From positions 37,701,797 through 37,765,796 of the forward strand of contig CP136061.1 of the NCBI GenBank assembly GCA_032622095.1: a DNA stretch of 64,000 nt, read 5' to 3'. Shown here in pieces: positions 1-64,000 of this stretch. This stretch comes from Siphonodentalium dalli (lineage: Eukaryota; Mollusca; Scaphopoda; Gadilida; Siphonodentaliidae). A model generated the notes under the pieces. The model had not been told where the DNA came from. It saw only the letters and a list, made by a program, of their open reading frames with translations, and made no database searches. The position numbers were made by a program, and so were the translations under genes. Numbering within the stretch: the first letter of the stretch is position 1; each line of letters opens with the position of its first letter.

Positions 1-265
1 CATCAAAGGGAGTAACTTTAACCCGGATTCCGGATCCGGATTTGGCGGAAAAAGTTTTTTTTCCCGGATTCCGGATCCGGATCCGACCCACTTTTTTAAA
101 TTGCTTTAAATCACTATTATGTGACATTTTCGCATTATATCACCGTTGTATGTGACATTATCAGCTAAATAGAGGTCCTAGCCACGAATCCGGGCTTCCC
201 ATGGTTGCAAACAGACGACTGGCTCATACAAGTGAATCCGGATTGTTCTCGCTTGTTAATCCCGG
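1..265 (+). repeat. Dispersed repeat with CCGGATCCGG motifs, copy 1
   Basis: This block matches, in inverted orientation, two pieces of 52585-53767. Bases 1-150 correspond to about 53610-53767 and bases 152-265 to about 52585-52690, at roughly 90-95% identity by eye. Here the two pieces are contiguous; in the other copy about 920 bp separates them. The left end contains repeated CCGGATTCCGGATCCGG words. The element may continue beyond the window edge. I recognise no coding capacity. Confidence 0.8.
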
Positions 266-282
266 ACTGGGTCATTTGTATC

Positions 283-700
<418 letters not shown>

Positions 701-739
701 GTTTATTCGTTAGCTCCTGGTCATTCGAAATGCCATTCG

Positions 740-1487
740 AACGGCGGCGCGTGTGCATACATGTCGTCTTGATTCAGTTCCGGAACGCAAATCCGGGTTA
801 TTCTTGATCGATAATCTAAAACTCGGGTCTGTGTGTCTCTCTCTCTCTCTCCGCCACTCTCTCTCTCCCTCTGTCTGTCTGTATGTCTGTTACTCACTCC
901 CCGTCTCCCTCTCTCCAATTCGTTCATTAACCCCCGATCTTTCAGAATGCAGGTGTACGAACAGATCGCCTTGGTTCAGTTCCGGGAAGCAACTCCGGGT
1001 TATTACCGATTGATAATCTTGGATTCGTGTCATCTAATGTCAAGGTACTTATTGTTGAACATAGCATATTGGGGTGAGCTCGTTGCTCTCTCTCTCTCCC
1101 TCTCTCTCTCTCTCTCCCGACTCCTCTGTCTCTCACTCAAACTGTCTGTCTGTCTCCCCCTATTTCTCTCTCTCTGTCTCTCTATCTCTCTCTTTCTCTA
1201 TCTCATTCTCTCTCTCTCGTTCTTTCGTGAGTCGACCCCTGTACATACAAATCGACTTGGTTCAATTCCGGGAATCGAATCCGACTTATTCTTGATAGAT
1301 AATCTGGAACTCGTGTCTATGTCCCTCCCTCTCTCCCACTCTCTCTCACTTTCCCATTCTCTCACTCTATGTCTGTCTCCCTCGGTCCAATCGACTTGGT
1401 TCAAATCCGGGAATCGAATCCGGGTTATTCTCGATTGATAATATGGACTCCTGTCTCTCTCTCTCTCTCTTTCCCACTCTATCTCCC

Positions 1488-1524
<37 letters not shown>
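740..1524 (+). repeat. Tandem units with CT-rich tails and a GGTTCAAATCC-like motif
   Basis: Four diverged copies of a roughly 75-bp unit lie near 757-835, 952-1040, 1240-1320 and 1386-1450. Each reads like 'cgacttggttcaattccggg' followed by 'ttattcttgatagataatct', and most run into a CT-rich tract. The 'ggttcaaatcc' word resembles the tRNA B box, so a SINE-like origin is possible, but there is no tRNA fold or clear A box. A (TGTC)n run at 1490-1522 closes the region. Confidence 0.75.
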
Positions 1525-1525
<1 letters not shown>

Positions 1526-2185
1526 CCAAATAAGAAGTGCTTCAAAATTATCCTGTCTCGGTCTGTCCCAGACCTTTCTACTGGGACAGGAAAATATCAA
1601 AGGTAAATATTATTTTTAATATGAAAAGATTAGAAATTGGTTTGTCTCGGCCTGTACCAATCAAATCAGTTTGTCCCATGGTTCCCAAATAAGAAGTGAT
1701 TCAAAATTATCCTATCTCGGTCTGTCCCAGACCTGTTTACTGGGACAGGAAAATATCAAAGTTAAATAATATTTTTAATATGAAAAGATTAGAACTTGGT
1801 TTGTCTCGGCCTGTACCAGTCAAATTAGTTTGTCCCATGGTTCCCAAATAAGTAGTGCTTCAAAATTACCCTGTCTCGGTCTGTTCCAGACCTTTCTACT
1901 GGGACAGGAAAATATCAAAGATAAATAATATTTTTAATATGAAAAGATTCGAAATTGGTTTGTCGCGGCCTGTACCAGTCAAATCAGTTTGTCCCATGGT
2001 TCCCAAATAAGAACTGCTTGAAAATTAATCTGTCGCAGTCAGAAAAAAAAACATCGAGTAGTTTTGCTCAGAAAACAGGGACCAAACTGAATCTACTGGG
2101 ACAGGAGCGAGACAGACTATGTACTATATTTTGTTCTGTCTCACCTTGTCCCAGGACTTATCACTGGGACAAAAAGTTGGCCACG
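1525..2185 (+). repeat. 159-bp tandem satellite, about four units, each with a hairpin
   Basis: 'cccaaataag' recurs at 1525, 1684, 1843 and 2002, an exact 159-bp period. Each unit carries TGTCCCAG and CTGGGACA eight-base arms separated by nine bases (1564-1588 in the first unit). The last part (2040-2185) is a diverged partial unit that still has 'ctactgggacagg' and 'tgtcccagg' words. No gene is visible. Confidence 0.93.
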
Positions 2186-2262
2186 TTTCTTGCCATATAT
2201 GCATATTTTGGCTGAGTTGGCAGCTTTTTAGAATTACTGAAGATATTAGGCAGACGGTATGC

Positions 2263-2373
2263 GGCTTATACGGACCCTGGCTCTTACGGACCCTGGCTCT
2301 TACGGACCCTGGCTTTTACGGACCACCGGCTGATACGGACCCTGGCTTATACGGACCCCGGCTCATACGGACC
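2263..2373 (+). repeat. 16-bp minisatellite (GGCTTATACGGACCCT), seven units
   Basis: Units such as 'gctcttacggaccctg' repeat about seven times with single-base changes. Sixteen is not a multiple of three, so the reading frame rotates and the array is not expected to code. Confidence 0.93.
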
Positions 2374-2389
2374 TCAATTAAATTATGCA

Positions 2390-2575
2390 ATTTGCAAACT
2401 TATATTTATGAATTTAATATATTATTATGATTGTCTTTTCACACATGTATCTGTATTAATTGAGAATTTATGTGATTTTTTTGGTGATTTTCAAACTTAT
2501 ATTTATGAATTTAACCGATTTTTTTCGGTGATTTTCAAACTTATATTTATGAATTTAATATATAGGCAGACAGGG
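2390..2575 (+). repeat. Three spaced copies of CAAACTTATATTTATGAATT
   Basis: The word recurs at about 2395, 2491 and 2536, followed by 'taa'. The last two copies share the preceding 'tcggtgattttcaaactt' context, giving a 45-bp short tandem. The sequence is very AT-rich. Confidence 0.8.
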
Positions 2576-2940
2576 AAACTGAAATTTGCAAGTTGTCGGT
2601 ACGATATCTCGACTTCCCTTCGTTTAATACTATCGAATTATACAGCCAAAGAATGGAAATTTCATGGTAAATAAGACACAGTGAGATATATTGTAACTGA
2701 GATGAACGATTTAGAGAATCTATGAGGAATATGATAGATGGTGTGGTTTTTCCAAAAATCGGATTTTTGAACATTGTCACTAGCATAGTGTATATATTGG
2801 TTTAGCTGGTATTTTCCCCAGGGGCCTGTGAACAAAACCTCATATTAATAGGCGCGTTGATCCGATCTAATTATTTTCTGGTAAAGAAAACGTACAAATT
2901 GTGTTTTTTTTTGTCAGATCGGATGGGTGTGAGGTATTGG

Positions 2941-2971
<31 letters not shown>

Positions 2972-3259
2972 CTTACAAATGTATTAAATGATCGTTTTAT
3001 AAGTCATGTCTCCATTCTTTTGGATCATATATACAACTCTACGCTCAAGTACTATATAAACGGTTATATATGGTCATTTCCCATGACCATATTTGGCAGC
3101 CATTTTCATTGTGTGTATGTCTTCGCTGGGAGTAAATTGTGTGAGGTTTCATTAAGGAACCGAACACGAATATTTGAGATTGGGGTTCTATATATTGGGA
3201 CAGTCATATAGTTTGAATCAAGTTATGGGAATATAATGGGGCATGTGTAGTTATGTCAC
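2576..3259. other. No gene recognised; CA/TA microsatellite at 2938-2975
   Basis: A CACACA then TATATA microsatellite occupies 2938-2975. At 2806-2830 'ttttccccaggggcctgtga' matches one arm of the foldback at 54252-54354. No convincing coding sequence is present. Confidence 0.7.
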
Positions 3260-3646
3260 ATGGGGTCGTATTTATGTTACCATCCGGATATTGATAGAAT
3301 GGACAAATTCCACCCAAAAACGGTCAGAAAAGTTCCAAACTGGTACTTAACCGGGCATATATCATATATCACAATTCGGCATTTAATTCACAAAATTCTG
3401 CCAAATGATATTCAAATTATCATTGGAGCAACAAACGGTTTCTATACTGCGACGATTTTCGTTTATAGTACGAACAAACAGTATAAATTATATAGTAATG
3501 GTGTGTTCACCTGGCGGGAAAGAAAATATCAGGTATACGCCCCATGTGACTTACTTGACCAATGCAAAACAATAATACAGGAAAATACCCGATGGAGGCA
3601 GTGCACTGATATGTTGTCGCCTGTTGGTGATATTAGTTCACCATGA
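3260..3646 (+). CDS. Unrecognised 128-aa open frame, doubtful
   Basis: An uninterrupted frame begins at ATG 3260, with an in-frame stop 12 bases upstream. I recognise no domain. It has an aromatic-rich middle and a Cys-containing, charged C-terminal third. In AT-rich DNA of this length, a few frames of about 128 codons are expected by chance, and there is no clear promoter, splice signal or poly(A) signal. It is listed only because it is one of the longest unexplained frames. Confidence 0.15.
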   Translation: MGSYLCYHPDIDRMDKFHPKTVRKVPNWYLTGHISYITIRHLIHKILPNDIQIIIGATNGFYTATIFVYSTNKQYKLYSNGVFTWRERKYQVYAPCDLLDQCKTIIQENTRWRQCTDMLSPVGDISSP

Positions 3647-3829
3647 TTGGTGGTTATCGGTATCCGTTAAATAATCTCAAAGGAATACGATGGTTCACGC
3701 ACTCGATTTATGATCAATATCACAGTATCGTCTGTTTCAACAACTGACTTTTAGATGAGTTGACATAATCGCTGAAGTATTATATGGATGTGTGTAGGGA
3801 CGTATATATATAGAGGATGTTCATGTTGG

Positions 3830-4290
3830 ATTTCCAACTGCAATCCCCCCTTGAACCAGGCCCAAATACCAAGATCGCATAATTAAATTTGCACCCCTCC
3901 CCTCGGCTTTGAATTTCCCACCTTTCCTCACATGCCTTATTTTTAACGTGAAATTTTGACTGAACACCGGGGAGGGGGGACCTCCAGGATATTTCAAGCC
4001 ACTATTTTGATCAAAAGTAATAGAAATAGAAATGTTGGTCTAAAACAACAAATTCCACATGCATTACTGGTTGGAAAATCAAACTACCAGAACAATCTCA
4101 ACTCATTGTTAGGTGTGAAATTTCCAACTAATATTTTGTTAGGTTTGAAATTTCCAACTAGTGAAAACTTTGACCATAGTGAGAGGGGGGTCCCATGTCC
4201 ACACATGCACCCCTGTATATTTGGTAATGTAATATACACCACAACCCCACGAACCAAGCCAAACCGACAACTCTAGAAAACTTCATATGT
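3830..4290 (+). repeat. GGAAATTTCCAAC dispersed repeat, copy 1
   Basis: From 4031 to about 4200 this matches the reverse complement of about 33650-33830. Shared words include 'gtgtgaaatttccaactaat', a diverged 'gaaaatcaaa' segment and 'gtgaaaactttgacca'. Related words recur through 33690-34400 and at 42010-42110. The palindrome-like GGAAATTTCC is the family hallmark. The open frame across it is incidental. Confidence 0.7.
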
Positions 4291-4883
4291 GGTCTATGTG
4301 GGGATGGGGTCATCCGATTGCCACAAAACCATAATAAGTTTTGTCATCCCACATATATATGCATGTACTTGAAATTATAACAGGCGAACCTATTTCCAAA
4401 TGATGTGACAATTTTATCATATATCGAAGGTTTCTATGCACGAGAGCCAGCAACGTGGCTTCATGTCGGTGGGTGCCTCATCCCACCCGACTACGGTAAT
4501 ATATGTTGAGTTGGAAATTTCATAATGTAATGAATTGCCAATATGGACTATTGGTTGTTTACCGGGCGCAATTAACTTGAACCACCACGACTAACACTGT
4601 TATGATTGAGCTCAATCAACGCTATCCAAAACCGCCGCGTTTGCACGAGCGTAATCTTTGCAGCAAGAAAATAACAGGGTGCAACTGTACCTGATATTTT
4701 CTTGCAGATGTTTTCTTGCAGCTTCATATGAACGCACCATAATGGTTACGTCAAAATCGGATTCGGTGGTGCATCTTTAAAAATATTGTCATGCCGAAAA
4801 TTTCTTTTATGATAAGTACCTATCAATATATCATACTATTTCCATGCGCTTATTGTGTATAGATGGTTAGAAATAAATCGATC
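4291..4883. other. No feature recognised
   Basis: This is unique-looking AT-rich sequence between a dispersed repeat and the retrotransposon. Two 'ttttcttgcag' words at about 4698 and 4711 resemble splice acceptors, but no coding frame follows. Confidence 0.6.
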
Positions 4884-5130
4884 AAAACTTGTTCCGGTTA
4901 GATGTTATAACAGTCAGCAGGTTTTACGAAATCGTTTAAGAAAATTCAAATTTTCACCCAATAGAAGAAACACAAAACTATGATTGCAGAAGAAGAAGAA
5001 TATATCGATGTTTGAACACAATATGAAACGGTATATTGAACTTTTTTTCAATGATTTAGTTGGAAATTTGAAGATATTATGTTGATGAATTTCTGCTGAC
5101 GTAGCCGCCCTGTGGCAGCCATTTTGAAAG

Positions 5131-6171
5131 TTGATCGGGCCAAATATAAACAAACAGTTTTTCGGCATCAAACCCTCCATTAGTTCAATGAGGAAGCGCA
5201 AGAATCAGAAAAAGCACAATAAGGGAGATTCGGATGACCAAAGAAATTCCACTTTAGAAAGTGAGGACAGTATAAATCCGTCACCCAAAAAACAGCTCAC
5301 GATGGAAAATTTCATGTCAAAACCAGGCCAAGAACCACCCTCGCCTATTCTTGGAAACATCCCCGAGCAATTAACAGAACTCATAAAACGTGTAGATAGT
5401 CTGACAGAAGCATCTCAGAAAAATCATGATAAATATTCGACAGAACAGAAGACACATCTTTCTGAATTCGGTAAGATGATAAGTCAATTCAAAACTGAAA
5501 TTGTGAAATCCTTTAACGATAAATTACAAGTACTAGAGAATCGAATAACAATTCTTGAAACTGAAAAATTTAAAATGATAAAAGAAACAAAAGAAAAACA
5601 AGAGAAATGGAACGAAGAACACGAACTCCTAAAACAATCATTAAATGACATTGAACAACAAGGACGGAAAGACAGTGTCCGAATCTTTGGAATTCCTGAG
5701 GCTAAAGATAGGGAGACACGTCACGATTGTGCAAATAAAGTGATGCAAATTTTCAACGATAAATTAAAGCTAAATATGTTTCGTGGAGACATTTCAATAG
5801 CCCACCGAGTTGGGAAAAAACATACAAACAATCAAACCGAAATTATGGAGCTAAATGCAGATAGAAATGGGAACAATCAACAGGGTGCGAAATATAATAA
5901 ACCTCGCCCCATCCTTGTAAAGTTCTATGCCAGAGAACCAAAACTTCTTGTTATTGAAGCCAGAAAGCAGCTGAAAAATACAGGCTACTCCATTATCGAG
6001 GATGCAACCTATACTAACTATCAGCTGCTGAGAACAGCATACAAATCTGATAACATTATGAACTCATGGATAACCAATGGCAAACTGTATGCCAAGAAGA
6101 TTAATGGTGACATTGTGAGATTTCAAACAGCATTGGACCTTGAGAACATAATCAAGGGTCAAACAGGTTAA
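5131..6171 (+). CDS. ORF1 protein of L1/Tx1-like retrotransposon
   Basis: A 346-aa nucleic-acid-binding chaperone that coats the element RNA. Residues 20-60 are basic and polar. Residues about 80-177 are heptad-rich and charged, consistent with a trimerising coiled coil. Residues 179-190 (RKDSVRIFGIPE) and 259-268 (RPILVKFYAR) are the two conserved strands of the L1 ORF1 RRM, with the 'IAHRVG' segment (222-227) between them. The last 70 residues match the usual C-terminal domain. The first ATG (5131) gives 19 extra residues; Met20 at 5188, directly before MRKRKNQKK, is an equally good start. No CCHC knuckle is seen. The stop is 2015 bp before ORF2, far more than is usual for L1-group elements. 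Confidence 0.9.
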   Translation: MIGPNINKQFFGIKPSISSMRKRKNQKKHNKGDSDDQRNSTLESEDSINPSPKKQLTMENFMSKPGQEPPSPILGNIPEQLTELIKRVDSLTEASQKNHDKYSTEQKTHLSEFGKMISQFKTEIVKSFNDKLQVLENRITILETEKFKMIKETKEKQEKWNEEHELLKQSLNDIEQQGRKDSVRIFGIPEAKDRETRHDCANKVMQIFNDKLKLNMFRGDISIAHRVGKKHTNNQTEIMELNADRNGNNQQGAKYNKPRPILVKFYAREPKLLVIEARKQLKNTGYSIIEDATYTNYQLLRTAYKSDNIMNSWITNGKLYAKKINGDIVRFQTALDLENIIKGQTG

Positions 6172-8186
6172 TTTGCAAAACTACAGGGGTTGTCTAATTT
6201 TGTTCATGAAAATATGAATTGTCATTAGGTTGGAAAGTCTCTAGTAATATAATAATGCTTCATGTAAACATTCCAAGTACATCATGTAAATATTCAGTCT
6301 ATTTTAAAAATGATGATACTGGCTGTCACTCTACCAAATTCGAATGGGGGTTCCCAGGCTGATCTCAGGAGCAATAGCTGAATAATGGCATACAAGTACT
6401 GTCAGTCTGCATCATAAACAGCTTTTTCTCCAGGGATTTGCATGGGCATCCAAATTCGAGATTTACTACTCGACTCATCCCTCTATAATCTCTGAATGGA
6501 CTAACTTACTATTTCGCAAAGACATTTTCATAACAATTGAATCTGAGCAGACCTTTGAGAAATTTGTTGTATGACAAACAAGTCAAATTTAGAGCAGAAA
6601 TAGGTATCAATCAAGTGTTAAAACTGTTAAGGTGTAACTTTACATGAAATTTGTTTTGTGTTCCATGCAAAACATATAAATATGAACTGTCAGAGGATGG
6701 TGAACTTCATGTGCATTGTTATTGATTCATAAAAATGTACACTTTCTTTGTGCACCATGTAAATACTTGGGCTTTTTGTTGGGATAATTGTGTTTAATTA
6801 TAATTAGCATGTACAATGACATATTTATCAATGTGGCTTTATATATATAACTCGCCTAACCAGGGTGTCACGTGACAGGCTATAAATATGGATTGTCTTG
6901 CTGATCTCTGGAGCAAATGATGAAGAATGGGGTAATCTCAAAATACCATATCAAACTTTTGCTTCAGGGATCTGCATGGGAATGTGTACTCAGTACCTGC
7001 CACATGAACCTCCAATCGATTTGAATGGATTAAACTAATAATTATCTAATATATCACAATGGATAACGCAGATGACCAGATTATTGTGCAACTTATGTGA
7101 GAATGTTACCCAAAAATCATGCACATCTCGACCACACCGACAATAATGGTGTCAATGAAAGAGTATATATTTGAGTTGTCCAAAATTGCATACATGTGGA
7201 CACATACTAAGACTGGTACATTAAAATTCTGAGTTGCCAGATACAGTTATAGACATATTATGTATAGATATTCATTACTTGTCAACTCAAAACTTTGCAT
7301 TGACTGGCAATCTACAAGTTTCACTTTTCTTGTTTACATAGATGTTGAAATTACCTATATATGCTGATATGTGTATAGTCGGTTTGCCAAGCTCTTAATC
7401 AGTGTTAATATGAAAGACAAACTCACCACACATTGCAGAAAACTTAATGTCCATTTGGAATAATCCTGATATATAAGATTAAATTCCATAGAAATTGCAC
7501 TGATAATTTCCACATCCATTACGAAACAACACAGCGATATTATGGTCAACAAACAGACTAAACACGAGGATTACGTGTGGTCAGTGAAATTTCCTTTGAA
7601 CTGCTTGGCCGCAAAATGGGTCAACTATCTTGGTCTGACATCACTTATTAGGGTCAATAGCATTACATGTCACGTGTTGTACATAGGAATTTCAGCAATT
7701 ATCGATTTTTGGTGAGTTACAAAACAAGGCCGAGTTGTTTTTACACAATCGACATATGTCTGTTCACTTGTTCGTTTGTCTATCTGTCTTCACATCGTTA
7801 CTCATTTAATGTGCAAAAATATATTTGTGTACAAATACACAAATACAGAATAGGGAACATACTTATACGATGTACTACTTAAATGATTAACCGACTGCTT
7901 ATATGTTGGCATGCCACACCAGGGTGGCCTCGGCACATCGAGGCACGATGATAACCGAACACCGGAATACAGAAATGATATTTGTATCGATCATCTTTAT
8001 TATTATTATATGTATGTGTTTTTCTTTCAGCATGGTATGTAAGGAGAGTGTGAGTGCAAGTGACATTGGTTATTTTTTACACGTTTCGGTATACTCCTGT
8101 ATAACTTCCACATTACGAATTTCAGTTGAAGTATTTTCCGCCCTTGGTGGTCGATCGGTCGGACGTCTGCGTACTAACGTCTGCTC
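6172..8186 (+). other. Long inter-ORF segment with a degenerate internal duplication of about 540 bp
   Basis: No coding sequence is recognised in 2 kb between ORF1 and ORF2. Two diverged blocks about 540 bp apart share words: 'gctgatctcaggagcaa' (6359) with 'gctgatctctggagcaa' (6900), and 'cagggatttgcatgggca' (6433) with 'cagggatctgcatgggaa' (6964). The segment might be an inserted unrelated repeat, a degenerate third ORF, or a native spacer. No target duplication or terminal repeat was found to decide. Confidence 0.6.
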
Positions 8187-11100
8187 ATGTCTGTAAAAAT
8201 TATTTCTTCAAACTGTCGAGGGCTGAACGAAACTACTAAGCGTCGCGATGTTTTTCGACACTTGAAAGATTTGAAACCGTCTATCGTATGTCTACAAGAC
8301 ACACATTTTACAAAAGATATGGAAAAAATTATTTCAGCCGAATGGGGCTCCAAAACAGAAATAGCATCTTTTAAATCAAATTCTCGTGGAGTAGCAATTC
8401 TGTTCAATACAAATTTAGATTTCCACATACACGAATCTCTGAAAGATACTGGCGGAAATTATATCATCTTGGATATCACCATTGAAAATGTGAGAATTAG
8501 TTTGGCTAATATTTATGGGCCAAATAACGATAACCCAGAATTTTACCATAACCTGCAAAAAGCAATTACTAAAATAGGCAATACTCAAATCGTAATATGT
8601 GGTGATTGGAATTTGGTTCAAAATCAAACGTCCGATACTTTTAACTATAAACATACAAACAGTCCACGCGCACAAGAGGCGGTGCATAGTCTTGTCGATA
8701 GGCTCGAACTAATTGATGTATGGAGATCCAATAATAAAGAACTTAAGCGTTTCACTTGGAGAAGAAAGTCACCTATAAAAATGGCGAGGCTGGACTATTT
8801 CCTCGTATCAGATGATATTTTAAGCCTAATTGGAGAGAAACCAAACATACTGCCGGGATATAGATCCGATCACTCGATTATAACATTATCACTAACATTA
8901 AATACTCACCAGAAGGGTCACGGTTTTTGGAAATTTAATCTTTCACTTCTACGAGACAAAACATATATCGATATGATGAATGAGCTCATTGAAACCAATA
9001 AGATTCGATACAACTACACTACAGACGAATTAGATAGTTCCCCTCATCATACTTGTAAATGTGATATCAGCAAAAGACTTTTTCTAGATTCACTTTTATT
9101 GGATATAAGAGGGGCTACCATTGCTTACTCTTCAAACAGAAAACGAGATCGTAAATCAAAAGAAGAATCTCTACAGAAAGCTAAATATGATCTTACCGAA
9201 TTGGTTGATAGGAATGGGTCGGACATTGAACAGAAGGTGAAACTTCTGGATGAGATACAAAAAGTCGATAACGAGTTAATGGATATGAGAAAGGAAGCTA
9301 CAATGGGTGCAATGATAAGATCTAGAGCAAAATGGATCGAGGATGGCGAAAAACCAACAAAATATTTCTTAAATTTGGAAAAGCGTAATTATATATCCAA
9401 AACCCTGACCAATCTGATAGACTCAAATGGGAAATTATTAACCTACCAAAATGACATTATTAAAGAAGCTCGTAACTTTTATCAAACTTTATACGCTTCA
9501 AAATGCACTACTCAATCCGAGACACATTTTGCCACTTTCGACAATAACGTTTTGAAACTAAATAAAGATATTTCAGATAGTATAGAAGGGCCAATCACCA
9601 TACATGAACTGTCTGCAGTATTAAAACAAACAAAGAATGGTAAGACATGTGGATTGGATGGATTTCCGTATGAATTTTGGAAATTTTTCTGGCGAAAGCT
9701 TGGGCCTATTTTATGTGAATCACTCAATGAGTCCTATAAATCAGGAGAGCTCTCCATTACACAAAAACAAGGAATTATAACTCTTCTCCCCAAAAAAGAC
9801 AAAGACAGACATCTTCTAAAAAATTGGAGACCGATTACCTTATTGAACAGCTCATATAAGCTGGCATCTGCATGTATAGCTCAGCGGATGAAACAAGTTC
9901 TCCCCCATATCATTAACGAGGACCAAACGGGTTTCTTGAAGGGCCGATACATAGGAGACAATACACGACTGATTTATGATCTTATATACCAAACTAACTT
10001 GAAGAAAATTCCTGGCCTCTTACTACTTTTAGATTTTGAGAAAGCATTTGACTCTGTATCGTGGAAATTCATGCACAAATGTCTTGAATTTTTCAACTTT
10101 GGAGAAACGATAAAAAAATGGATTTCAATATTTTATACGAATATTAACTCTTCCTTACTCATAAATGGGCACATATCACAATGTTTCACACTAGGTCGAG
10201 GCTGTCGGCAGGGCGATCCTATATCTCCGTACATTTTTTTGATTTGCGCAGAAATCCTAGGTCTCATGATTAGAAATAATAAAAAAATCAAAGGAATTAC
10301 CCTCGATGGTTTTGAATTTAAGTTAACGCAGTACGCAGACGACACGACACTTATTCTAGACGGTTCCGAAAGTAGTCTGAGTGAGGCTTATTCCACCCTA
10401 AATGCCTTTGCTAAAATATCGGGACTCAATCTCAATGCGAGTAAGTGTCAGGCGTCGTGGATTGGATCAATGGTGGGGCGGCAAGAAAATATATGTCCGG
10501 ACCTGCATCTCACATTTGCTGACTCATTTAATCTTCTTGGAATCAACTTTAATACTACTTTAAACAAAATGTCGATTAATTTTGAAAATAAGCTGAATGA
10601 AATTAAACGATTAACAGAAACATGGAATCATCGACTACTTACCCCATTTGGTCGTATAACAGTTATAAAATCCATCATTATCCCCAAATTAACTCACCTA
10701 TTCATCGCATTACCTAACCCCAACAACAATTTCATGACCAAACTCGAAAAAATACTATTCAATTTTCTCTGGAATTCCAAGCGGGACCGAGTAAAAAGAA
10801 AACTCGTCTGTCAAGACCACTCTCACGGTGGAATGAAAATGGTAGATGTAAACAATTTCCTCATGTCAATGAAAATAACTTGGGTGAGACGATTGTTATT
10901 GAAAAGTTCAAAATGGACACCCCTAACCGACCTTCCTATCACCAAAGACCACCTATTTCTGACATACAACCATGCTTTTCTAAAAAAAAAAGCTAATGTC
11001 GTGAACAATCCTTTCTGGCATGACGTACTACTGGCTTTTGCAAATATGTTAGAAAAAAATAAGAAACAAAATCGATTTCAGGCATGCACTGTTTGGAACA

Positions 11101-11993
11101 ACCCCGATATAAAACTGGAAGGACATACCATTAATTTTTTTTCATGGCGAAAAAAAGGAATTATATATGTAAATGACTTGTTTCAAAGAGGTGGCATATT
11201 ACACACAGAACAATCTTTATTCGAATGTTATCATATACGTACAGATTTTCTGACAATGAACAGCATCCGCCAACAAATAATAGCTATGTCACAAAAGCTC
11301 AACCAACCCTTATTTCGTATTGAAAGCCCTTTCCTTCCAAGTAATTTTGTTATCCCATTGAACAATACTCATGGTGGACAGGACTTCTACAAAATTTTAA
11401 ATTCAATGAATATCGTACCAAAATCCCATACAAAATGGCAGGCTGAATTTGAGGATAATGACATTCAATGGGAAAACTACAACCGGCTTGCTTTCACCAC
11501 GACGCCTGACACGAAAATGTGGTGGTTACAATATAGAATTAATCATAGAATACTTTCCACAAAGAAATTTCTTAAAATGGTCAACCTAGAACAAAATGAT
11601 TTATGTAATCGCTGCGGCACAACATCTGAAGATATATCCCATATTTTTTGGGACTGTCCGCTTGTGAAAAACTTTATAAATGATGTTACTATTTGGTGCA
11701 AATCAAATGGTATCGCCTTGTTAGCCACAAGAAAGATTGCAATTCTTGGATCCCTATCAATGGGCGGTAACTCTATGATGAATCTGTTTTGGCTACTGAT
11801 AAAACAATACATATACAAAACTAAATTTAATCCTGATATGTTATCACTAAAATCCTTTCTATCAGAACTACAATCTAGATATTTACAGGAGAAATTGTTG
11901 GCACAGTGCCAAATGAAATTACCCTCTTTTGAGAAAAACTGGTTTTTAATCATTGAAGCTCTTAACAAAACGTCAGAAGCAAACAAACCATGA
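8187..11993 (+). CDS. ORF2 protein: AP-endonuclease and reverse transcriptase of L1/Tx1-like element
   Basis: An intact 1268-aa polyprotein for target-primed reverse transcription. Endonuclease, residues 1-235: N9, 'CLQDTH' 35-40, 'NIYGPN' 108-113, 'GDWN' 139-142 and 'SDH' 227-229. The usual catalytic Glu of 'QETH' is Asp38 here, a substitution I believe is common in Tx1-group elements. Reverse transcriptase, about 470-780: 'NWRPITLLN' 546-554, 'DFEKAFDS' 616-623 with catalytic D616, 'GCRQGDPISP' 672-681, and 'YADD' 716-719. A C-terminal zinc motif C1140-x2-C1143-x8-H1152-x4-C1157 precedes the end. There is no RNase H domain. The ATG at 8187 opens directly on the endonuclease fold. Confidence 0.96.
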   Translation: MSVKIISSNCRGLNETTKRRDVFRHLKDLKPSIVCLQDTHFTKDMEKIISAEWGSKTEIASFKSNSRGVAILFNTNLDFHIHESLKDTGGNYIILDITIENVRISLANIYGPNNDNPEFYHNLQKAITKIGNTQIVICGDWNLVQNQTSDTFNYKHTNSPRAQEAVHSLVDRLELIDVWRSNNKELKRFTWRRKSPIKMARLDYFLVSDDILSLIGEKPNILPGYRSDHSIITLSLTLNTHQKGHGFWKFNLSLLRDKTYIDMMNELIETNKIRYNYTTDELDSSPHHTCKCDISKRLFLDSLLLDIRGATIAYSSNRKRDRKSKEESLQKAKYDLTELVDRNGSDIEQKVKLLDEIQKVDNELMDMRKEATMGAMIRSRAKWIEDGEKPTKYFLNLEKRNYISKTLTNLIDSNGKLLTYQNDIIKEARNFYQTLYASKCTTQSETHFATFDNNVLKLNKDISDSIEGPITIHELSAVLKQTKNGKTCGLDGFPYEFWKFFWRKLGPILCESLNESYKSGELSITQKQGIITLLPKKDKDRHLLKNWRPITLLNSSYKLASACIAQRMKQVLPHIINEDQTGFLKGRYIGDNTRLIYDLIYQTNLKKIPGLLLLLDFEKAFDSVSWKFMHKCLEFFNFGETIKKWISIFYTNINSSLLINGHISQCFTLGRGCRQGDPISPYIFLICAEILGLMIRNNKKIKGITLDGFEFKLTQYADDTTLILDGSESSLSEAYSTLNAFAKISGLNLNASKCQASWIGSMVGRQENICPDLHLTFADSFNLLGINFNTTLNKMSINFENKLNEIKRLTETWNHRLLTPFGRITVIKSIIIPKLTHLFIALPNPNNNFMTKLEKILFNFLWNSKRDRVKRKLVCQDHSHGGMKMVDVNNFLMSMKITWVRRLLLKSSKWTPLTDLPITKDHLFLTYNHAFLKKKANVVNNPFWHDVLLAFANMLEKNKKQNRFQACTVWNNPDIKLEGHTINFFSWRKKGIIYVNDLFQRGGILHTEQSLFECYHIRTDFLTMNSIRQQIIAMSQKLNQPLFRIESPFLPSNFVIPLNNTHGGQDFYKILNSMNIVPKSHTKWQAEFEDNDIQWENYNRLAFTTTPDTKMWWLQYRINHRILSTKKFLKMVNLEQNDLCNRCGTTSEDISHIFWDCPLVKNFINDVTIWCKSNGIALLATRKIAILGSLSMGGNSMMNLFWLLIKQYIYKTKFNPDMLSLKSFLSELQSRYLQEKLLAQCQMKLPSFEKNWFLIIEALNKTSEANKP

Positions 11994-12391
11994 TGTATCA
12001 AAATATCGTTCCCGAGGAATAAGTGCCGAAAAACCGCCGAGTTGACCCATCAGAAAGGGAAAAAACTTATTTCAACATCAATCAAAATCCCATTATACTT
12101 AGCAAAGAGCTATATATACACAATTAATATCTTATAAGCCTTGAACCTACCGATATTAGCTCTTTGACTAAACATATGTCTAACATAGCTTGCGGGACCC
12201 ATACCAGAAACGTGTATAATTATAAACTTGTCGCGATGAGTGAAAGAGCATGTGAGCGAAAGGAGGTATGAAAGTTACTGATAGACTGGGGATGAAAGAG
12301 TTAGTGTGTGATCTTTTTTTGCAAATCTTGTTACAATATTTATATACATTTAATCTTGATCAATAAAAACTTAAAAAAAAAAAAAAAAAAA
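11994..12391 (+). other. Retrotransposon 3' UTR with AATAAA and poly(A) tail
   Basis: About 370 bp of non-coding sequence follow the ORF2 stop. AATAAA lies at 12362-12367, a few bases before a run of about 22 A residues at 12373-12395. The tail is a plain poly(A), not a microsatellite, in keeping with the L1 group. Confidence 0.88.
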
Positions 12392-12576
12392 AAAACTTGT
12401 TGTGCGCCGCGAAAGGTGTTAAGTGCCACATTTTCGCCCGCAGCCGATTGTTTACAATTTACAAGATTGTTCTAAGATCTATCGATATTCAAGAGTAATA
12501 TTACAACATTTCCAGGAATCGACAAACTTTCTGCAAAGCATCCTGTTTACAATATCCGCATAGCAGTCATTCCTCT

Positions 12577-12745
12577 CAAATGATTGGTGCATACATTATC
12601 GTGGAATTTCGTCTCCCATGTGATTGGACGTGATACACTTGTGTAAAATAATGCTTACATTGGTGAAATCAGTGATATTGTAAACGTCGTATATAATTGG
12701 ACAATTCCTCTGGTATAAATATTCGCTGGTGCGCGTCTTTGAAGG
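12577..12745 (+). promoter_or_regulatory. TATA/CCAAT promoter, probably of the lectin gene
   Basis: TATAAATA lies at 12714-12721. Upstream are inverted CCAAT boxes: GATTGG at about 12581 and 12621, and weaker ATTGG words near 12657 and 12697. Transcription would start about 30 bp below the TATA box, near 12745. The arrangement is that of an inducible or tissue-specific polymerase II promoter. Linking it to the signal-peptide exon 7 kb downstream is inference. Confidence 0.5.
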
Positions 12746-12787
12746 AATTGTATTTCACAAACCATCTCTCGTCGGCTGAGAACTCAG
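12745..12787 (+). other. Candidate non-coding first exon with splice donor
   Basis: Sequence from the expected start site runs to AACTCAG|GTTAGT, with the donor at 12788. It contains no ATG between the start site and the donor. The next compatible acceptor I can pair with a coding exon is at 19740. Its length of about 43 bases is an estimate because the start site is inferred. Confidence 0.4.
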
Positions 12788-14189
12788 GTTAGTGTACTTA
12801 TATATGCATGGGCATTTCACTCTTATGCAGTTAAATTTTCTATACATAACCCAATAGTTTTTTATTTTTATCTTGCTATTTTAATCCCATTTTAGAAATT
12901 GTGGTTTGTTCATTTTAAACGACATCTAATTTAAAAAAAATTAGGAATTAAAGAATGACAAGCATTTTTGAGAATTCACAGAAATCAAACAACAGCTGCA
13001 TATTACAGATTGAAAACATTAATTGATGAAATCAAAAGAACAAGAAAATAAGAATTAAAAAGTTATACTGGACCATTTGACGCATGTCTCATTTTGGTAA
13101 TTATGACGACAGAGGGTGCTTAGATCGTCAGCAACAATGAACACGTAAATAAGCGATATAAATGAAATTCCAACGCATATCATAATGGAATGTATAACAT
13201 CAGAAACTCTTTGGCGATGAAATAATTGTAAAAGAATTATATTTTAACTCTTTTGCATGCGCACGATCAAATCGGTCTTTCGAGAAAAATGTTAGAATGA
13301 GAAAAATGTTAGAATATAATAGAATGTGTTCAATATAACCATGGCGGGAATGACTGATGCGGATGACAGTAACGATTAACACTGGTTATTTGTCGAACGC
13401 ATTGCTTGGTAATTTAGTGCATTATATGTTGATTATAGAACATGGCGACTTTTCCAAGTTCTTCAGAAGCGATGTCGGTAGAAGAGGACAGCGTTGAGTT
13501 TTCATCAAATTTCACCTTGATAATATTTTTATTGCTAGATTTCCGAACGAGTTCTCTCAAATCGCACGAAAGTACTGAAACTAGAGGCCACTTTATTTTA
13601 TGCATATTTTATGCATAATATGTAAAGACAAATCATTTCTAAATCTCTTCATGCAATCCTAATGTCCGTATGACAAGTGTGAAATTCGCAACATAGATTC
13701 CATTTACCATTTCTGGAAAGTTTTTCACAAGTGAAAATTTGTCGTTTAGTCAAGTTATCACTCACTTCGACATACCAATCGCAAAGCATTCTGAGCTTCC
13801 ATCACATTCAATATTCCCGTTATTTTTTCTCAAAACCCACATCACTATTTATACTGTCGTCTGTATATATTATTGTAATATATTCAGTATCTCCTTAGAA
13901 GGAGGCAATAAAGACATATACGGATGCACGCAGGAACCCAATAGCCAATGTGCATTGTTATCCCAATATTTTGTGGATACCTGCATTCAAATAGTTATTT
14001 CAAATAATTCAAATAATATTCAAATAATTATATATTTGGTGGATAAAAATAAATAAACAATGTTTAAACCATATAGACAGTGTAGAGTTCCATATCATGA
14101 TCTATAGATTTGTACAAGTAACCAGTGTGCGTCGTTGCCACACCAGTTTACATCCACATCGGTCATCCCTCGTGATAAATGTTATAGAT
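12788..14189. other. Presumed intron sequence, no further gene seen
   Basis: This is AT-rich sequence without recognised coding domains. A direct 14-base repeat 'gaaaaatgttagaat' occurs twice at 13284-13312. Short frames on both strands show no family resemblance. Confidence 0.5.
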
Positions 14190-15312
14190 GCAAAGCATCG
14201 TCCGCCGGCGGGTTATTAACCCCCTAAATGCCGATATTGACTAAAAGAACCAGGGAGAGCCCGGGCAGACCCAGAGACCCGATTACGCTATATATCGATG
14301 ACTGACTGTATCCATACACCTATTAAATGTAAACGTCGAAGATTGACTCGCGTCTCGTTCACGGACGGGTTAATTAACAACCTTAAATGACGATATGGGC
14401 CAGAAGAGCACATGCGAGCCAGTGTAAGCCCGGGCAGGCCCGGGCGGCCCAAATGGGCCGATGGACACTATAATATTATGCCTCGTGGTAGTACGATATA
14501 TACATACAAAGCATAGGTGGTAAACGATTACTTGCTGTTTCACCCACTGCCGGTTTTATTAACCATTTAAATGCCGATATTGGCTAAAAGAATTCGAGAG
14601 AGAGGCCGGGCAGACCCATAAACTCGATCGTACTATATATTGATGAATAATTGTAACCAGATACATATTAAACGTAAAGGAAGAAGATTGACTCACCGTC
14701 TCGTTCAAGACCTGGTTCATTAACACCTTAAATGACGATATGGGCCAGACGCGAGTACGGGAGAACCCGGGCGGCTCCATGGACCAACATACCGTATATT
14801 ATGATGCCTTATGGTAGTAGGATACACACTAAGAATATATTGTGAAAATTGACTTGATGTGTCATCCACCGGCGGTTTTATTAACCCTATGAATGCCGAT
14901 ATTGGCTAACGGAATCAGGGAGAGCCCGGTCACACCCAAAGACCGCATCATACTGTATATCGATGGCTAATGGTAGCGAGACACTTACTAAACGTAAACT
15001 GTGAAGATTGACTCGTCATCTCGTTTACGAAATTTTCACAGCCTGTGCATCCTACTGCCATAAGGCATCATGTTATACTGCCCACGGGTCCATGGGGCCA
15101 CCCGCGCCTGTCCGAGATCTCTCGTGATCTTCTAACCTATATCGCCATTTAAGGGGTTAATGAACCCGCCCATGAACGAGATGGCGAGTCAATCTTCATC
15201 GTTAAAATTTTGCAAGTGCATCACTGCCATTAGTCATCAACATAGAGTGTGATCTGCTTTCTGGGTCCGCCCAGGCTCTCATCGAGTTCCGGGTTCTTTT
15301 AGTGGAGAAGAT
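14190..15312. repeat. Complex array of about 340-bp units ending in an inverted half-unit
   Basis: 'aaatgccgatattg' recurs near 14226, 14569 and 14892. Between copies, a related half reads 'ttaaatgacgatatgggcca' (14383, 14729). Both halves are followed by 'gggcagaccca' or 'gggcggcc' words, so the unit is a duplicated half-unit of about 170 bp. From about 15050 to 15310 the sequence is the reverse complement of the same family. The array can therefore fold on itself: 14240-14310 pairs with 15225-15300. No coding sequence is seen. Confidence 0.85.
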
Positions 15313-16817
15313 TAAGTGCAGTTTTCAAGGCAATTGTTCAAATTGTGAATAAAGCATGAACATTTGCCCATATGAACAGATTAACTAACTTATTGATATT
15401 AGATATGGAGCCACTCTGAAATTTCACTTTAATTTTCCGAATTTAAAGAGCGTTTCGTGATTATATAATTTATTAAATGTCGCAATTAATCTTACCATGA
15501 AATATGCGATTTAAAATTAGACATATACAGTAAGTATGACTCTGCTAGATATAATACCACATGTTTATGGTAAAATTGGATCTCCCCGTCCAAGATGGCC
15601 GTCAAAATGGCAGCTGACAGCGTCGATAAATAGTGACGGTATATGAACCCAAATTAGGTCAGTGACCCCATATGAAATTAATATTAGACCCTGGGTCTAA
15701 TACATTTAAATTTAAATATAACGTAATTGTATATTTGAGATATCATAATCTATGTTCTAAAACTGAAAATTCCAACCGATTTATAGTCAACACTCGATCG
15801 GTCTATGACTTGTAGAATCCAATTGTTGAAAATGTTACCAAGATGAGTGAAACAAAAGCACAAACCCCTTCCAACTGCCGCCTCGACGAAAGCAACTGAT
15901 TATCCTGAGGCCCATCTAATCTAAATAAAAATCGATAACCAGCTGATATTATTAAATATAACATCGGCCAATAAAGCGAATACGATTAACAATCAATCTA
16001 TATCATAATACCCTTTTTTGTTGCAGTTGGCTCACCATACATTACCAGTCGATGTGAAGAATTCTACCCGTAAAACAGTTTGCGATTACAAAACGTGTAC
16101 CGTTAATGGTAGCTATCCCTATACGTACCCGTACCCGTACCGGTTTGAAATTGCAAACTCGCTAATATTTATTATTAATTGTCTGTATTCGGTACAATGA
16201 TCGGGTATTCATTCTGTGCAATTCACATATCCGTCTTGTCTTGCGTCCGTAATTAAATTACGTTATTTTCGTGAGCGGAGCTGGAGCGGTTATCTTTATC
16301 ACCTCACGAATTTCTTTTTCAATGTCATCGCTTCGCTGAACGCACAATTGTTTTTTGGGGAAAATGTTAAAACTGTCTGACTTCGGTTCCTATGTGAACG
16401 GACAAGTTCTAAATCTACGAAATCCGGCTTAATCATTGATATTTTTCCACTAAATTGTGACAATTGGGTTGTCTTCGATGCTGCCATTTCGAGCTGTCGA
16501 GGACACGAGTATAATTCGGCTATATGACATGTCTTCATTCGTCGCAGTGTTCATATTGACATTGATAGAGATACATTTACTGACACACCATGATGCAGGT
16601 ACACGGTAGCAGCTATTACTATAATATAATACTATTACTACCATTAAATCCAGTTAAATTGACAGTGTTCTGATAGTTTTGAAGCACATACAGGTACATG
16701 GTAAACAATGAACTGATTCCGCACAGTTATTGATGATAATATATCTATACAATTCCAACTTACGAGTACAATTATTACTATTACACGGACCGATTTATCA
16801 CGTTCGTCAATTTTCGT
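15313..16817. other. No gene recognised
   Basis: Presumed intronic sequence. There is a short (CCCGTA) run at 16125-16142 and an 'aagatggcc' word at 15591. Neither supports a feature on its own. Confidence 0.5.
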
Positions 16818-16821
16818 TTAA

Positions 16822-17150
16822 CCCTTTACCCAACAGAAGGGCCCTGTGCCAATGCATTCTCTTCGCATATATAAGAGAATGCATTGGCTTAACACATTAA
16901 AAATTATAAAATTGTTAAAGAATGTAAGAAAGGGCAATGCATTCTCTTATATATGCGAGGCGACCTATGGTCGACTCGCATATATAAGAGAATGAATTGG
17001 CACAGGGCATAACTGTAACCATCACAATGTGGTCAAGGAGCCGGTTCCAATGATATCCATATTTGTATGGTTCTATTGAGACAGACCGAAGATATTTTAG
17101 GCTGTTGAAGCTTTATTTGGCCGGTTTTGGCCGTTTTGTTGGGTAAAGGG
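16822..17150 (-). mobile_element. Composite miniature element A (TTAA family), reverse orientation
   Basis: It is flanked by TTAA at 16818-16821 and 17151-17154. Terminal inverted repeats are CCCTTTACCCAACA and its complement, the pattern expected for piggyBac-type elements. Inside are two long palindromes built on CCAATGCATTCTCTTATATA, separated by an AT-rich spacer. Its left palindrome has lost its centre. The unique 150-bp arm ('ccggttccaatgatatccat') lies on the right, so this copy is reversed relative to copies B, E and F. It has no coding capacity, so movement would depend on a transposase supplied elsewhere. Confidence 0.92.
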
Positions 17151-17154
17151 TTAA

Positions 17155-18676
17155 GCGTGTGGATATGAGACATTGTCGCCATTCGCCATGTTATCGCCAG
17201 TTATTATGGCAATTTACGGACCGGGAGTCCAGTACTGGTTGGATGTTCTTGTCAAACTATCTTTGTCTGACTCACTGAGATGGATACTACTGTTGTGAAA
17301 CTAGTATACACAGTTTGATGTACCACGCTATCAAATTTCATCGAATAATGTTGGACTATAGAAGAACGTTGTCATCACACAAAGTTATTATGTGCTTTGC
17401 TGTTGTCTTATAGGTTTCAATCCCAATTAGCTGTTCGAGTTACTGATATATTGTCGTAATGTACGCATCCACATGTTAAAACTGTGTTTTCAAATGACTG
17501 GACAATTTCACACCTTACATGTTACCAAAATATATGCCATTAAGATGTTTTAATTTTACATGTACATAAATTTGAGTTTTAACTGTGATACATATACCTT
17601 TCTTCCTGTATGTCTTAAAAGGGCATACCCGATTCATATGTTAGAATGGTCACAATTAGTATTGCTCGTAACTGAAGGATACATGTTGTATTATCGTTAT
17701 TTATTTACAGCCATAGTTATACAGTGGTCAGTGAAAAGTGAACACATCACATAGTGTTATTTTGTATTCAATCCCACGAGGCAGATCATCTTCAAACTTC
17801 AAAGTTTCATAAGTATTGTCTGACACATTAAGCATTGAGGATTTAAGTTTCATCAAAACTATGATCGTAATAGAAGAACTAAGATGTATTTTTCAGTTAT
17901 GAATAATACCAATTTCGACCATTCTAAAACATGAATCGTAATGGCTATCGAGAAATCATATTGTCGCCACGGGCTAATTCTACGGTAAATTACGACATTA
18001 AAAGCAAAAAATTGGTGGTGACCTATGAAGAATACTATTCGCCTGAGTCGTCTGACCGTTATTAGTTACGGTCTTGATATTAATTAAACGGTGTTGAACA
18101 GTAAAAATTACAACGGTCCGACTGTTACTGGTTACAGCCTGCCAGTTACTTAAAAAGTTTATTACCGTGTTTAACGGTCCAAGGTGGACAGCGGTGTTTC
18201 GCGGTATGACACCGTTATACAGCGACGGGCATATTTCTAACAGTGTAGATAATACTGGTGTATCAGGATTCCTATTTATTGGAGGGAAATACTCGCGAAT
18301 GAGTATTTAGTATCGAACAGGTGAAATACATATTCATTATTTAAATATTTCAATATGTTCTGGGATGTCTTATACAGATAACGGGTTTTCTTCGGTTCAT
18401 TCAGAATAGACAAAGGCTGTGCAAAAGACAACTTTAGAAAAAAATAACCATATGCTACTCATTTCTTAACAACATCGGTCTGCCCGTAACGATTTCACAG
18501 AAACTCAGCAAGACCTATAGGTCAACATGCCATCAAATTAACAGGATCACTCAGGTGTGTTATCTTATCCATTAAAATGGTCTATCTCTTCCCAGAATGC
18601 TTATATAGATTTAGGGATATACATGTAGCACAATAGATATGAATCGAGAACACCTATGCGGAAAAGTTTCTATCAA
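17155..18676. other. No gene recognised
   Basis: Presumed intronic sequence. Around 18040-18225 there are many 'acggt/accgtt' words ('gaccgttattagttacggtc', 'accgttatacagcg') that suggest a decayed palindromic repeat, but no copy elsewhere in the window supports it. Confidence 0.45.
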
Positions 18677-18680
18677 TTAA

Positions 18681-19071
18681 CCCTTTACCCAACAAACCGG
18701 CCAAAACCGGCCAAATAAAGCTTCAACAGCCTAAAATATCTTCGGTCTGTCTCAATAGAACCCTACAAATATGGATATCATTGGAACCGGCTCCTTGGCC
18801 ACATTGTGATAGTTACAGTTAGCCCTGTGCCAATGCATTCTCTTATATATGCGAGTCGACCATAGGTCGCCTCGCATATATAAGAGAATGCATTGGCCTA
18901 AAAAAAATCTTTTTTTAACACTTTTTACCATTTTTTCTTACATTCTTTAACAATTTTATAATTTTTAATGTGTTAAGCCAATGCATTCTCTTATATATGC
19001 GAGGCGACCAATGGTCGACTCGCATATATAAGATAATGCATTGGCACAGGGCCCTTCTGTTGGGTAAAGGG
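18681..19071 (+). mobile_element. Composite miniature element B (TTAA family)
   Basis: TTAA flanks lie at 18677-18680 and 19072-19075, with CCCTTTACCCAACA termini. The order is unique left arm (18695-18822), palindrome 18830-18896, AT-rich spacer, palindrome 18978-19044, right terminus. The two palindromes face each other and are bounded by CCCTGTGCC-like and GGCACAGGG sequences, so the whole core is also an inverted repeat. It is nearly identical to copy E. Confidence 0.94.
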
Positions 19072-19075
19072 TTAA

Positions 19076-19739
19076 CATAAATATTATTTAGAATTTCTTA
19101 TTACTTCCGCGGGACAGTTTTATGGACTATCTTTAGAACAGAAATCCTTGCGAAAAGATCGAAGAATCCCAAAACGGTATCAAGAAGGACAAATAATTAT
19201 GTCTTGGTAGCAGCCTCATTGCTGCCTCAATCACGACAACTTGTATTTCAAATGTTCAATTGTAGATGTACCACGAACTTACGATCGATATAAGCCACTT
19301 TATTGTGCCCTTTTAGACAAATACTATACACAGTCTTCAGTTCTATCTGTATTTTAATTACAAAATAGCTATCTGTAGTCTTAAAATCGGGATTTATAAA
19401 AATTATGTTGTTTTAATTTTGGTCCGGAAGAGCTAGATCATCTTTTAATACAACAACAGATTTTCCGCATTTTATGAGATCCACCAGGATCAATCAATGT
19501 GTCATTGTGGTCTCACAGATGTCTTCTAGATATCGGCTCTGACATCGCGGTGTCATTGTGGTTTAACCGATGCATCGCAGTCCGGTCGGTGTCTTCGCGA
19601 TTCAAACAGTCACCGCGGTGTCCTGTGCGTCGCGAAGCACCCGATGCATCGTGATTAATTATCATCGATGATATGTGGATCGCTATTCTCACTGTCTTCG
19701 ATATGTTATTGCGGTCTGACCGATACTCTCTATATTTTA
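19076..19739. other. Degenerate minisatellite upstream of the signal-peptide exon
   Basis: From about 19495 to 19660 imperfect words 'ggtgtcattgtggtttaacc' and 'gatgcatcgcagtccggtcg' repeat with periods of about 30 bp. The rest is unremarkable AT-rich sequence. Confidence 0.5.
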
Positions 19740-19747
19740 GTTATAAG

Positions 19748-19823
19748 ATGCTGAAGCAACTATTTATATCGACAGTCTGCATATTGCTATATGGTGGACT
19801 CGTCCAGGGCGACATACCTGTAG
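19748..19823 (+). CDS. Signal-peptide exon of secreted C-type lectin
   Basis: A polypyrimidine-AG acceptor ('ctctctatattttag') ends at 19740, and the exon starts TTATAAG then ATG at 19748. The encoded start MLKQLFISTVCILLYGGLVQG is a textbook signal peptide: a basic residue, a hydrophobic core, and small residues before the cleavage point, followed by DIPV. The donor is CTGTAG|GTAGGT with the intron starting at 19824, leaving one base of a split codon (phase 1). This is exactly the phase needed by the lectin-domain exon at 39888. Alternative donors exist a few bases downstream (GTACAA) and at 19879. The join across a 20-kb intron is inference from phase and protein logic. Confidence 0.65.
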
Positions 19824-20745
19824 GTAGGTACAACACGAGCGATGCGAGTTCGCATAGCGAACCGAACCGACAGGTTATACCATTTCATCAGTCACAAACA
19901 ACAAACAGCTCAATCAAAGATCAGACATACCGCCACAAAAATATTTAATAACGCCACATCATACATGTACTTGAGCTCGGGAACTTGACAGCGTATATAG
20001 TGAAAGTTACTTACCGGGACCAAGTAAGTAGCTGCGTGTGACTTCAAACATATTTAACATACACTGAGAGAAAGAACATTATTTTATGATAATGTTTAAT
20101 TAATTTTCATAATGAAATCAACTTTCAAAGGAAAACAACTGTTAATATTTTAAATTTAATCAAGAATCATTTGTAGGGTAGTTATACGCTTGTTGCCTGT
20201 TATATGCATGTCTATTTTGTATATATTTTATTTACTGTTAACTTATCTTCTACTTTATGTTATTTGCAATTGCCTTGCAGTGAACTATATTATTTTATAT
20301 TACAGCAACTATAATCATGAGAAGCAAATTCAATTAATGAGTATTTAGTATAGAAATTGTTAATATACCATATGGTGCGTTGGGTAAAATTGGTTTCTAT
20401 GGTATACATGTATATGTAATACTTGCATAATTGGAGATCTTGCTTGAAAAACAAACTTGACAATTACTGATATAAATGGCCTTCAATATCCTTTAATTTT
20501 AGAACAGAAGAAAACTGTTGTAAAATGACCTTGAATTCAATTATATATATATACCTTATCTGTGGGAACACATATATAAACGTGTAGTTTATACGCCATA
20601 GAAACGTAAACATATAGATAAGGAGATACAATTTAAAATAATTATAGATTATATATAAATGGTGTGAATCTTTAATTAATGTGGCAATATAATACACGTA
20701 AACGCGAGACCCAATAAACGGAAGGATGTGGCACTTTTTTCCTCA
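19824..20745. other. Intron sequence, no gene
   Basis: Very AT-rich, with no recognised repeats or domains. Short open frames near 20464-20697 are low-complexity and lysine/tyrosine-rich, as expected by chance. Confidence 0.5.
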
Positions 20746-20747
20746 TA

Positions 20748-21210
20748 TGTGACCCGCCATATCAAATCCAGTCGTAAGTCGGGATTTTTTTTACCATGTG
20801 CCAATGCATTCTCTTATATATGCGAGTCGACCATAGGGTCGCCTCGCATATATAAGAGAATGCATTGGCCTAACAATGTTTTACAATTTTAATAATTTGT
20901 TCTTGTATTCTTTAACAATTTTATAATTTCACTCATACAGAGCCCCAGACAAACATGAGCAGACGACACTCTTCTATATGCTTCTATATATGTGTGGGGC
21001 TCCCTGCAGGGTAATGGATGTTTTTTTATTTTATGTCCTAAAAATTGTAAGAAAAAATTATTTAAGAAAAAAAAATAAAACATTGTTAGGCCAATGCATT
21101 CTCTTATATATGCGAGGCGACCTATGGTCGACTCGCATATATAAGAGAATGCATTGGCACAGGGTAAAAAAAATCCCGACTTACGACTGGATTTGATATG
21201 GCGGGTCACA
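20748..21210 (+). mobile_element. Composite miniature element C (TA family)
   Basis: Inverted termini of about 48 bp begin TGTGACCCGCCATATCAAAT and continue 'gtcgtaagtcgggatttttt'. They are flanked by TA at 20746-20747 and 21211-21212, as for Tc1/mariner-type elements. Inside is the same core as in the TTAA family: palindromes at 20810-20876 and 21092-21158 with an AT-rich spacer that shares 'attctttaacaattttataa'. The spacer also holds an extra segment bounded by 'gagcccca' and 'tggggctc'. It has no coding capacity. Confidence 0.93.
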
Positions 21211-21340
21211 TATTATTTTAACATTCTGACTGGTCCTGAGACTGCCTTTAAAGTGTATGTATATGGTGTTCTGTATGTTCGTTAGATGACTTTGGAGCTT
21301 CTTTGATGAATGGAGCTTCCTAATTTTTTGCGAAAATACT

Positions 21341-21372
21341 GTGCCAATGCATTCTCTTATATATGTGAGTCG
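21341..21372 (+). repeat. Isolated half-arm of the composite-element core
   Basis: CTGTGCCAATGCATTCTCTT followed by 'atatatgtgagt' matches the outer arm of the shared palindromic core. It stands alone, without either terminal repeat family. It sits between 'gaaaatac' and 'gtattttc', an 8-base inverted pair. Confidence 0.75.
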
Positions 21373-21404
21373 CACATATAGGGTATTTTCACATTTTCAA
21401 CCGC

Positions 21405-21945
21405 TCGAGTGGTACCACCGTGGGTGAGGGTGGGGATGGGGGTGTTTCTGGGGTATGGGGTAATTGGGGCGGGCCACCCACCTATGCCGTCAAATTGGCC
21501 GAAATCCTAACATTTCTCGAAAATGGTCCACACCAATTTCGACCCCCTCGGGTGAGGGGTGTGATGTTTCTATTGGGTTTTTGGGGCGGGCCAAAAACCC
21601 ATGCCGTAAAATTGACCGAAAGAGAGGGTGGGGGTTCTATGGTGTATTTTGGTCGGGCCACCCACTCCTGTCGTCAAATTAGCCTAAATCCTTACCGTTA
21701 TCGAAAATGGCCAATACATAGTTCACCCCTTGGTGGTACCCCCCGCTGAGGGGTGTTGGCGTTTCTATTGGGTATTTGGGGAAGGCCACCCACCAAGACA
21801 TCAAATTCTCCGAAATCCTTACCGTTTACGAAAATGTTCCATACCCCATATTCACCCCCTCCAGGTGGTACCCCGGTTGAGGTGTGGTGTTTTTAGTGGG
21901 TATTTAGGGCGGGTCACCACCCATGCCGTCAAACTGACCAAAGAT
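21405..21945 (+). repeat. About 130-bp GGGCGGGCCACCCA tandem array, five units
   Basis: 'gggcgggccacccacctatg' type words recur near 21467, 21583, 21651, 21778 and 21908. Each is followed by 'ccgtcaaattggccgaaatc' and then 'cgaaaatggtcca'. One spacing (68 bp) reflects a deletion. A single diverged unit is at 60895-61040. Partial palindromes 'ggtggtaccc' mark unit joins. Confidence 0.85.
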
Positions 21946-22189
21946 ATATATTTGTGAATAAGTAATATGGAATAAGTTCCAAAAGTCATGTTCGTCCATG
22001 ATATTAGATAATAACTAGAGGTCAGATTCCATGGAATCAGATATACTTCCATGGTATTCCATCCCATCCCATGTGAGTGTTATGCGTATATGTGTGTTCC
22101 TCTTCATGCGAATGCATATTGGTGCCTTACGATCCGATGGTGGACTTGCATTGACATTTCTAAATTTAATATATATTTTGGGACTTCTG

Positions 22190-22575
22190 TCTGTCTGTTT
22201 GTTTGTCTGTTAGCTATGGCCGGGAAAACTGCTGGACGGATTTTGACGAAATTTGATCAGTGTGGGTACTTTTGTCCAGGGAGTGTTTTGGACGGGTCGA
22301 ATCGTGACCCCCGACCTGTCCTTGGCCTTCAAAAAGGTCAATCGAAGGTCAAATCGGGTAAAACAGACGGATTTCCACGAAATTTGATACCTAGGGTTAC
22401 TTTTGTCCGGGGAGTCTTTTCGGCGGGTCAAGTCGTGACTCCGACCTGACATTGACCTTCGACATGATAAGTTCAATGTCAAATCGGGTAAAACGAACGG
22501 ATTTCGACGAAATTTGATACCTAGGAAAACTTTTGCCCGGGGAGTGTTTTGGACAGGTCAAATCGTGACACTAGG
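22190..22575 (-). repeat. AAGGTCAAGGTCAGGTC tandem array, reverse orientation
   Basis: The same family as 456-680 and 38280-38690, read on the minus strand. Units of about 130 bp carry 'ctaggtatcaaatttcgt' and 'gtccaaaacactccc'. The outer end at 22190-22235 matches the outer end of the 38-kb array (complement of 'ggccatagctaacagacaaa'), so both arrays share one defined boundary. That argues for a mobile unit rather than a local satellite. Confidence 0.88.
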
Positions 22576-22849
22576 TTACCTTTATAGTAGAGCGGACATA
22601 CCTATATAGTATATCGATGAGCATATTCGTGCATTTGCCTTGCTTCTTGAAAAGGCCGTTTGAATTTGCGTCATGAAGAGAGGGTTTGAATTTGAGTAAT
22701 ATATATCACCCGTTACAACGTTATACTCTACCAGGGTTAAACCGTCCAATCTAAATCATTAAAAAGTGTAATAATCTTGCGTTAAGATACTACTTATCAC
22801 ATCCACTGATCGAAAAGTTTTTATCTCAATATCTGATTTTCGGAGTAAT

Positions 22850-23445
22850 TTTCCCCATTTGATCTTCGGTGGAATTTGCCAAATCTGAACTCACCGACAC
22901 AAACACTCCCTTGAGCAGGTTGCGTTTATATTAGAGAGGTCAAATTTTGGAGGGATACCTACAGTATACCGGCTTAAGTACCACCGCATTAAACTCGCTC
23001 CTTTATTAGCCTATTTAGATTTGGGGCTAAAAATAGGTTAGTGATAGACTACTTCAGTATACATATTTATGTTATATAGCGTTTTTACGAGTAAACCGTT
23101 GGTTCTGAAATTTAGAAAATCGCACTGTAGATGCGCGTGAACACTACCTATCAGATGTACTCGTAAAAAAAATTTATCTTGATGTTTGAATCCCCCCCCC
23201 CCTTTGCAATTTCGTGAAATTTTCCAAAAGTCCCAACCCACCCCGACTCGCATTCTCCGTTGGACAGGTTACTTTTAAATTATAGCGATCAAACTTTTGG
23301 CACGTACATACAGTATGTCAACGTACCTGCTGCGACATTATATTGTTCTTTAATTAGCCGGTTTGGATTTGGCGGGAAAATTAGTGCAATATTTACGTAC
23401 CTCGTAACGCGGAAAGTGCTGGGAAAAAACATTTTTAACCGGTAT
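22850..23445 (+). repeat. Two diverged tandem units of about 344 bp
   Basis: 22850-23090 and 23195-23440 align by eye. Examples are 'ctcccttgagcaggttgcgt' with 'ctccgttggacaggttactt', and 'ttagcctatttagatttggg' with 'ttagccggtttggatttggc'. The interval also holds a C9 run at 23192. No gene is seen. Confidence 0.6.
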
Positions 23446-23570
23446 ATTCGGGTCAGGATTACTCGTCCAATTCGGAATATGCGATAAAAAATTTAGAGCT
23501 CTGCAATTATATAAAAAAAATAAATAAAAAATAAAACCTCGGTTTATTCATTCTGGTGTAAAATGTGTCT

Positions 23571-24090
23571 CTATTTATGTGCGGTAACTCCTCAGGGAAA
23601 GCACGGACACAAGTTTTGATGCCCGTGGGCAGTAGGGCATATCGAGGTGTGCATACGGTCCAATTTTCGATGCTCTGCTCCTTATAATTTCCGAGATAAT
23701 AAAATGACATTTTTTCATATAAAGGGAGATAACTCCGCGGGGAAACGCGGACAATATTTGTTATATGAAAAAAAGTTAGAACTCATTAGCCCCAACATAC
23801 GTACCAACTTTTAGTTTGCTACTCCTCATACTTTCAGATATTAGGGCTTCGCAAAATCGTGGAGTATAATAATAATAATAATGAAAAATAATCGAAAAAG
23901 GGCCATAACTCTGTCTAGAAACTTTGGACCGGTATGCGGATACCTTTATTTGTAGTAGACCTTAGATGCCTACATTCGCTATAGATTTCGCGTTCCTACT
24001 GCAATTAGTTTCTGAGTATTTCAAAATAAACGGAAAACGACCTCAGTACAAAAACAATATACTTCCTTGGTTACACCATGGAAGTATAAT
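23571..24090 (+). repeat. 520-bp duplicated block, copy 1
   Basis: Almost identical to 25298-25817. I counted about three mismatches, so they are about 99% identical. It contains 'aaagggagataactcc', a motif abundant in molluscan genomes, and an (AAT)n tract near 23870. It ends in a 13-bp hairpin, TATACTTCCTTGG and CCATGGAAGTATA, at 24059-24089. Confidence 0.95.
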
Positions 24091-24099
24091 AATAGGGAA

Positions 24100-25165
24100 C
24101 ATCACGAGCTGAAATAATTGCAGTTTAGGGGCGGAAAATATGAATTAGGATGGTTATATGTTGTCCTAACATGTGTGGGTTGATCTCAAATGTGTGAAAG
24201 TGTCCCCACCCCTGCCGCGAAATTGGGTGACGGGATTGGGAAATTGTCAACAGTGGCCCAAACTGCGAAGTTTGAGGGCCTGTAACTCCGTTATTTTCCA
24301 ATGGATTTTAAAATTGTTTTTAGTTTTGTAATCTCCTACTTACCTAGATTGTATGTTATAAATGTCATCTGATTCGGAGACGAATAGCATTCTGTTTATT
24401 GGAAAAAATATGGGGCCAAATTAAAACTTTGAGGGCCCAAATCTCCGCCTTTTTTAACGGATTTACGATCTGTTTTCAGTTTTGTGTTCAACGTGTATGG
24501 TAGATGCTATATGCCAAGTTTCATATGATTCGGAGACGAAATAAATTTTGGTATTGTTGACCACCCCTCCCGTGACCCACAACACTAAACCGACACTGGC
24601 AAAATTTGGCACACCGCGTGCTCTCTTCAGCCTGCACGCATTGGCGTATCAGATGACATTCAAAGTTCGACATCTTCGGAGGAGATGTGTTATCAAGCAC
24701 ATGGGCCCAGACTTGCATATTTTGAAGGCCCGCAACTCTGTCAGTTTTTAATGGTTTTCGAAATTCTTTCAGTTTCTAGATCGGCTGTTGCTGTGGATGT
24801 TATATTCCAAGTTTCATCTGATTCGGAGGCGAATAATATTCTGGCACCATAAATCACCCCTCCCCAGAACCACAATAATGAACAGACACTGGCAAAATTT
24901 GGCACACACCGAGCACTAGTTATTCTGGATACTTAGAAGTGTGTCACTATCTCCAATGTTTGTCCGTTTTAAAGGAGATACGGCGACAAGCCGATTGCCC
25001 CAAAAATATAGTTTTTGAGGGGCCACAACTCTGGTATTTCTACTCAGATTTCAAAAATCTTTCGTAATATATGATTAGCTTTACGCAGTGAAGCCATACA
25101 CGTAGATAGGTGAATTTCGTAACGAATTTTTTTTTTAATTTGGCAACCCCCCACCCCATTGTAAA
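24100..25165 (+). repeat. Four diverged units with GATTCGGAGACGAAT
   Basis: 'tttgagggcc(tg/ca)taactcc' and 'aagtttcatctgattcggag' words recur near 24265-24385, 24425-24545, 24720-24840 and 25015-25130. Later units also hold 'cactggcaaaatttggcaca' (24593 and 24888). Spacing is irregular (150-300 bp). There is no coding sequence. Confidence 0.7.
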
Positions 25166-25297
25166 AATATGAGATCGACCCTGTCCAGTTTTCGTTTTGG
25201 CACTGAACAGTCAATGAACAAGAGGACTGTGAAAATCAAATTCAGTTATCTGGAATTATACGAGAGAACAGCTGAGTACAATGAATTCGAGGTTTGC

Positions 25298-25817
25298 CTA
25301 TTTATGTGCGGTAACTCCTCAGGGAAAGCGCGGACACAAGTTTTGATGCCCGTGGGCAGTAGGGCATATCGAGGTGTGCATACGGTCCAATTTTCGATGC
25401 TCTGCTCCTTATAATTTCCGAGATAATAAAATGACATTTTTTCATATAAAGGGAGATAACTCCTCGGGGAAACGCGGACAATATTTGTTATATGAAAAAA
25501 AGTTAGAACTCATTAGCCCCAACATACGTACCAACTTTTAGTTTGCTACTCCTCATACTTTCAGATATTAGGGCTTCGCAAAATCGTGGAGTATAATAAT
25601 AATAATAATGAAAAATAATCGAAAAAGGGCCATAACTCTGTCTAGAAACTTTGGACCGGTATGCGGATACCTTTATTTGTAGTAGACCTTAGATGCCTAC
25701 ATTCGCTAGAGATTTCGCGTTCCTACTGCAATTAGTTTCTGAGTATTTCAAAATAAACGGAAAACGACCTCAGTACAAAAACAATATACTTCCTTGGTTA
25801 CACCATGGAAGTATAAT
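25298..25817 (+). repeat. 520-bp duplicated block, copy 2
   Basis: Direct copy of 23571-24090, offset 1727 bp, about 99% identical. The junctions share no flanking homology beyond the block. No clear target duplication or terminal inverted repeat was found. Confidence 0.95.
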
Positions 25818-27047
25818 TAACCGCTATACAACAAACCGTGAATTCGTCGTGATTTATATCAGAGAGCAGTGAGCACAGGTTATTCACCTGATTAGGAGAT
25901 TAAATAGTGACAACCGGGCGCGTGACCCGACAATTCATTGACAATTAGCCATAATAAACAGACAGACCACGCCTCCTATCCTTGCAATTGAACAATTGTG
26001 GCCCACAGGTAATGCAATCGACCATGTCGTCCCCGCGGTCGAGTAAAACTTAGTTTTACGACTAAAGCCCACTTAAAACAAGAAAACCATAGTCAGAAAT
26101 GGTAACGCCACCAAGATTATAGTATTACATATAAATAGAAATTATAAAAAATACATAAAATATTTTGATAACAATTGCGTTTAAACAAGTAATCCTTCAA
26201 ATTATTACTAACAAAGCAAGTAAATGACTGTGGGGTCACTCAACAGATTATAAAGACTTGGACTTAGTATACTGTAAATACTGGGACTGTATATTTTTAA
26301 ATTTTAGTCTAAAATTTAAATGAAATAATTAAAAGATAAAATTTAGCAAGTAGTAAAAGTTAATTTTATCATTTAATTTATTTTTTTGGTTAAATAAAGG
26401 AATAATTTAAATGTAAAATTTGGTTTTAAAAAAAATGATTGACCGTGGCTCTTCCAATAATTACGCGACTGACCTGGTCAATTGTTCTTAAGAAGTTGTT
26501 TTGAGAATTACTATGGAGGGACATAGTTATGGCTGTGGCTTCGCGAGTAATTGACTTGGTGACGTGATGTTAACAATCTGAACTCCAGTAAACCAAGGAC
26601 GCTCCATACCAAATATAAGGTAAATAAATAATTCTTTATAAGTTGTTTTAATATTTACTATGGAGGGAAAGAATTGTGGTGCTGGCTTCGTAACTATTTG
26701 ACCCCATTGTAACAAATATAAATATTAGTCACTCAGGCAATAGATATGTATCTATTCTGTATATTAAGTTATTGGGTCTTACGTGTCTTGAGATGTCTAA
26801 ATATGTTTTGATGGACAGATCGCGCAAACGCAAGGGACCCCGCCAATCTTATTTGTTGTGCTTCCAATTGTTGACTTATTAAATATGCACATATACTTAA
26901 GAAACAGTCGCGTGCGAAGCGCGCTCCCGTAGGTCGGTTTTTGGATGCCAGTTAATGAAAATATCATTGAAATAATCGGTTTCCCCCCAATAAACATCCA
27001 TATATTCAATATACATGTTTTTGGAGCAGAATTAGGTAGACCATATT
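25818..27047. repeat. AT-rich interval with two diverged units of about 146 bp
   Basis: 'aagttgttttgagaattactatggaggga' type sequence at 26491 recurs near 26639, and both are followed by 'ggctgtggcttcg'-like words. The remainder is AT-rich with no recognised gene. Confidence 0.55.
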
Positions 27048-27475
27048 GAACGACATAATTCTGCTGTGGTTAAGTGGTCAATTACTTTGGACATTACTGT
27101 ATGTAGATGGAGTTATCATTAGACCTCACATCCTTATATGGGATACAGTAATGCCCGAAGTAATTGACCACTTAACCACAGCAGAATTATGGGTAATTTT
27201 TCAGGATTTAAAATCCGGAAAAATTACCCACAATCTGCTGTGCTTAAGTGGTCAATTACTTTGGACATTACTGTATGTGGATGGAGTTATCATTAGACCT
27301 CACATCCTTATATGGGCTACAGTAATGCCTAAAGTAATTGACCAATTAACCACAGCAGAATTAAGGGTAATTTTTCAGGATTTAAAATCTTGAAAAATTA
27401 CCCATAATTCTGCTGTGGTTAAGTGATCAATTACTTTGGACATTACTGTATGTAGATGGAGTTAAACCTCACATC
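27048..27475. repeat. 174-bp tandem units made of nested palindromes
   Basis: 'ctgctgtggttaagtggtca' begins at 27061, 27235 (variant) and 27410. Inside each unit, the arm 'ggtcaattactttggacatt' pairs with 'agtaattgaccacttaacca' about 90 bp later. A second palindrome 'ggtaatttttcaggattta' with 'ggaaaaattaccc' follows. The array is thus alternating hairpins. A single fragment with the same words lies at 41605-41725. Confidence 0.9.
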
Positions 27476-27669
27476 AGTTTGTTGGGGATTTGGACCTTGA
27501 CTTGGGACCTTTTTTTTTTAACGCAACAAATGCGAGTACACCTTATACACAAATTTCTGATGTAGCCAGAGTTTTTATTGGATAATATTAGTTTGAAGCC
27601 TGCTTACATTTCAATATGTTGTCAGTTTTGTATTCTCTGCAGCAGCTAGAACTCGGCGCGTTGAAGCAA

Positions 27670-28480
27670 AAGTTATAAAAGAAAAATGTGTACGTAACGA
27701 GACTATAATACAAATGAAAAAATAAATTGAGGGAGGGGTGGGCATTACAGGGAACTAAGGGTTGAACCGATATAAATCTGTAGAGCGATAACGACCAATG
27801 TTGACATATTATGCATCTCAACTCTACTGTTGCAACAAGGTTATAAAATAGGGGGGGGTGTCAGAATTTTAGTCATCTCTATATAGTGCCAGAATAGTAA
27901 TTTATGGACTTCTATAGTGGTACAATACAAATTAGAATCAAATGAAAAAAAATATGTATGTAACACAACTATACCGATGAAAATAAAAATAATAATTTAG
28001 GCCGGGATAAGATGTTGGTTTGGTTATATGGACTCGGAGAAAAAGGGGTTCGTACCGATGAACTGACATAAATTAGTGGAGCGATGTTGCCATGTAATGC
28101 ATCGCGACTGTACTAAAGCAGCAATGATATAAAATTGGGGGGGCCCCGGGGGGGTCGGAAATTATCTCTATCTCTATAGATGGCACCAGAATTATATAGA
28201 AAGGAATAGCAATTGATATACGTATACGGTATACTATAGTAATACCATAGACATATAAGTACAAGTATCACGCAATAAAATATTTCGTAACGTGACTATA
28301 GCGATGAAAAAAATAAATAAATTGGACTGGGATTAGAGATTGGGTTGGTTATATGTGGATAATTGGATATGGAATTCATACCGATGAAATGATACAAATT
28401 AGTGGAGCGATAAAGACCAATGTTGACGTATAAAGTAACGCGACTGTACTGTTGCACAATTATCATGTAGAACCAGTCAA
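27670..28480 (+). repeat. Three diverged tandem units of about 270-330 bp
   Basis: 'gtaacgagactataat' (27694), 'gtaacacaactataccgatg' (27960) and 'gtaacgtgactatagcgatg' (28288) mark the units. Each is followed by 'ggttatatg', 'accgatgaa', 'agtggagcgat' and 'cgactgtact' words in the same order. Poly-G runs occur at 27851 and 28136-28153. Confidence 0.8.
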
Positions 28481-28559
28481 ATATGGACTCTGGTGCCAAT
28501 ATGGAACAGCTCAGAAAACATTTGAAGGGGCCTAAAATTTATTTAACATGGGATCTGCC

Positions 28560-28945
28560 ATACAAATCGATTTATGTTGATAAATCTCTTATTTTTCAAA
28601 ATTTTAAGCTGAGACTTGGTGTGTCTGAGTGGGATAGGTATATATTCCTAAAATGATAGGATACAGCACATAATTATGTTTTAGGTGGAAGAAATGAATT
28701 TTTTTCGATGATAAAATTTAACAATAAGTTAATATTATATAATAATAACATGGGTGGGATTTGCAAATAAAATCGATTTATGTTGACAAAACTGTCATTT
28801 TTCAAAATTTTGAGTTGAGAATTCGTGTGTCTGTGTGTAATACTTATATATTCTTAAAATGACAGAGTCCAGCGCGTAATTATGTTTTAGATGGAAGAAA
28901 TTGAATTTGTTTTCGATAACCATCTACGGCCGTACGACGGGTTTA
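28560..28945 (+). repeat. Two diverged tandem units of about 220 bp
   Basis: 'cgatttatgttgataaatct' (28568) and 'cgatttatgttgacaaaact' (28784) start matching units. Both continue with 'catttttcaaaatttt', 'gtgtgtctg' and 'taattatgttttag(g/a)tggaagaaat'. Confidence 0.85.
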
Positions 28946-29156
28946 TCGAGTACGCTATTTTATAAACAAACTTTTGTCAATAGCCGTTTTGGTCAAACTA
29001 AACCTTTTTCGACCGGGAAAGCAGATCCGAATAGTAGCTAAGATGTATTTAGATAGAATTATCAAAAGAATTTGACCGATTAGGGTGCATTTTAAAAGAA
29101 TCGAGTGGAGAAATCTTGGTGACATTTTCATAAAACACGCCGATAATTCCAAAGAT

Positions 29157-29246
29157 AAAAGATGGCGGTTATCACAATAGAACGGAGAAGACTGACGGAC
29201 ACACCTTATACGACGGAAGTAATTGTTTTAAGTTTTGCGCATGCGC
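29157..29246 (+). promoter_or_regulatory. Promoter-like module with YY1, ETS and NRF-1 type sites, copy 1
   Basis: AAAAGATGGCGG (29157-29168) resembles a YY1 site. CGGAAGT (29214-29220) is an ETS core. TGCGCATGCGC (29236-29246) is the NRF-1 palindrome. A stretch of about 34 bp, 'aagactgacggacacacctt' onward to 'cggaagta', is identical to the reverse complement of 36344-36377. No transcript is known. It could be a duplicated CpG-type promoter or the 5' end of a transposable element, since element promoters also use YY1 sites. Confidence 0.5.
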
Positions 29247-30370
29247 TAGTACGTTCTTATAGTCAGGTGCGTTTAGCGATGTCGAAAGTAAATTGTTTCC
29301 GGAGTTTAAATAAGTGTTTTATGCAGTTTCTTTCGAATGTATAGACGATGTTTGTGCATTCCACGAATGAATGAACAGCCGATTTAGTTTTTCGTGCGAA
29401 TAACTGTTAAATATCCATGTTTTTAGAAAACTCTGCTCATTTAATCCAAAAAACCCCCCGAAATTGAGTAAAAATACTCATATAAACGCAATCTCAAAAA
29501 AGTTAAATCAACTTCAGAAAAAAACCCACTGAAAATGAACGTGATCAGAAAGTGATTTGATCGGTCAACTCAGGCCAGACACAAACAGCTTTGGCGATTC
29601 GGACATAATTGTGTTCTGAGTGGTGGATTGTATTCATTAAACTGGACTCAACTCAAGACAAAAGTGTATGTGGAGACTGGAGTAGATTGACAAGGTCATA
29701 CAGATGCCAGATGACATGAACTTGCGGCAACTTCAAGTTGTGTGTATTTTGATGATTTTAACCAACACAACACCATATGCCACATATTTGACTATTCGGT
29801 TGAATTTCACAAATGTGTACAAACTTTGTGGTGGATTATGACAGCATCGGATCCTTTGGCTTTATTTAACACCGATTCGGAGCAAAAACTAATCGAGTTG
29901 ACTTCACTCTTCAGACGATTGACATGCCATGAAAAATTTCACATCAGAACAACTAAAAATTTGACCGACTCTACTTTAAATCATTCTGGATGTTCTCCAA
30001 CAACTTTGAATCATAGTTGATGTGTGAGGATATATAGGTACCTATTACCATGCATACTGACTGTACATGCATATACTATAATATGATATAGTGTGTGATT
30101 GTCAAAGTTCTACATGTAGTGGAAAGCAGATATACTCATCTATACCACAAGTTCACAGCCACAGTGTAGGGTGACTGGCACATTACTGCATGAACTATCT
30201 GATCAGAGGATAGATTGATCCATACAAATGTTTGTGTTCACTTTGGTGATGTATAGTAATACTACTATTAGAATATCTTCATTTTACACCTGACATCTTT
30301 TTTTTTACTTTTCCTGTAGTTAGGCCATGCAAAATAAATATCTAGATTATCATAGCCCCACCCCGATATG
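29247..30370. other. No gene recognised
   Basis: Downstream of the promoter-like module, short frames at 29162-29344 and 29742-30020 show no recognisable domain. The sequence is otherwise AT-rich and unique-looking. Confidence 0.4.
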
Positions 30371-30939
30371 TATGGGAGGCCAAATTCACATTCAATACTT
30401 AATTGCGCTTAAGCGTAATTAATTGTGCTTAAGCACAAGCGCAATTCATTGCGCTTAAGTGCAATTCATGGTTATATGTACATGTAACTAAACACCCCTG
30501 GTGAATAAATAGGTTTATCCACAACTTAACTCCTATTGACATATCGCATCTTGTTTTCATTGATTTGGATGGGTAGGGAGCTAGCCCAACTTCTTTATCA
30601 AAATGGCTGACTCGCAATAGTATCACCTTCTGTTTTAGTTGGAGTGACTCGTGATAGCATTATATTATCTTCAGTATATATTACTAGAGTTCCGGGAAGG
30701 AGACATCAATTCTTTGGATATAGGGATGCTGATAATATGTAATTAGGGATTATCATTGTTGAACACATACTCACAGTTGACTGTTGAGCACTTAAAATAG
30801 GTTAAAATTAGCCCAATGCTCCTCTGGTGTTGCTAGGTGATACACCAGGTCATGCCAATAGTTTATGGGTAGGTTAGACAGTAGTCACAATTACGCTTAA
30901 GCGCAATTCATTATTAAATGTGAATTTGGCCTCCCATAG
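30371..30939. mobile_element. 569-bp terminal inverted repeat element with GCGCTTAAGCG motifs
   Basis: The left end TATGGGAGGCCAAATTCACA pairs with the right end complement (30920-30939), and homology continues into 'aattgcgcttaagcgtaatt' for about 50 bp. Near the left end, GCTTAAGC palindromes are repeated at 30406, 30427 and 30450. The interior shows no coding sequence. A target duplication is not clear. Confidence 0.8.
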
Positions 30940-31829
30940 TTATGTTGGCCCGCTCCAGATGTATTTATTTTTTGTTAATATATATATATATATATACTAA
31001 ACTTCTCAAAATCGCTCCCACACCCACTCACAGTCATAGTCGAAACAGTGGATTGTGGAAATTGCCACACAAATTCCAAATACCAAGATATTGGCTCATT
31101 ATTGGGAGTATAATAGAAGAAAAAAAATTCCAAATACCAATATATTGGCTCATTATTGGGAATATAATAGCAAATTTAAATAGCAATATTGTATTGTAGT
31201 TTTGTACATATCTGTTTCACTTGTTTCCAAACCTGACTGAATGTTGGGTAAATAATGTGAATGACTTGTTTATTTTCGGTAAATACTCCATTGGAATTAA
31301 CCCTTTGATAATTTAACAAAATACTGGTAATTATATACACAAAAGGGTTGGAATCTGGTCATTGAAAATTTATGCACATTGCACAGGGTTATATTGACCC
31401 AAATAGTATCATGGGATAGATGCCGTTGATCTGAGATTACTTAAAGGGGCACTAATAAACAATTATAATTAAATAATTAATCATATACCAAAAATGGTTG
31501 GACCCTGGTCACTGGAAATTCATATACAGGGGTAAATTGATCCGGGAGATACCATTGGATAAGTTTCGTTGACCCTAAAGGGGGACATAATATATATATA
31601 TCATATTATCATATGTGATCATACATGAATATATAGAGCAATCCTTATCAAGTTATCAGCTTAGAAGACCGTTCCTTATCAACTTAGACGATATGAAGAA
31701 AAATTGACACATCGGTCAACTAACTAGGGAAATATCACGGGATAGGTGCCTTTGTTCTCAGATGACTTAAAGGGAGGGGGCTAATAAATTATATTAACAC
31801 ACAAGCCTGTGTTTATTGTGCCTGTAATC
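30940..31829 (+). repeat. TA microsatellite, 54-bp duplication and weak repeat words
   Basis: TA repeat at 30979-30996. A 54-bp direct duplication ('attccaaataccaa', 31073 and 31127) follows. Diverged words 'gggatagatgccgttgatct' (31413) and 'gggataggtgcctttgttct' (31740) recur once more at 32823, each just before 'ttaaaggg..cactaat'. Confidence 0.65.
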
Positions 31830-32600
31830 AAATTCACCCTCTGGGGATCTCATTATACCCCCTTTAAAAAAAAAATGGGGTATACTGTTTTGCACCTGTC
31901 TGTGCGTCCGTCCGTACGTCAGTACGATGTCTGTTCATGTCATAACTTGAACAGTAGTGCTCGAATCTCAATGAAATTAGGTATGGATGTTCACAACTAT
32001 GAGGACATTAAATAGATGGTTCCATCGTTTTGTTCGGATTTTCCATTCTAGAGTTATTGATCTTTGTTTATCTGGAAATGTTGGCTTTTCGGTCCGTCTG
32101 GTGTCTGTTCATGTCGAAACTTCAACAGTTGTTTTGGGATCTCAATGAAATTTGGTATGGATGTTTACTACTATGAGGACATTCAATAGAGGGTTCCATT
32201 GTTCTGTTTGGCTTTACATTCTGGAGTTATTGATCTTTGTTTATCTGGAAATGTTGGCTGTTTGGTCCATCCGATGTCTGTTCAGGTCATAACTTGAACA
32301 GTAATGCTCATATCTCAATGAAATTTTGTATGGATGTTCACCACTATGATGACATTTAATGGCACATTCAACTGTTTTGTTTTGGTTTTTTGTTCTATAG
32401 TTATTCATCTTTGTTTATATGAAAATGCTGATTTTTGGGTCCATCTGTCTGAGTATAGTAGTCATACGTTATAGATATGCCCACACTAGGCAGTATCCAC
32501 AAGGGGGTATGCACCAGACGACAGTCCATCTCTTGTTATACATGGCCTCATCTGCTATGGGAGACATAGACTCAAATTGAAGTTCCCAATTTGGGGATAT
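31830..32600 (+). repeat. Fragment of the 54.9-kb inverted-repeat element, interrupted by an insertion
   Basis: 31830-31852 ('aattcaccctctggggatct') and 32541-32600 ('ggcctcatctgctatgggag' then 'ttgaagttccc') are contiguous in the related sequence at 55028-55110. Here they are separated by the array element at 31858-32536. Confidence 0.75.
31858..32536 (+). mobile_element. 679-bp inserted element carrying three 174-bp units, TATA target duplication
   Basis: TATA lies on both sides (31854-31857, 32537-32540), and the empty site is visible at 55 kb. Units starting 'gatgtctgttcatgtcataa' lie at 31926, 32100 and 32273 (period 173-174). Each continues 'tctcaatgaaatt', 'ggatgttcac' and 'ttattgatctttgttta'. 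A 'ccccctttaaaa' start and an 'aagggggtat' word near the end form a short inverted pair. The (GTCC)n lead-in at 31903 is typical of repeats abundant in marine invertebrates. It is non-coding. Confidence 0.75.
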
Positions 32601-33639
32601 AGAGAAACTAAACCAAAAAGAAATAGAATCTATGTGAAGAAATTTCTATACAAATTTGATAATAAAGAAATTTCCACAGAAGAATGAGGCCTAATCAGAA
32701 TGAGGTTATGAATTTAGTTATACTGGGCTGTTATGCGGGATAACAATAAACGAAGAGCGCTTGTTATCAGCTCAGAAGATATATGGGAAAATTTGCACAC
32801 AGATGTAAGTTGAGGGAGTGCCATGAGATAGGTGTCATTGACCTCAGATGAATTAAAGGGGCACTAATGATTACCAATAAAGAGCGTTTATTATCAACTT
32901 AAAGTGAGAAACTAAGGGAATGTGCTAAATTCCATATTTTCTGGTCAAGTATTTTAAAAGCTATAGAAATATGAAATAAATTGAAATATGTATGCTCTAA
33001 TTTTCTCATATTAACTGTTAGTATACTAGATTGAACAAATTGTAAAATAATTGCAAAAAATTGTTGAAGAAAATTTGGGCATTTTTATCTATTTTAAAAG
33101 TTTTGGTGCACATGAAATAGAAAAAAACAACAGGTGTTTAATGTGCAAAATTATTTGAACTTTCCTCATAACAACACTTTAGTTTGAAAAAATATCATCA
33201 CAATGTGTTTGGAAATTCCCTCACTTTGTTTAATCTAGTATACTTAAAATGTTACAAGAAAAGCAGGGCATATGGATATCATTTATTGATTTACATGATC
33301 TCAAATGAAATATGGCATTTCATCACACAAGTTCTATTTCAGTGGCAAATTGGGCTAAGTCCATACCATGGAACACACATTTTGTCTTCATGTTTTTGCA
33401 CAATCTGGTCAGAAAATTACTAAAACAACAAATTAGCCCTTCATGTGTTTGCACAATCTAGTCAGAAAATTACTAGAACAATGATTAGCCCTTCATTTTA
33501 TCTAGTTCGTGGAATACTTGAACATTGCAAAGTTTTGTTCTGTAATCAGTAAAAGTAAGATCTACAAAACAGACTTGCAATTGGAAGGATTTGTGAATTT
33601 GATTCTTGTTGATTTTTAGTATGTTGTTTATATTAGATT
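32601..33639. other. No gene recognised; AT-rich
   Basis: A short direct duplication occurs at 33396-33490: 'cttcatg...tttgcacaatct(g/a)gtcagaaaattacta(a/g)aaca' appears twice, about 44 bp apart. The remainder is AT-rich without domains. Confidence 0.5.
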
Positions 33640-34400
33640 TATATACTTATTTCTGACACGGGGGGGGGGGGGGGGGGGGGGGGGGTGTCAATATTTTCAA
33701 CAGTTGGAAATTTCATACCTGCCAAAACATTAGGTGAAAATTTCACACCAACACTAGGTTGAATATGTTCTTGTATTTTGATTTTCAAACAATTTATTCG
33801 GGGAATTAATTGTTTTTGGACCAATATTTGAATATTTTACTATTTTTGGTCAAGATTTTGGACTGAAACTGTCATTAGTTGGAAATATTCCAACCTAGGG
33901 GGGGGGGGGTGACAGGTTGGAAATTCCCAACACTTGGAAAGCTTGTGTCCTGGTCCCTCTCCCGTGGCCAGTCAAAAACTGCTAGTTAATTTAAGAAAAC
34001 AATATTGTCATACATTTGGTCAACATTGTCATTGGAATTGTCATCAGTTGGAAATTTTCCAACCTAAGTGGCAGTGTCAGGTTTGAAATTTCCAACTCTA
34101 GGAAGGCTTGAGGCTAGTCTAGATGCTAAGATTTGCAATTTTCTTGTTCAGATTTCAAAATTTTCACACGCCGCGCCCTTGTGGATTATTTCGAAATGGT
34201 CATCAATTTGGGAATTTCCCAAACTGAGGGGGTCTATGAGGTTTGAAATTACCAACACTATAGGAAAGTGTCAGTTGAGGCCAGTCTAGATGCTAGGAAT
34301 GCAAATGGAATTATGCAAAACTTGTGTTTGGTATGATTCTGATTCAAGGGGAGGGGTGCAGATGGAATTTCCCAAGGAGGAGACCCCCAACGGAGACCCT
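33640..34400 (-). repeat. GGAAATTTCCAAC dispersed repeat, copy 2, with poly(G)25
   Basis: 33650-33830 is the reverse complement of about 4031-4200. Through 34060-34400 further 'gaaatttccaac' and 'ggaatttccc' words occur, ending in 'acggagaccctctagccaca' (34392), which resembles the end of the 42010-42110 fragment. A run of 25 G residues lies at 33661-33685, and a shorter one at 33899-33909. Confidence 0.7.
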
Positions 34401-36314
34401 CTAGCCACATCCCTGCTGTTACCCACATGAATTCGGAATAACAATTAACAGAGAGGGGTGACAGTGACTCCTGAGTACTGGTTAAGAATATATAGTATAC
34501 AAGTCAAGGTTATTTCACACTACGAAATGTGATAATTTTCGCAGAATTGTTGCAGTACTGTTCATAAACTTCAAACACATCAAGATGTATGCAAATGAAT
34601 TACATCAAAATATCTTATTTTGACTAGTAGATCATAATTTGTTTTAACAATTTGATGCTATACAAGCTGTGCATACCAGAATGTGGGGGGGGGGGATAAC
34701 ACCCTCACTACCAGACATCATTCTCAATTAGATATATCTTACAGTTCCAGAATATCTGGTACACAGAAATCACCTTCAGATATCTATAATTAGTACTACA
34801 CATGTAGTTATAATTAGTACTAGTATTCAGCATCAAATTAAATTCAATTATATATACTTATCTCAATGCTTTTGTTAAGGAAATGAGAAATAAATTAATT
34901 GAATTGGAGCCTGGGGTCAGGTGAGGGAGAGGGAGGGGTAGGGATAGCACCACCGATGAGTCGATGGCCTCGTGGAGAGATTGATTCAAGAAGACTGATT
35001 TTCAAATTGATTTATTGTGGTACCTACTATGAATTTTTACTAAATGAATCATACTATAGTCAGTTGGTTAGTACATGTACATACTTTTGAATAATTTTTC
35101 AAGTAGTATGTAATAAAATGAAATATGAATTCAAAATATGTCTATAACTGATCACAACAATTGACTCTTACTAGCTGTGGCAGACTTGAAATTGAATCCT
35201 GGATCCTGGATTGAGACTACTATGATGGAAATCATGGGAATGAGAACTGACAATTTGAATCTGAAGTCAATCGCACAGGTATATTCTCAAATCTCAATAG
35301 CAATTTTTATGGAATTTTTTATTTTTAAATGGAATGAAATCAATTTAATGGCCAATTTATATATTGCTGTGTGCCAAACCTCAGCTTCTGACAGGATTTA
35401 TTGTAAGTCAATATGACAGCTTTCACAGGTTGTTGTAGTACTAGAACTTAGAAGGGTAGGCACTACCGGCCTTCATGACTGAACTAGATTTATTGTCGAA
35501 TGTTTGGCTAAGCCGCTAATACTAGTAACAGCCTTGAGCTACATATATGAATTAATAAATTACTTGAATACACCTTCCACATTAGGGTTATTTATTTCAT
35601 GCCACATGATACTTGAACAAATTCAAATTAGTCATTTTAAATAAGTAGGAACCAATTTGGCAGTAGTGGTAGTAACTGTTGAGTGTTGTGTCGCTTGTGC
35701 ATCCATAATTGGCATAAATTCATAATTCCATTGAAATTTAATCTGTACTCCAGTTAGACTTATTAAGTTAAGTCCAATTCAGTCCAAAATCCTAATTGTA
35801 CTGTGCAATTCCACTGTGATTGGTACAATACTACATTTCATGCTGTTGCTATCCAGACCTATCCACACTGTTGTTGTTGTGTCCTCGTAGTCACTTGCAG
35901 TTGACAATATTACTATATCACTTGTGTTGTGGTTTTCTTCTTGTGAGAATGTTCCTGGCGTATAATCAGTATGTGTGTGTGTTTAATCTCCGATGTTCCA
36001 AAATCCTCTCGTTGAGAACCGAGTGTTGCCGCTGACAAAACAATGACAACAACGTGAATGTCAACATCACCTTCACCACTCACGATTCACCGTCAGTGTC
36101 ACCCGAACTTCGATTCAAATCGAGTTTTTAACCAGTTTTTCCAGGCAATAGTCGTTGAATTCATATGGAAGGATGTAACGTTCCCACTCAACACCACATC
36201 CATTTTCCCTAAACTCCGATAATCGTATTCAAATGCGTGTTCTAACCAATTAAGTTTGAATTCAGCTAGAGAAAAAACTTTGTTCGCGTTATTTTTTATA
36301 AGTACGCAAAAGTG
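34401..36314. other. No gene established
   Basis: A possible small exon frame at 35170-35278 (between 'ttactag' and 'CACAG|GTATAT') shows no family resemblance. A poly-G run lies at 34685-34694. I cannot support a gene here. Confidence 0.4.
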
Positions 36315-36320
36315 ATTATA

Positions 36321-36421
36321 GCGCATGCGCGAAACGTAAATTTTACTTCCGTCGTATAAGGTGTGTCCGTCAGTCTTTTCCCAATAAGTGACTTCACTTA
36401 GTCGCGGTGAATCCGCCATTT
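36321..36421 (-). promoter_or_regulatory. Promoter-like module with YY1, ETS and NRF-1 type sites, copy 2 (inverted)
   Basis: On the minus strand the order is AAATGGCGG (36413-36421), then the shared stretch of about 34 bp at 36344-36377 containing CGGAAGT, then GCGCATGCGC (36321-36330). Order and spacing match 29157-29246. The two copies point toward each other across 7 kb. A 130-codon minus-strand frame (36099-36491) crosses this module without domain resemblance and is probably chance. Confidence 0.5.
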
Positions 36422-36996
36422 GGTCTCCGGAGGTCAAAGTTAACAAGTAGCATCTATTTTTAGCATACGGCTCCAGTCTGGGAATTCCCAAAATAAAATA
36501 GCAACAGGTCGTTACCGAATCGCAGGTGCGAGAACTTCATAAAACTAATTAAACACTCACCCTGGATACATACAATACGTAGGTTTCGCACAGTAGATGA
36601 ATTGGATGTATCACGTATGTTTTTGGGTAATATTTTTTTAACGCAAGAACTCGCTATTTATCAGTAACTTTACTTGTGGGAAGTTCGTTGACAAAACAAG
36701 GGCGTCTGAATGTCTGCATCGTCACCAGATCCTAACTCTATAGATGACATGGCCACAAAACAATTCTTAAACACGTAGTTGCACTCAGAATAAATGAAAT
36801 TAAGCCATAAAATGTTGATAAAAAATTCTCCCACTCAGCTGTCGAATGTAAACAAATGGATGCTACTTCTCAACTTTGACCTTTTACCGGCTTTTACCGG
36901 TGGGTTGGATAAAAAGCTAGGAATCGGACCATATAGAACCATCGGCCATCTTGAAAATCGCGACCCAGCAAAAAGGCTTATAGAACAGGCATAATA
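36422..36996. other. No gene recognised
   Basis: Sequence between the promoter-like module and the next tandem array. A short direct repeat 'ccggcttttaccgg' lies at 36888-36902. Confidence 0.4.
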
Positions 36997-38060
36997 TTAC
37001 CCATAATTCACCTCACAACACCAGGGGGCTTACCCATAATTCACCTCACTATACCAGGAGGCTCCCAATGGGTTATATATTATTTTCAGGCTATCAGATT
37101 ATTTATATTTTCAACAACATATTATTACACCGGTGACATTAAGATTACAATTTCAGCCTGTCCTGACTATCGATACGATTGAGTCATATTTTCAAAAACA
37201 TATTATACACCGGTGGCGTTAACTTTACAATTTCAGCATCTATGTGATTCTATCGGTACGATTTGAGTAAGGTACAAAAAAAAGAAATCTTCGCCCACTC
37301 GACCACAGAATTGGAGACTACCACTGAATATGAAAAACAGCCACACTAGGAACACCACACATGGTGGCGTAATAATAAATAAATTAAACCATAAACTCTT
37401 ACCATAATTACAGAAAATAAAAGATGGCCGTTACTACAAAAAAAACAGACATGCGCACTCCAATTAAAATTACCCATAATTCAGTTCACTACACCAGGGG
37501 CTCCCAACAGGTTATACAATATTTTCAGGCTATCAGATTATTTATATTTTCGACTTTAAGTTTACAATTTGAGCCTGTCCTCACTCTATCGATACGATTT
37601 ATCATAAACATATTATACACCAGTGGCGTTAACTTTACAACTTCGGCATCTACGTGATTATATCGGTACGATTTAGTAAGGTACAAACAATCTCCATAAA
37701 ATACCCACAATTCAGTTCACTACATGCAGGGGCTCCCAATAGGTTATTCCCATTTATTATGGGCTCCCAATAGGTTATACAATATTTTCAGGCTATCAGA
37801 TTATTTATATTTTCAACAACATATTATTACACCGGTGACTTTAAGTTTACAATTTGAGCCTGTCCTGACTCTATCGATAGGATTTATCATATTTTCATAA
37901 ACGTATTATACACCGCTGACGTTAACTTTACAATTTCGGCATCTACGTGATTATATCGGTACGATTGAGTAAGGTACAAACAATCTCCAAGAATACATTC
38001 GCCCTGTACTCCATGCGATATAAAAAAAACAAACGCTAGAAACACCACACTAGGTGGCGT
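36997..38060 (+). repeat. Three tandem units of about 230-370 bp (ATTACCCATAATTCA)
   Basis: Units start near 36997, 37470 and 37690 with 'acccataattca(g/c)(t/c)tcac'. They continue 'gggctcccaa(t/c)aggttat', 'ttttcaggctatcagattat', 'ttacaatttgagcctgtcct', 'atacaccggtggcgttaact' and 'atcggtacgattgagtaagg'. Units 1 and 3 end with 'accacac(a/t)(t/a)ggtggcgtaa'. An 'aaagatggccgttactac' word at 37420 resembles the start of the 29.16-kb promoter-like module. Confidence 0.9.
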
Positions 38061-38279
38061 AACAAGTAGTTTAAACTAGAGGTCTAGCTAAACTGGAGAT
38101 GCCGATTCGGACCTCGGTAGTAGCTTCATAAAAAGGTCGGGGAAACTCTTTGTCTCTTACCATGCATTTAGGGACTTTGTGAATGATATACCAGGATTGC
38201 GTAACTTGTTTCGTTCGGGTTGAGATTTCGTCAGAGGTCCAGCTTTATTTTGCCAGTTCAACCAAACTATATATATACT

Positions 38280-38690
38280 AGCTGGTGAATTGACCATTTT
38301 GAAGGTCAAGGTCAGGTCGAGGTCACGATTTGACCCGTCAAAAACACTCCAAGGACAAAAGTACCCGTGGGTATCAAATTTCGTCGAAATCCGTCAGTTT
38401 TATCCGATTTGACCTTGAATTGACCTTTTTGAAGGTCAGATCGGGGTAACGATTTGACCCGTCCAAAAGACAAAAGTATCTGTAGGTATCAAATTTCGTC
38501 GAAATCCGTCCCGTTTTACCCGATTTGACCTTGAATTGACCTTTTTGAAGGTCAAGGTCAGGTCGGAGTCACGATTTGACCCGTCCAAAACACTCCCTGG
38601 AGAAAAGTAACCCTAGGTATCAAATTTCGTCAAAATCCGTCCGGCAGTTTTCCCGGCCATAGCTAACAGACAAACAACAAACAAACAGAC
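38280..38690 (+). repeat. AAGGTCAAGGTCAGGTC tandem array, forward orientation, three units
   Basis: Units begin at 38302, 38432 and 38548. The array ends in 'ttttcccggccatagctaac' and a CAAACAAACAGACAG run, the same outer end as the inverted array at 22190. The minus-strand frame across this end is repeat-derived. Confidence 0.9.
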
Positions 38691-38854
38691 AGAAGTCCCA
38701 AAATATATAGTAGATACATATATATAAATATACACAAATATAAATAAAATAGCCTTCATGTTGACGGAAGTAAATACTGATTCGTGCGACTCATGTGCGT
38801 GACGTGGTGCCAAACCAATACGCCAATCGCGATCACAGTTTACCCGTGTGATTA

Positions 38855-38928
38855 AGGATTTCCTTAATCACGCCTCTCTTTAAAATGTTTTGTTCGGTAA
38901 TCGGGCTACACACGATTGGTCGTGTGTG
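38855..38928. repeat. Two short perfect hairpins
   Basis: GTGATTAAGGA-tt-TCCTTAATCAC at 38855-38878 has 11-base arms and a two-base loop. CACACGA-ttgg-TCGTGTG lies at about 38911-38928. Function is unknown. Confidence 0.7.
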
Positions 38929-39244
38929 TGAAATTGAGGAAATCTACAGTTTTCTGAAATGCTCAAGGGTGAGAACTCCACACCCACATATAAATTGATG
39001 TACACACCACCCAGAATCACAATCCGTAGAGAAAAAAACTTTAACATAGAATTTCTACTTCACACTTGTCACTGTACAGCACATGTTTAAAAAAAAAAAG
39101 CTAAATACATTGCGAAGTAGTTGTAGTTGTTTTCCCGGTGAGCTCTGGTCAGTCACCATGAAATTTGTTGATTCATCTTAATCTCGATGGGCTTAGAGGG
39201 GGCTGAATTGGTCATTATAGCATGGTTTCGTTCAAAAAGATACC

Positions 39245-39460
39245 CATGATATATCTCAAACGTGCAAAAAGACACACAGGTTATCTCACGCGTGCAAAAA
39301 GGCTTCCATGTTCTCTCACACGTGCAAAAAGACACCCAGGTTATTTCACACGTGCAAAAAGACACCCATGTTCTCTCACACGTGCAAAAAGACACCCATG
39401 TTCTCTCACACGTGCAAAAAGACACTCAGGTTCTCTCACACGTGCAAACATACCCACAGG
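39245..39460 (+). repeat. 30-bp minisatellite with CACGTG E-boxes, seven units
   Basis: Units of the type CACGTGCAAAAAGACACCCA followed by 'tgttctctca' repeat with a 30-bp period. Five carry the exact E-box CACGTG. Because the period is a multiple of three, both strands show long open frames with ten-residue repeats; I read these as by-products. It lies about 430 bp upstream of the lectin-domain exon at 39888. Confidence 0.93.
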
Positions 39461-39599
39461 ACCTCGTTCGTCCGGGACTGTTAAACTCAACGTGGTGGAA
39501 TATCAATTCAATACCCCCTGACATTTCACTCTAAAATGACAAACATATAATTATTATGCATAATAATTAACAATGACTATTTTAAAACGATTTTTTAAA

Positions 39600-39705
39600 A
39601 TGAGATTGTGATATGCTGGGTGACTTTGTGCACATTTTGTGAGATCCTGGTGGCTGTTTGCTCGTTTAGCAGATCGTGGGTGTCTTTTAGCACGAAACCT
39701 TGCGA
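39600..39705 (-). repeat. Three degenerate inverted units of the 30-bp minisatellite
   Basis: 'gatcgtgggtgtcttttagc' and 'gatcctggtggctgtttgct' resemble the complement of the 39245-39460 unit. The pair of arrays could form an imperfect cruciform of about 100 bp arms. Confidence 0.6.
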
Positions 39706-39887
39706 CATTAACCTATTTTTAAGCCTTAATGGGTCCCCCCAGTGTTGAGTGATTTACTTACCACACACCCTTTAGATACTGTAGTATCACTTTCTGGTGG
39801 TTGGTCTTCTGTTGTTGTTTTCAATCACAAAACGAATTGGATACGTACCATTATAGTATGATTATACTATTGTGTTCTGTTTTTCAG

Positions 39888-40064
39888 CCGCAAATTGCAT
39901 TGGGAACCACAGAGTTTGGCTAGATACTACCTTAATCTGTGTTTATGCCAGCATAGACAGAAGGAGCCACGCTAGTGCTGTCCGGCGATGTAGACGGATA
40001 GATGGACAACTCCTTAGAATCACCAGTACGACCATGTTGCGTGACCTTAGAGGGAAACTGATGC
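39888..40064 (+). CDS. C-type lectin domain, N-terminal half exon
   Basis: The acceptor 'ttctgtttttcag' ends at 39887 and the donor GTAAGT starts at 40065. The exon is 177 bp with phase 1 at both ends. It encodes 'ANCIGNHRVWLD', 'CVYA', 'SHASAVRRCRRIDGQLLRI' and 'MLRDLRGKLM'. These match the first half of a long-form C-type lectin domain: a Cys pair in the N-terminal hairpin, the first helix with Ala and Cys, then G-x-L-x-x-I. This exon supplies cysteines 1-3 of six. The product would be a secreted lectin of about 155 residues when joined to 19748-19823 and 42301-42515. Such proteins usually act in recognition of glycans or microbes, but this is not shown here. Confidence 0.85.
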
Positions 40065-40119
40065 GTAAGTGCCCCTATTTTCTGAGACACATGTGATGCT
40101 CACATAATACATATGATCA

Positions 40120-40262
40120 GCATTGTCACCAGCATCTTCCCAATGGACATCACCGTCATCATTATCAAAATCAAATGCAATGCCGGCCGCCATTGCCATC
40201 GTCATCATCATAATTGCCACCACAATGTCCATCATCATCATCATCATCACCATCATAGTAAA
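40120..40262. repeat. Imperfect (CAT)n/(ATC)n tract
   Basis: ATC/CAT trinucleotides become almost pure at 40227-40256. The tract sits in the intron directly after the lectin exon donor. Open frames rich in His, Ile or Met here are microsatellite artefacts. Confidence 0.9.
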
Positions 40263-40399
40263 GTCACTTGCACCGCCAACACAGCTAACGAAGTCCCCAA
40301 GACTCCGTCACGTTCTGCAGCGGGAAAGCGCGAACGGCGACCACATAGACCGCCTGTAGTGAACAAACGGCCATATGTAAGAACTGGCTGCCAATAATA

Positions 40400-40853
40400 T
40401 GTGACCCCGCCATATCAAATTCAAGTCGTAAGTCGGGATTTTTTTTACCCTGTGCCATGCATTCTCTTATATGTGCGAGTCGACCATAGGTCGCCTCGCA
40501 TATATAAGAGAATGCATTGGCCTAACAATTTTTTACAATTTTAATAATTTGTTCTTGTATTCTTTAACAATTTTTTAATTTCACCCATATAGAGCCCCAG
40601 ACAAACATGAGCAGACGACACTCTTCTATATATGTGTGGGGCCCCCTGCAGGGTAATGTATGTTTTTTATTTTATGTCCTAAAAATTGTAAGAAACATTT
40701 ATTTAAAAAAAATGATAAAATATTGTTAGGCCAATGCATTCTCTTATATATGCGAGGCGACCTATGAGTCGACGACTCGCATATATAAGAGAATGCATTG
40801 GCACAGGGTAAAAAAATCCCGACTTACGACTGGATTTGATATGGCGGGTCACA
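40400..40853 (+). mobile_element. Composite miniature element D (TA family)
   Basis: TA flanks lie at 40398-40399 and 40854-40855. The ends are TGTGACC(C)CGCCATATC and its complement. The layout is the same as element C: palindrome, spacer with 'gagccccagacaaacatgag', palindrome. It sits in the lectin gene's last intron. Small indels in the palindrome centres ('gagtcgacgactcg') distinguish it from copy C. Confidence 0.93.
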
Positions 40854-41016
40854 TATAACCTCATCCATATCATATCATAGACAACATCCTGTGAGAAATT
40901 TCCTCGGGGGAAATGAAATAAACAGCTATACAATCCTGCAGCGTTTTGGAAGTTTCGACACGAAGCCACCAAACAAACTTCTAAACTACCTAATGTAACT
41001 AGGAGGATGTTTTTAA

Positions 41017-41408
41017 CCCTTTACCCAACAAACCGGCCAAAACCGGCCAAATAAAGCTTCAACAGCCTAAAATATCTTCGGTCTGTCTCAATAGAACCAT
41101 ACAAATATGGATATCATTGGAACCGGCTCCTTGACCACATTGTGATAGTTACAGTTATGCCCTGTGCCAATGCATTCTCTTATATATGCGAGTCGACCAG
41201 AGGTCGCCTCGCATATATAAGAGAATGCATTGGCCTAAAAAACATCTTTTTTTAACACTTTTTACCATTTTTTCTTACATTCTTTAACAATTTTATAATT
41301 TTTAATGTGTTAAGCCAATGCATTCTCTTATATATGCGAGGCGACCTATGGTCGACTCGCATATATAAGAGAATGCATTGGCACAGGGCCCTTCTGTTGG
41401 GTAAAGGG
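41017..41408 (+). mobile_element. Composite miniature element E (TTAA family)
   Basis: TTAA flanks lie at 41013-41016 and 41409-41412, with CCCTTTACCCAACA ends. It is nearly identical to copy B over its whole length, including the unique left arm 'ccggccaaataaagcttcaa'. It lies only 160 bp from element D. Confidence 0.94.
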
Positions 41409-41604
41409 TTAATGCCGCGCCTCCAACCTTTCGCGCACCAAACTGGACTGTCACTTTGACATCCATCCATGTAGAATGTAACCATGAACCAAACTGGGTT
41501 TCGGCCTATACATGGCTTGTAACTACAAGGGCGATTACCAGCCCGAAAACATTATTTTGATTATTGGAATTAACTGATCATAACGACCGCAGCGAACCTC
41601 ACCC

Positions 41605-41725
41605 ATCCATGTACAGTAATGCCCTAAATAATCGACTCATTAACCACAGCAGAATTATGGGTAACTTTTCAGGATTAAGTCGGAAATACGGCCTGTTGCC
41701 ATTCATCGGAAAGCATTACTGTAAC
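41605..41725. repeat. Fragment of the 27-kb nested palindrome unit
   Basis: 'cagtaatgcc', 'ttaaccacagcagaattatg' and 'ggtaacttttcagg' occur in the order seen at 27141-27215. Only one arm-palindrome segment is present. Confidence 0.75.
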
Positions 41726-42009
41726 TACAATTTTGAGCACAATCAATAAAGCATTGCCCAAAGCGCAAATTTATTTCACGCAGCTCAACTTTTCCAAGGA
41801 ACTTCGGCCAGACCACTGTGTAGAGACTGTTACACCGGAAATCATTCTACTGCTGGTTTGTGATGGTTCAGTGATGATTTTTTTTATTGGATAAATTTTA
41901 CAACACATTGGTTGAAATTGTACTCATTTTTTGATTCTCCTACCAATAATGAGTGGGGAATATGTGATTTTTGTCTGAATAGCTGTCAGTTACATTTTCA
42001 AACCTTAGA

Positions 42010-42110
42010 TAGGAAATTTCCAACAGCTGGAAATTTTGAGGTACCATGCAGTTGGAAAGTCCCAAAACCAACCACAACGGAGACCTTCTGATCACGTCCC
42101 TGTAGTTGTG
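42010..42110. repeat. GGAAATTTCCAAC repeat fragment
   Basis: 'ggaaatttccaacagctgga' and 'acggagaccttctgatcacg' match the family at 34060-34400. GGAAATTTCC fits the loose consensus for NF-kB/Rel sites; in this copy it lies about 280 bp upstream of the last lectin exon. Confidence 0.6.
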
Positions 42111-42300
42111 CCCCTATCTGACATGTTCAACGTGCGGATTTTGGAAGTTAGCTGTTTATGATAAACAAAAATGATGTCTAGGTCACCTATATTATGTAAA
42201 TTTTTGCCTGGACTAATAGACATTGAACATCGCGTGTCCTGCTCCGGATGCTGCGCAGGTCGCCATACAGTTCAGTTCATTCTTTGTTTCTCGTTTGCAG

Positions 42301-42515
42301 CCACTCAGTTCTGGATAGACGGGAGTGACGCTGTTCAGGAGGGTCACTGGGTTCTCTCTGATGGGAGTGACATGTTGGAGGAATGGGGCCCCAGAATGCC
42401 GACGGGAGGGACCGCCTATAACTGTGCTTACATCTACGGCCGGGATAACGAGTTCTACAGCGAGCCTTGTGGATCTTCCGTCCGTTACATCTGCGAACTC
42501 CATACAATCACTTAG
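42301..42515 (+). CDS. C-type lectin domain, C-terminal half exon with stop
   Basis: The acceptor 'tctttgtttctcgtttgcag' ends at 42300. The exon enters in phase 1, matching the preceding exon, and ends at TAG 42513-42515. It encodes 'FWIDGSDAVQEGHWVLSDGS', 'EEWGPRMPTGG', 'NCAYIYG', 'EPCGSSVRYICE': the WIGL-like motif, the G-x-W-x-x-SDG strand, and cysteines 4-6 of a long-form domain. The EPN or QPD tripeptide and the WND motif that bind calcium and sugar are not present (PTGG and FYS stand at those places). Calcium-dependent sugar binding of the classical type is therefore unlikely. No clear AATAAA follows. Confidence 0.88.
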
Positions 42516-42703
42516 TGTAAACACATTTGCATTTCCAATTTCAAACAAATGATATAATATACAAATGACATACATTCAAAATAGAAGTGATAATATATGG
42601 AAACGGAGATCAGACAACAATCCCTAGGGCTTAAGTCAAGTCTGCCCCAGGTATGCAATATGGTAGTGTATATAGAAAACATGTACACCAAGAACCGGTA
42701 CCA

Positions 42704-43102
42704 GTACCAGTCAAAAGAAGTGGTATATTAAGCGCGCTATTTTCGCGCCCATTATTGCAATAATAATATAATTGGAAAAGGTTATAAGGGCGCCGCTTGC
42801 GATATTATTGCAATATTTTGCGCTTAATATCGCAATATTTGGCGCTTAATATTGCGATATCGCGCGCTTAAAATTGTGATAGTTAAAGCAAAGTATTGCT
42901 TCGTCTCTATTGTTTATTGCATAAATATAGAGACAATGGTTAGATTTGTATATAATTATAGTTGTAAATGGTCAATATCGCAATAATAAGCGCGACAAAT
43001 TTTTTTGGTATTGCGCTATAATCGCGCCTTTTTCGAAATTAAGCACGCTCAATATATCGCAAAAAGGCGCGCCTCGATATACCACTTCTTCTGACTCGTA
43101 CC
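42704..43102. mobile_element. About 400-bp terminal inverted repeat element with AATATTGCG/GCGC motifs
   Basis: The left end 'gtaccagtcaaaagaagtgg' pairs with the right end complement (43083-43102 reads 'cacttcttctgactcgtacc'). The arms continue for about 45 bp into 'tatatt..gcgcgc'. The interior is filled with 'cgcaatatt', 'ggcgcttaatat' and 'gcgcgctt' words in both orientations. It lies 190 bp after the lectin stop codon. No target duplication is certain. Confidence 0.8.
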
Positions 43103-43104
43103 TT

Positions 43105-43918
43105 AGCTGAGACACGCAACAAGGCAGTTCTGGAAGTTAACATCCAAAACAAGGCTGGGCGATTAACACTAAGTGCATCGATGCTAACATCCAAAAACAA
43201 GACTGGAGCGATTAACACTAAATGCACCGATGGAGTTTCTGGTGAAAATGAAATAACTGACATGTGGATGCTCACTTTAAAAGCACACATGTGTAATCGG
43301 TTAATACAACAGACGGAAAGCACCTGTAGAACCGAGTCCGTTCATAAGCCTATACAATGACATTCAGATATATAGCGGACGATGACGTGAGGCAAGCTAT
43401 TCAGAATATAGTGTCGGGTAAAGCGTGTGGTTCAGATGGTGTAACATGAGATCATTTGAAATATGTCGGTGATACTCTCTGTATATATTTAAGCGTTCTT
43501 CTCAACTCGATTTACGTGCACTGGCATCTACCAAGTATGATGCTGGAAGTAATCATTGTTTCGTTGCTTAAAGCAAGTCTGATGATGTTGGCAGAAAAGA
43601 AAACTACCGCCCGATATCAACGGCGAACATAATTGCCAGAGTGGTTGAAATAATTATGTTCAGTAAATTTGAGGAACTTCTGACGGTTTCAAGAAAAACA
43701 TTCGACTGACTCATGTATATTCACACTTATATAAGAAACCATATACGGTACTATCGTTCACTCCATTTTATCTCAACGCAAGCAAGGCTTTCGATCGGGT
43801 CAATCACGATCGGGTCAATCACGACACTCTAATTCCACCCTCGAGAGTAGGGGGTATCAATGATGACTAATCGTTTGCTGCAAAACTGTTTTAGAGAGCA
43901 GACATTTAGGTTGCTGGT
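43105..43918 (+). pseudogene. Non-LTR reverse transcriptase pseudogene, 5' part
   Basis: Broken frames read 'DGVSGENEITDMW' (about 43228), 'GKACGSDGV' (about 43423), 'NYRPIS' with 'FEELL' (about 43600-43680), and 'ASKAFDRVNHD' (about 43785). These are the linker and RT motifs 1-3 in correct order. In-frame stops and shifts are present. A 56-bp direct duplication ('taacatccaaaa..aagactgg') at 43138-43245 adds to the damage. The gene continues after two insertions at 46722-46789 and 47247-47560. The clade is not determined. Confidence 0.85.
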
Positions 43919-44690
43919 CTCACAGCACAGGAGCTTGGAATTTGGTCAAAATCCCTCTTTTATTGGCAGAACCACCACCCGGGACCATAGGTCACGGAAG
44001 GAACGAAACACGAATTTGTTGCCACCCATTTTGAACTCAACTGTATTCCTACAAAAAATATATTTTCACTAAAAACTTTTGGTACCTCTTACACCTTAGA
44101 TGCCAATCTACAACATTCCATAGGTATATTTTTCCAGTTCTTCGAAAACCTCACTTTATTTCGGTAATGTATTGTAAATTCACCAACGAACACAAATCTG
44201 CGACACCTCCATCATCCGTTGTAGAATCTGAATGACAAATGGCACAAAACCATTTTTCCGGAATAACAAAGTCGGAACGAAATAAAATCGAAACCTAATT
44301 TAAAGCCCGCGAAATTCAAAAATATTTGAAAGTGCGTGCGGTTTTCGAACTTAGGCGCCAGAAAACTTAAATCAGTTTATGTTTGCGTCATACTATGCTC
44401 GTTTTTGAAGATCTAATCCTGATGTTTTGTGCATTTTCCTGAAAATTTCTGTATTTTTCTGTGTCTGCTGTTATCATCTCATGAAAATGACGACTACCCA
44501 AGAAGATATTCTTCATTTGACTGAATGGTAATTTGTACAAATATTTCATATATAATTTATTTCTATTTATGGCACGACCACGTGGTATTGTTTTTTTCTT
44601 CTTGTTTTATGTTCGTTATGTACCGGTAGGCCTATATGTACTACTTGACTTTGTAATGCTACTGGATGCAATTATTGGTCATAAGGGGAC

Positions 44691-44797
<107 letters not shown>

Positions 44798-45146
44798 AAC
44801 TAGTTTATAAATTTGTGTTAGTGATAAACTCGCTAACATAAATTTTATGTAATGAGCAACTATAAGTATTGTTAACTGCACCGGTACCAGGATCTATAAA
44901 TAGTATACGTCACTCCGACTCACTCGTGACTCGCGTGTCGTAACGAATCAGCACCAAAACTCTTAAAGAATGGCTTTATGCATATGATTATATAGCCTGT
45001 GCTCATGAATTGGAAATTCAATTTTTAAATTCAAGACAGCTAGCCACCATCGGCATTGTTTTTCTCAAAATCAAAAATACCAAAACAATATTAAAAACAT
45101 TACTTAATGTAACTTTCGCTGATGGGGTCATTGTCACAAGGCTCCG

Positions 45147-45267
45147 CGATCCGATCACATTCGTAGCCAGGTTTTTTAATCGATCACAAATGTAGCCAGC
45201 TTTTCTATGGCGATCACATTCGTAGCCAGCTTTTCTATGGCGATCACATTCGTAGCCAGCTTTTCAT
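45147..45267 (+). repeat. 30-bp minisatellite, four units
   Basis: 'gcgatcacattcgtagccag' followed by 'cttttctatg' repeats with a 30-bp period. The first two units are diverged. On the minus strand it gives ten-residue repeats within a chance frame. Confidence 0.9.
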
Positions 45268-45289
45268 ATTCAGGCGAGCCCCAATGAAT

Positions 45290-45405
45290 AGTGCTGGGCG
45301 ATATGACGATATATCGGGTATATCCGGTTTTAATTTTGATATCGTCAATAATATCGTCTAAAATAAAAATATCGTAATACCGTCCCAAGTTATAATATTC
45401 TCCAT
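45290..45405. repeat. Segment rich in ATATCG words with GTGCTGGGCGATAT start
   Basis: 'gtgctgggcgatatgacgat' and repeated 'atatcg' and 'cgatat' words resemble the ends of some hAT-type miniature elements in animals. The comparison is from general knowledge and there is no second copy here, so the assignment is weak. Confidence 0.35.
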
Positions 45406-45445
45406 CATATGGTCCCAACAAACAGGGAAGTTAGAGCAAGTATAA

Positions 45446-45915
45446 ATGTATAATAGTCCCAAACTTCCCGGAAATACGCGGTCGAAAAAGTTAAAAAAAA
45501 CATCGGAGCACGTGCTTGTCAAGTTGGATATGCTTCGTCGGAAACATCAAAGCGCTAGCATTAGTTGGCGACGTTGTGAGATGATTGGTATGTCGCGCGT
45601 ATGCGACTGGCACAATGACCTCCTTTCAAGTTGGTGCAGCTTGCTCTATCAACCGTAACCGGTTGCTTGGAGGCGGATTACGATGTCAGATTTTTATTGA
45701 CCAAACTAGCTGATCGTGTCAATGTGTGCAAATTGCGAGTAAAATTATTTTGTGGACATGTGCCGTACGGATCATGGCATCACTATCACTTCAACGAACG
45801 TCAAATTCACAAACTAATTGAACATGTCTATATTTATTTTCCTCGGCTAAAAAATGCTGACGCAAATTCATTTCGCGTCGGCTTTTGCCTCGACACTGCC
45901 CATTGTCGATGCTAA
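45446..45915 (+). CDS. Two overlapping unrecognised frames inside the 2.8-kb element
   Basis: Frames 45446-45658 (70 aa) and 45631-45915 (94 aa) are in different registers. The first has a Lys/Arg-rich start and a Trp/Cys-containing end. The second has 'GHVPYGSWHHYHFNERQIHK', with several His and Cys residues. I recognise no transposase catalytic motif. They may be remnants of one gene broken by a frameshift, or chance. Confidence 0.2.
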
Positions 45916-46721
45916 TTCCCAGGGCTGCCGTATACTATGTGCATTGAAGTCTCACGGTGCTACCAACTACCAATTACCACTAATAAATAGTCTCACAAAT
46001 GACCAATTCCTCATGAATAAATAAAATGGAAATTTGAAACCGAATGTGGTCCTTAATGTGTGGTGTTGAGCGCTATTGTCGAAGGGATATAACTGTAAAC
46101 AATTATGCGAAAATGCACGTGGGCCTTGTTATATGATTATATCCCTTTATTTCAAAGTTATTGTTTTCTCTGTCGGCAAACTGTCAGCGGCCATGTTTTT
46201 ATGCAAATGAGCCCAAAATGATTCGTTCCCATCTAGACGCCAATGTTATCATCCATCAAAAAGTTCATGATGATCAGTGCATCGGTACGGTCATGTAATA
46301 AACATGTAATCAGCAGCTATGTTCGAAATTATAAACGGTACTTTCATGCTATCCGTCTCCGGATCATAGTTTTAAAGTTTCCGCATATTTCGGTACCATT
46401 TCCGCTACTCAGATTCTACAACGGATGATGGAGGTGTCGCAGATTTGTGTTCGTTGGTGAATTTACAATACATTACCGAAATAAAGTGAGGTTTTCGAAG
46501 AACTGGAAAAATATACCTATGGAATGTTGTAGATTGGCATCTAAGGTGTAAGAGGTACCACAAGTTTTTAGTGAAAATATATTTTTTGTAGGAATACAGT
46601 TGAGTTCAAAATGGGTGGCAACAAATTCGTGTTTCGTTCCTTCCGTGACCTATGGTCCCGGGTGGTGGTTCTGCCAATAAAAGAGGGATTTTGACCAAAT
46701 TCCAAGCTCCTGTGCTCACAG

Positions 46722-46789
46722 TATCTCATCATGTTTTGTTTTGACACGTGGTGTGATGCAAGAAAGTATTATCATCCCTCTTTATTTAA
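46722..46789 (+). pseudogene. Reverse transcriptase pseudogene, middle fragment
   Basis: This short piece between the two insertions reads 'DARKYYHPSLFNVY' across the TTAA insertion point, corresponding to the RT segment G-x-L-S-P-x-L-F-N-x-Y. The codons for Phe-Asn contain the TTAA where element F inserted. Confidence 0.75.
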
Positions 46790-47242
46790 CCCTTTACCCA
46801 ACAAAACGGCCAAAAACGCCCAAATAAAGCTTCAACAGCCTAAAATATCTTCGGTCTGTCGCAATAACACAAAATGGATATCATTGGAACCGGTTCATTG
46901 CCCACATTGTGATGGTTACAGTTATGCCCTGTGCCAATGCATTCTCTTATATATGTGAGTCGACCATAGGTCGCCTCGCATATATAAGAGAATGCATTGG
47001 CCTAAAAAAATTCTTTTTTTTTAACACTTTTTACCATTTTTTCTTTCATTCTTTAACAATTTTATAATTTTTTCTTACATTTTTTAACAATTTTTATAAT
47101 ATTTTTCTACATTCTTTGACAATTTTATCATTTTTAATATGTGTTAAGCCAATGCATTTTCTTATATATGCGAGGCGACCTATGGTCGACTCGCATATAT
47201 AAGAGAATGCATTGGCACAGGGCCGTTCTGTTGGGTAAAGGG
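46790..47242 (+). mobile_element. Composite miniature element F (TTAA family), inserted in the RT pseudogene
   Basis: TTAA flanks lie at 46786-46789 and 47243-47246, with CCCTTTACCCAACA ends. The left arm and both palindromes are as in B and E. The spacer is longer because the 'ttcttacattctttaacaat' type word is repeated three times (47039-47130). The host frame (Leu-Phe-Asn-Val-Tyr) is restored when the element and one TTAA are removed, which directly supports the TTAA target site. Confidence 0.95.
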
Positions 47243-47246
47243 TTAA

Positions 47247-47560
47247 CGTGTATATAATACGCGCCTCAATGATGTAAATGTTGGGTGTTCTGTTGGTGGA
47301 AATCTTGTAAATCACCTATGCTATGCTGATGATATGTGGAGTGTTGTGTGATTGCACCATCGATCTCAGGGTTGTCAATATGAATCAGAGGCAATAAAAC
47401 TACAATATACTTCCTATATGTCATTCATTCCAAAGAACTTCCATGTATTGACTGTGCCGAAGCTGAAGATATGTGGGAATGAAATTGTGTTTGTAGATTG
47501 TTTTACATATTTGGGACAATCTAACGGGGATTCACACATGCTGTGTTTTAATTATAGTAT
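47247..47560 (+). pseudogene. Reverse transcriptase pseudogene, 3' part
   Basis: The frame reads 'VGCSVGGNLVNHLCYADDM' near 47280-47336, containing the catalytic YADD box, and later 'IVFVDCFTYLGQ' (about 47490), matching the F-x-Y-L-G thumb motif. A stop and frameshift follow the YADD. Together with 43105-43918 and 46722-46789 it forms one reverse transcriptase in correct order. Confidence 0.85.
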
Positions 47561-47569
47561 TCAATAAAT

Positions 47570-47718
47570 AGAGGATCTCACATGAGTTTCTATTTTATAC
47601 GGAATTTATCAACCGAGTTCACTAAATTCGATTTGAGCCGAGGTTTACCGAGGCTCAAATAGAATTTAGAGGACGAGGTTGATAAATTACGTATAAAATA
47701 GGACGAGTGTGAGATACC
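47570..47718. mobile_element. 149-bp foldback element
   Basis: 'ggatctcacatgag' and 'ctattttatacggaatttat' at the left pair with 'ataaattacgtataaaatag' and 'gtgtgagatacc' at the right, giving arms of about 65 bp and a short loop near 47645. It fits a foldback miniature element. No coding sequence. Confidence 0.8.
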
Positions 47719-48282
47719 TTTTATCACATGATCAAATAAACCCGAAGCAACGCGAAATATTCATCGAAAACAACAATCATAAACTACAGCGATCGCAAGT
47801 TATTTGAAGAACACCGTGACGTCATCGCACGTGCTGATATTAAACGTGTCTATTACCGATAATTATGAAACTGCTTTTATGGCCAAATTATGTGATAAAT
47901 AATCATAACACATATCATCTGTTCTTTTATCTGCGATTAACATAGCCGATGACTACTGATCTAGCGTGGGTAAACAGCGGCGCAGACGGTTGAAAATAGT
48001 ACTTGCCGGGTCTAAATTAATTCGCTAGTTGGAATATGGTGTCGCCAAGTATAGTCGAACTGGTTTAGTCGAACACATGGATAACTCGAAGTCATTAAAC
48101 GTCATTTGCGTTCGAGCTAAAGAAGTTTGACTGTAATGGTCCTTTGAATGTTTTCATATTGTTCTATTTTTCTGACCAATAAATATATATTTATGCTCAG
48201 AAAGTAGGAATGCTGGTTAAAGTGAGTTAAAATAGCATGGAATTGAATGCAGTTTATGACCAAAAACATATGTATTTCCCAG
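47719..48282. other. No gene recognised
   Basis: Unique-looking AT-rich sequence between two repeats. Confidence 0.4.
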
Positions 48283-50458
48283 GTAGCAAGACATGGTTGG
48301 CCTAACGTTGGGCCAATGGCTCACAGTTTGTTGGGCCAACGTTGGCTGCCAATATTGGCCCGTTGGCTTTTTTTTTTATCATTGACCCTTAGTTTTTAGA
48401 TTATCATAGGTGAGCCAAAGTTGGATATTTCATGCTGGGCCACTGTATTGACATGTCGTTGATTCCTGGATCACGCATGAGCCATTGCTCACAATTTTAT
48501 TAATTGAATGAAGGAATATACCACGAACACATCGATTGTATGATTTCAAGCTGCACTTAGTCCCCTATTGAAATTCTCTCCTTGTTCATTCGTTTTAGCT
48601 GCATCTTGTCTCAAACAGATCCTCCGCACACGTAGTATTATGTGGGTTGATCGATTCCCGATCCAGTTCAATCTCTCCACATAAAACATCAAGACACAAT
48701 CTGTGAAAAAAAACACGTTGTGAAAAGTACCGAATCGAGGCTACGACTGACAAGGTCAATCACGATAGTTCAATATATGAAATGATTCAAGCATATTTTA
48801 GTTGCGTGTATGTATATCTATAAATTACAGTTGAACAGTTCACATTGGCGTACTTGAATAAACAAATTATTAGTAACATTACACGGTTTGTCGTAAATTA
48901 AGCTTTGTTAATTTACATGGAGATGCATCATGGACATGTCGTTGAATTTTTTCTATATTTGCAATGAAAATTGCTTCAAACACGAGTTTAAAACAAATAT
49001 CACACTTACCGCCATATGGATAAATCCTTGCACGGAACGAATTTTCCTTTTCATGTGCATCGTATGTATCATCCGCCTGGAAGCCATATGTACAGATCAA
49101 CTGATGTTAGCAAACACAAAATGTAATCTGATAAGGAACTCCTGTTGGCATTGTCCTTACTACATTGGTTCAAAATAAGCTTTTGTTATCAGGTTTGAAT
49201 TATTACAACAAAATAATTCTAACCACTGTTAACTATGGTAAAAAAATTCCCAAAACGTGTTATTTATCAACATGATGATCAACGAAATAAGGCCGTATAA
49301 TCACTTGATTATCACGAAATGTGGCCGTATTGAAGATAAAAAGAACATATCTCGAGAAATTGAAATCACTGTTAGATTAGTCGCAAGTGTGCGGATTTCC
49401 CCCACCACTAAAACTGGCAATGTCGTGATATGGCCTTAGTGGCTAAAGCGACAATAAACCCCAATCAATCAATCAATCAATCAATCGAGAAATAACAAAT
49501 TTCAAAAATCGATAGCTGATCAGTTTTGATGAGTGGGTTCATCGACTCAAATCAAATATTTGTTTATCCCCGAAGCCAAATAGATAGTAATTGAGGGGTG
49601 TATAATTGGATAATGCATCTTTAGTTACCCACAGTAAGTCCGATTTTATAAGTCGGATGATCGTAAGACCATCGTCTTTATAAATATGAATCAAACTAGT
49701 TTAGAATGATCTATTTCAATGAATCGTCTTTATAAAATTTATCAAAGTTATACAATCTTCCGCCCATGTTTTATATATATAATCTTTGGCGGCGCCGGTA
49801 TACAATGCACAGTTGTCGTGCACAACGCATGCATATAATTCATTAAACTGATACTGATTAGCCAACTACGGTAGAGAAGTCGCAGGGGAATGTTTGTATA
49901 TGGATTAGTGGCCCATCATTGGCAATGCTATGCCTGACCAACATTCTTGGATGCCATAGGGCAACATGGGGGACGACCATGGTGACCAACGTCCATTTTG
50001 GACTTTAGTTTGATGCAATGAATATAGCATTCATATATAACTGCAGGCATCATTCATACTAAATTGGACAAGTAAAGTGAATTCGAACACATGTATATAT
50101 TGAATTTAGACAGTGTACCACCTATTTGTTACACTCATGACTCGTGACCCGATGACCCGATGTACACATATACCAGTCATTGGCCCATCGTTATGGGTGA
50201 CTCATCAGTTCACGGAATGATATATACATGTATGTACACCCGAAAAAGTGTTTAATTGGACCCCATACAGTGAAATCGTTTATAATGTTCTTTAATATGG
50301 CAGCGTATGTGTCGCCTAGAAATTCACCAACCGACTGGCAAAGCCACAAAGGAAAATTGTCCATCTTCCGCCAGCGTTGGCCCAATGTCATAACATTGAT
50401 GGCTATGGTCGCATATGGTACCCAACGTTGGCACAACGAACCCTTAATTGCCACTTAG
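48283..50458. mobile_element. Possible 2.2-kb inverted-repeat element with CCAACGTTGG words
   Basis: 48290-48370 has 'gttgggccaacgttggctgc' and 'taacgttgggccaatggctc'. 50366-50455 reads, inverted, 'tgtgccaacgttgggtacca' and 'attgggccaacgctgg'. A third diverged cluster lies at 49905-49990. The outer clusters could be terminal repeats of one element, or separate copies of a short palindromic repeat. No target duplication was identified. Confidence 0.45.
49385..49486 (+). repeat. Retroposon 3' tail with (AATC)n
   Basis: 'ttagtggctaaagcgacaat' then 'aaaccccaatc' runs into (AATC)6 at 49463-49486. A short conserved end followed by a tetranucleotide tail is typical of RTE-type LINEs and SINEs that use their machinery. 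No RT or tRNA-like head is visible upstream. Confidence 0.55.
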
Positions 50459-51077
50459 GTTTCATCATAAAATGAAAATTTAGGGACTGTAAATACCAAT
50501 ATGATAAATAATTCAGTAAATTTACCGTCATAGAATTATAAGATTATGTTAATGTGTATTGATACTCAAATCAAGATCAAATGTGAAATTCAAGAGTTTC
50601 GTTGGATAGAACCAGAGATTTTTTTTGTTGAAAATGCCATCAGCTAAATTTTTATCACCACCCCAGTTTCGCCCGATGTTCGCGTATTTTCAACTGATAA
50701 ATACGCCGATATTTTCGATTTGTGTGTGTTGTGGATACATTCCACTGACAGGACTGCAACAACATTTATACAAGTTATGCCAAGGAATTGTGTAAAACGT
50801 AGCAGAATGTCGATGGTCGTAAAAGTTGACCTAAACCCCAGTAGCATGTCTCTCATTGTCTCCAGTCGAAATGTAAATGGCCACAGGTAAATAAATACAC
50901 GAGGGGTTATATAAATCTTCCAATAATGATTTTTATATCAACACTATTCCGCCATTTCGTGATTGTGATTCCTCGATCGGACACTGATGACCATGTGTGT
51001 GAGACACAGATATGCATGTGTGGGACACTGGTATGCCTCTATTTACACTGATATGGGCCGCGAGCCTTTGATTAAGC
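50459..51077. other. No gene recognised
   Basis: AT-rich, without repeats or domains that I can identify. Confidence 0.4.
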
Positions 51078-51322
51078 AGATCACTGAATCGCTACCATAT
51101 TGGATCCATCCAGCCATATTCCATGCATTCAGTCGTGCTTGTCAAAGTTCTGAAGTAGCATTCCATACATTCCATGCATGGAGTTTCTAAATATTCATGA
51201 ATTCCATACAATGAATATTCACAACGCCATAAATGCAATGCTACTCCAGAACTTTGACCTGTAGCAATTAAACCGCGGACTGGGGGCTGGGTGGATCCAA
51301 TATGGTAGCGACTCGGTGATCT
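51078..51322. mobile_element. 245-bp foldback element
   Basis: 'agatcactgaatcgctacca' onward pairs with the complement at 51285-51322, with arms of about 38 bp. An inner pair 'tgtcaaagttctgaagtagc' and 'gctactccagaactttgacc' adds about 23 bp. The centre holds 'tccatacattccatgcatgg' words. It is a typical miniature inverted-repeat element. Confidence 0.85.
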
Positions 51323-52584
51323 CGTATAATCTCGCTTATTCGAATGCTATCTATTATTATTTATTTTTGCTTAGCATTCGAATGTTAATAGATATTAATC
51401 CTTAACATTCGAATGGTAAGGATGTTTTTGTCATGTGATTTAATTAAATCACAGTCATCGGTTCTAGATTTGGAGGGAAAATATCCATCTAGTCAAACAT
51501 TTAAAATTTCTGTTCTTTGTTGTTTTCTGGTAGGAGTCTGTACATTATGTAGGAAATTATTAACCCTATGATATTAGCTCTTGGGACAGTTATAGAAACT
51601 ATAATAGTACCTCATCTGTATGTACCAATATGTTATATGGCCAATTGCCAATTTGGTGCTTTAAGGGGGAGATGCACGTTTTGCATAAATCCAGCCAAAA
51701 ATGGCAAGAGATTTTCTCTGGATCTATCTGGCAAAAAACCTTGAATTTCACGCATCATCATCATCTTCATTGTATGTAGAATATGAGCAATTATTAAGCG
51801 ACAACAAAAAGAATGGATTTTGATACATTTGAGAGGTTGAAAATATTATTTTATTTTTTGTCCCTTTCGGTACCAAGAACTGCTAGAATAATTAATAATA
51901 TCACGCAAAACTCCAATAACCAAATAGCTTATTGTCTTGGCTCTATATATGAGAGGAGGCTTCGTTTGTATCATAATCTTGAGTCAGATTTTTAATTGCA
52001 TAATATAGCATCATGCCCCCATATATTATAATGAAGAATACAGCAGTCACAAATACTCCAGCCCAAATGAAAACAAATGTTGACATGCAGGGTGGTGCAA
52101 TCAAGCGGGAGCAATCAACATGAATTAGGCCACAGTGTTAAGAGATAATTATGGCGGTCGGCTTTAAGGGATATGGAATCTCAAAGTTCTAAAATTTCTA
52201 TATATAAATATATATAATAAACAAATGTTGGCTGTATCCAAGTGCCTACCGGCCTGCCAAACAAGCTAAATAAAACATCATAATTGATACTTTTGTCATC
52301 CGAAATTACCAACGTATCCCAATTCTAAGACTTTGAAATTTCATGTTTCTTCAGATTCAATGTAAACATGTGTCACAAATTGGCCAATAAAACATCTCAT
52401 GGACATCTTACAACCAGACCAGGGCCCTGTACTATAGATTCCTAACAGCCATGTTCTGACTTGCGGGGAACGTGTCGAATACTATGGATACCGGCAATTT
52501 AATAGTGTGTGCGATTTCCCGTCATTTACAAGAACAGACAAAATCCAGTACTATAGATCTCCGTTTACTGCGCGTAGAGTCCGC
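51323..52584. other. No gene; CATTCGAATG palindromes at 51345-51420
   Basis: 'gcattcgaatgttaatagat' and 'acattcgaatggtaagg' give short repeated palindromes. An AT microsatellite-like stretch lies near 52195-52220. No coding domain was recognised. Confidence 0.5.
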
Positions 52585-53767
52585 GAATAACAAGCGAGAA
52601 CAATCCGGATTCACTTGTATGAGCCAGTCGTCTGTTTGCAATCATGGGAAGCCCGGATTCGTGGCTAGGACATCTATCTAGCTGATAATAACGAACCAAA
52701 GCCGGACGCTTTGGGTCGTATATAGGCTATATCTGATTTTGTGACGTCACCAATTATTAAGTAATACGACGCTGGAATTTTGATTTTTGGAAAGCACGAA
52801 TGTCGCACATAGGATCGGTGGGCCAAAAGCATTATTGTCGTAATCGGCTGGCAAGAGGCCAACACAAATCAGTCGATGTATAACATTATCCTATTTATAT
52901 AAACGTCATAAATTCATTTATTTGTTTTTATTTATAAGGGAAAGTAGGTCCATAATGCATTTCTAACGGGTATACTCCGGTACTCTACTGGATCAAATCA
53001 TAAATAAACTAAAACAACCACAACACAACGCTATATACCTGTATCTCAAAGATTTATTTTCGAACTGGTACAGCTGTGGATCAATAATGCATGGTTCTGT
53101 AGAGACTATACCGTGCGAAAGGAAATAAGATAATATTTCATTTGGATTTGATTGTTATCATAAGTCTGCATACTTACATGCATCTGATAATCCATATATA
53201 TCCTATTTTCTTGAATAGAATGAAAACACATAATTATGAACAAAACAGAAGACACGTTCAGTTGCACGCGAATTCGGTCAATGGTGAAAGTTACACTATG
53301 ACGTTTGTCGACTATGGTAGAAATTAACACGACGACATGTTATGATTGGAAATGAACATCCTCCCCCAGCACGCCAAGTAATATAGGCCTAATATTAGTT
53401 TCAGTTCCATGCACTCTCGACAACATATATAACTATTTATAATTACCCCACCAAACATAAGTCTGCATGTGAATATTATTTCGTGGGAATCTGTAAAGTG
53501 ATTTTGACAAGAATTTGTTTAAACGCTACATGCAGAACACCCGGCCTATGTGATTGTTTTAGCTTTGCATGGTTCGTTAATTACGCTTGCGTATGATCAT
53601 ATTATCATATATACAACGGTGTTATAATGCGAAAATGTAACATAATAGTGATTTAAAGCAATTTAAAAAAGTGGGTCGGATCCGGATCCGGAATCCGAGA
53701 AAAAACGCTTTTTCGGCAAAATCCGGATCCGGATCCGGAATCCGGGTTAAAGTTAGTCCCCCATCAA
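52585..53767 (-). repeat. Dispersed repeat with CCGGATCCGG motifs, copy 2, split by about 920 bp
   Basis: This is the inverted partner of 1-265. The flanks are 52585-52690 and about 53610-53767. The intervening segment is absent from copy 1. It begins 'tgataataacgaaccaa' and ends, inverted, 'tgataatatgatcatacg', so it may have a short inverted repeat of about 8 bases. It contains no recognised gene. Confidence 0.75.
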
Positions 53768-54251
53768 AGCTCAGAGTGATCAGATATCGATTTTTGAAGT
53801 TTGTTATTTCTCGAGATGTGTAATAATATGTGGCACAGAAACACGTCGTCAAATGGAGGGTCTGGGACAAAATTGCGGATGAAGATGGATAACTCTAAAA
53901 TCAAGTGGTAATACGGTCAAATTTCGTGATACGTTAGTGATACTACGGCCATATTTTGTTGAACATTTTGTTGATACCATAGTTGACATTGGTTAGCATT
54001 ATTTTGTTGCAATAAATCGATTCTGATAAATAAAGCCTATCTTGAAGAAATGTTGTTGTTGTTGTTGAATCTTGATGGTATGGGGACCGTCTGATCGGAA
54101 TGAGTACCTTTAAATCTAATAATGATTGTAAAAGCACCAGAAGAGCTTTGGGTTTACTGATCATTGCAGATGTTATCGATGGAATCGCTAAAATATTTCT
54201 CCGATATATATATGCATGATGTCCTACATTTACTCGAATGCTCACTGCAGC
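53768..54251. other. No gene; short (TTG)n
   Basis: A (TTG)5 tract lies at about 54051-54066. Nothing else is recognised. Confidence 0.5.
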
Positions 54252-54354
54252 CAGTCATGCCCCTGGGGGAAATTACTAAAATACCCATATAGACTATACC
54301 AGTGGTATAGTCTATATTGGTGTTTTAGTAATTTTCCCCAGGGGCCTGTGACTG
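54252..54354. repeat. 103-bp near-perfect palindrome
   Basis: 'cagtcatgcccctgggggaa' and 'attactaaaatacccatata' pair with 'tatattggtgttttagtaat' and 'ccccaggggcctgtgactg'. The arms are about 50 bp, with the centre at 'taccagtggta'. One arm's words recur at 2806-2830. Confidence 0.9.
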
Positions 54355-54938
54355 TAGCCATTAATTGTTGTGGTCTTTAATACTTACATAATATATATCG
54401 GCAATGGCCGTTTGAATTATTTGCGGTTAACACCATCGATTTCTACACCAACGCCATACATGCAGCTGAATCAACAGGACCCAAACACATTAGAGTATTC
54501 ATATATATTTACGCTTCAATAAGCGACAAACACAGACTGCACTGTGTCACATTTAATGCATAATTATGGCGTGTGTACCGCATAAATATTATTTCTAGCG
54601 TTACGCAGCATAGCGTGAAATTATTGTCTGCGCGGTGCGATATGGGTTAATGTTCTTGCAAGCACGCTGAGTCGTGCTAGGCTGATTGGCTCGTGAAGTG
54701 GTACTCACTCGCTCGTTTTATGTGATGACGTATTGTGGACAGTATTGTCACTCTAGTCGACGTACAACTGCGAATCGGCTGCGATTTTTTTTTTTCTAGC
54801 GTCGCACTAATGCCAAATATGTGTTTGAGTTATTTTGGTTATTTCCAAGGGAACATGACAGTAGCATAGGGAAGACCGTGGTTTGGTATTTATCTACGTG
54901 ATCAAATAAATATCCTCTACACCAGTTTCCCCGAACCT
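54355..54938. other. No gene recognised
   Basis: Unremarkable sequence between the palindrome and the next foldback element. Confidence 0.4.
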
Positions 54939-55380
54939 AAGCCTTGAAATAGTGTGTCTGTCATGTGTAGAATGAGGTCCACACAAGGTGAATTCAGTAT
55001 AGCTATTCCGCACGGTGAGCTAGCGTCAACAAAATTCACCCTCTGGGAACCTCATTCTGCTGAGGCCTCAACTGCTATGGGATACCTAGGAACAGATTGA
55101 AGTTCCCCATTTGAAGTTGGTGATGTTCTCCCATTAGTCACCTCGATTATGCATTTTATCGTCTGCAAATTATGTGATATAGAAACTGAACAGAAGGGAA
55201 AAAGTAACTAAAACGATGTCAATTTGAGACAATAGATACCTCCCTGAGATGACGCCTGAGCATAATGAGGTACACAGAGGGTGCATTTGGGGATGTTAGT
55301 CCACTGTGCGGGGAAGCGTAACTAAATTCACCCTCTGCGGACCTAATTCTGCAAATGACAGACACACTATCGCAAGGCTT
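54939..55380. mobile_element. 442-bp nested inverted-repeat element
   Basis: The outer arms are 'aagccttgaaatagtgtgtc' (54939) and 'gacacactatcgcaaggctt' (55361-55380), extending through 'agaatgaggtcc' for about 55 bp. Inner copies of 'ttcaccctctgggaacctca' and complements form further pairs (55031, 55258, 55324). The inner sequence matches the split fragment at 31830-32600. Confidence 0.85.
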
Positions 55381-56190
55381 GCCCGCACCATTCATCTGCA
55401 AACACAAAGGAGAGACAACTCTATATTAACAAACAGCAAAACGTGTGAATTTAGTGGTGCGCATAACACATCTGTCGAACTCGACTCACTGGGGATCGAA
55501 TTGAACTTACGGTAAGTGGCTTCTGTACATGTACAGCAGTATATTTAATTCATTCGAATGGTTTTTATCACGATTCTATGATAGTTATGAAACCTGCAGT
55601 CACGTACTTATATCTCATTTCAACTGAAGCACTATTGATCCAGAACCAGGAAATGATTTTTTATACCATTTGATACACGGCTGATAGAGGTTATTTACAT
55701 ATTTTATATACATGTCAAGATTCAATAAGATTTATTTCGTATTCAATATAATTATAATATATATATATATATATCAACAGGACCCCACAAAAAGTTTATC
55801 TTGCAAGGGCAGGGCCCTTATGCTTGTATAATGATACAGTGTTATGTGTACGTATATTGGGTGTATATAGTGCGGGTGCGTATTTACAATGTGTGTATTA
55901 TTGTATTGAGATGGGCAAGAAGGGGTGTGGGCATGGGGTGGAGCGTTAATGCCATTATATTATGTAAGTATTAAAGGCACGTGAGGCCTTAGTTGTCGAA
56001 AATATTCATATTTGTTCCAATCACCGTAAACAGAAAAACATTAAAACGCATACAGTTTCGTTCATATATACCATGACCATCGCCTTAACAGCATGTTATC
56101 ATAAAAACCTACTATATTTTACCTAAGCAAGAGCCTGATTGTGTTACGGAAGACAGCACAATGCGACTGGCTAATCACACACAGTGGACT
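55381..56190. other. No gene; TA microsatellite
   Basis: A TA repeat lies at about 55757-55774. The rest is AT-rich with no recognised domain. Confidence 0.5.
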
Positions 56191-56278
56191 AACTAAAAAA
56201 TGACTATAATCACCATCTCACAACCCGACCCCCCCCGGGTCGGGTTGTGAGATGGTGATTATAGTCATTTTTTTAGTT
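56191..56278. repeat. 88-bp almost perfect hairpin with C/G centre
   Basis: The arms 'aactaaaaaatgactataat' to 'cacaacccgaccc' and the complement differ by a single extra T. The arms are about 41 bp and the loop about 5 bp of C. No flanking duplication was identified. Confidence 0.95.
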
Positions 56279-56702
56279 GTTATGCTTTATCTGGTAGCCA
56301 ATATGATTATCTTGATGTCTTTATGCTGAGACCTACACGATTGTCTTGCAATTTTCAATAATGTGGAGAATACCAGTATTTAAGGTGATCAATGAAATAT
56401 GGGTGTGAATACTGCTTGATTTGGTTGAGGAATTGGTTAAGTTTATAGACAAGTTGATTATTTTTGCACTGTTGTTCAGATGAGTTGACAAATAGTGACA
56501 CATGGAGGAAATGTGGCATAAATTTGGTTGGCCTGTTCCTCATCGGGGGAGCTGGCCAGGAGAGGGAGGATTATACTATGAGAATAAAGAGAAGTTCATT
56601 AAGTTCTGCCCCCTCTTCTGGACAGTCTCTGCCGTAAGGGACTGCTGGCTATTATTGCCTTAGTATATATAATAGGGGAGAGAATACATACAAACTGGAT
56701 TG

Positions 56703-59700
56703 TTATTTGATATTTGGGGTGTATTTATTAATGAAATGTGTTTTTAGGTACTTATGATATTTATCACTAGTTTCTACGCGAAGCTTACACTCACATGGGA
56801 GTTCATTCCATAGACAGCTGGCTCTGGTTGATATGACACTTCTTGCTTTTTTTGTTCTTCTGAATTCACAATACATATTTGAATTTGCTTTGAACCGTGT
56901 ATTGTGGTTATGTATATCATGTATAATTGTAAATATTGAAGACAGCGATTTGGGGAGTTTCATTTGATGGAAATCATGTAAAATTTGTATTAGTTGCATG
57001 TTTCCAATGTCATTCATCAATAGCAAATTGTGGTCCCTGCATATTTCTGGTATGCTTTTTTTTGGTAAGATAGTGTGGGGATAGCTTTGTTTTGTATTTT
57101 TTCAAGGTTTTTCTTTGTTGTTGCACTCCATATGGCATTACAATATGTGAGATGTGGGATAATCAGTAAAGAATATAATGTTTTCATAGTATCTCTGGGT
57201 ATGAAATCACTGATTTTTCTCATGACTCCTAAATTTTTTGACAGTTTTTAGTAATAGATTCCACTTGCATATTCCATGATAAATTTTCTTCAATATTAAT
57301 TCCTAGGAATTTAGTGTTTTTAACTCTTTGTATCTGCTTTCATTGATCTTGAGCTCGGGTAGGACAGTAATTTTTTTGCATAGATCTGTATTCGTAAATA
57401 TCATGTAAAATTTTTTTTCTAGGTTTAGAGATAGTTTATTAGCGAGAAACCATTTACCCATTGTCTCCATTTCTTTGTTGACTACATCATATGCCTTATT
57501 TATATCTTTATTCGAGTAAAATGCATTTGTATCATCAGCAAATAGTATTAGATTCAGGTCCTTACAAATATTTGGAAGATCGTTCATATATATCAGAAAG
57601 AGTAGAGGGCCAAGTATAGATTCTTGTGGAACTCCACATATTATATCTGTTTGTGAAGACAAGTGGCCTTCATATTGTACAGATTGTTTTCTATTAGTCA
57701 AATAGCTTTGGAACCAGTTCAGTGCAACTCCACGACATCCATAGTTTTCAAGTTTATTTAGCATTATATTATGATTTATTGCTTCAAATGCCTTTGATAG
57801 ATCAAGGAATACCCCAAATGGTGTGTTCTCTATTATCTAGGGCTTGGGTAATTTTCTCTAAGAGATCAGTTAGTGCCAGAATAGTTGAGTGATTCTTTCT
57901 GAAGCCATATTGACTTCTATATAGAATATTGTATTTGGTTAAGTATTTGTTCAGTCGGTTGTACATCATTTTTTCTAGGATTTTGGAAAATACAGGTAGC
58001 ACAGAGACTGGCATGTAGTTACTTAATGTGGTTGGGTCTTTAGCTTTGAAAATAGGTACAACTTTTGCTATCTTCATGAGGTCTGGAAATATTCCATTAG
58101 CGAGAGAAAGATTGCATATATGTGTAATGGGTTTAATAATAAATTCGCTACAATGTTTCAATATTGAACACTTGAGATCATCAATACCGGCAGCCTTTTT
58201 TGCACTGATATTTTTGAGAATTTCTATGACTTCAAGTTCATCTGTTGGTTGGATAAAGACAGAAGAACACTTAGGTTGATTAAGGTAATCTGCTGGATTC
58301 TTGTTAGATTTAATTTTTGAAGCAAGGGTTGGTCCAATATTGGTGAAGAATACATTGAATTTGGTAGCAATTTCCTCTTTGTTATTAATATATTTATTTT
58401 CATAAAAGAACTCTGTTACATTTTTGCTTCCCTTTTTCTTGTTGAGAATGTTTTTAATCAGTTTCCATGTGCCATTGATATTACCTTCATATTGTTGGAA
58501 TTTCCTATGATAATAATGTTGTTTAGCAGTACGGATAATTGAATTTAGTCTATTCCTATACTTCTTGGATCGATCATTATTATAGTATGTTCTGTTCTTA
58601 ATGAATATTTTATATAGTTTATTCTTTCTTCTAATGGAATTCAGTATACCTGCTGTTATCCATGGATTGCAATGATTAGAAGGTTTGATTTTCTTTCTGA
58701 TGTTTGGAAAAATTATTATTGTAAATGTTTGTTAATGTTTCGTGGAAAGAATTGTAGGCTTTGTTGCAATCCTGGTTGTCTAACACCATAGTCCAGTCAA
58801 TTTTGGATATTTCGGTTATAAAATTTTCTTTGTTTCTTTTTGAATAGTCTCTTTGCCATATAAATACGTCTTTCTTATTCATTGTTTTAGTTCCATTGCT
58901 CAAAGGGAGATAGATAGGCATGTGGTCTGTAATGTCTTCCACGAATATACCAGCATTGATAGATGAGGAGAGGAGACAGTTGGAGAATATGTTGTCAATA
59001 AGGGTTGCACTGAACTCAGTTATTCTAGTGTGTTTCGTTATTGATGGCAAGAACATAAATGACTTTAGTAAGTTAAGGAAGTTGTTTCTGCTGGTGTTAT
59101 TAGTATTTATGTTTATATTAAAGTCTCCCATTAGGAAACAATCTTTTTTCTCTTTATGTATCTGGGTTAATACTGTTTCAAGTTTTTCAAGAAAGTCATC
59201 GACATTAGAATTTGGGCTTCGATATATACATCCTATATACATCCTACTACTTGTTTTTTGTTTTTGTCAAGAATTTCAATAAATAAGCTATCAAAGTTCT
59301 CACTGAACAAAGACAAGTCTGATCGTACCTGTGCTTCAATGCTTTCATGTACATTAAGTCCAACTCCACCCCACCTCTATCACTCCTGTGTTTCTCATAT
59401 AAGCTATAGCTTCCCATTTTTGTTAGATCCACAGGAGATTCATACTTAAGCCAAGTTTCAGTAACGCCTATTAGATCAAATCTGTGTCTACAGGTATACA
59501 GGAAAGTAGATAACTGGTCCATATTAATAGTGAACGTATGTTGAAGTGTATCATTGATGATGACACATTGTGGTTTATTATTTTCAATTTATCGTTAAAT
59601 TCATCAAGGAGGGTATAATTAGAGGAGTTTTCAGGATTTACTGGGTTTAAATTGTAGTCATCATCATCCATTTGATGTTCTTCACGGAAGTCATCATTTA

Positions 59701-59716
59701 GAGCGAATGGGTTCAT
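56703..59716 (-). pseudogene. Frameshifted endonuclease-RT ORF2 of Jockey/CR1-like element
   Basis: Minus-strand segments in order: 59716-59471 (start, 'HFNIRSL'), 59522-59247 ('GVTETWL'), 59242-58676 ('IYRSPNS', 'MGDFNININ', 'DITDHMP'), about 58680-57802 (RT start, 'SQYGFRKNHST'), 57764-57303 ('[13 protein letters not shown]', 'LILFADDTN'), 57223-57017 ('LTYCNAIW') and 57026-56703. Register changes occur near 59520, 59250, 58690, 57805, 57300 and 57020, with almost no in-frame stops between. The loss of function is therefore recent. Two substitutions at normally invariant places add to this: 'PQES' for 'PQGS', and 'YMPVSVLP' for 'YRPISLLP'. Confidence 0.9.
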
Positions 59717-59997
59717 TAAAATGATTTATTTGAATTTGTGTGAGCATATTCTTGTTTCATGTCAAATAATGCCAGTCGAAACAGTGCCTCTTCCTCCATG
59801 TGATTAAATGGAAATAACGTCTCATTACAATGGTAGCAAAACCATGGGCTATCATCATTAGCTAGCTTCATGAAATCTGTTTTTAGTAATTTAGAGCAGC
59901 GGCGGTGAATCCATTGATCACACAGGTCACAACATAACGCATCTTGATGTTTTCTCACTGATTTGTTGCATGTAGAGCATGGGTATTTTAGAGACAT
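59716..59997 (-). CDS. PHD-finger ORF1 of Jockey/CR1-like element
   Basis: A 93-aa frame with a C4HC3 zinc finger: C7-x2-C10, C23-x2-C26, H31-x2-C34 and C54-x2-C57, with Trp52 two residues before the last pair, as in PHD fingers ('SPWFCYHC'). Related elements carry such a finger near the start of the polyprotein; its role is unproven, possibly chromatin targeting. The stop TAA shares its last A with an ATG that opens the next frame (TAATG at 59714-59718 on the minus strand). The frame starts 17 bases past a run of 13 C (minus strand). Confidence 0.7.
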   Translation of the reverse strand: MSLKYPCSTCNKSVRKHQDALCCDLCDQWIHRRCSKLLKTDFMKLANDDSPWFCYHCNETLFPFNHMEEEALFRLALFDMKQEYAHTNSNKSF

Positions 59998-60013
59998 GGT
60001 AATGTGGTTGTAT

Positions 60014-60026
60014 GGGGGGGGGGGGG
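60014..60026. repeat. Poly(G)13 tract
   Basis: A run of 13 G residues, followed after a few bases by 'ggaggggggcgg'. On the minus strand it is a C run just upstream of the PHD-finger ATG. Such tracts are prone to assembly length errors. Confidence 0.9.
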
Positions 60027-60330
60027 TATGGAGGGGGGCGGTGAATGCGAGTGGTGAACTTTTTGAAGTTATTTGTCCAAGTGTAGGGTGTTCACATCAA
60101 AGGAGAAATGGCTGCAAGAACAAAAAAGTGATGAGTGTATTTTAGATGAACTGTTGAACTGGGGGATGACTTATTCAGTTTATATGATTTCCAGAAGAGA
60201 ATGTGTATTACGTAATGGATGGTTGGATATATGTTTTCCATGCACATGCTTGACAAAACTCAGGAAGTATATACATAATAACGTATCAATCATTAGTGCA
60301 TGCTCACTATCAAATTTTATTTACTCATTT

Positions 60331-60595
60331 TAAATACAAGTATACCATTTTGCACCCGATTATTTACTCTTATTAGATACATGTATACCATTTAATACCG
60401 GATTATTTACTCTTATTAGATACATGTATACCATTTAATACCGGATTATTTACTCTTATTAGATACATGTATACCATTTAATACCGGATTATTTACTCTT
60501 ATTAGATACATGTATACCATTTAATACCGGATTATTTACTCTTATTAGATACATGTATACCATTTAATACCGGATTATTTACTCTTAAATGACAT
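60331..60595. repeat. 43-bp minisatellite, about six units
   Basis: 'tattagatacatgtatacca' with 'tttaataccggattatttac' repeats at 60371, 60414, 60457 and onward with an exact 43-bp period. The first unit is diverged and the last four are almost identical. It lies about 330 bp upstream of the minus-strand retrotransposon start. Confidence 0.95.
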
Positions 60596-60894
60596 TCTGA
60601 ATGCGCTAATACTAAGTCCAGGGGGCTCCGGGAATATAAAGTCGACGGCTCCGACCGCATGCACGTCCGTCCGTACATATCACAATGTGAGTTGGGTGAA
60701 ATTCCGTTATTTTTGGGGTGCTGGTAGTCAAGGCTTCGTGCAAAGAATACACACATATAAATTAATGTTGATTTAGACACATTTTATTTTCAAAACATAT
60801 AGGTATGATATATATGTACCTGTATATAGCACAAGTGGGCAATGTGACAATTGGGGCCCACTCATGTATCACCTTCTCACGCAAAGTATTTCGT
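60596..60894. other. No gene recognised
   Basis: Contains 'gtccgtccgtac' at 60667. No domain. Confidence 0.4.
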
Positions 60895-61040
60895 CCAATT
60901 ATTTTTGCGACCGGGTTCAGGGTTGTGGGTATTTATATTGGGAATTTTGGGCGGGCCACACAGCCACGAGGTCAAATTGGGCGAAATACGAACCGTTTGG
61001 ATGTTCAGGGTCACCTAATTCCAGGGGTCTCTAGTGAAAA
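60895..61040 (+). repeat. Single unit of the GGGCGGGCCACCCA family
   Basis: 'ttttgggcgggccacacagc' and 'gaggtcaaattgggcgaaat' match the array at 21405-21945 in the same orientation. Confidence 0.75.
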
Positions 61041-62439
61041 GTCCCGATAAAACAAAAGAACTATATTTGGGTCTCTGATTATTTTATTAATTCAAAAGTC
61101 TAAACGCACATGGACAACATTGTCACAACAACACGCATGGCAAGTTAAACACAAGAGTTCTTGTGGGAACCATCGATTCCCCTCCCCGATAAATGTAAAA
61201 ACAAAAACAAAAACATGGGCACCAGCAGCCATTTATTATTTCAAATTTGAACCCATCGACACACCATGCAGCCCGCATTTATTGGAGAATTGTTTTGAAA
61301 ATGTACTGGCATGTTCAGGATCACCTCTAGATGGGAGCTATCGAATTTGAACAATTGTCGATGTAAAACATGGCCACTGGCAACCATCTTGGATTTTATT
61401 CTTTGCATGACTAATTATTTTTGGAACGTCCTACATACCACATCCCACATCCGATCGTCACCAAACATCATATGATCTTTTTATTACTTAAGCATATAAC
61501 CTATCGCTCAATGGACTGTTATATGACAAGATCCCATTTCCATGTTGAGCCACAGTGGCACGCTCGTTTTGAATTTATATATTTTTAAATCTATATTTAG
61601 TTCGTTTTAACGACACGCCCCATGTGGTTAGAACGTGAAATAAATTATTAACGTTTGCATTCCTGGTGCCTCTGTAATGAAATAATACAAATGTATACAC
61701 GATGGGTAAAAAAAAACATCACAGCTCAGCTGCGTGTCTGATATAAGTGTCGAACTTGGTGATGCATTAGTCCAGGCACATTAGGTTTCACTAATGCAAA
61801 AAATCCCGGAAAGCTGAATTTTTCAGGGATTAATAAGAACATGTTTATGAACAACTTGGCAAAAGTCCCCTAGAATCCGAGTTGAGCTTTTTGAGATATC
61901 ATGATTTTTCGCAACGGTGCAATTTCTGACGAAATTCCATTAGACCATATGCGAATGCGGTCGTATGTAGGCTAATTTATGGACTCAAACTTCACACATA
62001 CCCGTCCATCACGAAGCATGTGTCGATAGATATGCGTAATTGGTGCTAGAGCTTACTAACAGTCGATATTCCATAATTGTGATGACATTTATTGGCGAAG
62101 ATAGCATATAAATCGCATGGTGATTCAAAATTTCCTAACAAAAGAGGGCGAGTAAAGATATTCAGACGACAATGAGCTAAAATATGAACCATTATACTAG
62201 AAGAGTGGTTAGTTCAGAACAGGAAAGTCATGAGATATATCGAACCATCACCATCTTTAATATTTTATAGCCGGAAACATAACACTACCCCCTAAAACGT
62301 ACCCCATGGCTTTGAGTATCTGAAAGGCAAAATACCACATAATGCTCCTGGCGTTTGACGTAACAATTGTACAAATGGTGATAACACTATGAAACTTGGC
62401 ACATAGGTTCCTTATACACTATTAATCATTTTCAGATGT
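61041..62439. other. No gene recognised
   Basis: Short (CAAAAA)n at 61197-61212. No protein family or clear repeat was identified. Confidence 0.4.
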
Positions 62440-63235
62440 ATAGACGTTGCGGCAGGTCCGTCTTTGACAACGGTTGCTAGGCAACTATCCCACATCGAAG
62501 AAATACAAATATGACTGATATTATGGCAGTTTTAACAATCTAACCTACGTCATGCAGCATTTTTATGGTAAAATTAATATTAGTTGTTGTTCGAGCAGAT
62601 CTGGCTGGAAAATTACCATAGTTCTTACTTACAGGGGTGGTAACGGTTGCTAGGGACATACCCGAAACCGAAAAATGCCGAGCTGACTGATATTATGATA
62701 GTTTTGACAAACTAATATAAACTACGTCATTATCATTTTATGGTGAAACAATTGTAATAGTTATTGTTAGTGTGGTTTCGACTTTAAAATTACTATATAT
62801 TTATGGTAACGGTTGCGTTGCTAGGGACATACCAGACATCGAAAAATGCACACATGGCTGATATTATGGTAGTTTTAACAAACTAAACTACGTCATGTAA
62901 CATTTTTATATTTAAAACAATTATTACATTTGTTGTTAGAGTGAACATGGCAGTAAAGTTGCCACATTCGTTACCTAACGGGTGTGTTGTGGTTGCTATG
63001 GACATACCCACATTTGTAAGCATACCATATGTATGAGTTTCTGGTAATTTAACTGATATAACTGTTCCATGATATGGTATGAGTTTTGGGAAATTTGCAT
63101 GATATAATTGTTTCACAATATGCCATAGTATGCTTATATTGACAATAATGCATAACTAAAGGTTGTTGTGTTGTGTACTGACGCATTCTCGTGTGGCAAA
63201 TTGGTATTGAGGTTTCATTGTTGCTAGGTAACCAC
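62440..63235 (+). repeat. About 175-bp satellite with X-box-like GTTGCTAGGCAAC motif
   Basis: Four units are marked by 'ggttgctaggcaac' (62472), 'ggttgctagggac' (62645), 'gttgctaggga' (62817) and 'ggttgctatggac' (62991), with a period of 171-175 bp. A fifth motif 'gttgctaggtaac' lies at 63220. Units share 'ctgatattat(g)gtagttttaac', 'aaactacgtcatg' and 'catttttatg'. The first and last motifs match the palindromic RFX X-box closely; middle copies keep the left half. Confidence 0.88.
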
Positions 63236-64000
63236 CTACCATTGACAAATCTTCTTTAAACTGACAGACTATTCAGTTAGTTTTATCAGAATCACATACC
63301 TGTGTGGAGTTTACTATCGTTTCTTCCATGATTCGATTTTTGGAATACATTTTGATGAGACATGTAAAAATATTGACCCACATTTATGTCGATACCACCT
63401 GAACCCCCCTCCATGGAATCCGACATTTGCACTACATTTGACAATGGCATCCATGCAGAACACTCTATCACGGTGTGGTAGCATCCGCATACCAGTTGCT
63501 ATACGGTATGAACTAACTGTGTTTCTTTCATATCCATGCCATAACTACATATATGTCAATACATGGTCATGAGTCATTTACAAGTCTATAGGAGCTCGTA
63601 CATGAGCGTGGCCTATATATTTCAGATTGAACCGGTGACCAATACCCATTTACATGGGCAGCCATGGGCCCATTACCAACCCACAGTTACTAAGGAACAG
63701 CATCCAATGACGTGTCTTAACTACTGTGTCCATGTCATAGAAAGGGCCTGGGCCGATGATATACTATTTAGGGTTCGTTCTATTTATTTGCCTGGGTACA
63801 TGTCATGTGTACATAACTATAGACACTTGTGTATTTGCACTACATGTGGTGTTCATATGGGTCCATAGCGTATGCATGGCTGTGGTTATAACATAGATAG
63901 TCATGGCACATGTACATTCATGGGATGGGTTCATGTTTTACATATACATGTCTTGTAATAAAGTCATAACTAAATCAGCCTGGATACATGGGCTGTCCAT
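63236..64000. other. No gene established
   Basis: A frame at 63563-63868 (101 aa) shows no domain. Low-complexity 'catg/cata' rich words dominate the last 500 bp. The sequence runs off the window. Confidence 0.4.

Follow-up and report, generated by a model that had tools for sequence, protein, structure and literature searches.

Mobile double-hairpin elements of mitochondria are built on two hairpins as their repeated unit. This is the likeness that they bear to the elements described here, the difference being that they are mitochondrial and that no solo mobility was seen in our case. Among nested or end-exchanging miniature elements, the nearest leads in the available literature are Galileo and mosaic bacterial elements. 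Galileo, of the P superfamily in Drosophila, comprises inverted-repeat rich DNA transposons that exchange segments, with 12 of 170 copies being chimeric in the available text of that study; according to the proposal of its authors, long inverted repeats could draw in recombination and conversion, giving rise to new subfamilies (PMC3573991). The likeness to our elements lies in the chimeric copies, although here the hybrids cross terminal families; as far as that text goes, the exchange in Galileo takes place between subfamilies of one element, whereas in this genome the shared sequence is limited to the palindrome and a portion of the spacer, and the ends and target duplications of the partners differ (PMC3573991). 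The modular miniature elements of bivalves (pearl family, DTC84) are non-autonomous and carry satellite-like repeats internally; DTC84 contains a palindrome that is conserved close to the repeat junction, and a network linking such elements with satellites has been proposed (PMC5139131). The tandem palindrome arrays of one of our families (G1) resemble those modular elements, but one palindrome pair across families with different ends is not described in the available text on them (PMC5139131). The gain of new ends, and hence of new transposases, by non-autonomous elements is rarely caught in sequence. Here, a single genome contains several terminal families around an identical palindrome, together with what look like hybrids and with candidate mixed junctions in the hundreds, which makes the question of end gain testable.

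Elements of the window and their terminal families

The window (i.e., the whole 64-kb stretch of DNA that was analysed) contains 24 matches to the arm motif with three mismatches or fewer, against 0.05 expected from shuffles. As the original prediction had it, elements A, B, E and F bear TTAA on both sides (4/4), and C and D bear other ends. The first four make up family F1, with a TTAA target and a length of about 400 bp: element A (16818..17154, minus strand, core 16842-17007), element B (18677..19075, plus strand, core 18823-19051), whose genome copies share 98-100% identity among the 40 scored, element E (41013..41412, plus strand, core 41160-41388) and element F (46786..47246, plus strand, core 46927-47222), with a spacer enlarged by additional AT-rich repeats. 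Family F2, of about 457 bp, is represented by C and D. Element C (20745..21213, plus strand, core 20794-21164) has GTGACCCGCC ends, a duplicated ATAT target, a core with CCATGTGCC as its left edge and, in the spacer, a further short inverted repeat (GAGCCCCA..TGGGGCTC); element D (40397..40856, plus strand, core 40448-40808) is flanked by ATAT on both sides and carries one extra C in its left end. The core has the layout CCCTGTGCC-palindrome-AT spacer-palindrome-GGCACAGGG in both families and is 229 bp long in F1 (B and E), and 361 bp (D) and 371 bp (C) in F2. The core predicted to be common to the two families is thus confirmed, including part of the spacer (33 of 35 bases are equal across the shared 35-base stretch in the typical forms), with the correction that in A one palindrome (the left one in the orientation of the window) has lost its loop.

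Two outer families had been proposed; genome-wide, at least four surround the palindrome, the additional ones being F3 and G1. Their ends number 91,612 (F1), 18,051 (F2), 8,008 (F3) and 15,092 (G1). F1 and F2 have the features of MITEs: they are short and non-coding, with inverted ends, a target duplication and a very high copy number. The signature of the piggyBac superfamily (TTAA duplication and inverted ends starting with CCC), which is also that of its non-autonomous members, is present in F1 (4/4 copies in the window), F3 and G1, the last two having TTAA at both ends in the copies read. For C and D, in turn, a TA target had been proposed, but the F2 duplications measure 4 bp and match perfectly in seven of the nine paired copies (ATAT in four, ATTT in two and AAAT in one), and the three ATTT or AAAT cases, being devoid of TA, rule it out as the general target. 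Therefore, strict TA insertion is not supported, and F2 lacks the TA target duplication of Tc1/mariner elements.

Two further claims on this locus did not hold. The stray half palindrome (21303..21384, plus strand, with an approximate right limit and the arm edge at 21339) had been reported as an arm standing alone at 21341, but it keeps a degraded right outer end of G1 type (21303-21338), whose alignment score against G1 was reached by 0 of 2000 shuffles, and this end excludes it as a solo core. High local activity had also been suggested; nevertheless, the window contains 8 exact copies of the 27-letter outer palindrome edge versus a genome-wide expectation of 4.0 (Poisson P(>=8) 0.053), an unremarkable density.

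A shared palindrome and its hybrids

That 27-letter edge has 140,369 exact occurrences in the 2.23 Gb host genome, and the 70-position hairpin consensus is identical in F1L, F1R, F2 and F3. Exact scans of viral contigs gave 0 matches for the arm and 0 for the F2 end, and a text search of the literature with six exact end or arm strings returned matches for GGCGGGTCACA alone, in papers unrelated by title.

The explanation we favour, with moderate confidence, is that the core is an interior module common to several non-coding miniature transposon families, which behave as recombining mosaics, and that it is not currently a transposon itself. The module probably originated in G1, the family with a TTAA target and piggyBac-like ends that harbours older variants of the palindrome as well as palindromes in tandem arrays; the older, type T-like palindromes were confined to G1 elements or remnants at the five loci where they were seen. 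The young variant, type S, now resides within F1, F2, F3 and some G1 elements, and each family would have amplified via its own outer ends. Being long and nearly perfect, the palindromes would offer identical stretches between otherwise unrelated elements, at which broken or stalled DNA could switch template. A repair tract might then start in the palindrome, copy a piece of the outer end or the spacer of the partner and return via short homology, resulting in hybrids and, occasionally, in a core set between new ends. What the sequences show is the sharing, the lack of core-less F1 and F2 with the exact patterns tried and a few hybrids; the break or fork stalling, the template switching, the direction of spread and the way in which each family acquired the module are inferred. 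Palindrome-palindrome exchange does not account for how a family gained its first copy of it.

That families exchange sequence at the palindromes was the alternative offered in the original prediction, and it has gained support from the hybrids L086, L154 and L158, read in sequence. In a first survey, the types of outer end and spacer agreed nearly always, the exceptions being the clear F1/F2 hybrid L086 and the weak mixed L051. In L086, a full-length F2 arm fits precisely between a core and an outer sequence that are both of F1 type, an arrangement that could also derive from a nested insertion followed by a deletion between palindromes. L154 and L158 share one F1/F2 junction but lie at separate loci, their right flanks being different; in both, an F1 end with TTAA follows 17 F2-arm letters, of which 5 were required by the search pattern. 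They come from a pattern search with 1,152 matches, of which 20 were read: 15 have F2 spacers, forming an F2 subfamily, two are the strong hybrids and three are weak ones (L161-L163), with 9-12 A-rich letters. Owing to the F2 spacers in 15 of the 20, the 1,152 matches cannot all be counted as hybrids. By pattern only, 243 mixed junctions were found in one search and 130 in another, some of which may represent an F1 form of ancestral type; when 100 of the 243 were set against 48 of the 130, a single two-sided exchange emerged, in which F1 edges flank a core of 358 bp, near the F2 core length (by coordinates only). Taken as mosaics, these copies suggest that miniature elements trade ends by recombination at the palindrome.

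Other possible origins for the core

A more tentative extension of the mosaic reading is that of a selfish palindromic module without transposase ends of its own. Its palindromes would provoke the repair that stitches it between the ends of elements belonging to different superfamilies, with the result that several transposases could in turn serve a single interior, which has reached ~140,000 exact arm edges.

The lead reading of the original prediction, a mobile foldback core that entered piggyBac-like and mariner-like hosts, each multiplying afterwards, has been weakened and now appears unlikely. In its favour, the border of the core at CCCTGTGCC is sharp in all families, and TA lies on both core sides in F2 and on the one core side of F3; however, no target duplication surrounds the core of F1 or G1, the F2 duplications are not strictly TA, and seven F3 elements have one palindrome each. 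The empty ancestors that this reading calls for did not appear with the exact genome-wide patterns tried, which gave 0 matches for core-less F2 and three for core-less F1, all of them retaining core letters. Among 100 listed arms of the 140,369, outer sequence of F1, F2, F3 or G1 is recognisable in 95 and absent in five, three of which retain about 10 bases resembling the F2 arm, and no solo core with its own target duplication was found; in favour of such a core, one duplicated locus (L111 and L113, read on one side only) has a core arm with no recognised family end.

Even less probable is a functional constraint, by which an old shared palindrome would have been kept identical by the needs of a transposase or a host factor, with no recent exchange. 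Hairpins do diverge less from their consensus than the outer ends, with 0.3-1.0% versus 2.2-2.3% in F1 (30 copies) and, with a smaller gap, 1.6-1.7% versus 2.2-2.8% in F2 (17 copies), a gap that also speaks for the shared-module reading but may reflect constraint, and at two stem pairs types S and T differ in both partners, which implies that pairing was kept. Against it, single copies show one-sided, unpaired stem changes, G1 copies with diverged palindromes persist, and the hybrids require exchange. Common descent from a single palindrome-bearing ancestor, with divergence confined to the outer ends, is the least credible of all. In its favour, some 33-35 bases separate TTAACCCTTT from the edge of the palindrome in F3 and at both G1 ends, and the three TTAA families (F1, F3 and G1) all start with TTAACCCTT; against it, the outer ends are alike only in TTAACCCTT while the palindromes stay identical, the end and the target duplication of F2 differ, and hybrids exist. 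Likewise, a single family with the termini as edge variants, which was to refute the composite idea, is not what was found: the outer ends differ past the first letters, with no likeness between families seen beyond TTAACCCTT, and the target of F2 is different.

Search for coding partners

No transposase partner of these families was found, and no coding F2 element was encountered. A long F1 copy of 2406 bp (L089) was discarded as an autonomous element, since it lacks a long frame and a TTAA-flanked insertion of some 2 kb is nested within it, and a long F2 pair (L090) contains no frame above 106 aa. In the genome, 116 candidate coding piggyBac (DDE_Tnp_1_7 transposase) matches were scored, and the 5' side of 35 of them was read over about 1 kb, where neither an end of F1, G1 or F3 type nor a palindrome was seen. 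Similar ends do occur in several of the genome's coding piggyBac copies, in the style of TTAAC..CTTT, with 19 of 30 positions shared with G1 in one copy (L141) and 20 of 30 with F3 in another (L091).

The core and its terminal families

As had been predicted, the six miniature elements of the window (A to F) carry a common interior within two types of outer end. This core runs in the order CCCTGTGCC, 67-base palindrome (predicted fold of -50.9 kcal/mol with RNA parameters), AT-rich spacer, inverted palindrome and GGCACAGGG, and measures 166 bases in A (where the loop is gone from one palindrome), 229 in B and E, 296 in F, 371 in C and 361 in D. Elements A, B, E and F (family F1) start with TTAA-CCCTTTACCCAACA and finish with the complement of CCCTTTACCCAACA plus TTAA; the ends of C and D (family F2) are of GTGACCCGCCATATC type, with one additional C in the left end of D. 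The arm motif has 24 matches in the window against 0.05 expected, and its 27-letter outer edge occurs 70,349 + 70,020 times (0 for the reversed control) in the 2.23 Gb, 9-contig assembly that contains the window. The window itself holds 8 such edges versus 4.0 predicted from the average (Poisson P 0.053), so its density is not unusual and the high local activity originally proposed is not borne out.

Nor are there only two outer families, since F3 (starting TTAACCCTTTGAGTGCCAGG) and G1 (starting TTAACCCTTTCATGACGGGAGCT) ends were also found around arms. Arms were classified among the first 100 listed matches, all located in the initial 6 Mb of a single contig, partly inside tandem duplications: coordinates placed 57 in elements having an exact end of F1, F2 or F3 (three of them via the end on the opposite side), and reading the other 43 gave 21 F3, 7 F1, 5 F2, 5 G1 and 5 without a family end, some of the assigned outer sequences being mutated or truncated. 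Three of these last five (L052, L116 and L123, the first two being near copies of each other) have about 10 bases resembling the F2 arm, and L111 and L113 are copies of one locus with nothing recognised beside the arm. Genome-wide, the ends number 91,612 (F1), 18,051 (F2), 8,008 (F3) and 15,092 (G1), the last figure taking in satellite-like arrays of the G1 end itself. Such arrays are dense at G000 C1:3257437-3273397 and C1:4921202-4923980, where the spacing is often close to a multiple of 37 bases; a transposon end thus seems to have turned into a satellite. Regular steps of arm matches (about 14.55 kb and 11.175 kb) at G000 C1:735739-779407 and C1:831194-920825 are large tandem duplications.

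The window holds other repeats as well. A probable young DNA element adjoins element F at 43924-46716, its terminal inverted repeats of 308 bases (100% complementary as listed) being 2177 bases apart; a 1271-aa open frame with endonuclease and reverse transcriptase domains at 8178-11993 marks a LINE-type element; and 23571-23870 and 25298-25597 form a direct repeat of 300 bases (99% identity, 1727 bases apart).

Hybrids and proposed exchange at palindromes

With few exceptions, copies in the first survey have concordant outer end and spacer types, F3 spacers being similar to those of F2; one F1 copy, L051, gave a weak mixed call. The clear exception is L086, where a complete 45-base F2 arm stands between a core with an F1 spacer and F1-type outer sequence, the latter ending TGTTGGGTAAAGGGTTAA. 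A pattern joining an F1-type spacer end, the palindrome and the F2 arm start has 1,152 matches, of which 20 of the 100 listed were read. Fifteen have an F2 spacer, 13 with an F2 arm and two (L147, L152) breaking off, and five have an F1 spacer. Two of the five, L154 and L158, are strong hybrids, with 17 F2-arm letters (5 imposed by the pattern) preceding an F1 end; since their junction is identical while their right flanks differ, it was probably the hybrid that moved. The 9-12 A-rich letters of L161, L162 and L163 hint weakly at the same. By pattern, an F2-type spacer with an F1 right end has 243 matches and an F1 left end with an F2-type spacer 130; comparing 100 of the former with 48 of the latter gave, by coordinates, one pair (C1:35.68 Mb) with F1 edges flanking a 358-base core, near the core lengths of C and D, and most mixed junctions thus look one-sided. 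At L007:526-580, an F3 outer end is followed by a palindrome and F1-like spacer letters TTTTTTTTAGG, a possible F1/F3 mosaic.

Long palindromes can extrude, stall replication forks and be cut. A broken or stalled palindrome would then be repaired from another of identical sequence, the repair tract taking in a piece of the partner arm or spacer and then returning through short homology. For L154 and L158, the point of return would be the letters CT, common to both arms. Exchange between families at palindromes, which the original prediction held as its alternative, is supported by L086, L154 and L158, and is the reading that we moderately favour for these mosaic miniature elements, by a mechanism that we infer. 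Comparable exchange, with segments passing between copies, is reported among the subfamilies of Galileo (PMC3573991); the exchange proposed here differs in crossing families with different ends and targets. A search of an open-licence library with few word choices found no description of cross-family exchange of this kind.

Empty forms and palindrome types

The reading first preferred, that the core is an independent foldback element inserted into different host elements (piggyBac-like and mariner-like), appears improbable. Searching for the empty ancestors it implied, with exact patterns for F1 and F2 that diverged empties would escape, gave 0 genomic matches for core-less F2 and 3 for core-less F1; all three retain part of the core, from its edge or its loop, and are therefore read as deletions. 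Among 100 listed places, 35 adjacent F1 end pairs range in size from 233 to 470, except for one of 2406, against about 170 expected for an empty F1, and the smallest (L129) has a single palindrome. Furthermore, seven complete F3 elements have one palindrome each, with part of the spacer, a poor fit to the insertion of an intact foldback. An insertion of about 2 kb, flanked by TTAA, lies within an F1 spacer at L089 (C1:6269580-6272080), with ends AGGAATTAGTC / AGGATTTATTC.

The consensus of type S palindromes (the young variant) is the same in F1, F2 and F3. Among 62 distinct palindromes of standard length, those like the older type T (loop near TTTCCCATAGGGAG) were found at five loci (L002, L012, L018, L019 and L039), in G1 elements or remnants, and in L018 and L019 (G1) palindromes stand in tandem with a 97-base unit. 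The two types differ in two stem pairs changed on both sides, which implies that the palindrome was retained through the change. From these few G1 loci, the core would be oldest in G1.

Mobilisation and F2 target sites

A total of 116 piggyBac-type transposase candidates were scored in the genome, many with open frames. The approximately 1 kb on the 5' side of 35 of them contained neither the palindrome nor an F1 or G1 end, and several of these 35 have ends of similar style; mobilisation of F1, F3 and G1 by a putative piggyBac-type transposase is thus likely.

As a general F2 target, the strict TA originally assigned to C and D is not supported, given the ATTT and AAAT duplications. Seven of nine paired copies have an exact 4-base duplication (ATAT in four, ATTT in two, AAAT in one), L039 and L079 lack an exact match, and C and D of the window have ATAT at either side. 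A 2-base target (TA, TT or AA between A and T) is as plausible as a 4-base one. L126 is a case of nesting, an F2 element flanked by duplicated ATAT having inserted into another palindrome arm. The F2 spacer, including that of C and D, also contains a small module with inverted repeats, GAGCCCCA..TGGGGCTC. In L088 and L121, a module related to it, AACCCACAGGGAGCC..GGGCTCTCTATGGGTT, stands next to the F2 ends or in their place. Finally, F2-ended repeats of about 1.4-1.8 kb, with half palindromes flanking GC-rich inverted repeats, occur at L080:1501-2910 (G000 C1:4495975) and L083 (C1:4549552), and in L080 these surround a 142-aa frame with a Pfam Bcl-2 match (E 9e-11).

Follow-up and report, generated by a model that had tools for sequence, protein, structure and literature searches.

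Ordinary MITEs have their ends in common with an autonomous relative and differ in their insides. It is by these ends that MITE families are usually distinguished, with the interior regarded as filler. Charlie belongs to the hAT elements. In the chicken, Galluhop (a deleted mariner) inserted into Charlie, and the chimera was amplified by Charlie-mediated transposition, according to the passages describing it (PMC4992247). In Drosophila virilis, Tetris is a modular, non-autonomous foldback element that carries inverted repeats as well as internal tandem repeats; the latter can expand into satellite-like arrays, and the final portions of its ends are in common with the MITE DAIBAM (PMC4079207). 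KolobokP elements, from molluscs and other animals, are presented in the relevant passages as composite-like in architecture, with TTAA as their target site (PMC9587614).

In Siphonodentalium dalli, the miniature transposons of at least four families (F1, F2, F3 and F4) contain one and the same palindrome, P, between arms that are unrelated from family to family. Going by the passages cited above, Charlie-Galluhop is alike in that a guest sits inside a host transposon and the composite was then amplified; there, one guest met one host, whereas here one guest core, a palindrome pair, is found in at least four arm types. Tetris is matched by the tandem arrays of P at L008/L009 (unit 97 bases). 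However, as described there, Tetris and DAIBAM have their ends in common, whereas here the inside is in common and the ends differ. KolobokP, as presented, resembles F1, F3 and F4 in its TTAA sites and composite-like build, but its termini are 5'-RR, those of F1, F3 and F4 begin CCC, and the elements read here showed no long direct repeats at their termini. The TTAA sites and CCC ends of F1, F3 and F4 are like those of piggyBac-type MITEs, and the mostly TA sites of F2 are like those of mariner-type MITEs. The ordinary MITE pattern of same ends and different inside is reversed.

Literature searches by sequence words and by concept found no description of this core among the matches listed. PMC5556988 has none of the words looked for, and the passages of PMC12368964 that came up concern inversions. 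Composite DNA transposons are already known (Charlie-Galluhop); no report of a single core within four types of arm came to light.

Elements in the window

The window is the whole analysed stretch of 64,000 nucleotides. A sequence-only reading of it had described six elements, A to F, and all six are real:

Element A (F1), 16822..17150, minus strand: TTAA on both sides; P at 16934-17000; second palindrome 28 bases shorter
Element B (F1), 18681..19071, plus strand: TTAA on both sides; P1 at 18830-18896, P2 at 18978-19044
Element C (F2), 20748..21210, plus strand: TA on both sides; P1 at 20801-20868, P2 at 21091-21157; extra inner domain at 20940-21011
F4 remnant (the "stray half-arm"), 21301..21383, plus strand: left arm and half palindrome
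Element D (F2), 40400..40853, plus strand: TA on both sides; P1 at about 40453-40520, P2 at 40731-40801, loop changed
Element E (F1), 41017..41408, plus strand: TTAA on both sides; P1 at 41167-41233, P2 at 41315-41381
Element F (F1), 46790..47242, plus strand: TTAA on both sides; P1 at 46934-47000, P2 at 47149-47215

As that reading had it, A, B, E and F have CCCTTTACCCAACA at both ends with flanking TTAA, and C and D have TGTGACCCGCC ends with TA outside. The exact 16-mer is present three times and not four because of an extra C at the left end of D. Facing palindromes bounded by CCCTGTGCC and GGCACAGGG were found in all six; in A, one palindrome lacks 28 of its 67 bases, and C and D each have one left edge base altered or absent. 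The AT spacer, described as partly shared, is truly homologous: the F1 and F2 consensus sequences are identical at 46 of 53 positions, which none of 1000 nulls equalled. The spacer of element F contains a 31-base repeat in about 3.7 copies. The half-arm at 21341 had been regarded as a lone piece of core, but its left flank is an F4 arm, with 71 of 81 aligned bases identical and one 2-base gap across F4 left arm and P.

The palindrome and its copy number

P is a near-perfect palindrome of 67 bases with a sharp outer edge, CCCTGTG. The 29-base edge of P, used as the key (CCCTGTGCCAATGCATTCTCTTATATATG), has 134,120 exact matches in the 2.23-Gb genome, and its reversed control has none. In the window, the 20-mer CCAATGCATTCTCTTATATA gave 24 matches with up to three mismatches (0.05 expected). 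The 67-base consensus is identical across F1, F2 and F3. Several copies have lost part of the palindrome, and damaged P is common.

P is predicted to form a hairpin as DNA (−38.7 kcal/mol, z = −15). Pairing is kept despite sequence change, with 31 pairs and 91.7% of cells paired in 21 sequences, and 18 cells are changed on both sides, compared to 6.2 in shuffles, although kinship inflates the pair counts. The arms of the core are inverted copies and P is predicted to be self-folding, in keeping with the long inverted repeats of foldback elements. P halves (up to 5 mismatches) are clustered: every half found in a 200-kb sample lies in 8 of its 20 systematic 10-kb stretches.

A protein-coding core was rejected, the 106-aa frame across element C having no homologue at E ≤ 1. 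A known RNA family was likewise rejected as the identity of the core, as no Rfam match in the window reached the gathering score. IMG/VR and GTDB contigs, each searched with one exact 22-mer, had no copies.

Host families and their arms

Family labels were given by words of four or five bases just outside the key: TATG for the F1 long arm (37,490 P copies), AASGG for the F1 short arm (39,243), TTTA for F2 (21,948) and TATA for F3 (15,519). Together, the four junction words placed 114,200 of the 134,120 copies (85%) in F1, F2 or F3. One key site that was unlabelled by one rule is F2 by another, and was taken to be L038, whose arm has a deletion.

Outer flanks were read at 80 key sites, 30 from L001-L030, 30 from L054-L080, 13 from L031-L050 and 7 from the window. 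The L054-L080 sites are a non-random set from the places still unread among 70 listed, with most of those that bore an F2 label or were paired at F1 spacing left out; L002, L003, L009, L011-L013, L015, L016 and L018-L026 were left out of several counts as duplicates or overlaps. An F1-F4 arm was present at 78 of the 80 sites, the other two being an armless locus and its likely duplicate.

Between families, the arms have no similarity beyond CCCTTT after TTAA, which bears out the proposal that they are unrelated. The ends of F2 have nothing in common with those of F1, F3 and F4. The sole cross-family pair below 5% of nulls, F4 left against the armless flank on the reverse strand (19/500), is one among many comparisons. 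The sequence-only reading would have given up the composite idea if its termini had proved edge variants of one family. Because the outer arms are unrelated, alike only in CCCTTT, edge variants are ruled out. Its figure of two families was an undercount, with at least four hosts now seen.

Chance likeness of the AT-rich spacers was rejected for F1-F2 and F2-F3 (each 0/1000 nulls as good) and is unlikely for F1-F3 (1/1000). The F4 spacer is not clearly like that of any other family (best 33/1000 nulls). F4 copies are more diverged than the other carriers, and are the oldest P carriers seen.

Termini and target sites

F1, F3 and F4 have TTAA target sites, and F2 mostly TA. In two-ended copies, TTAA was present on both sides in 10/10 for F1 (L031 having one extra T within its left end), on the left in 9/9 and on the right in 8/9 for F3, and on the left in 4/8 and on the right in 8/8 for the old family F4. 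The ends of all three are TTAA-CCCTTT. PiggyBac termini start with CC; both these and the TTAA duplication are found in F1, F3 and F4. Kolobok, unlike piggyBac, has 5'-RR ... YY-3' termini in the passages on this superfamily (PMC9587614), and it was rejected for F1, F3 and F4, whose ends begin CC and not 5'-RR.

At the left end of F2, TA lies just outside in 11 of the 15 copies read, including element D, L051, L053 and L079. The exceptions have TG (L052) or TT (L059, L062 and L080, the flanks of L059 and L062 being identical). L049:3893 matches the F2 end by chance and was dropped from the count. The right end has TA in 9/9. Because the setting is palindromic (ATAT), the TA could also belong to the terminus. 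Judged by target sites and end letters, F1 would be called piggyBac-like and F2 mariner-like.

Core boundary

In all contexts read, outer homology ends at CCCTGTG to within one or two bases, and the core has a single sharp outer boundary in them. Seven types of flank change there: the long and short F1 arms, the F2 and F3 arms, the left and right F4 arms, and the flank of the armless locus. Outside CCCTGTG, TA is present at the armless locus and in F2 and F3, and is absent in F1 and F4. Some F4 right arms have TCCTGTG, so the core edge is not base-exact. F3 has one palindrome and a partial spacer; the inner boundary therefore varies. In none of the copies is the core by itself enclosed by a clean target duplication.

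Free cores, core-less elements and mixed copies

The search for cores with other termini or none, suggested by the sequence-only reading, brought the F3 and F4 arms and no clearly free core among the 80 flank-read sites. The armless locus, L029, has neither recognised arms nor a second palindrome, and TA stands to its left; L056 is probably a segmental duplicate of it. Active free cores were not observed.

Core-less ancestors had also been predicted. A genome-wide exact-word test (gap up to 30 bases) gave 7 places for F1 and 3 for F2, and all, or almost all, of these derive from cored copies by deletion. One core-less F3 relative, L005, was also seen, with an identical arm at both ends. The arms of the core-less F3 relative read CCCATAA and CCCATAT and then diverge, whereas cored F3 has CCCATATA; as these letters differ, the relative does not represent an exact empty site. 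That core-less F1 and F2 are nearly absent makes one cored founder per family likely, with P now almost only a passenger. It fits such founders, and an ancestor for comparison is thereby lacking. That the families multiplied with the core inside agrees with the original proposal.

Two copies are mixed. L006 has F4 arms and young-type P; its left inner stretch resembles the F1 spacer (50 matches, 6 mismatches, 2 gaps; 0/500 nulls), and its right one does not (46/500 nulls as good). In L068, young P lies beside an F4 arm.

Origin of the shared core

Our main reading, with a probability of roughly 0.5, is that P was carried successively into at least four families as a cassette, most likely a once-mobile unit ending CCCTGTG, and that amplification from cored founders likely followed. 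P would have entered the families one after another, sharply bounded. That unit would most likely have effected the crossing between families, and an enzyme may have made the CCCTGTG boundary. F4 would have been entered before F1-F3, and every family was likely amplified from a cored founder after entry. Today, the core would move almost only as a passenger, with the arms' transposases moving the whole element. Of the earlier idea of a mobile core in two hosts, the mobile unit is favoured by the unrelated arms and sharp outer edge; two hosts have become at least four, and no clearly free core speaks for it. Only tentatively do we regard the core as a transposon parasite, a palindrome cassette with CCCTGTG as its own ends that has entered at least four unrelated families, rides each host's transposase over two or more kinds of ends and target sites, and has almost no free copies.

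Gene conversion or template switching, by which P hairpins would break and be repaired from ~100,000 other P copies, would keep P alike and occasionally swap flanks. The F1 and F2 consensus sequences differ at 0/67 positions in P and 7/53 in the spacers (Fisher, 7/53 vs 0/134, p = 0.0001), as this would predict. F1 has fewer changes in P than in the arms (8/776 vs 26/971, p = 0.014, six copies not key-chosen), F2 has fewer in P than in the spacer (14/884 vs 44/1494, p = 0.039, seven copies), and the copies missing part of the palindrome point the same way. L001-L030 were left out of this rate test because they were picked by the exact key, and F3 rates, with a core-less copy and partial copies mixed in, were not used. 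Distances for the F1 long arm were not used either, as some F4 array units had been counted with it. However, P has no deficit of change against the arms in F2 (p = 0.14) or the spacer in F1 (p = 0.78), and conversion predicts boundaries within P, whereas the flanks change 7 bases outside it. We consider it unlikely. Less likely still is a function in cis, with P acting, for example, as a hairpin that binds transposase or enhances transposition; if only P-bearing elements multiplied, unrelated families would retain the same module. The excess of two-sided changes and the hairpin z-score are consistent with this, as is the presence of at least one P half in every listed two-ended copy from the window and 20 systematic stretches (F1 6/6, F2 5/5, F3 2/2, F4 5/5). 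But the pair counts are inflated by related copies, damaged P is frequent, and the TTAA families and F2 are expected to use different transposases, which makes one binding site common to all unlikely. Equally improbable is end swapping around a stationary core, with neighbouring or nested miniature transposons moved as hybrids that put new arms on an old core. The common TTAA-CCCTTT start of F1, F3 and F4 and the clustering of elements (8 of the 20 stretches) would suit it, but junctions should then fall at arbitrary points and not at CCCTGTG in seven flank types, and F2 ends are unlike all others.

Implications

In these elements the interior stays constant and the ends can be exchanged; a repeat library built on ends would therefore misclassify them, as would one built on cores. 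The ~134,000 exact edges in one genome offer material for a test of transfer against conversion. If P did pass between families as a cassette, a non-coding module persists by switching transposon hosts, which would be a testable form of selfishness above the level of the single transposon.

Elements of the window and their shared core

All six elements (A-F) described in the sequence-only reading were present in the window sequence. Elements A, B, E and F (family F1) span CCCTTTACCCAACA to its reverse complement and are flanked by TTAA, and elements C and D (family F2) begin with TGTGACCC and are flanked by TA. The F1 arms are unequal: the long one has ~143 bases and ends in GTTATG, whereas the short one has 20 and ends in AGAA(C/G)GG; the F2 arms are a matching pair of ~46 bases each. 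As had been proposed, both families enclose the same interior: CCCTGTG, a palindrome (P), a spacer, P reversed and CACAGGG. P is a 67-base near-perfect palindrome with an ATA loop and one T/C mismatch retained in the consensus, and its predicted fold as single-stranded DNA has −38.7 kcal/mol (z = −15). The palindrome piece at 21341 does not stand alone, as previously described, but is a remnant of another family, F4. The inner domain of F2 (20940-21011) contains ACATGAGCAGACGACACT and GGGGCTCCCT, which are also found in an armless core at locus L029.

Other features of the window were:
8187-11993: LINE-type retrotransposon, with an open frame of 1268 aa that carries endonuclease and reverse transcriptase domains, plus a zf-RVT match slightly below the cut-off
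42171-42515: exon of a C-type lectin (Lectin_C, E 9e-8), with element E ~0.8 kb away
~43924-46716: 2.8-kb element whose inverted repeats, 308 bases long, are 100% complementary; CTCACAG flanks it on both sides

Abundance and arm families

The window corresponds to C1:37701797-37765796 in an assembly of 2,226,750,531 bases and 9 contigs. By whole-genome pattern count, the 29-base edge word of P (the key, CCCTGTGCCAATGCATTCTCTTATATATG) had 67,281 + 66,839 = 134,120 exact copies, one intact two-palindrome core counting as two keys; its reversed control had none. Labelled by the bases just outside the key, with words of only 4 or 5 bases, 37,490 keys belonged to the F1 long arm, 39,243 to the F1 short arm, 21,948 to F2 and 15,519 to a third family, F3 (together 114,200 of 134,120). 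Going by the flanks read, the remaining 19,920 may include F2 variants (e.g. TTTGTA, TTCTTA), other arm variants and F4.

Arms were read in twenty systematic 10-kb stretches, in thirty 3-kb loci at the first 30 of 100 key sites listed, and in the flanks of 30 further sites among those listed (27 short loci). The two host families originally proposed, piggyBac-like and mariner-like, were an undercount, as the stretches and loci held at least four arm types. F3 reads TTAA-CCCTTT(G/C)AGTGCCAGGTCCGATTTTTGTATCAACCCATATA-CCCTGTG; it has only one P, and its far end differs. The two sides of F4 read TTAA-CCCTTTCATGACTGGAGCTTCCTGAAATTTTGCGAAAA-CCCTGTG and CCCTTTCATGACGGGAGCTGCGCTGGTGCAGCATTAAAGA-(C/T)CCTGTG. 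In F2, a putative mariner, TA was the apparent target site at 11 of the 15 left ends and at all 9 right ends that were read. The outer flanks of 80 key sites were F1 (30), F2 (13), F3 (30), F4 (5) or armless (2), shares that do not come from random sampling: the many tandem duplicates in L001-L030 inflate F3, and L054-L080 were chosen. The systematic stretches alone had 13 key sites (F2 6, F1 5, F3 1, F4 1). Cores with other termini were found. Of the 80 sites, the two that lacked recognised arms are a single locus and its duplicate, probably produced by segmental duplication.

Several key sites lie in larger repeats. On contig C1, ten sites at 820017-920851 (L017-L026) follow one another at intervals of mostly 11,175 bases, and another four at 735739-779407 at intervals of ~14,555 bases; both sets are large tandem arrays. 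Three sites at ~0.961-0.970 Mb recur in the same order ~132 kb further, at 1.094-1.102 Mb, likely a segmental duplication; the flanks of L029 and L056 are identical over 80 bases. At L072, an F1 copy has both palindromes collapsed to a single P, with CCCTGTG on each side.

Core-less copies

Core-less elements, the possible empty ancestors, were sought genome-wide as inner arm ends ≤30 bases apart, using exact arm words, so that diverged copies were missed. The TTAA and TA elements lacking a core that the sequence-only reading envisaged did not emerge for F1 or F2. All seven F1 places held core pieces (CCCTGT in six, the loop's ACCATAGG in one); of the three F2 places (L051-L053), two retained pieces of core or spacer, while part of an arm was also missing from the third. 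The F3 arm does occur without the core, in one copy with an F3 arm at each end (L005:1972-2151), in a chosen locus. At least one P half was kept in 10/10 two-ended copies of F1, 5/5 of F2, 8/8 of F4 (two overlapping) and 8/9 of F3, counts that include L001-L030, loci picked for the presence of P. In the window and systematic stretches alone, the values were 6/6, 5/5, 5/5 and 2/2. The near-absence of core-less F1 and F2, and the retention of at least one P half in all their two-ended copies read, make it likely that the core was present before these families multiplied.

Divergence of the palindrome

The P consensus is identical across F1, F2 and F3, and the spacers differ at 7/53 (F1 vs F2) and 2/45 (F2 vs F3) aligned places. 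Within families, P had somewhat fewer changes than the rest, unevenly: in F1, 8/776 vs 26/971 in the arms (p = 0.014) and 6/451 in the spacer (p = 0.78); in F2, 14/884 vs 17/619 (p = 0.14) and 44/1494 (p = 0.039), respectively. This pattern is compatible with conversion or with constraint, and proves neither. Pairing in P was kept through change in 18 cells changed on both sides, vs 6.2 after shuffling, a count from related sequences and not a probability.

F4 palindromes differed at ~10/67 bases between copies (10 compared); copies of P in the F1 short arm, F2 and F3 had 1.0-1.8 differences. The loop is CTCCC-ATA-GGGAG in F4, whereas it is CGACC-ATA-GGTCG in young P, a paired change at two places. 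Head-to-tail P arrays of 97-base units adjoin F4 arms at L008 and L009, possibly a satellite in the making. At L006 and L068, F4 arms enclose a young P; of the two inner stretches of L006, only the left one matches the F1 spacer. Judged by this divergence, the loop change, the arrays and the young P within its arms, F4 is the oldest carrier among those seen and may have been the donor of the core.

Origin of the core

In seven flank types, the flank change falls at CCCTGTG, within 1-2 bases. This shared position is the strongest fact in favor of the core as a cassette. Recombination inside the palindromes would be expected to leave its joints within P; chance end-swaps, putting new ends on the core, would have left scattered joints. 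The cassette view has real weaknesses. In the contexts read, the core was never bordered by a clean duplication; TA lies just outside CCCTGTG at the armless locus and in F2 and F3, yet F1 and F4 lack it there; and F3, with one P and part of the spacer, makes the inner limit of the core variable.

Among the open-access papers listed by the literature searches, none describes a single internal core shared by several families with unrelated ends. Partial parallels are described: in the chicken Charlie-Galluhop, one mariner-derived element lies within a Charlie element and the composite was then amplified (PMC4992247), and in Tetris, foldback modules give rise to arrays and the ends are in common with a MITE (PMC4079207). 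KolobokP is described as composite-like with TTAA sites, but the termini reported there differ from those of the elements here (PMC9587614). The common junction across seven flank types suggests that the core was formerly mobile in its own right, as a unit ending in CCCTGTG, and it would now be carried along inside its host elements.
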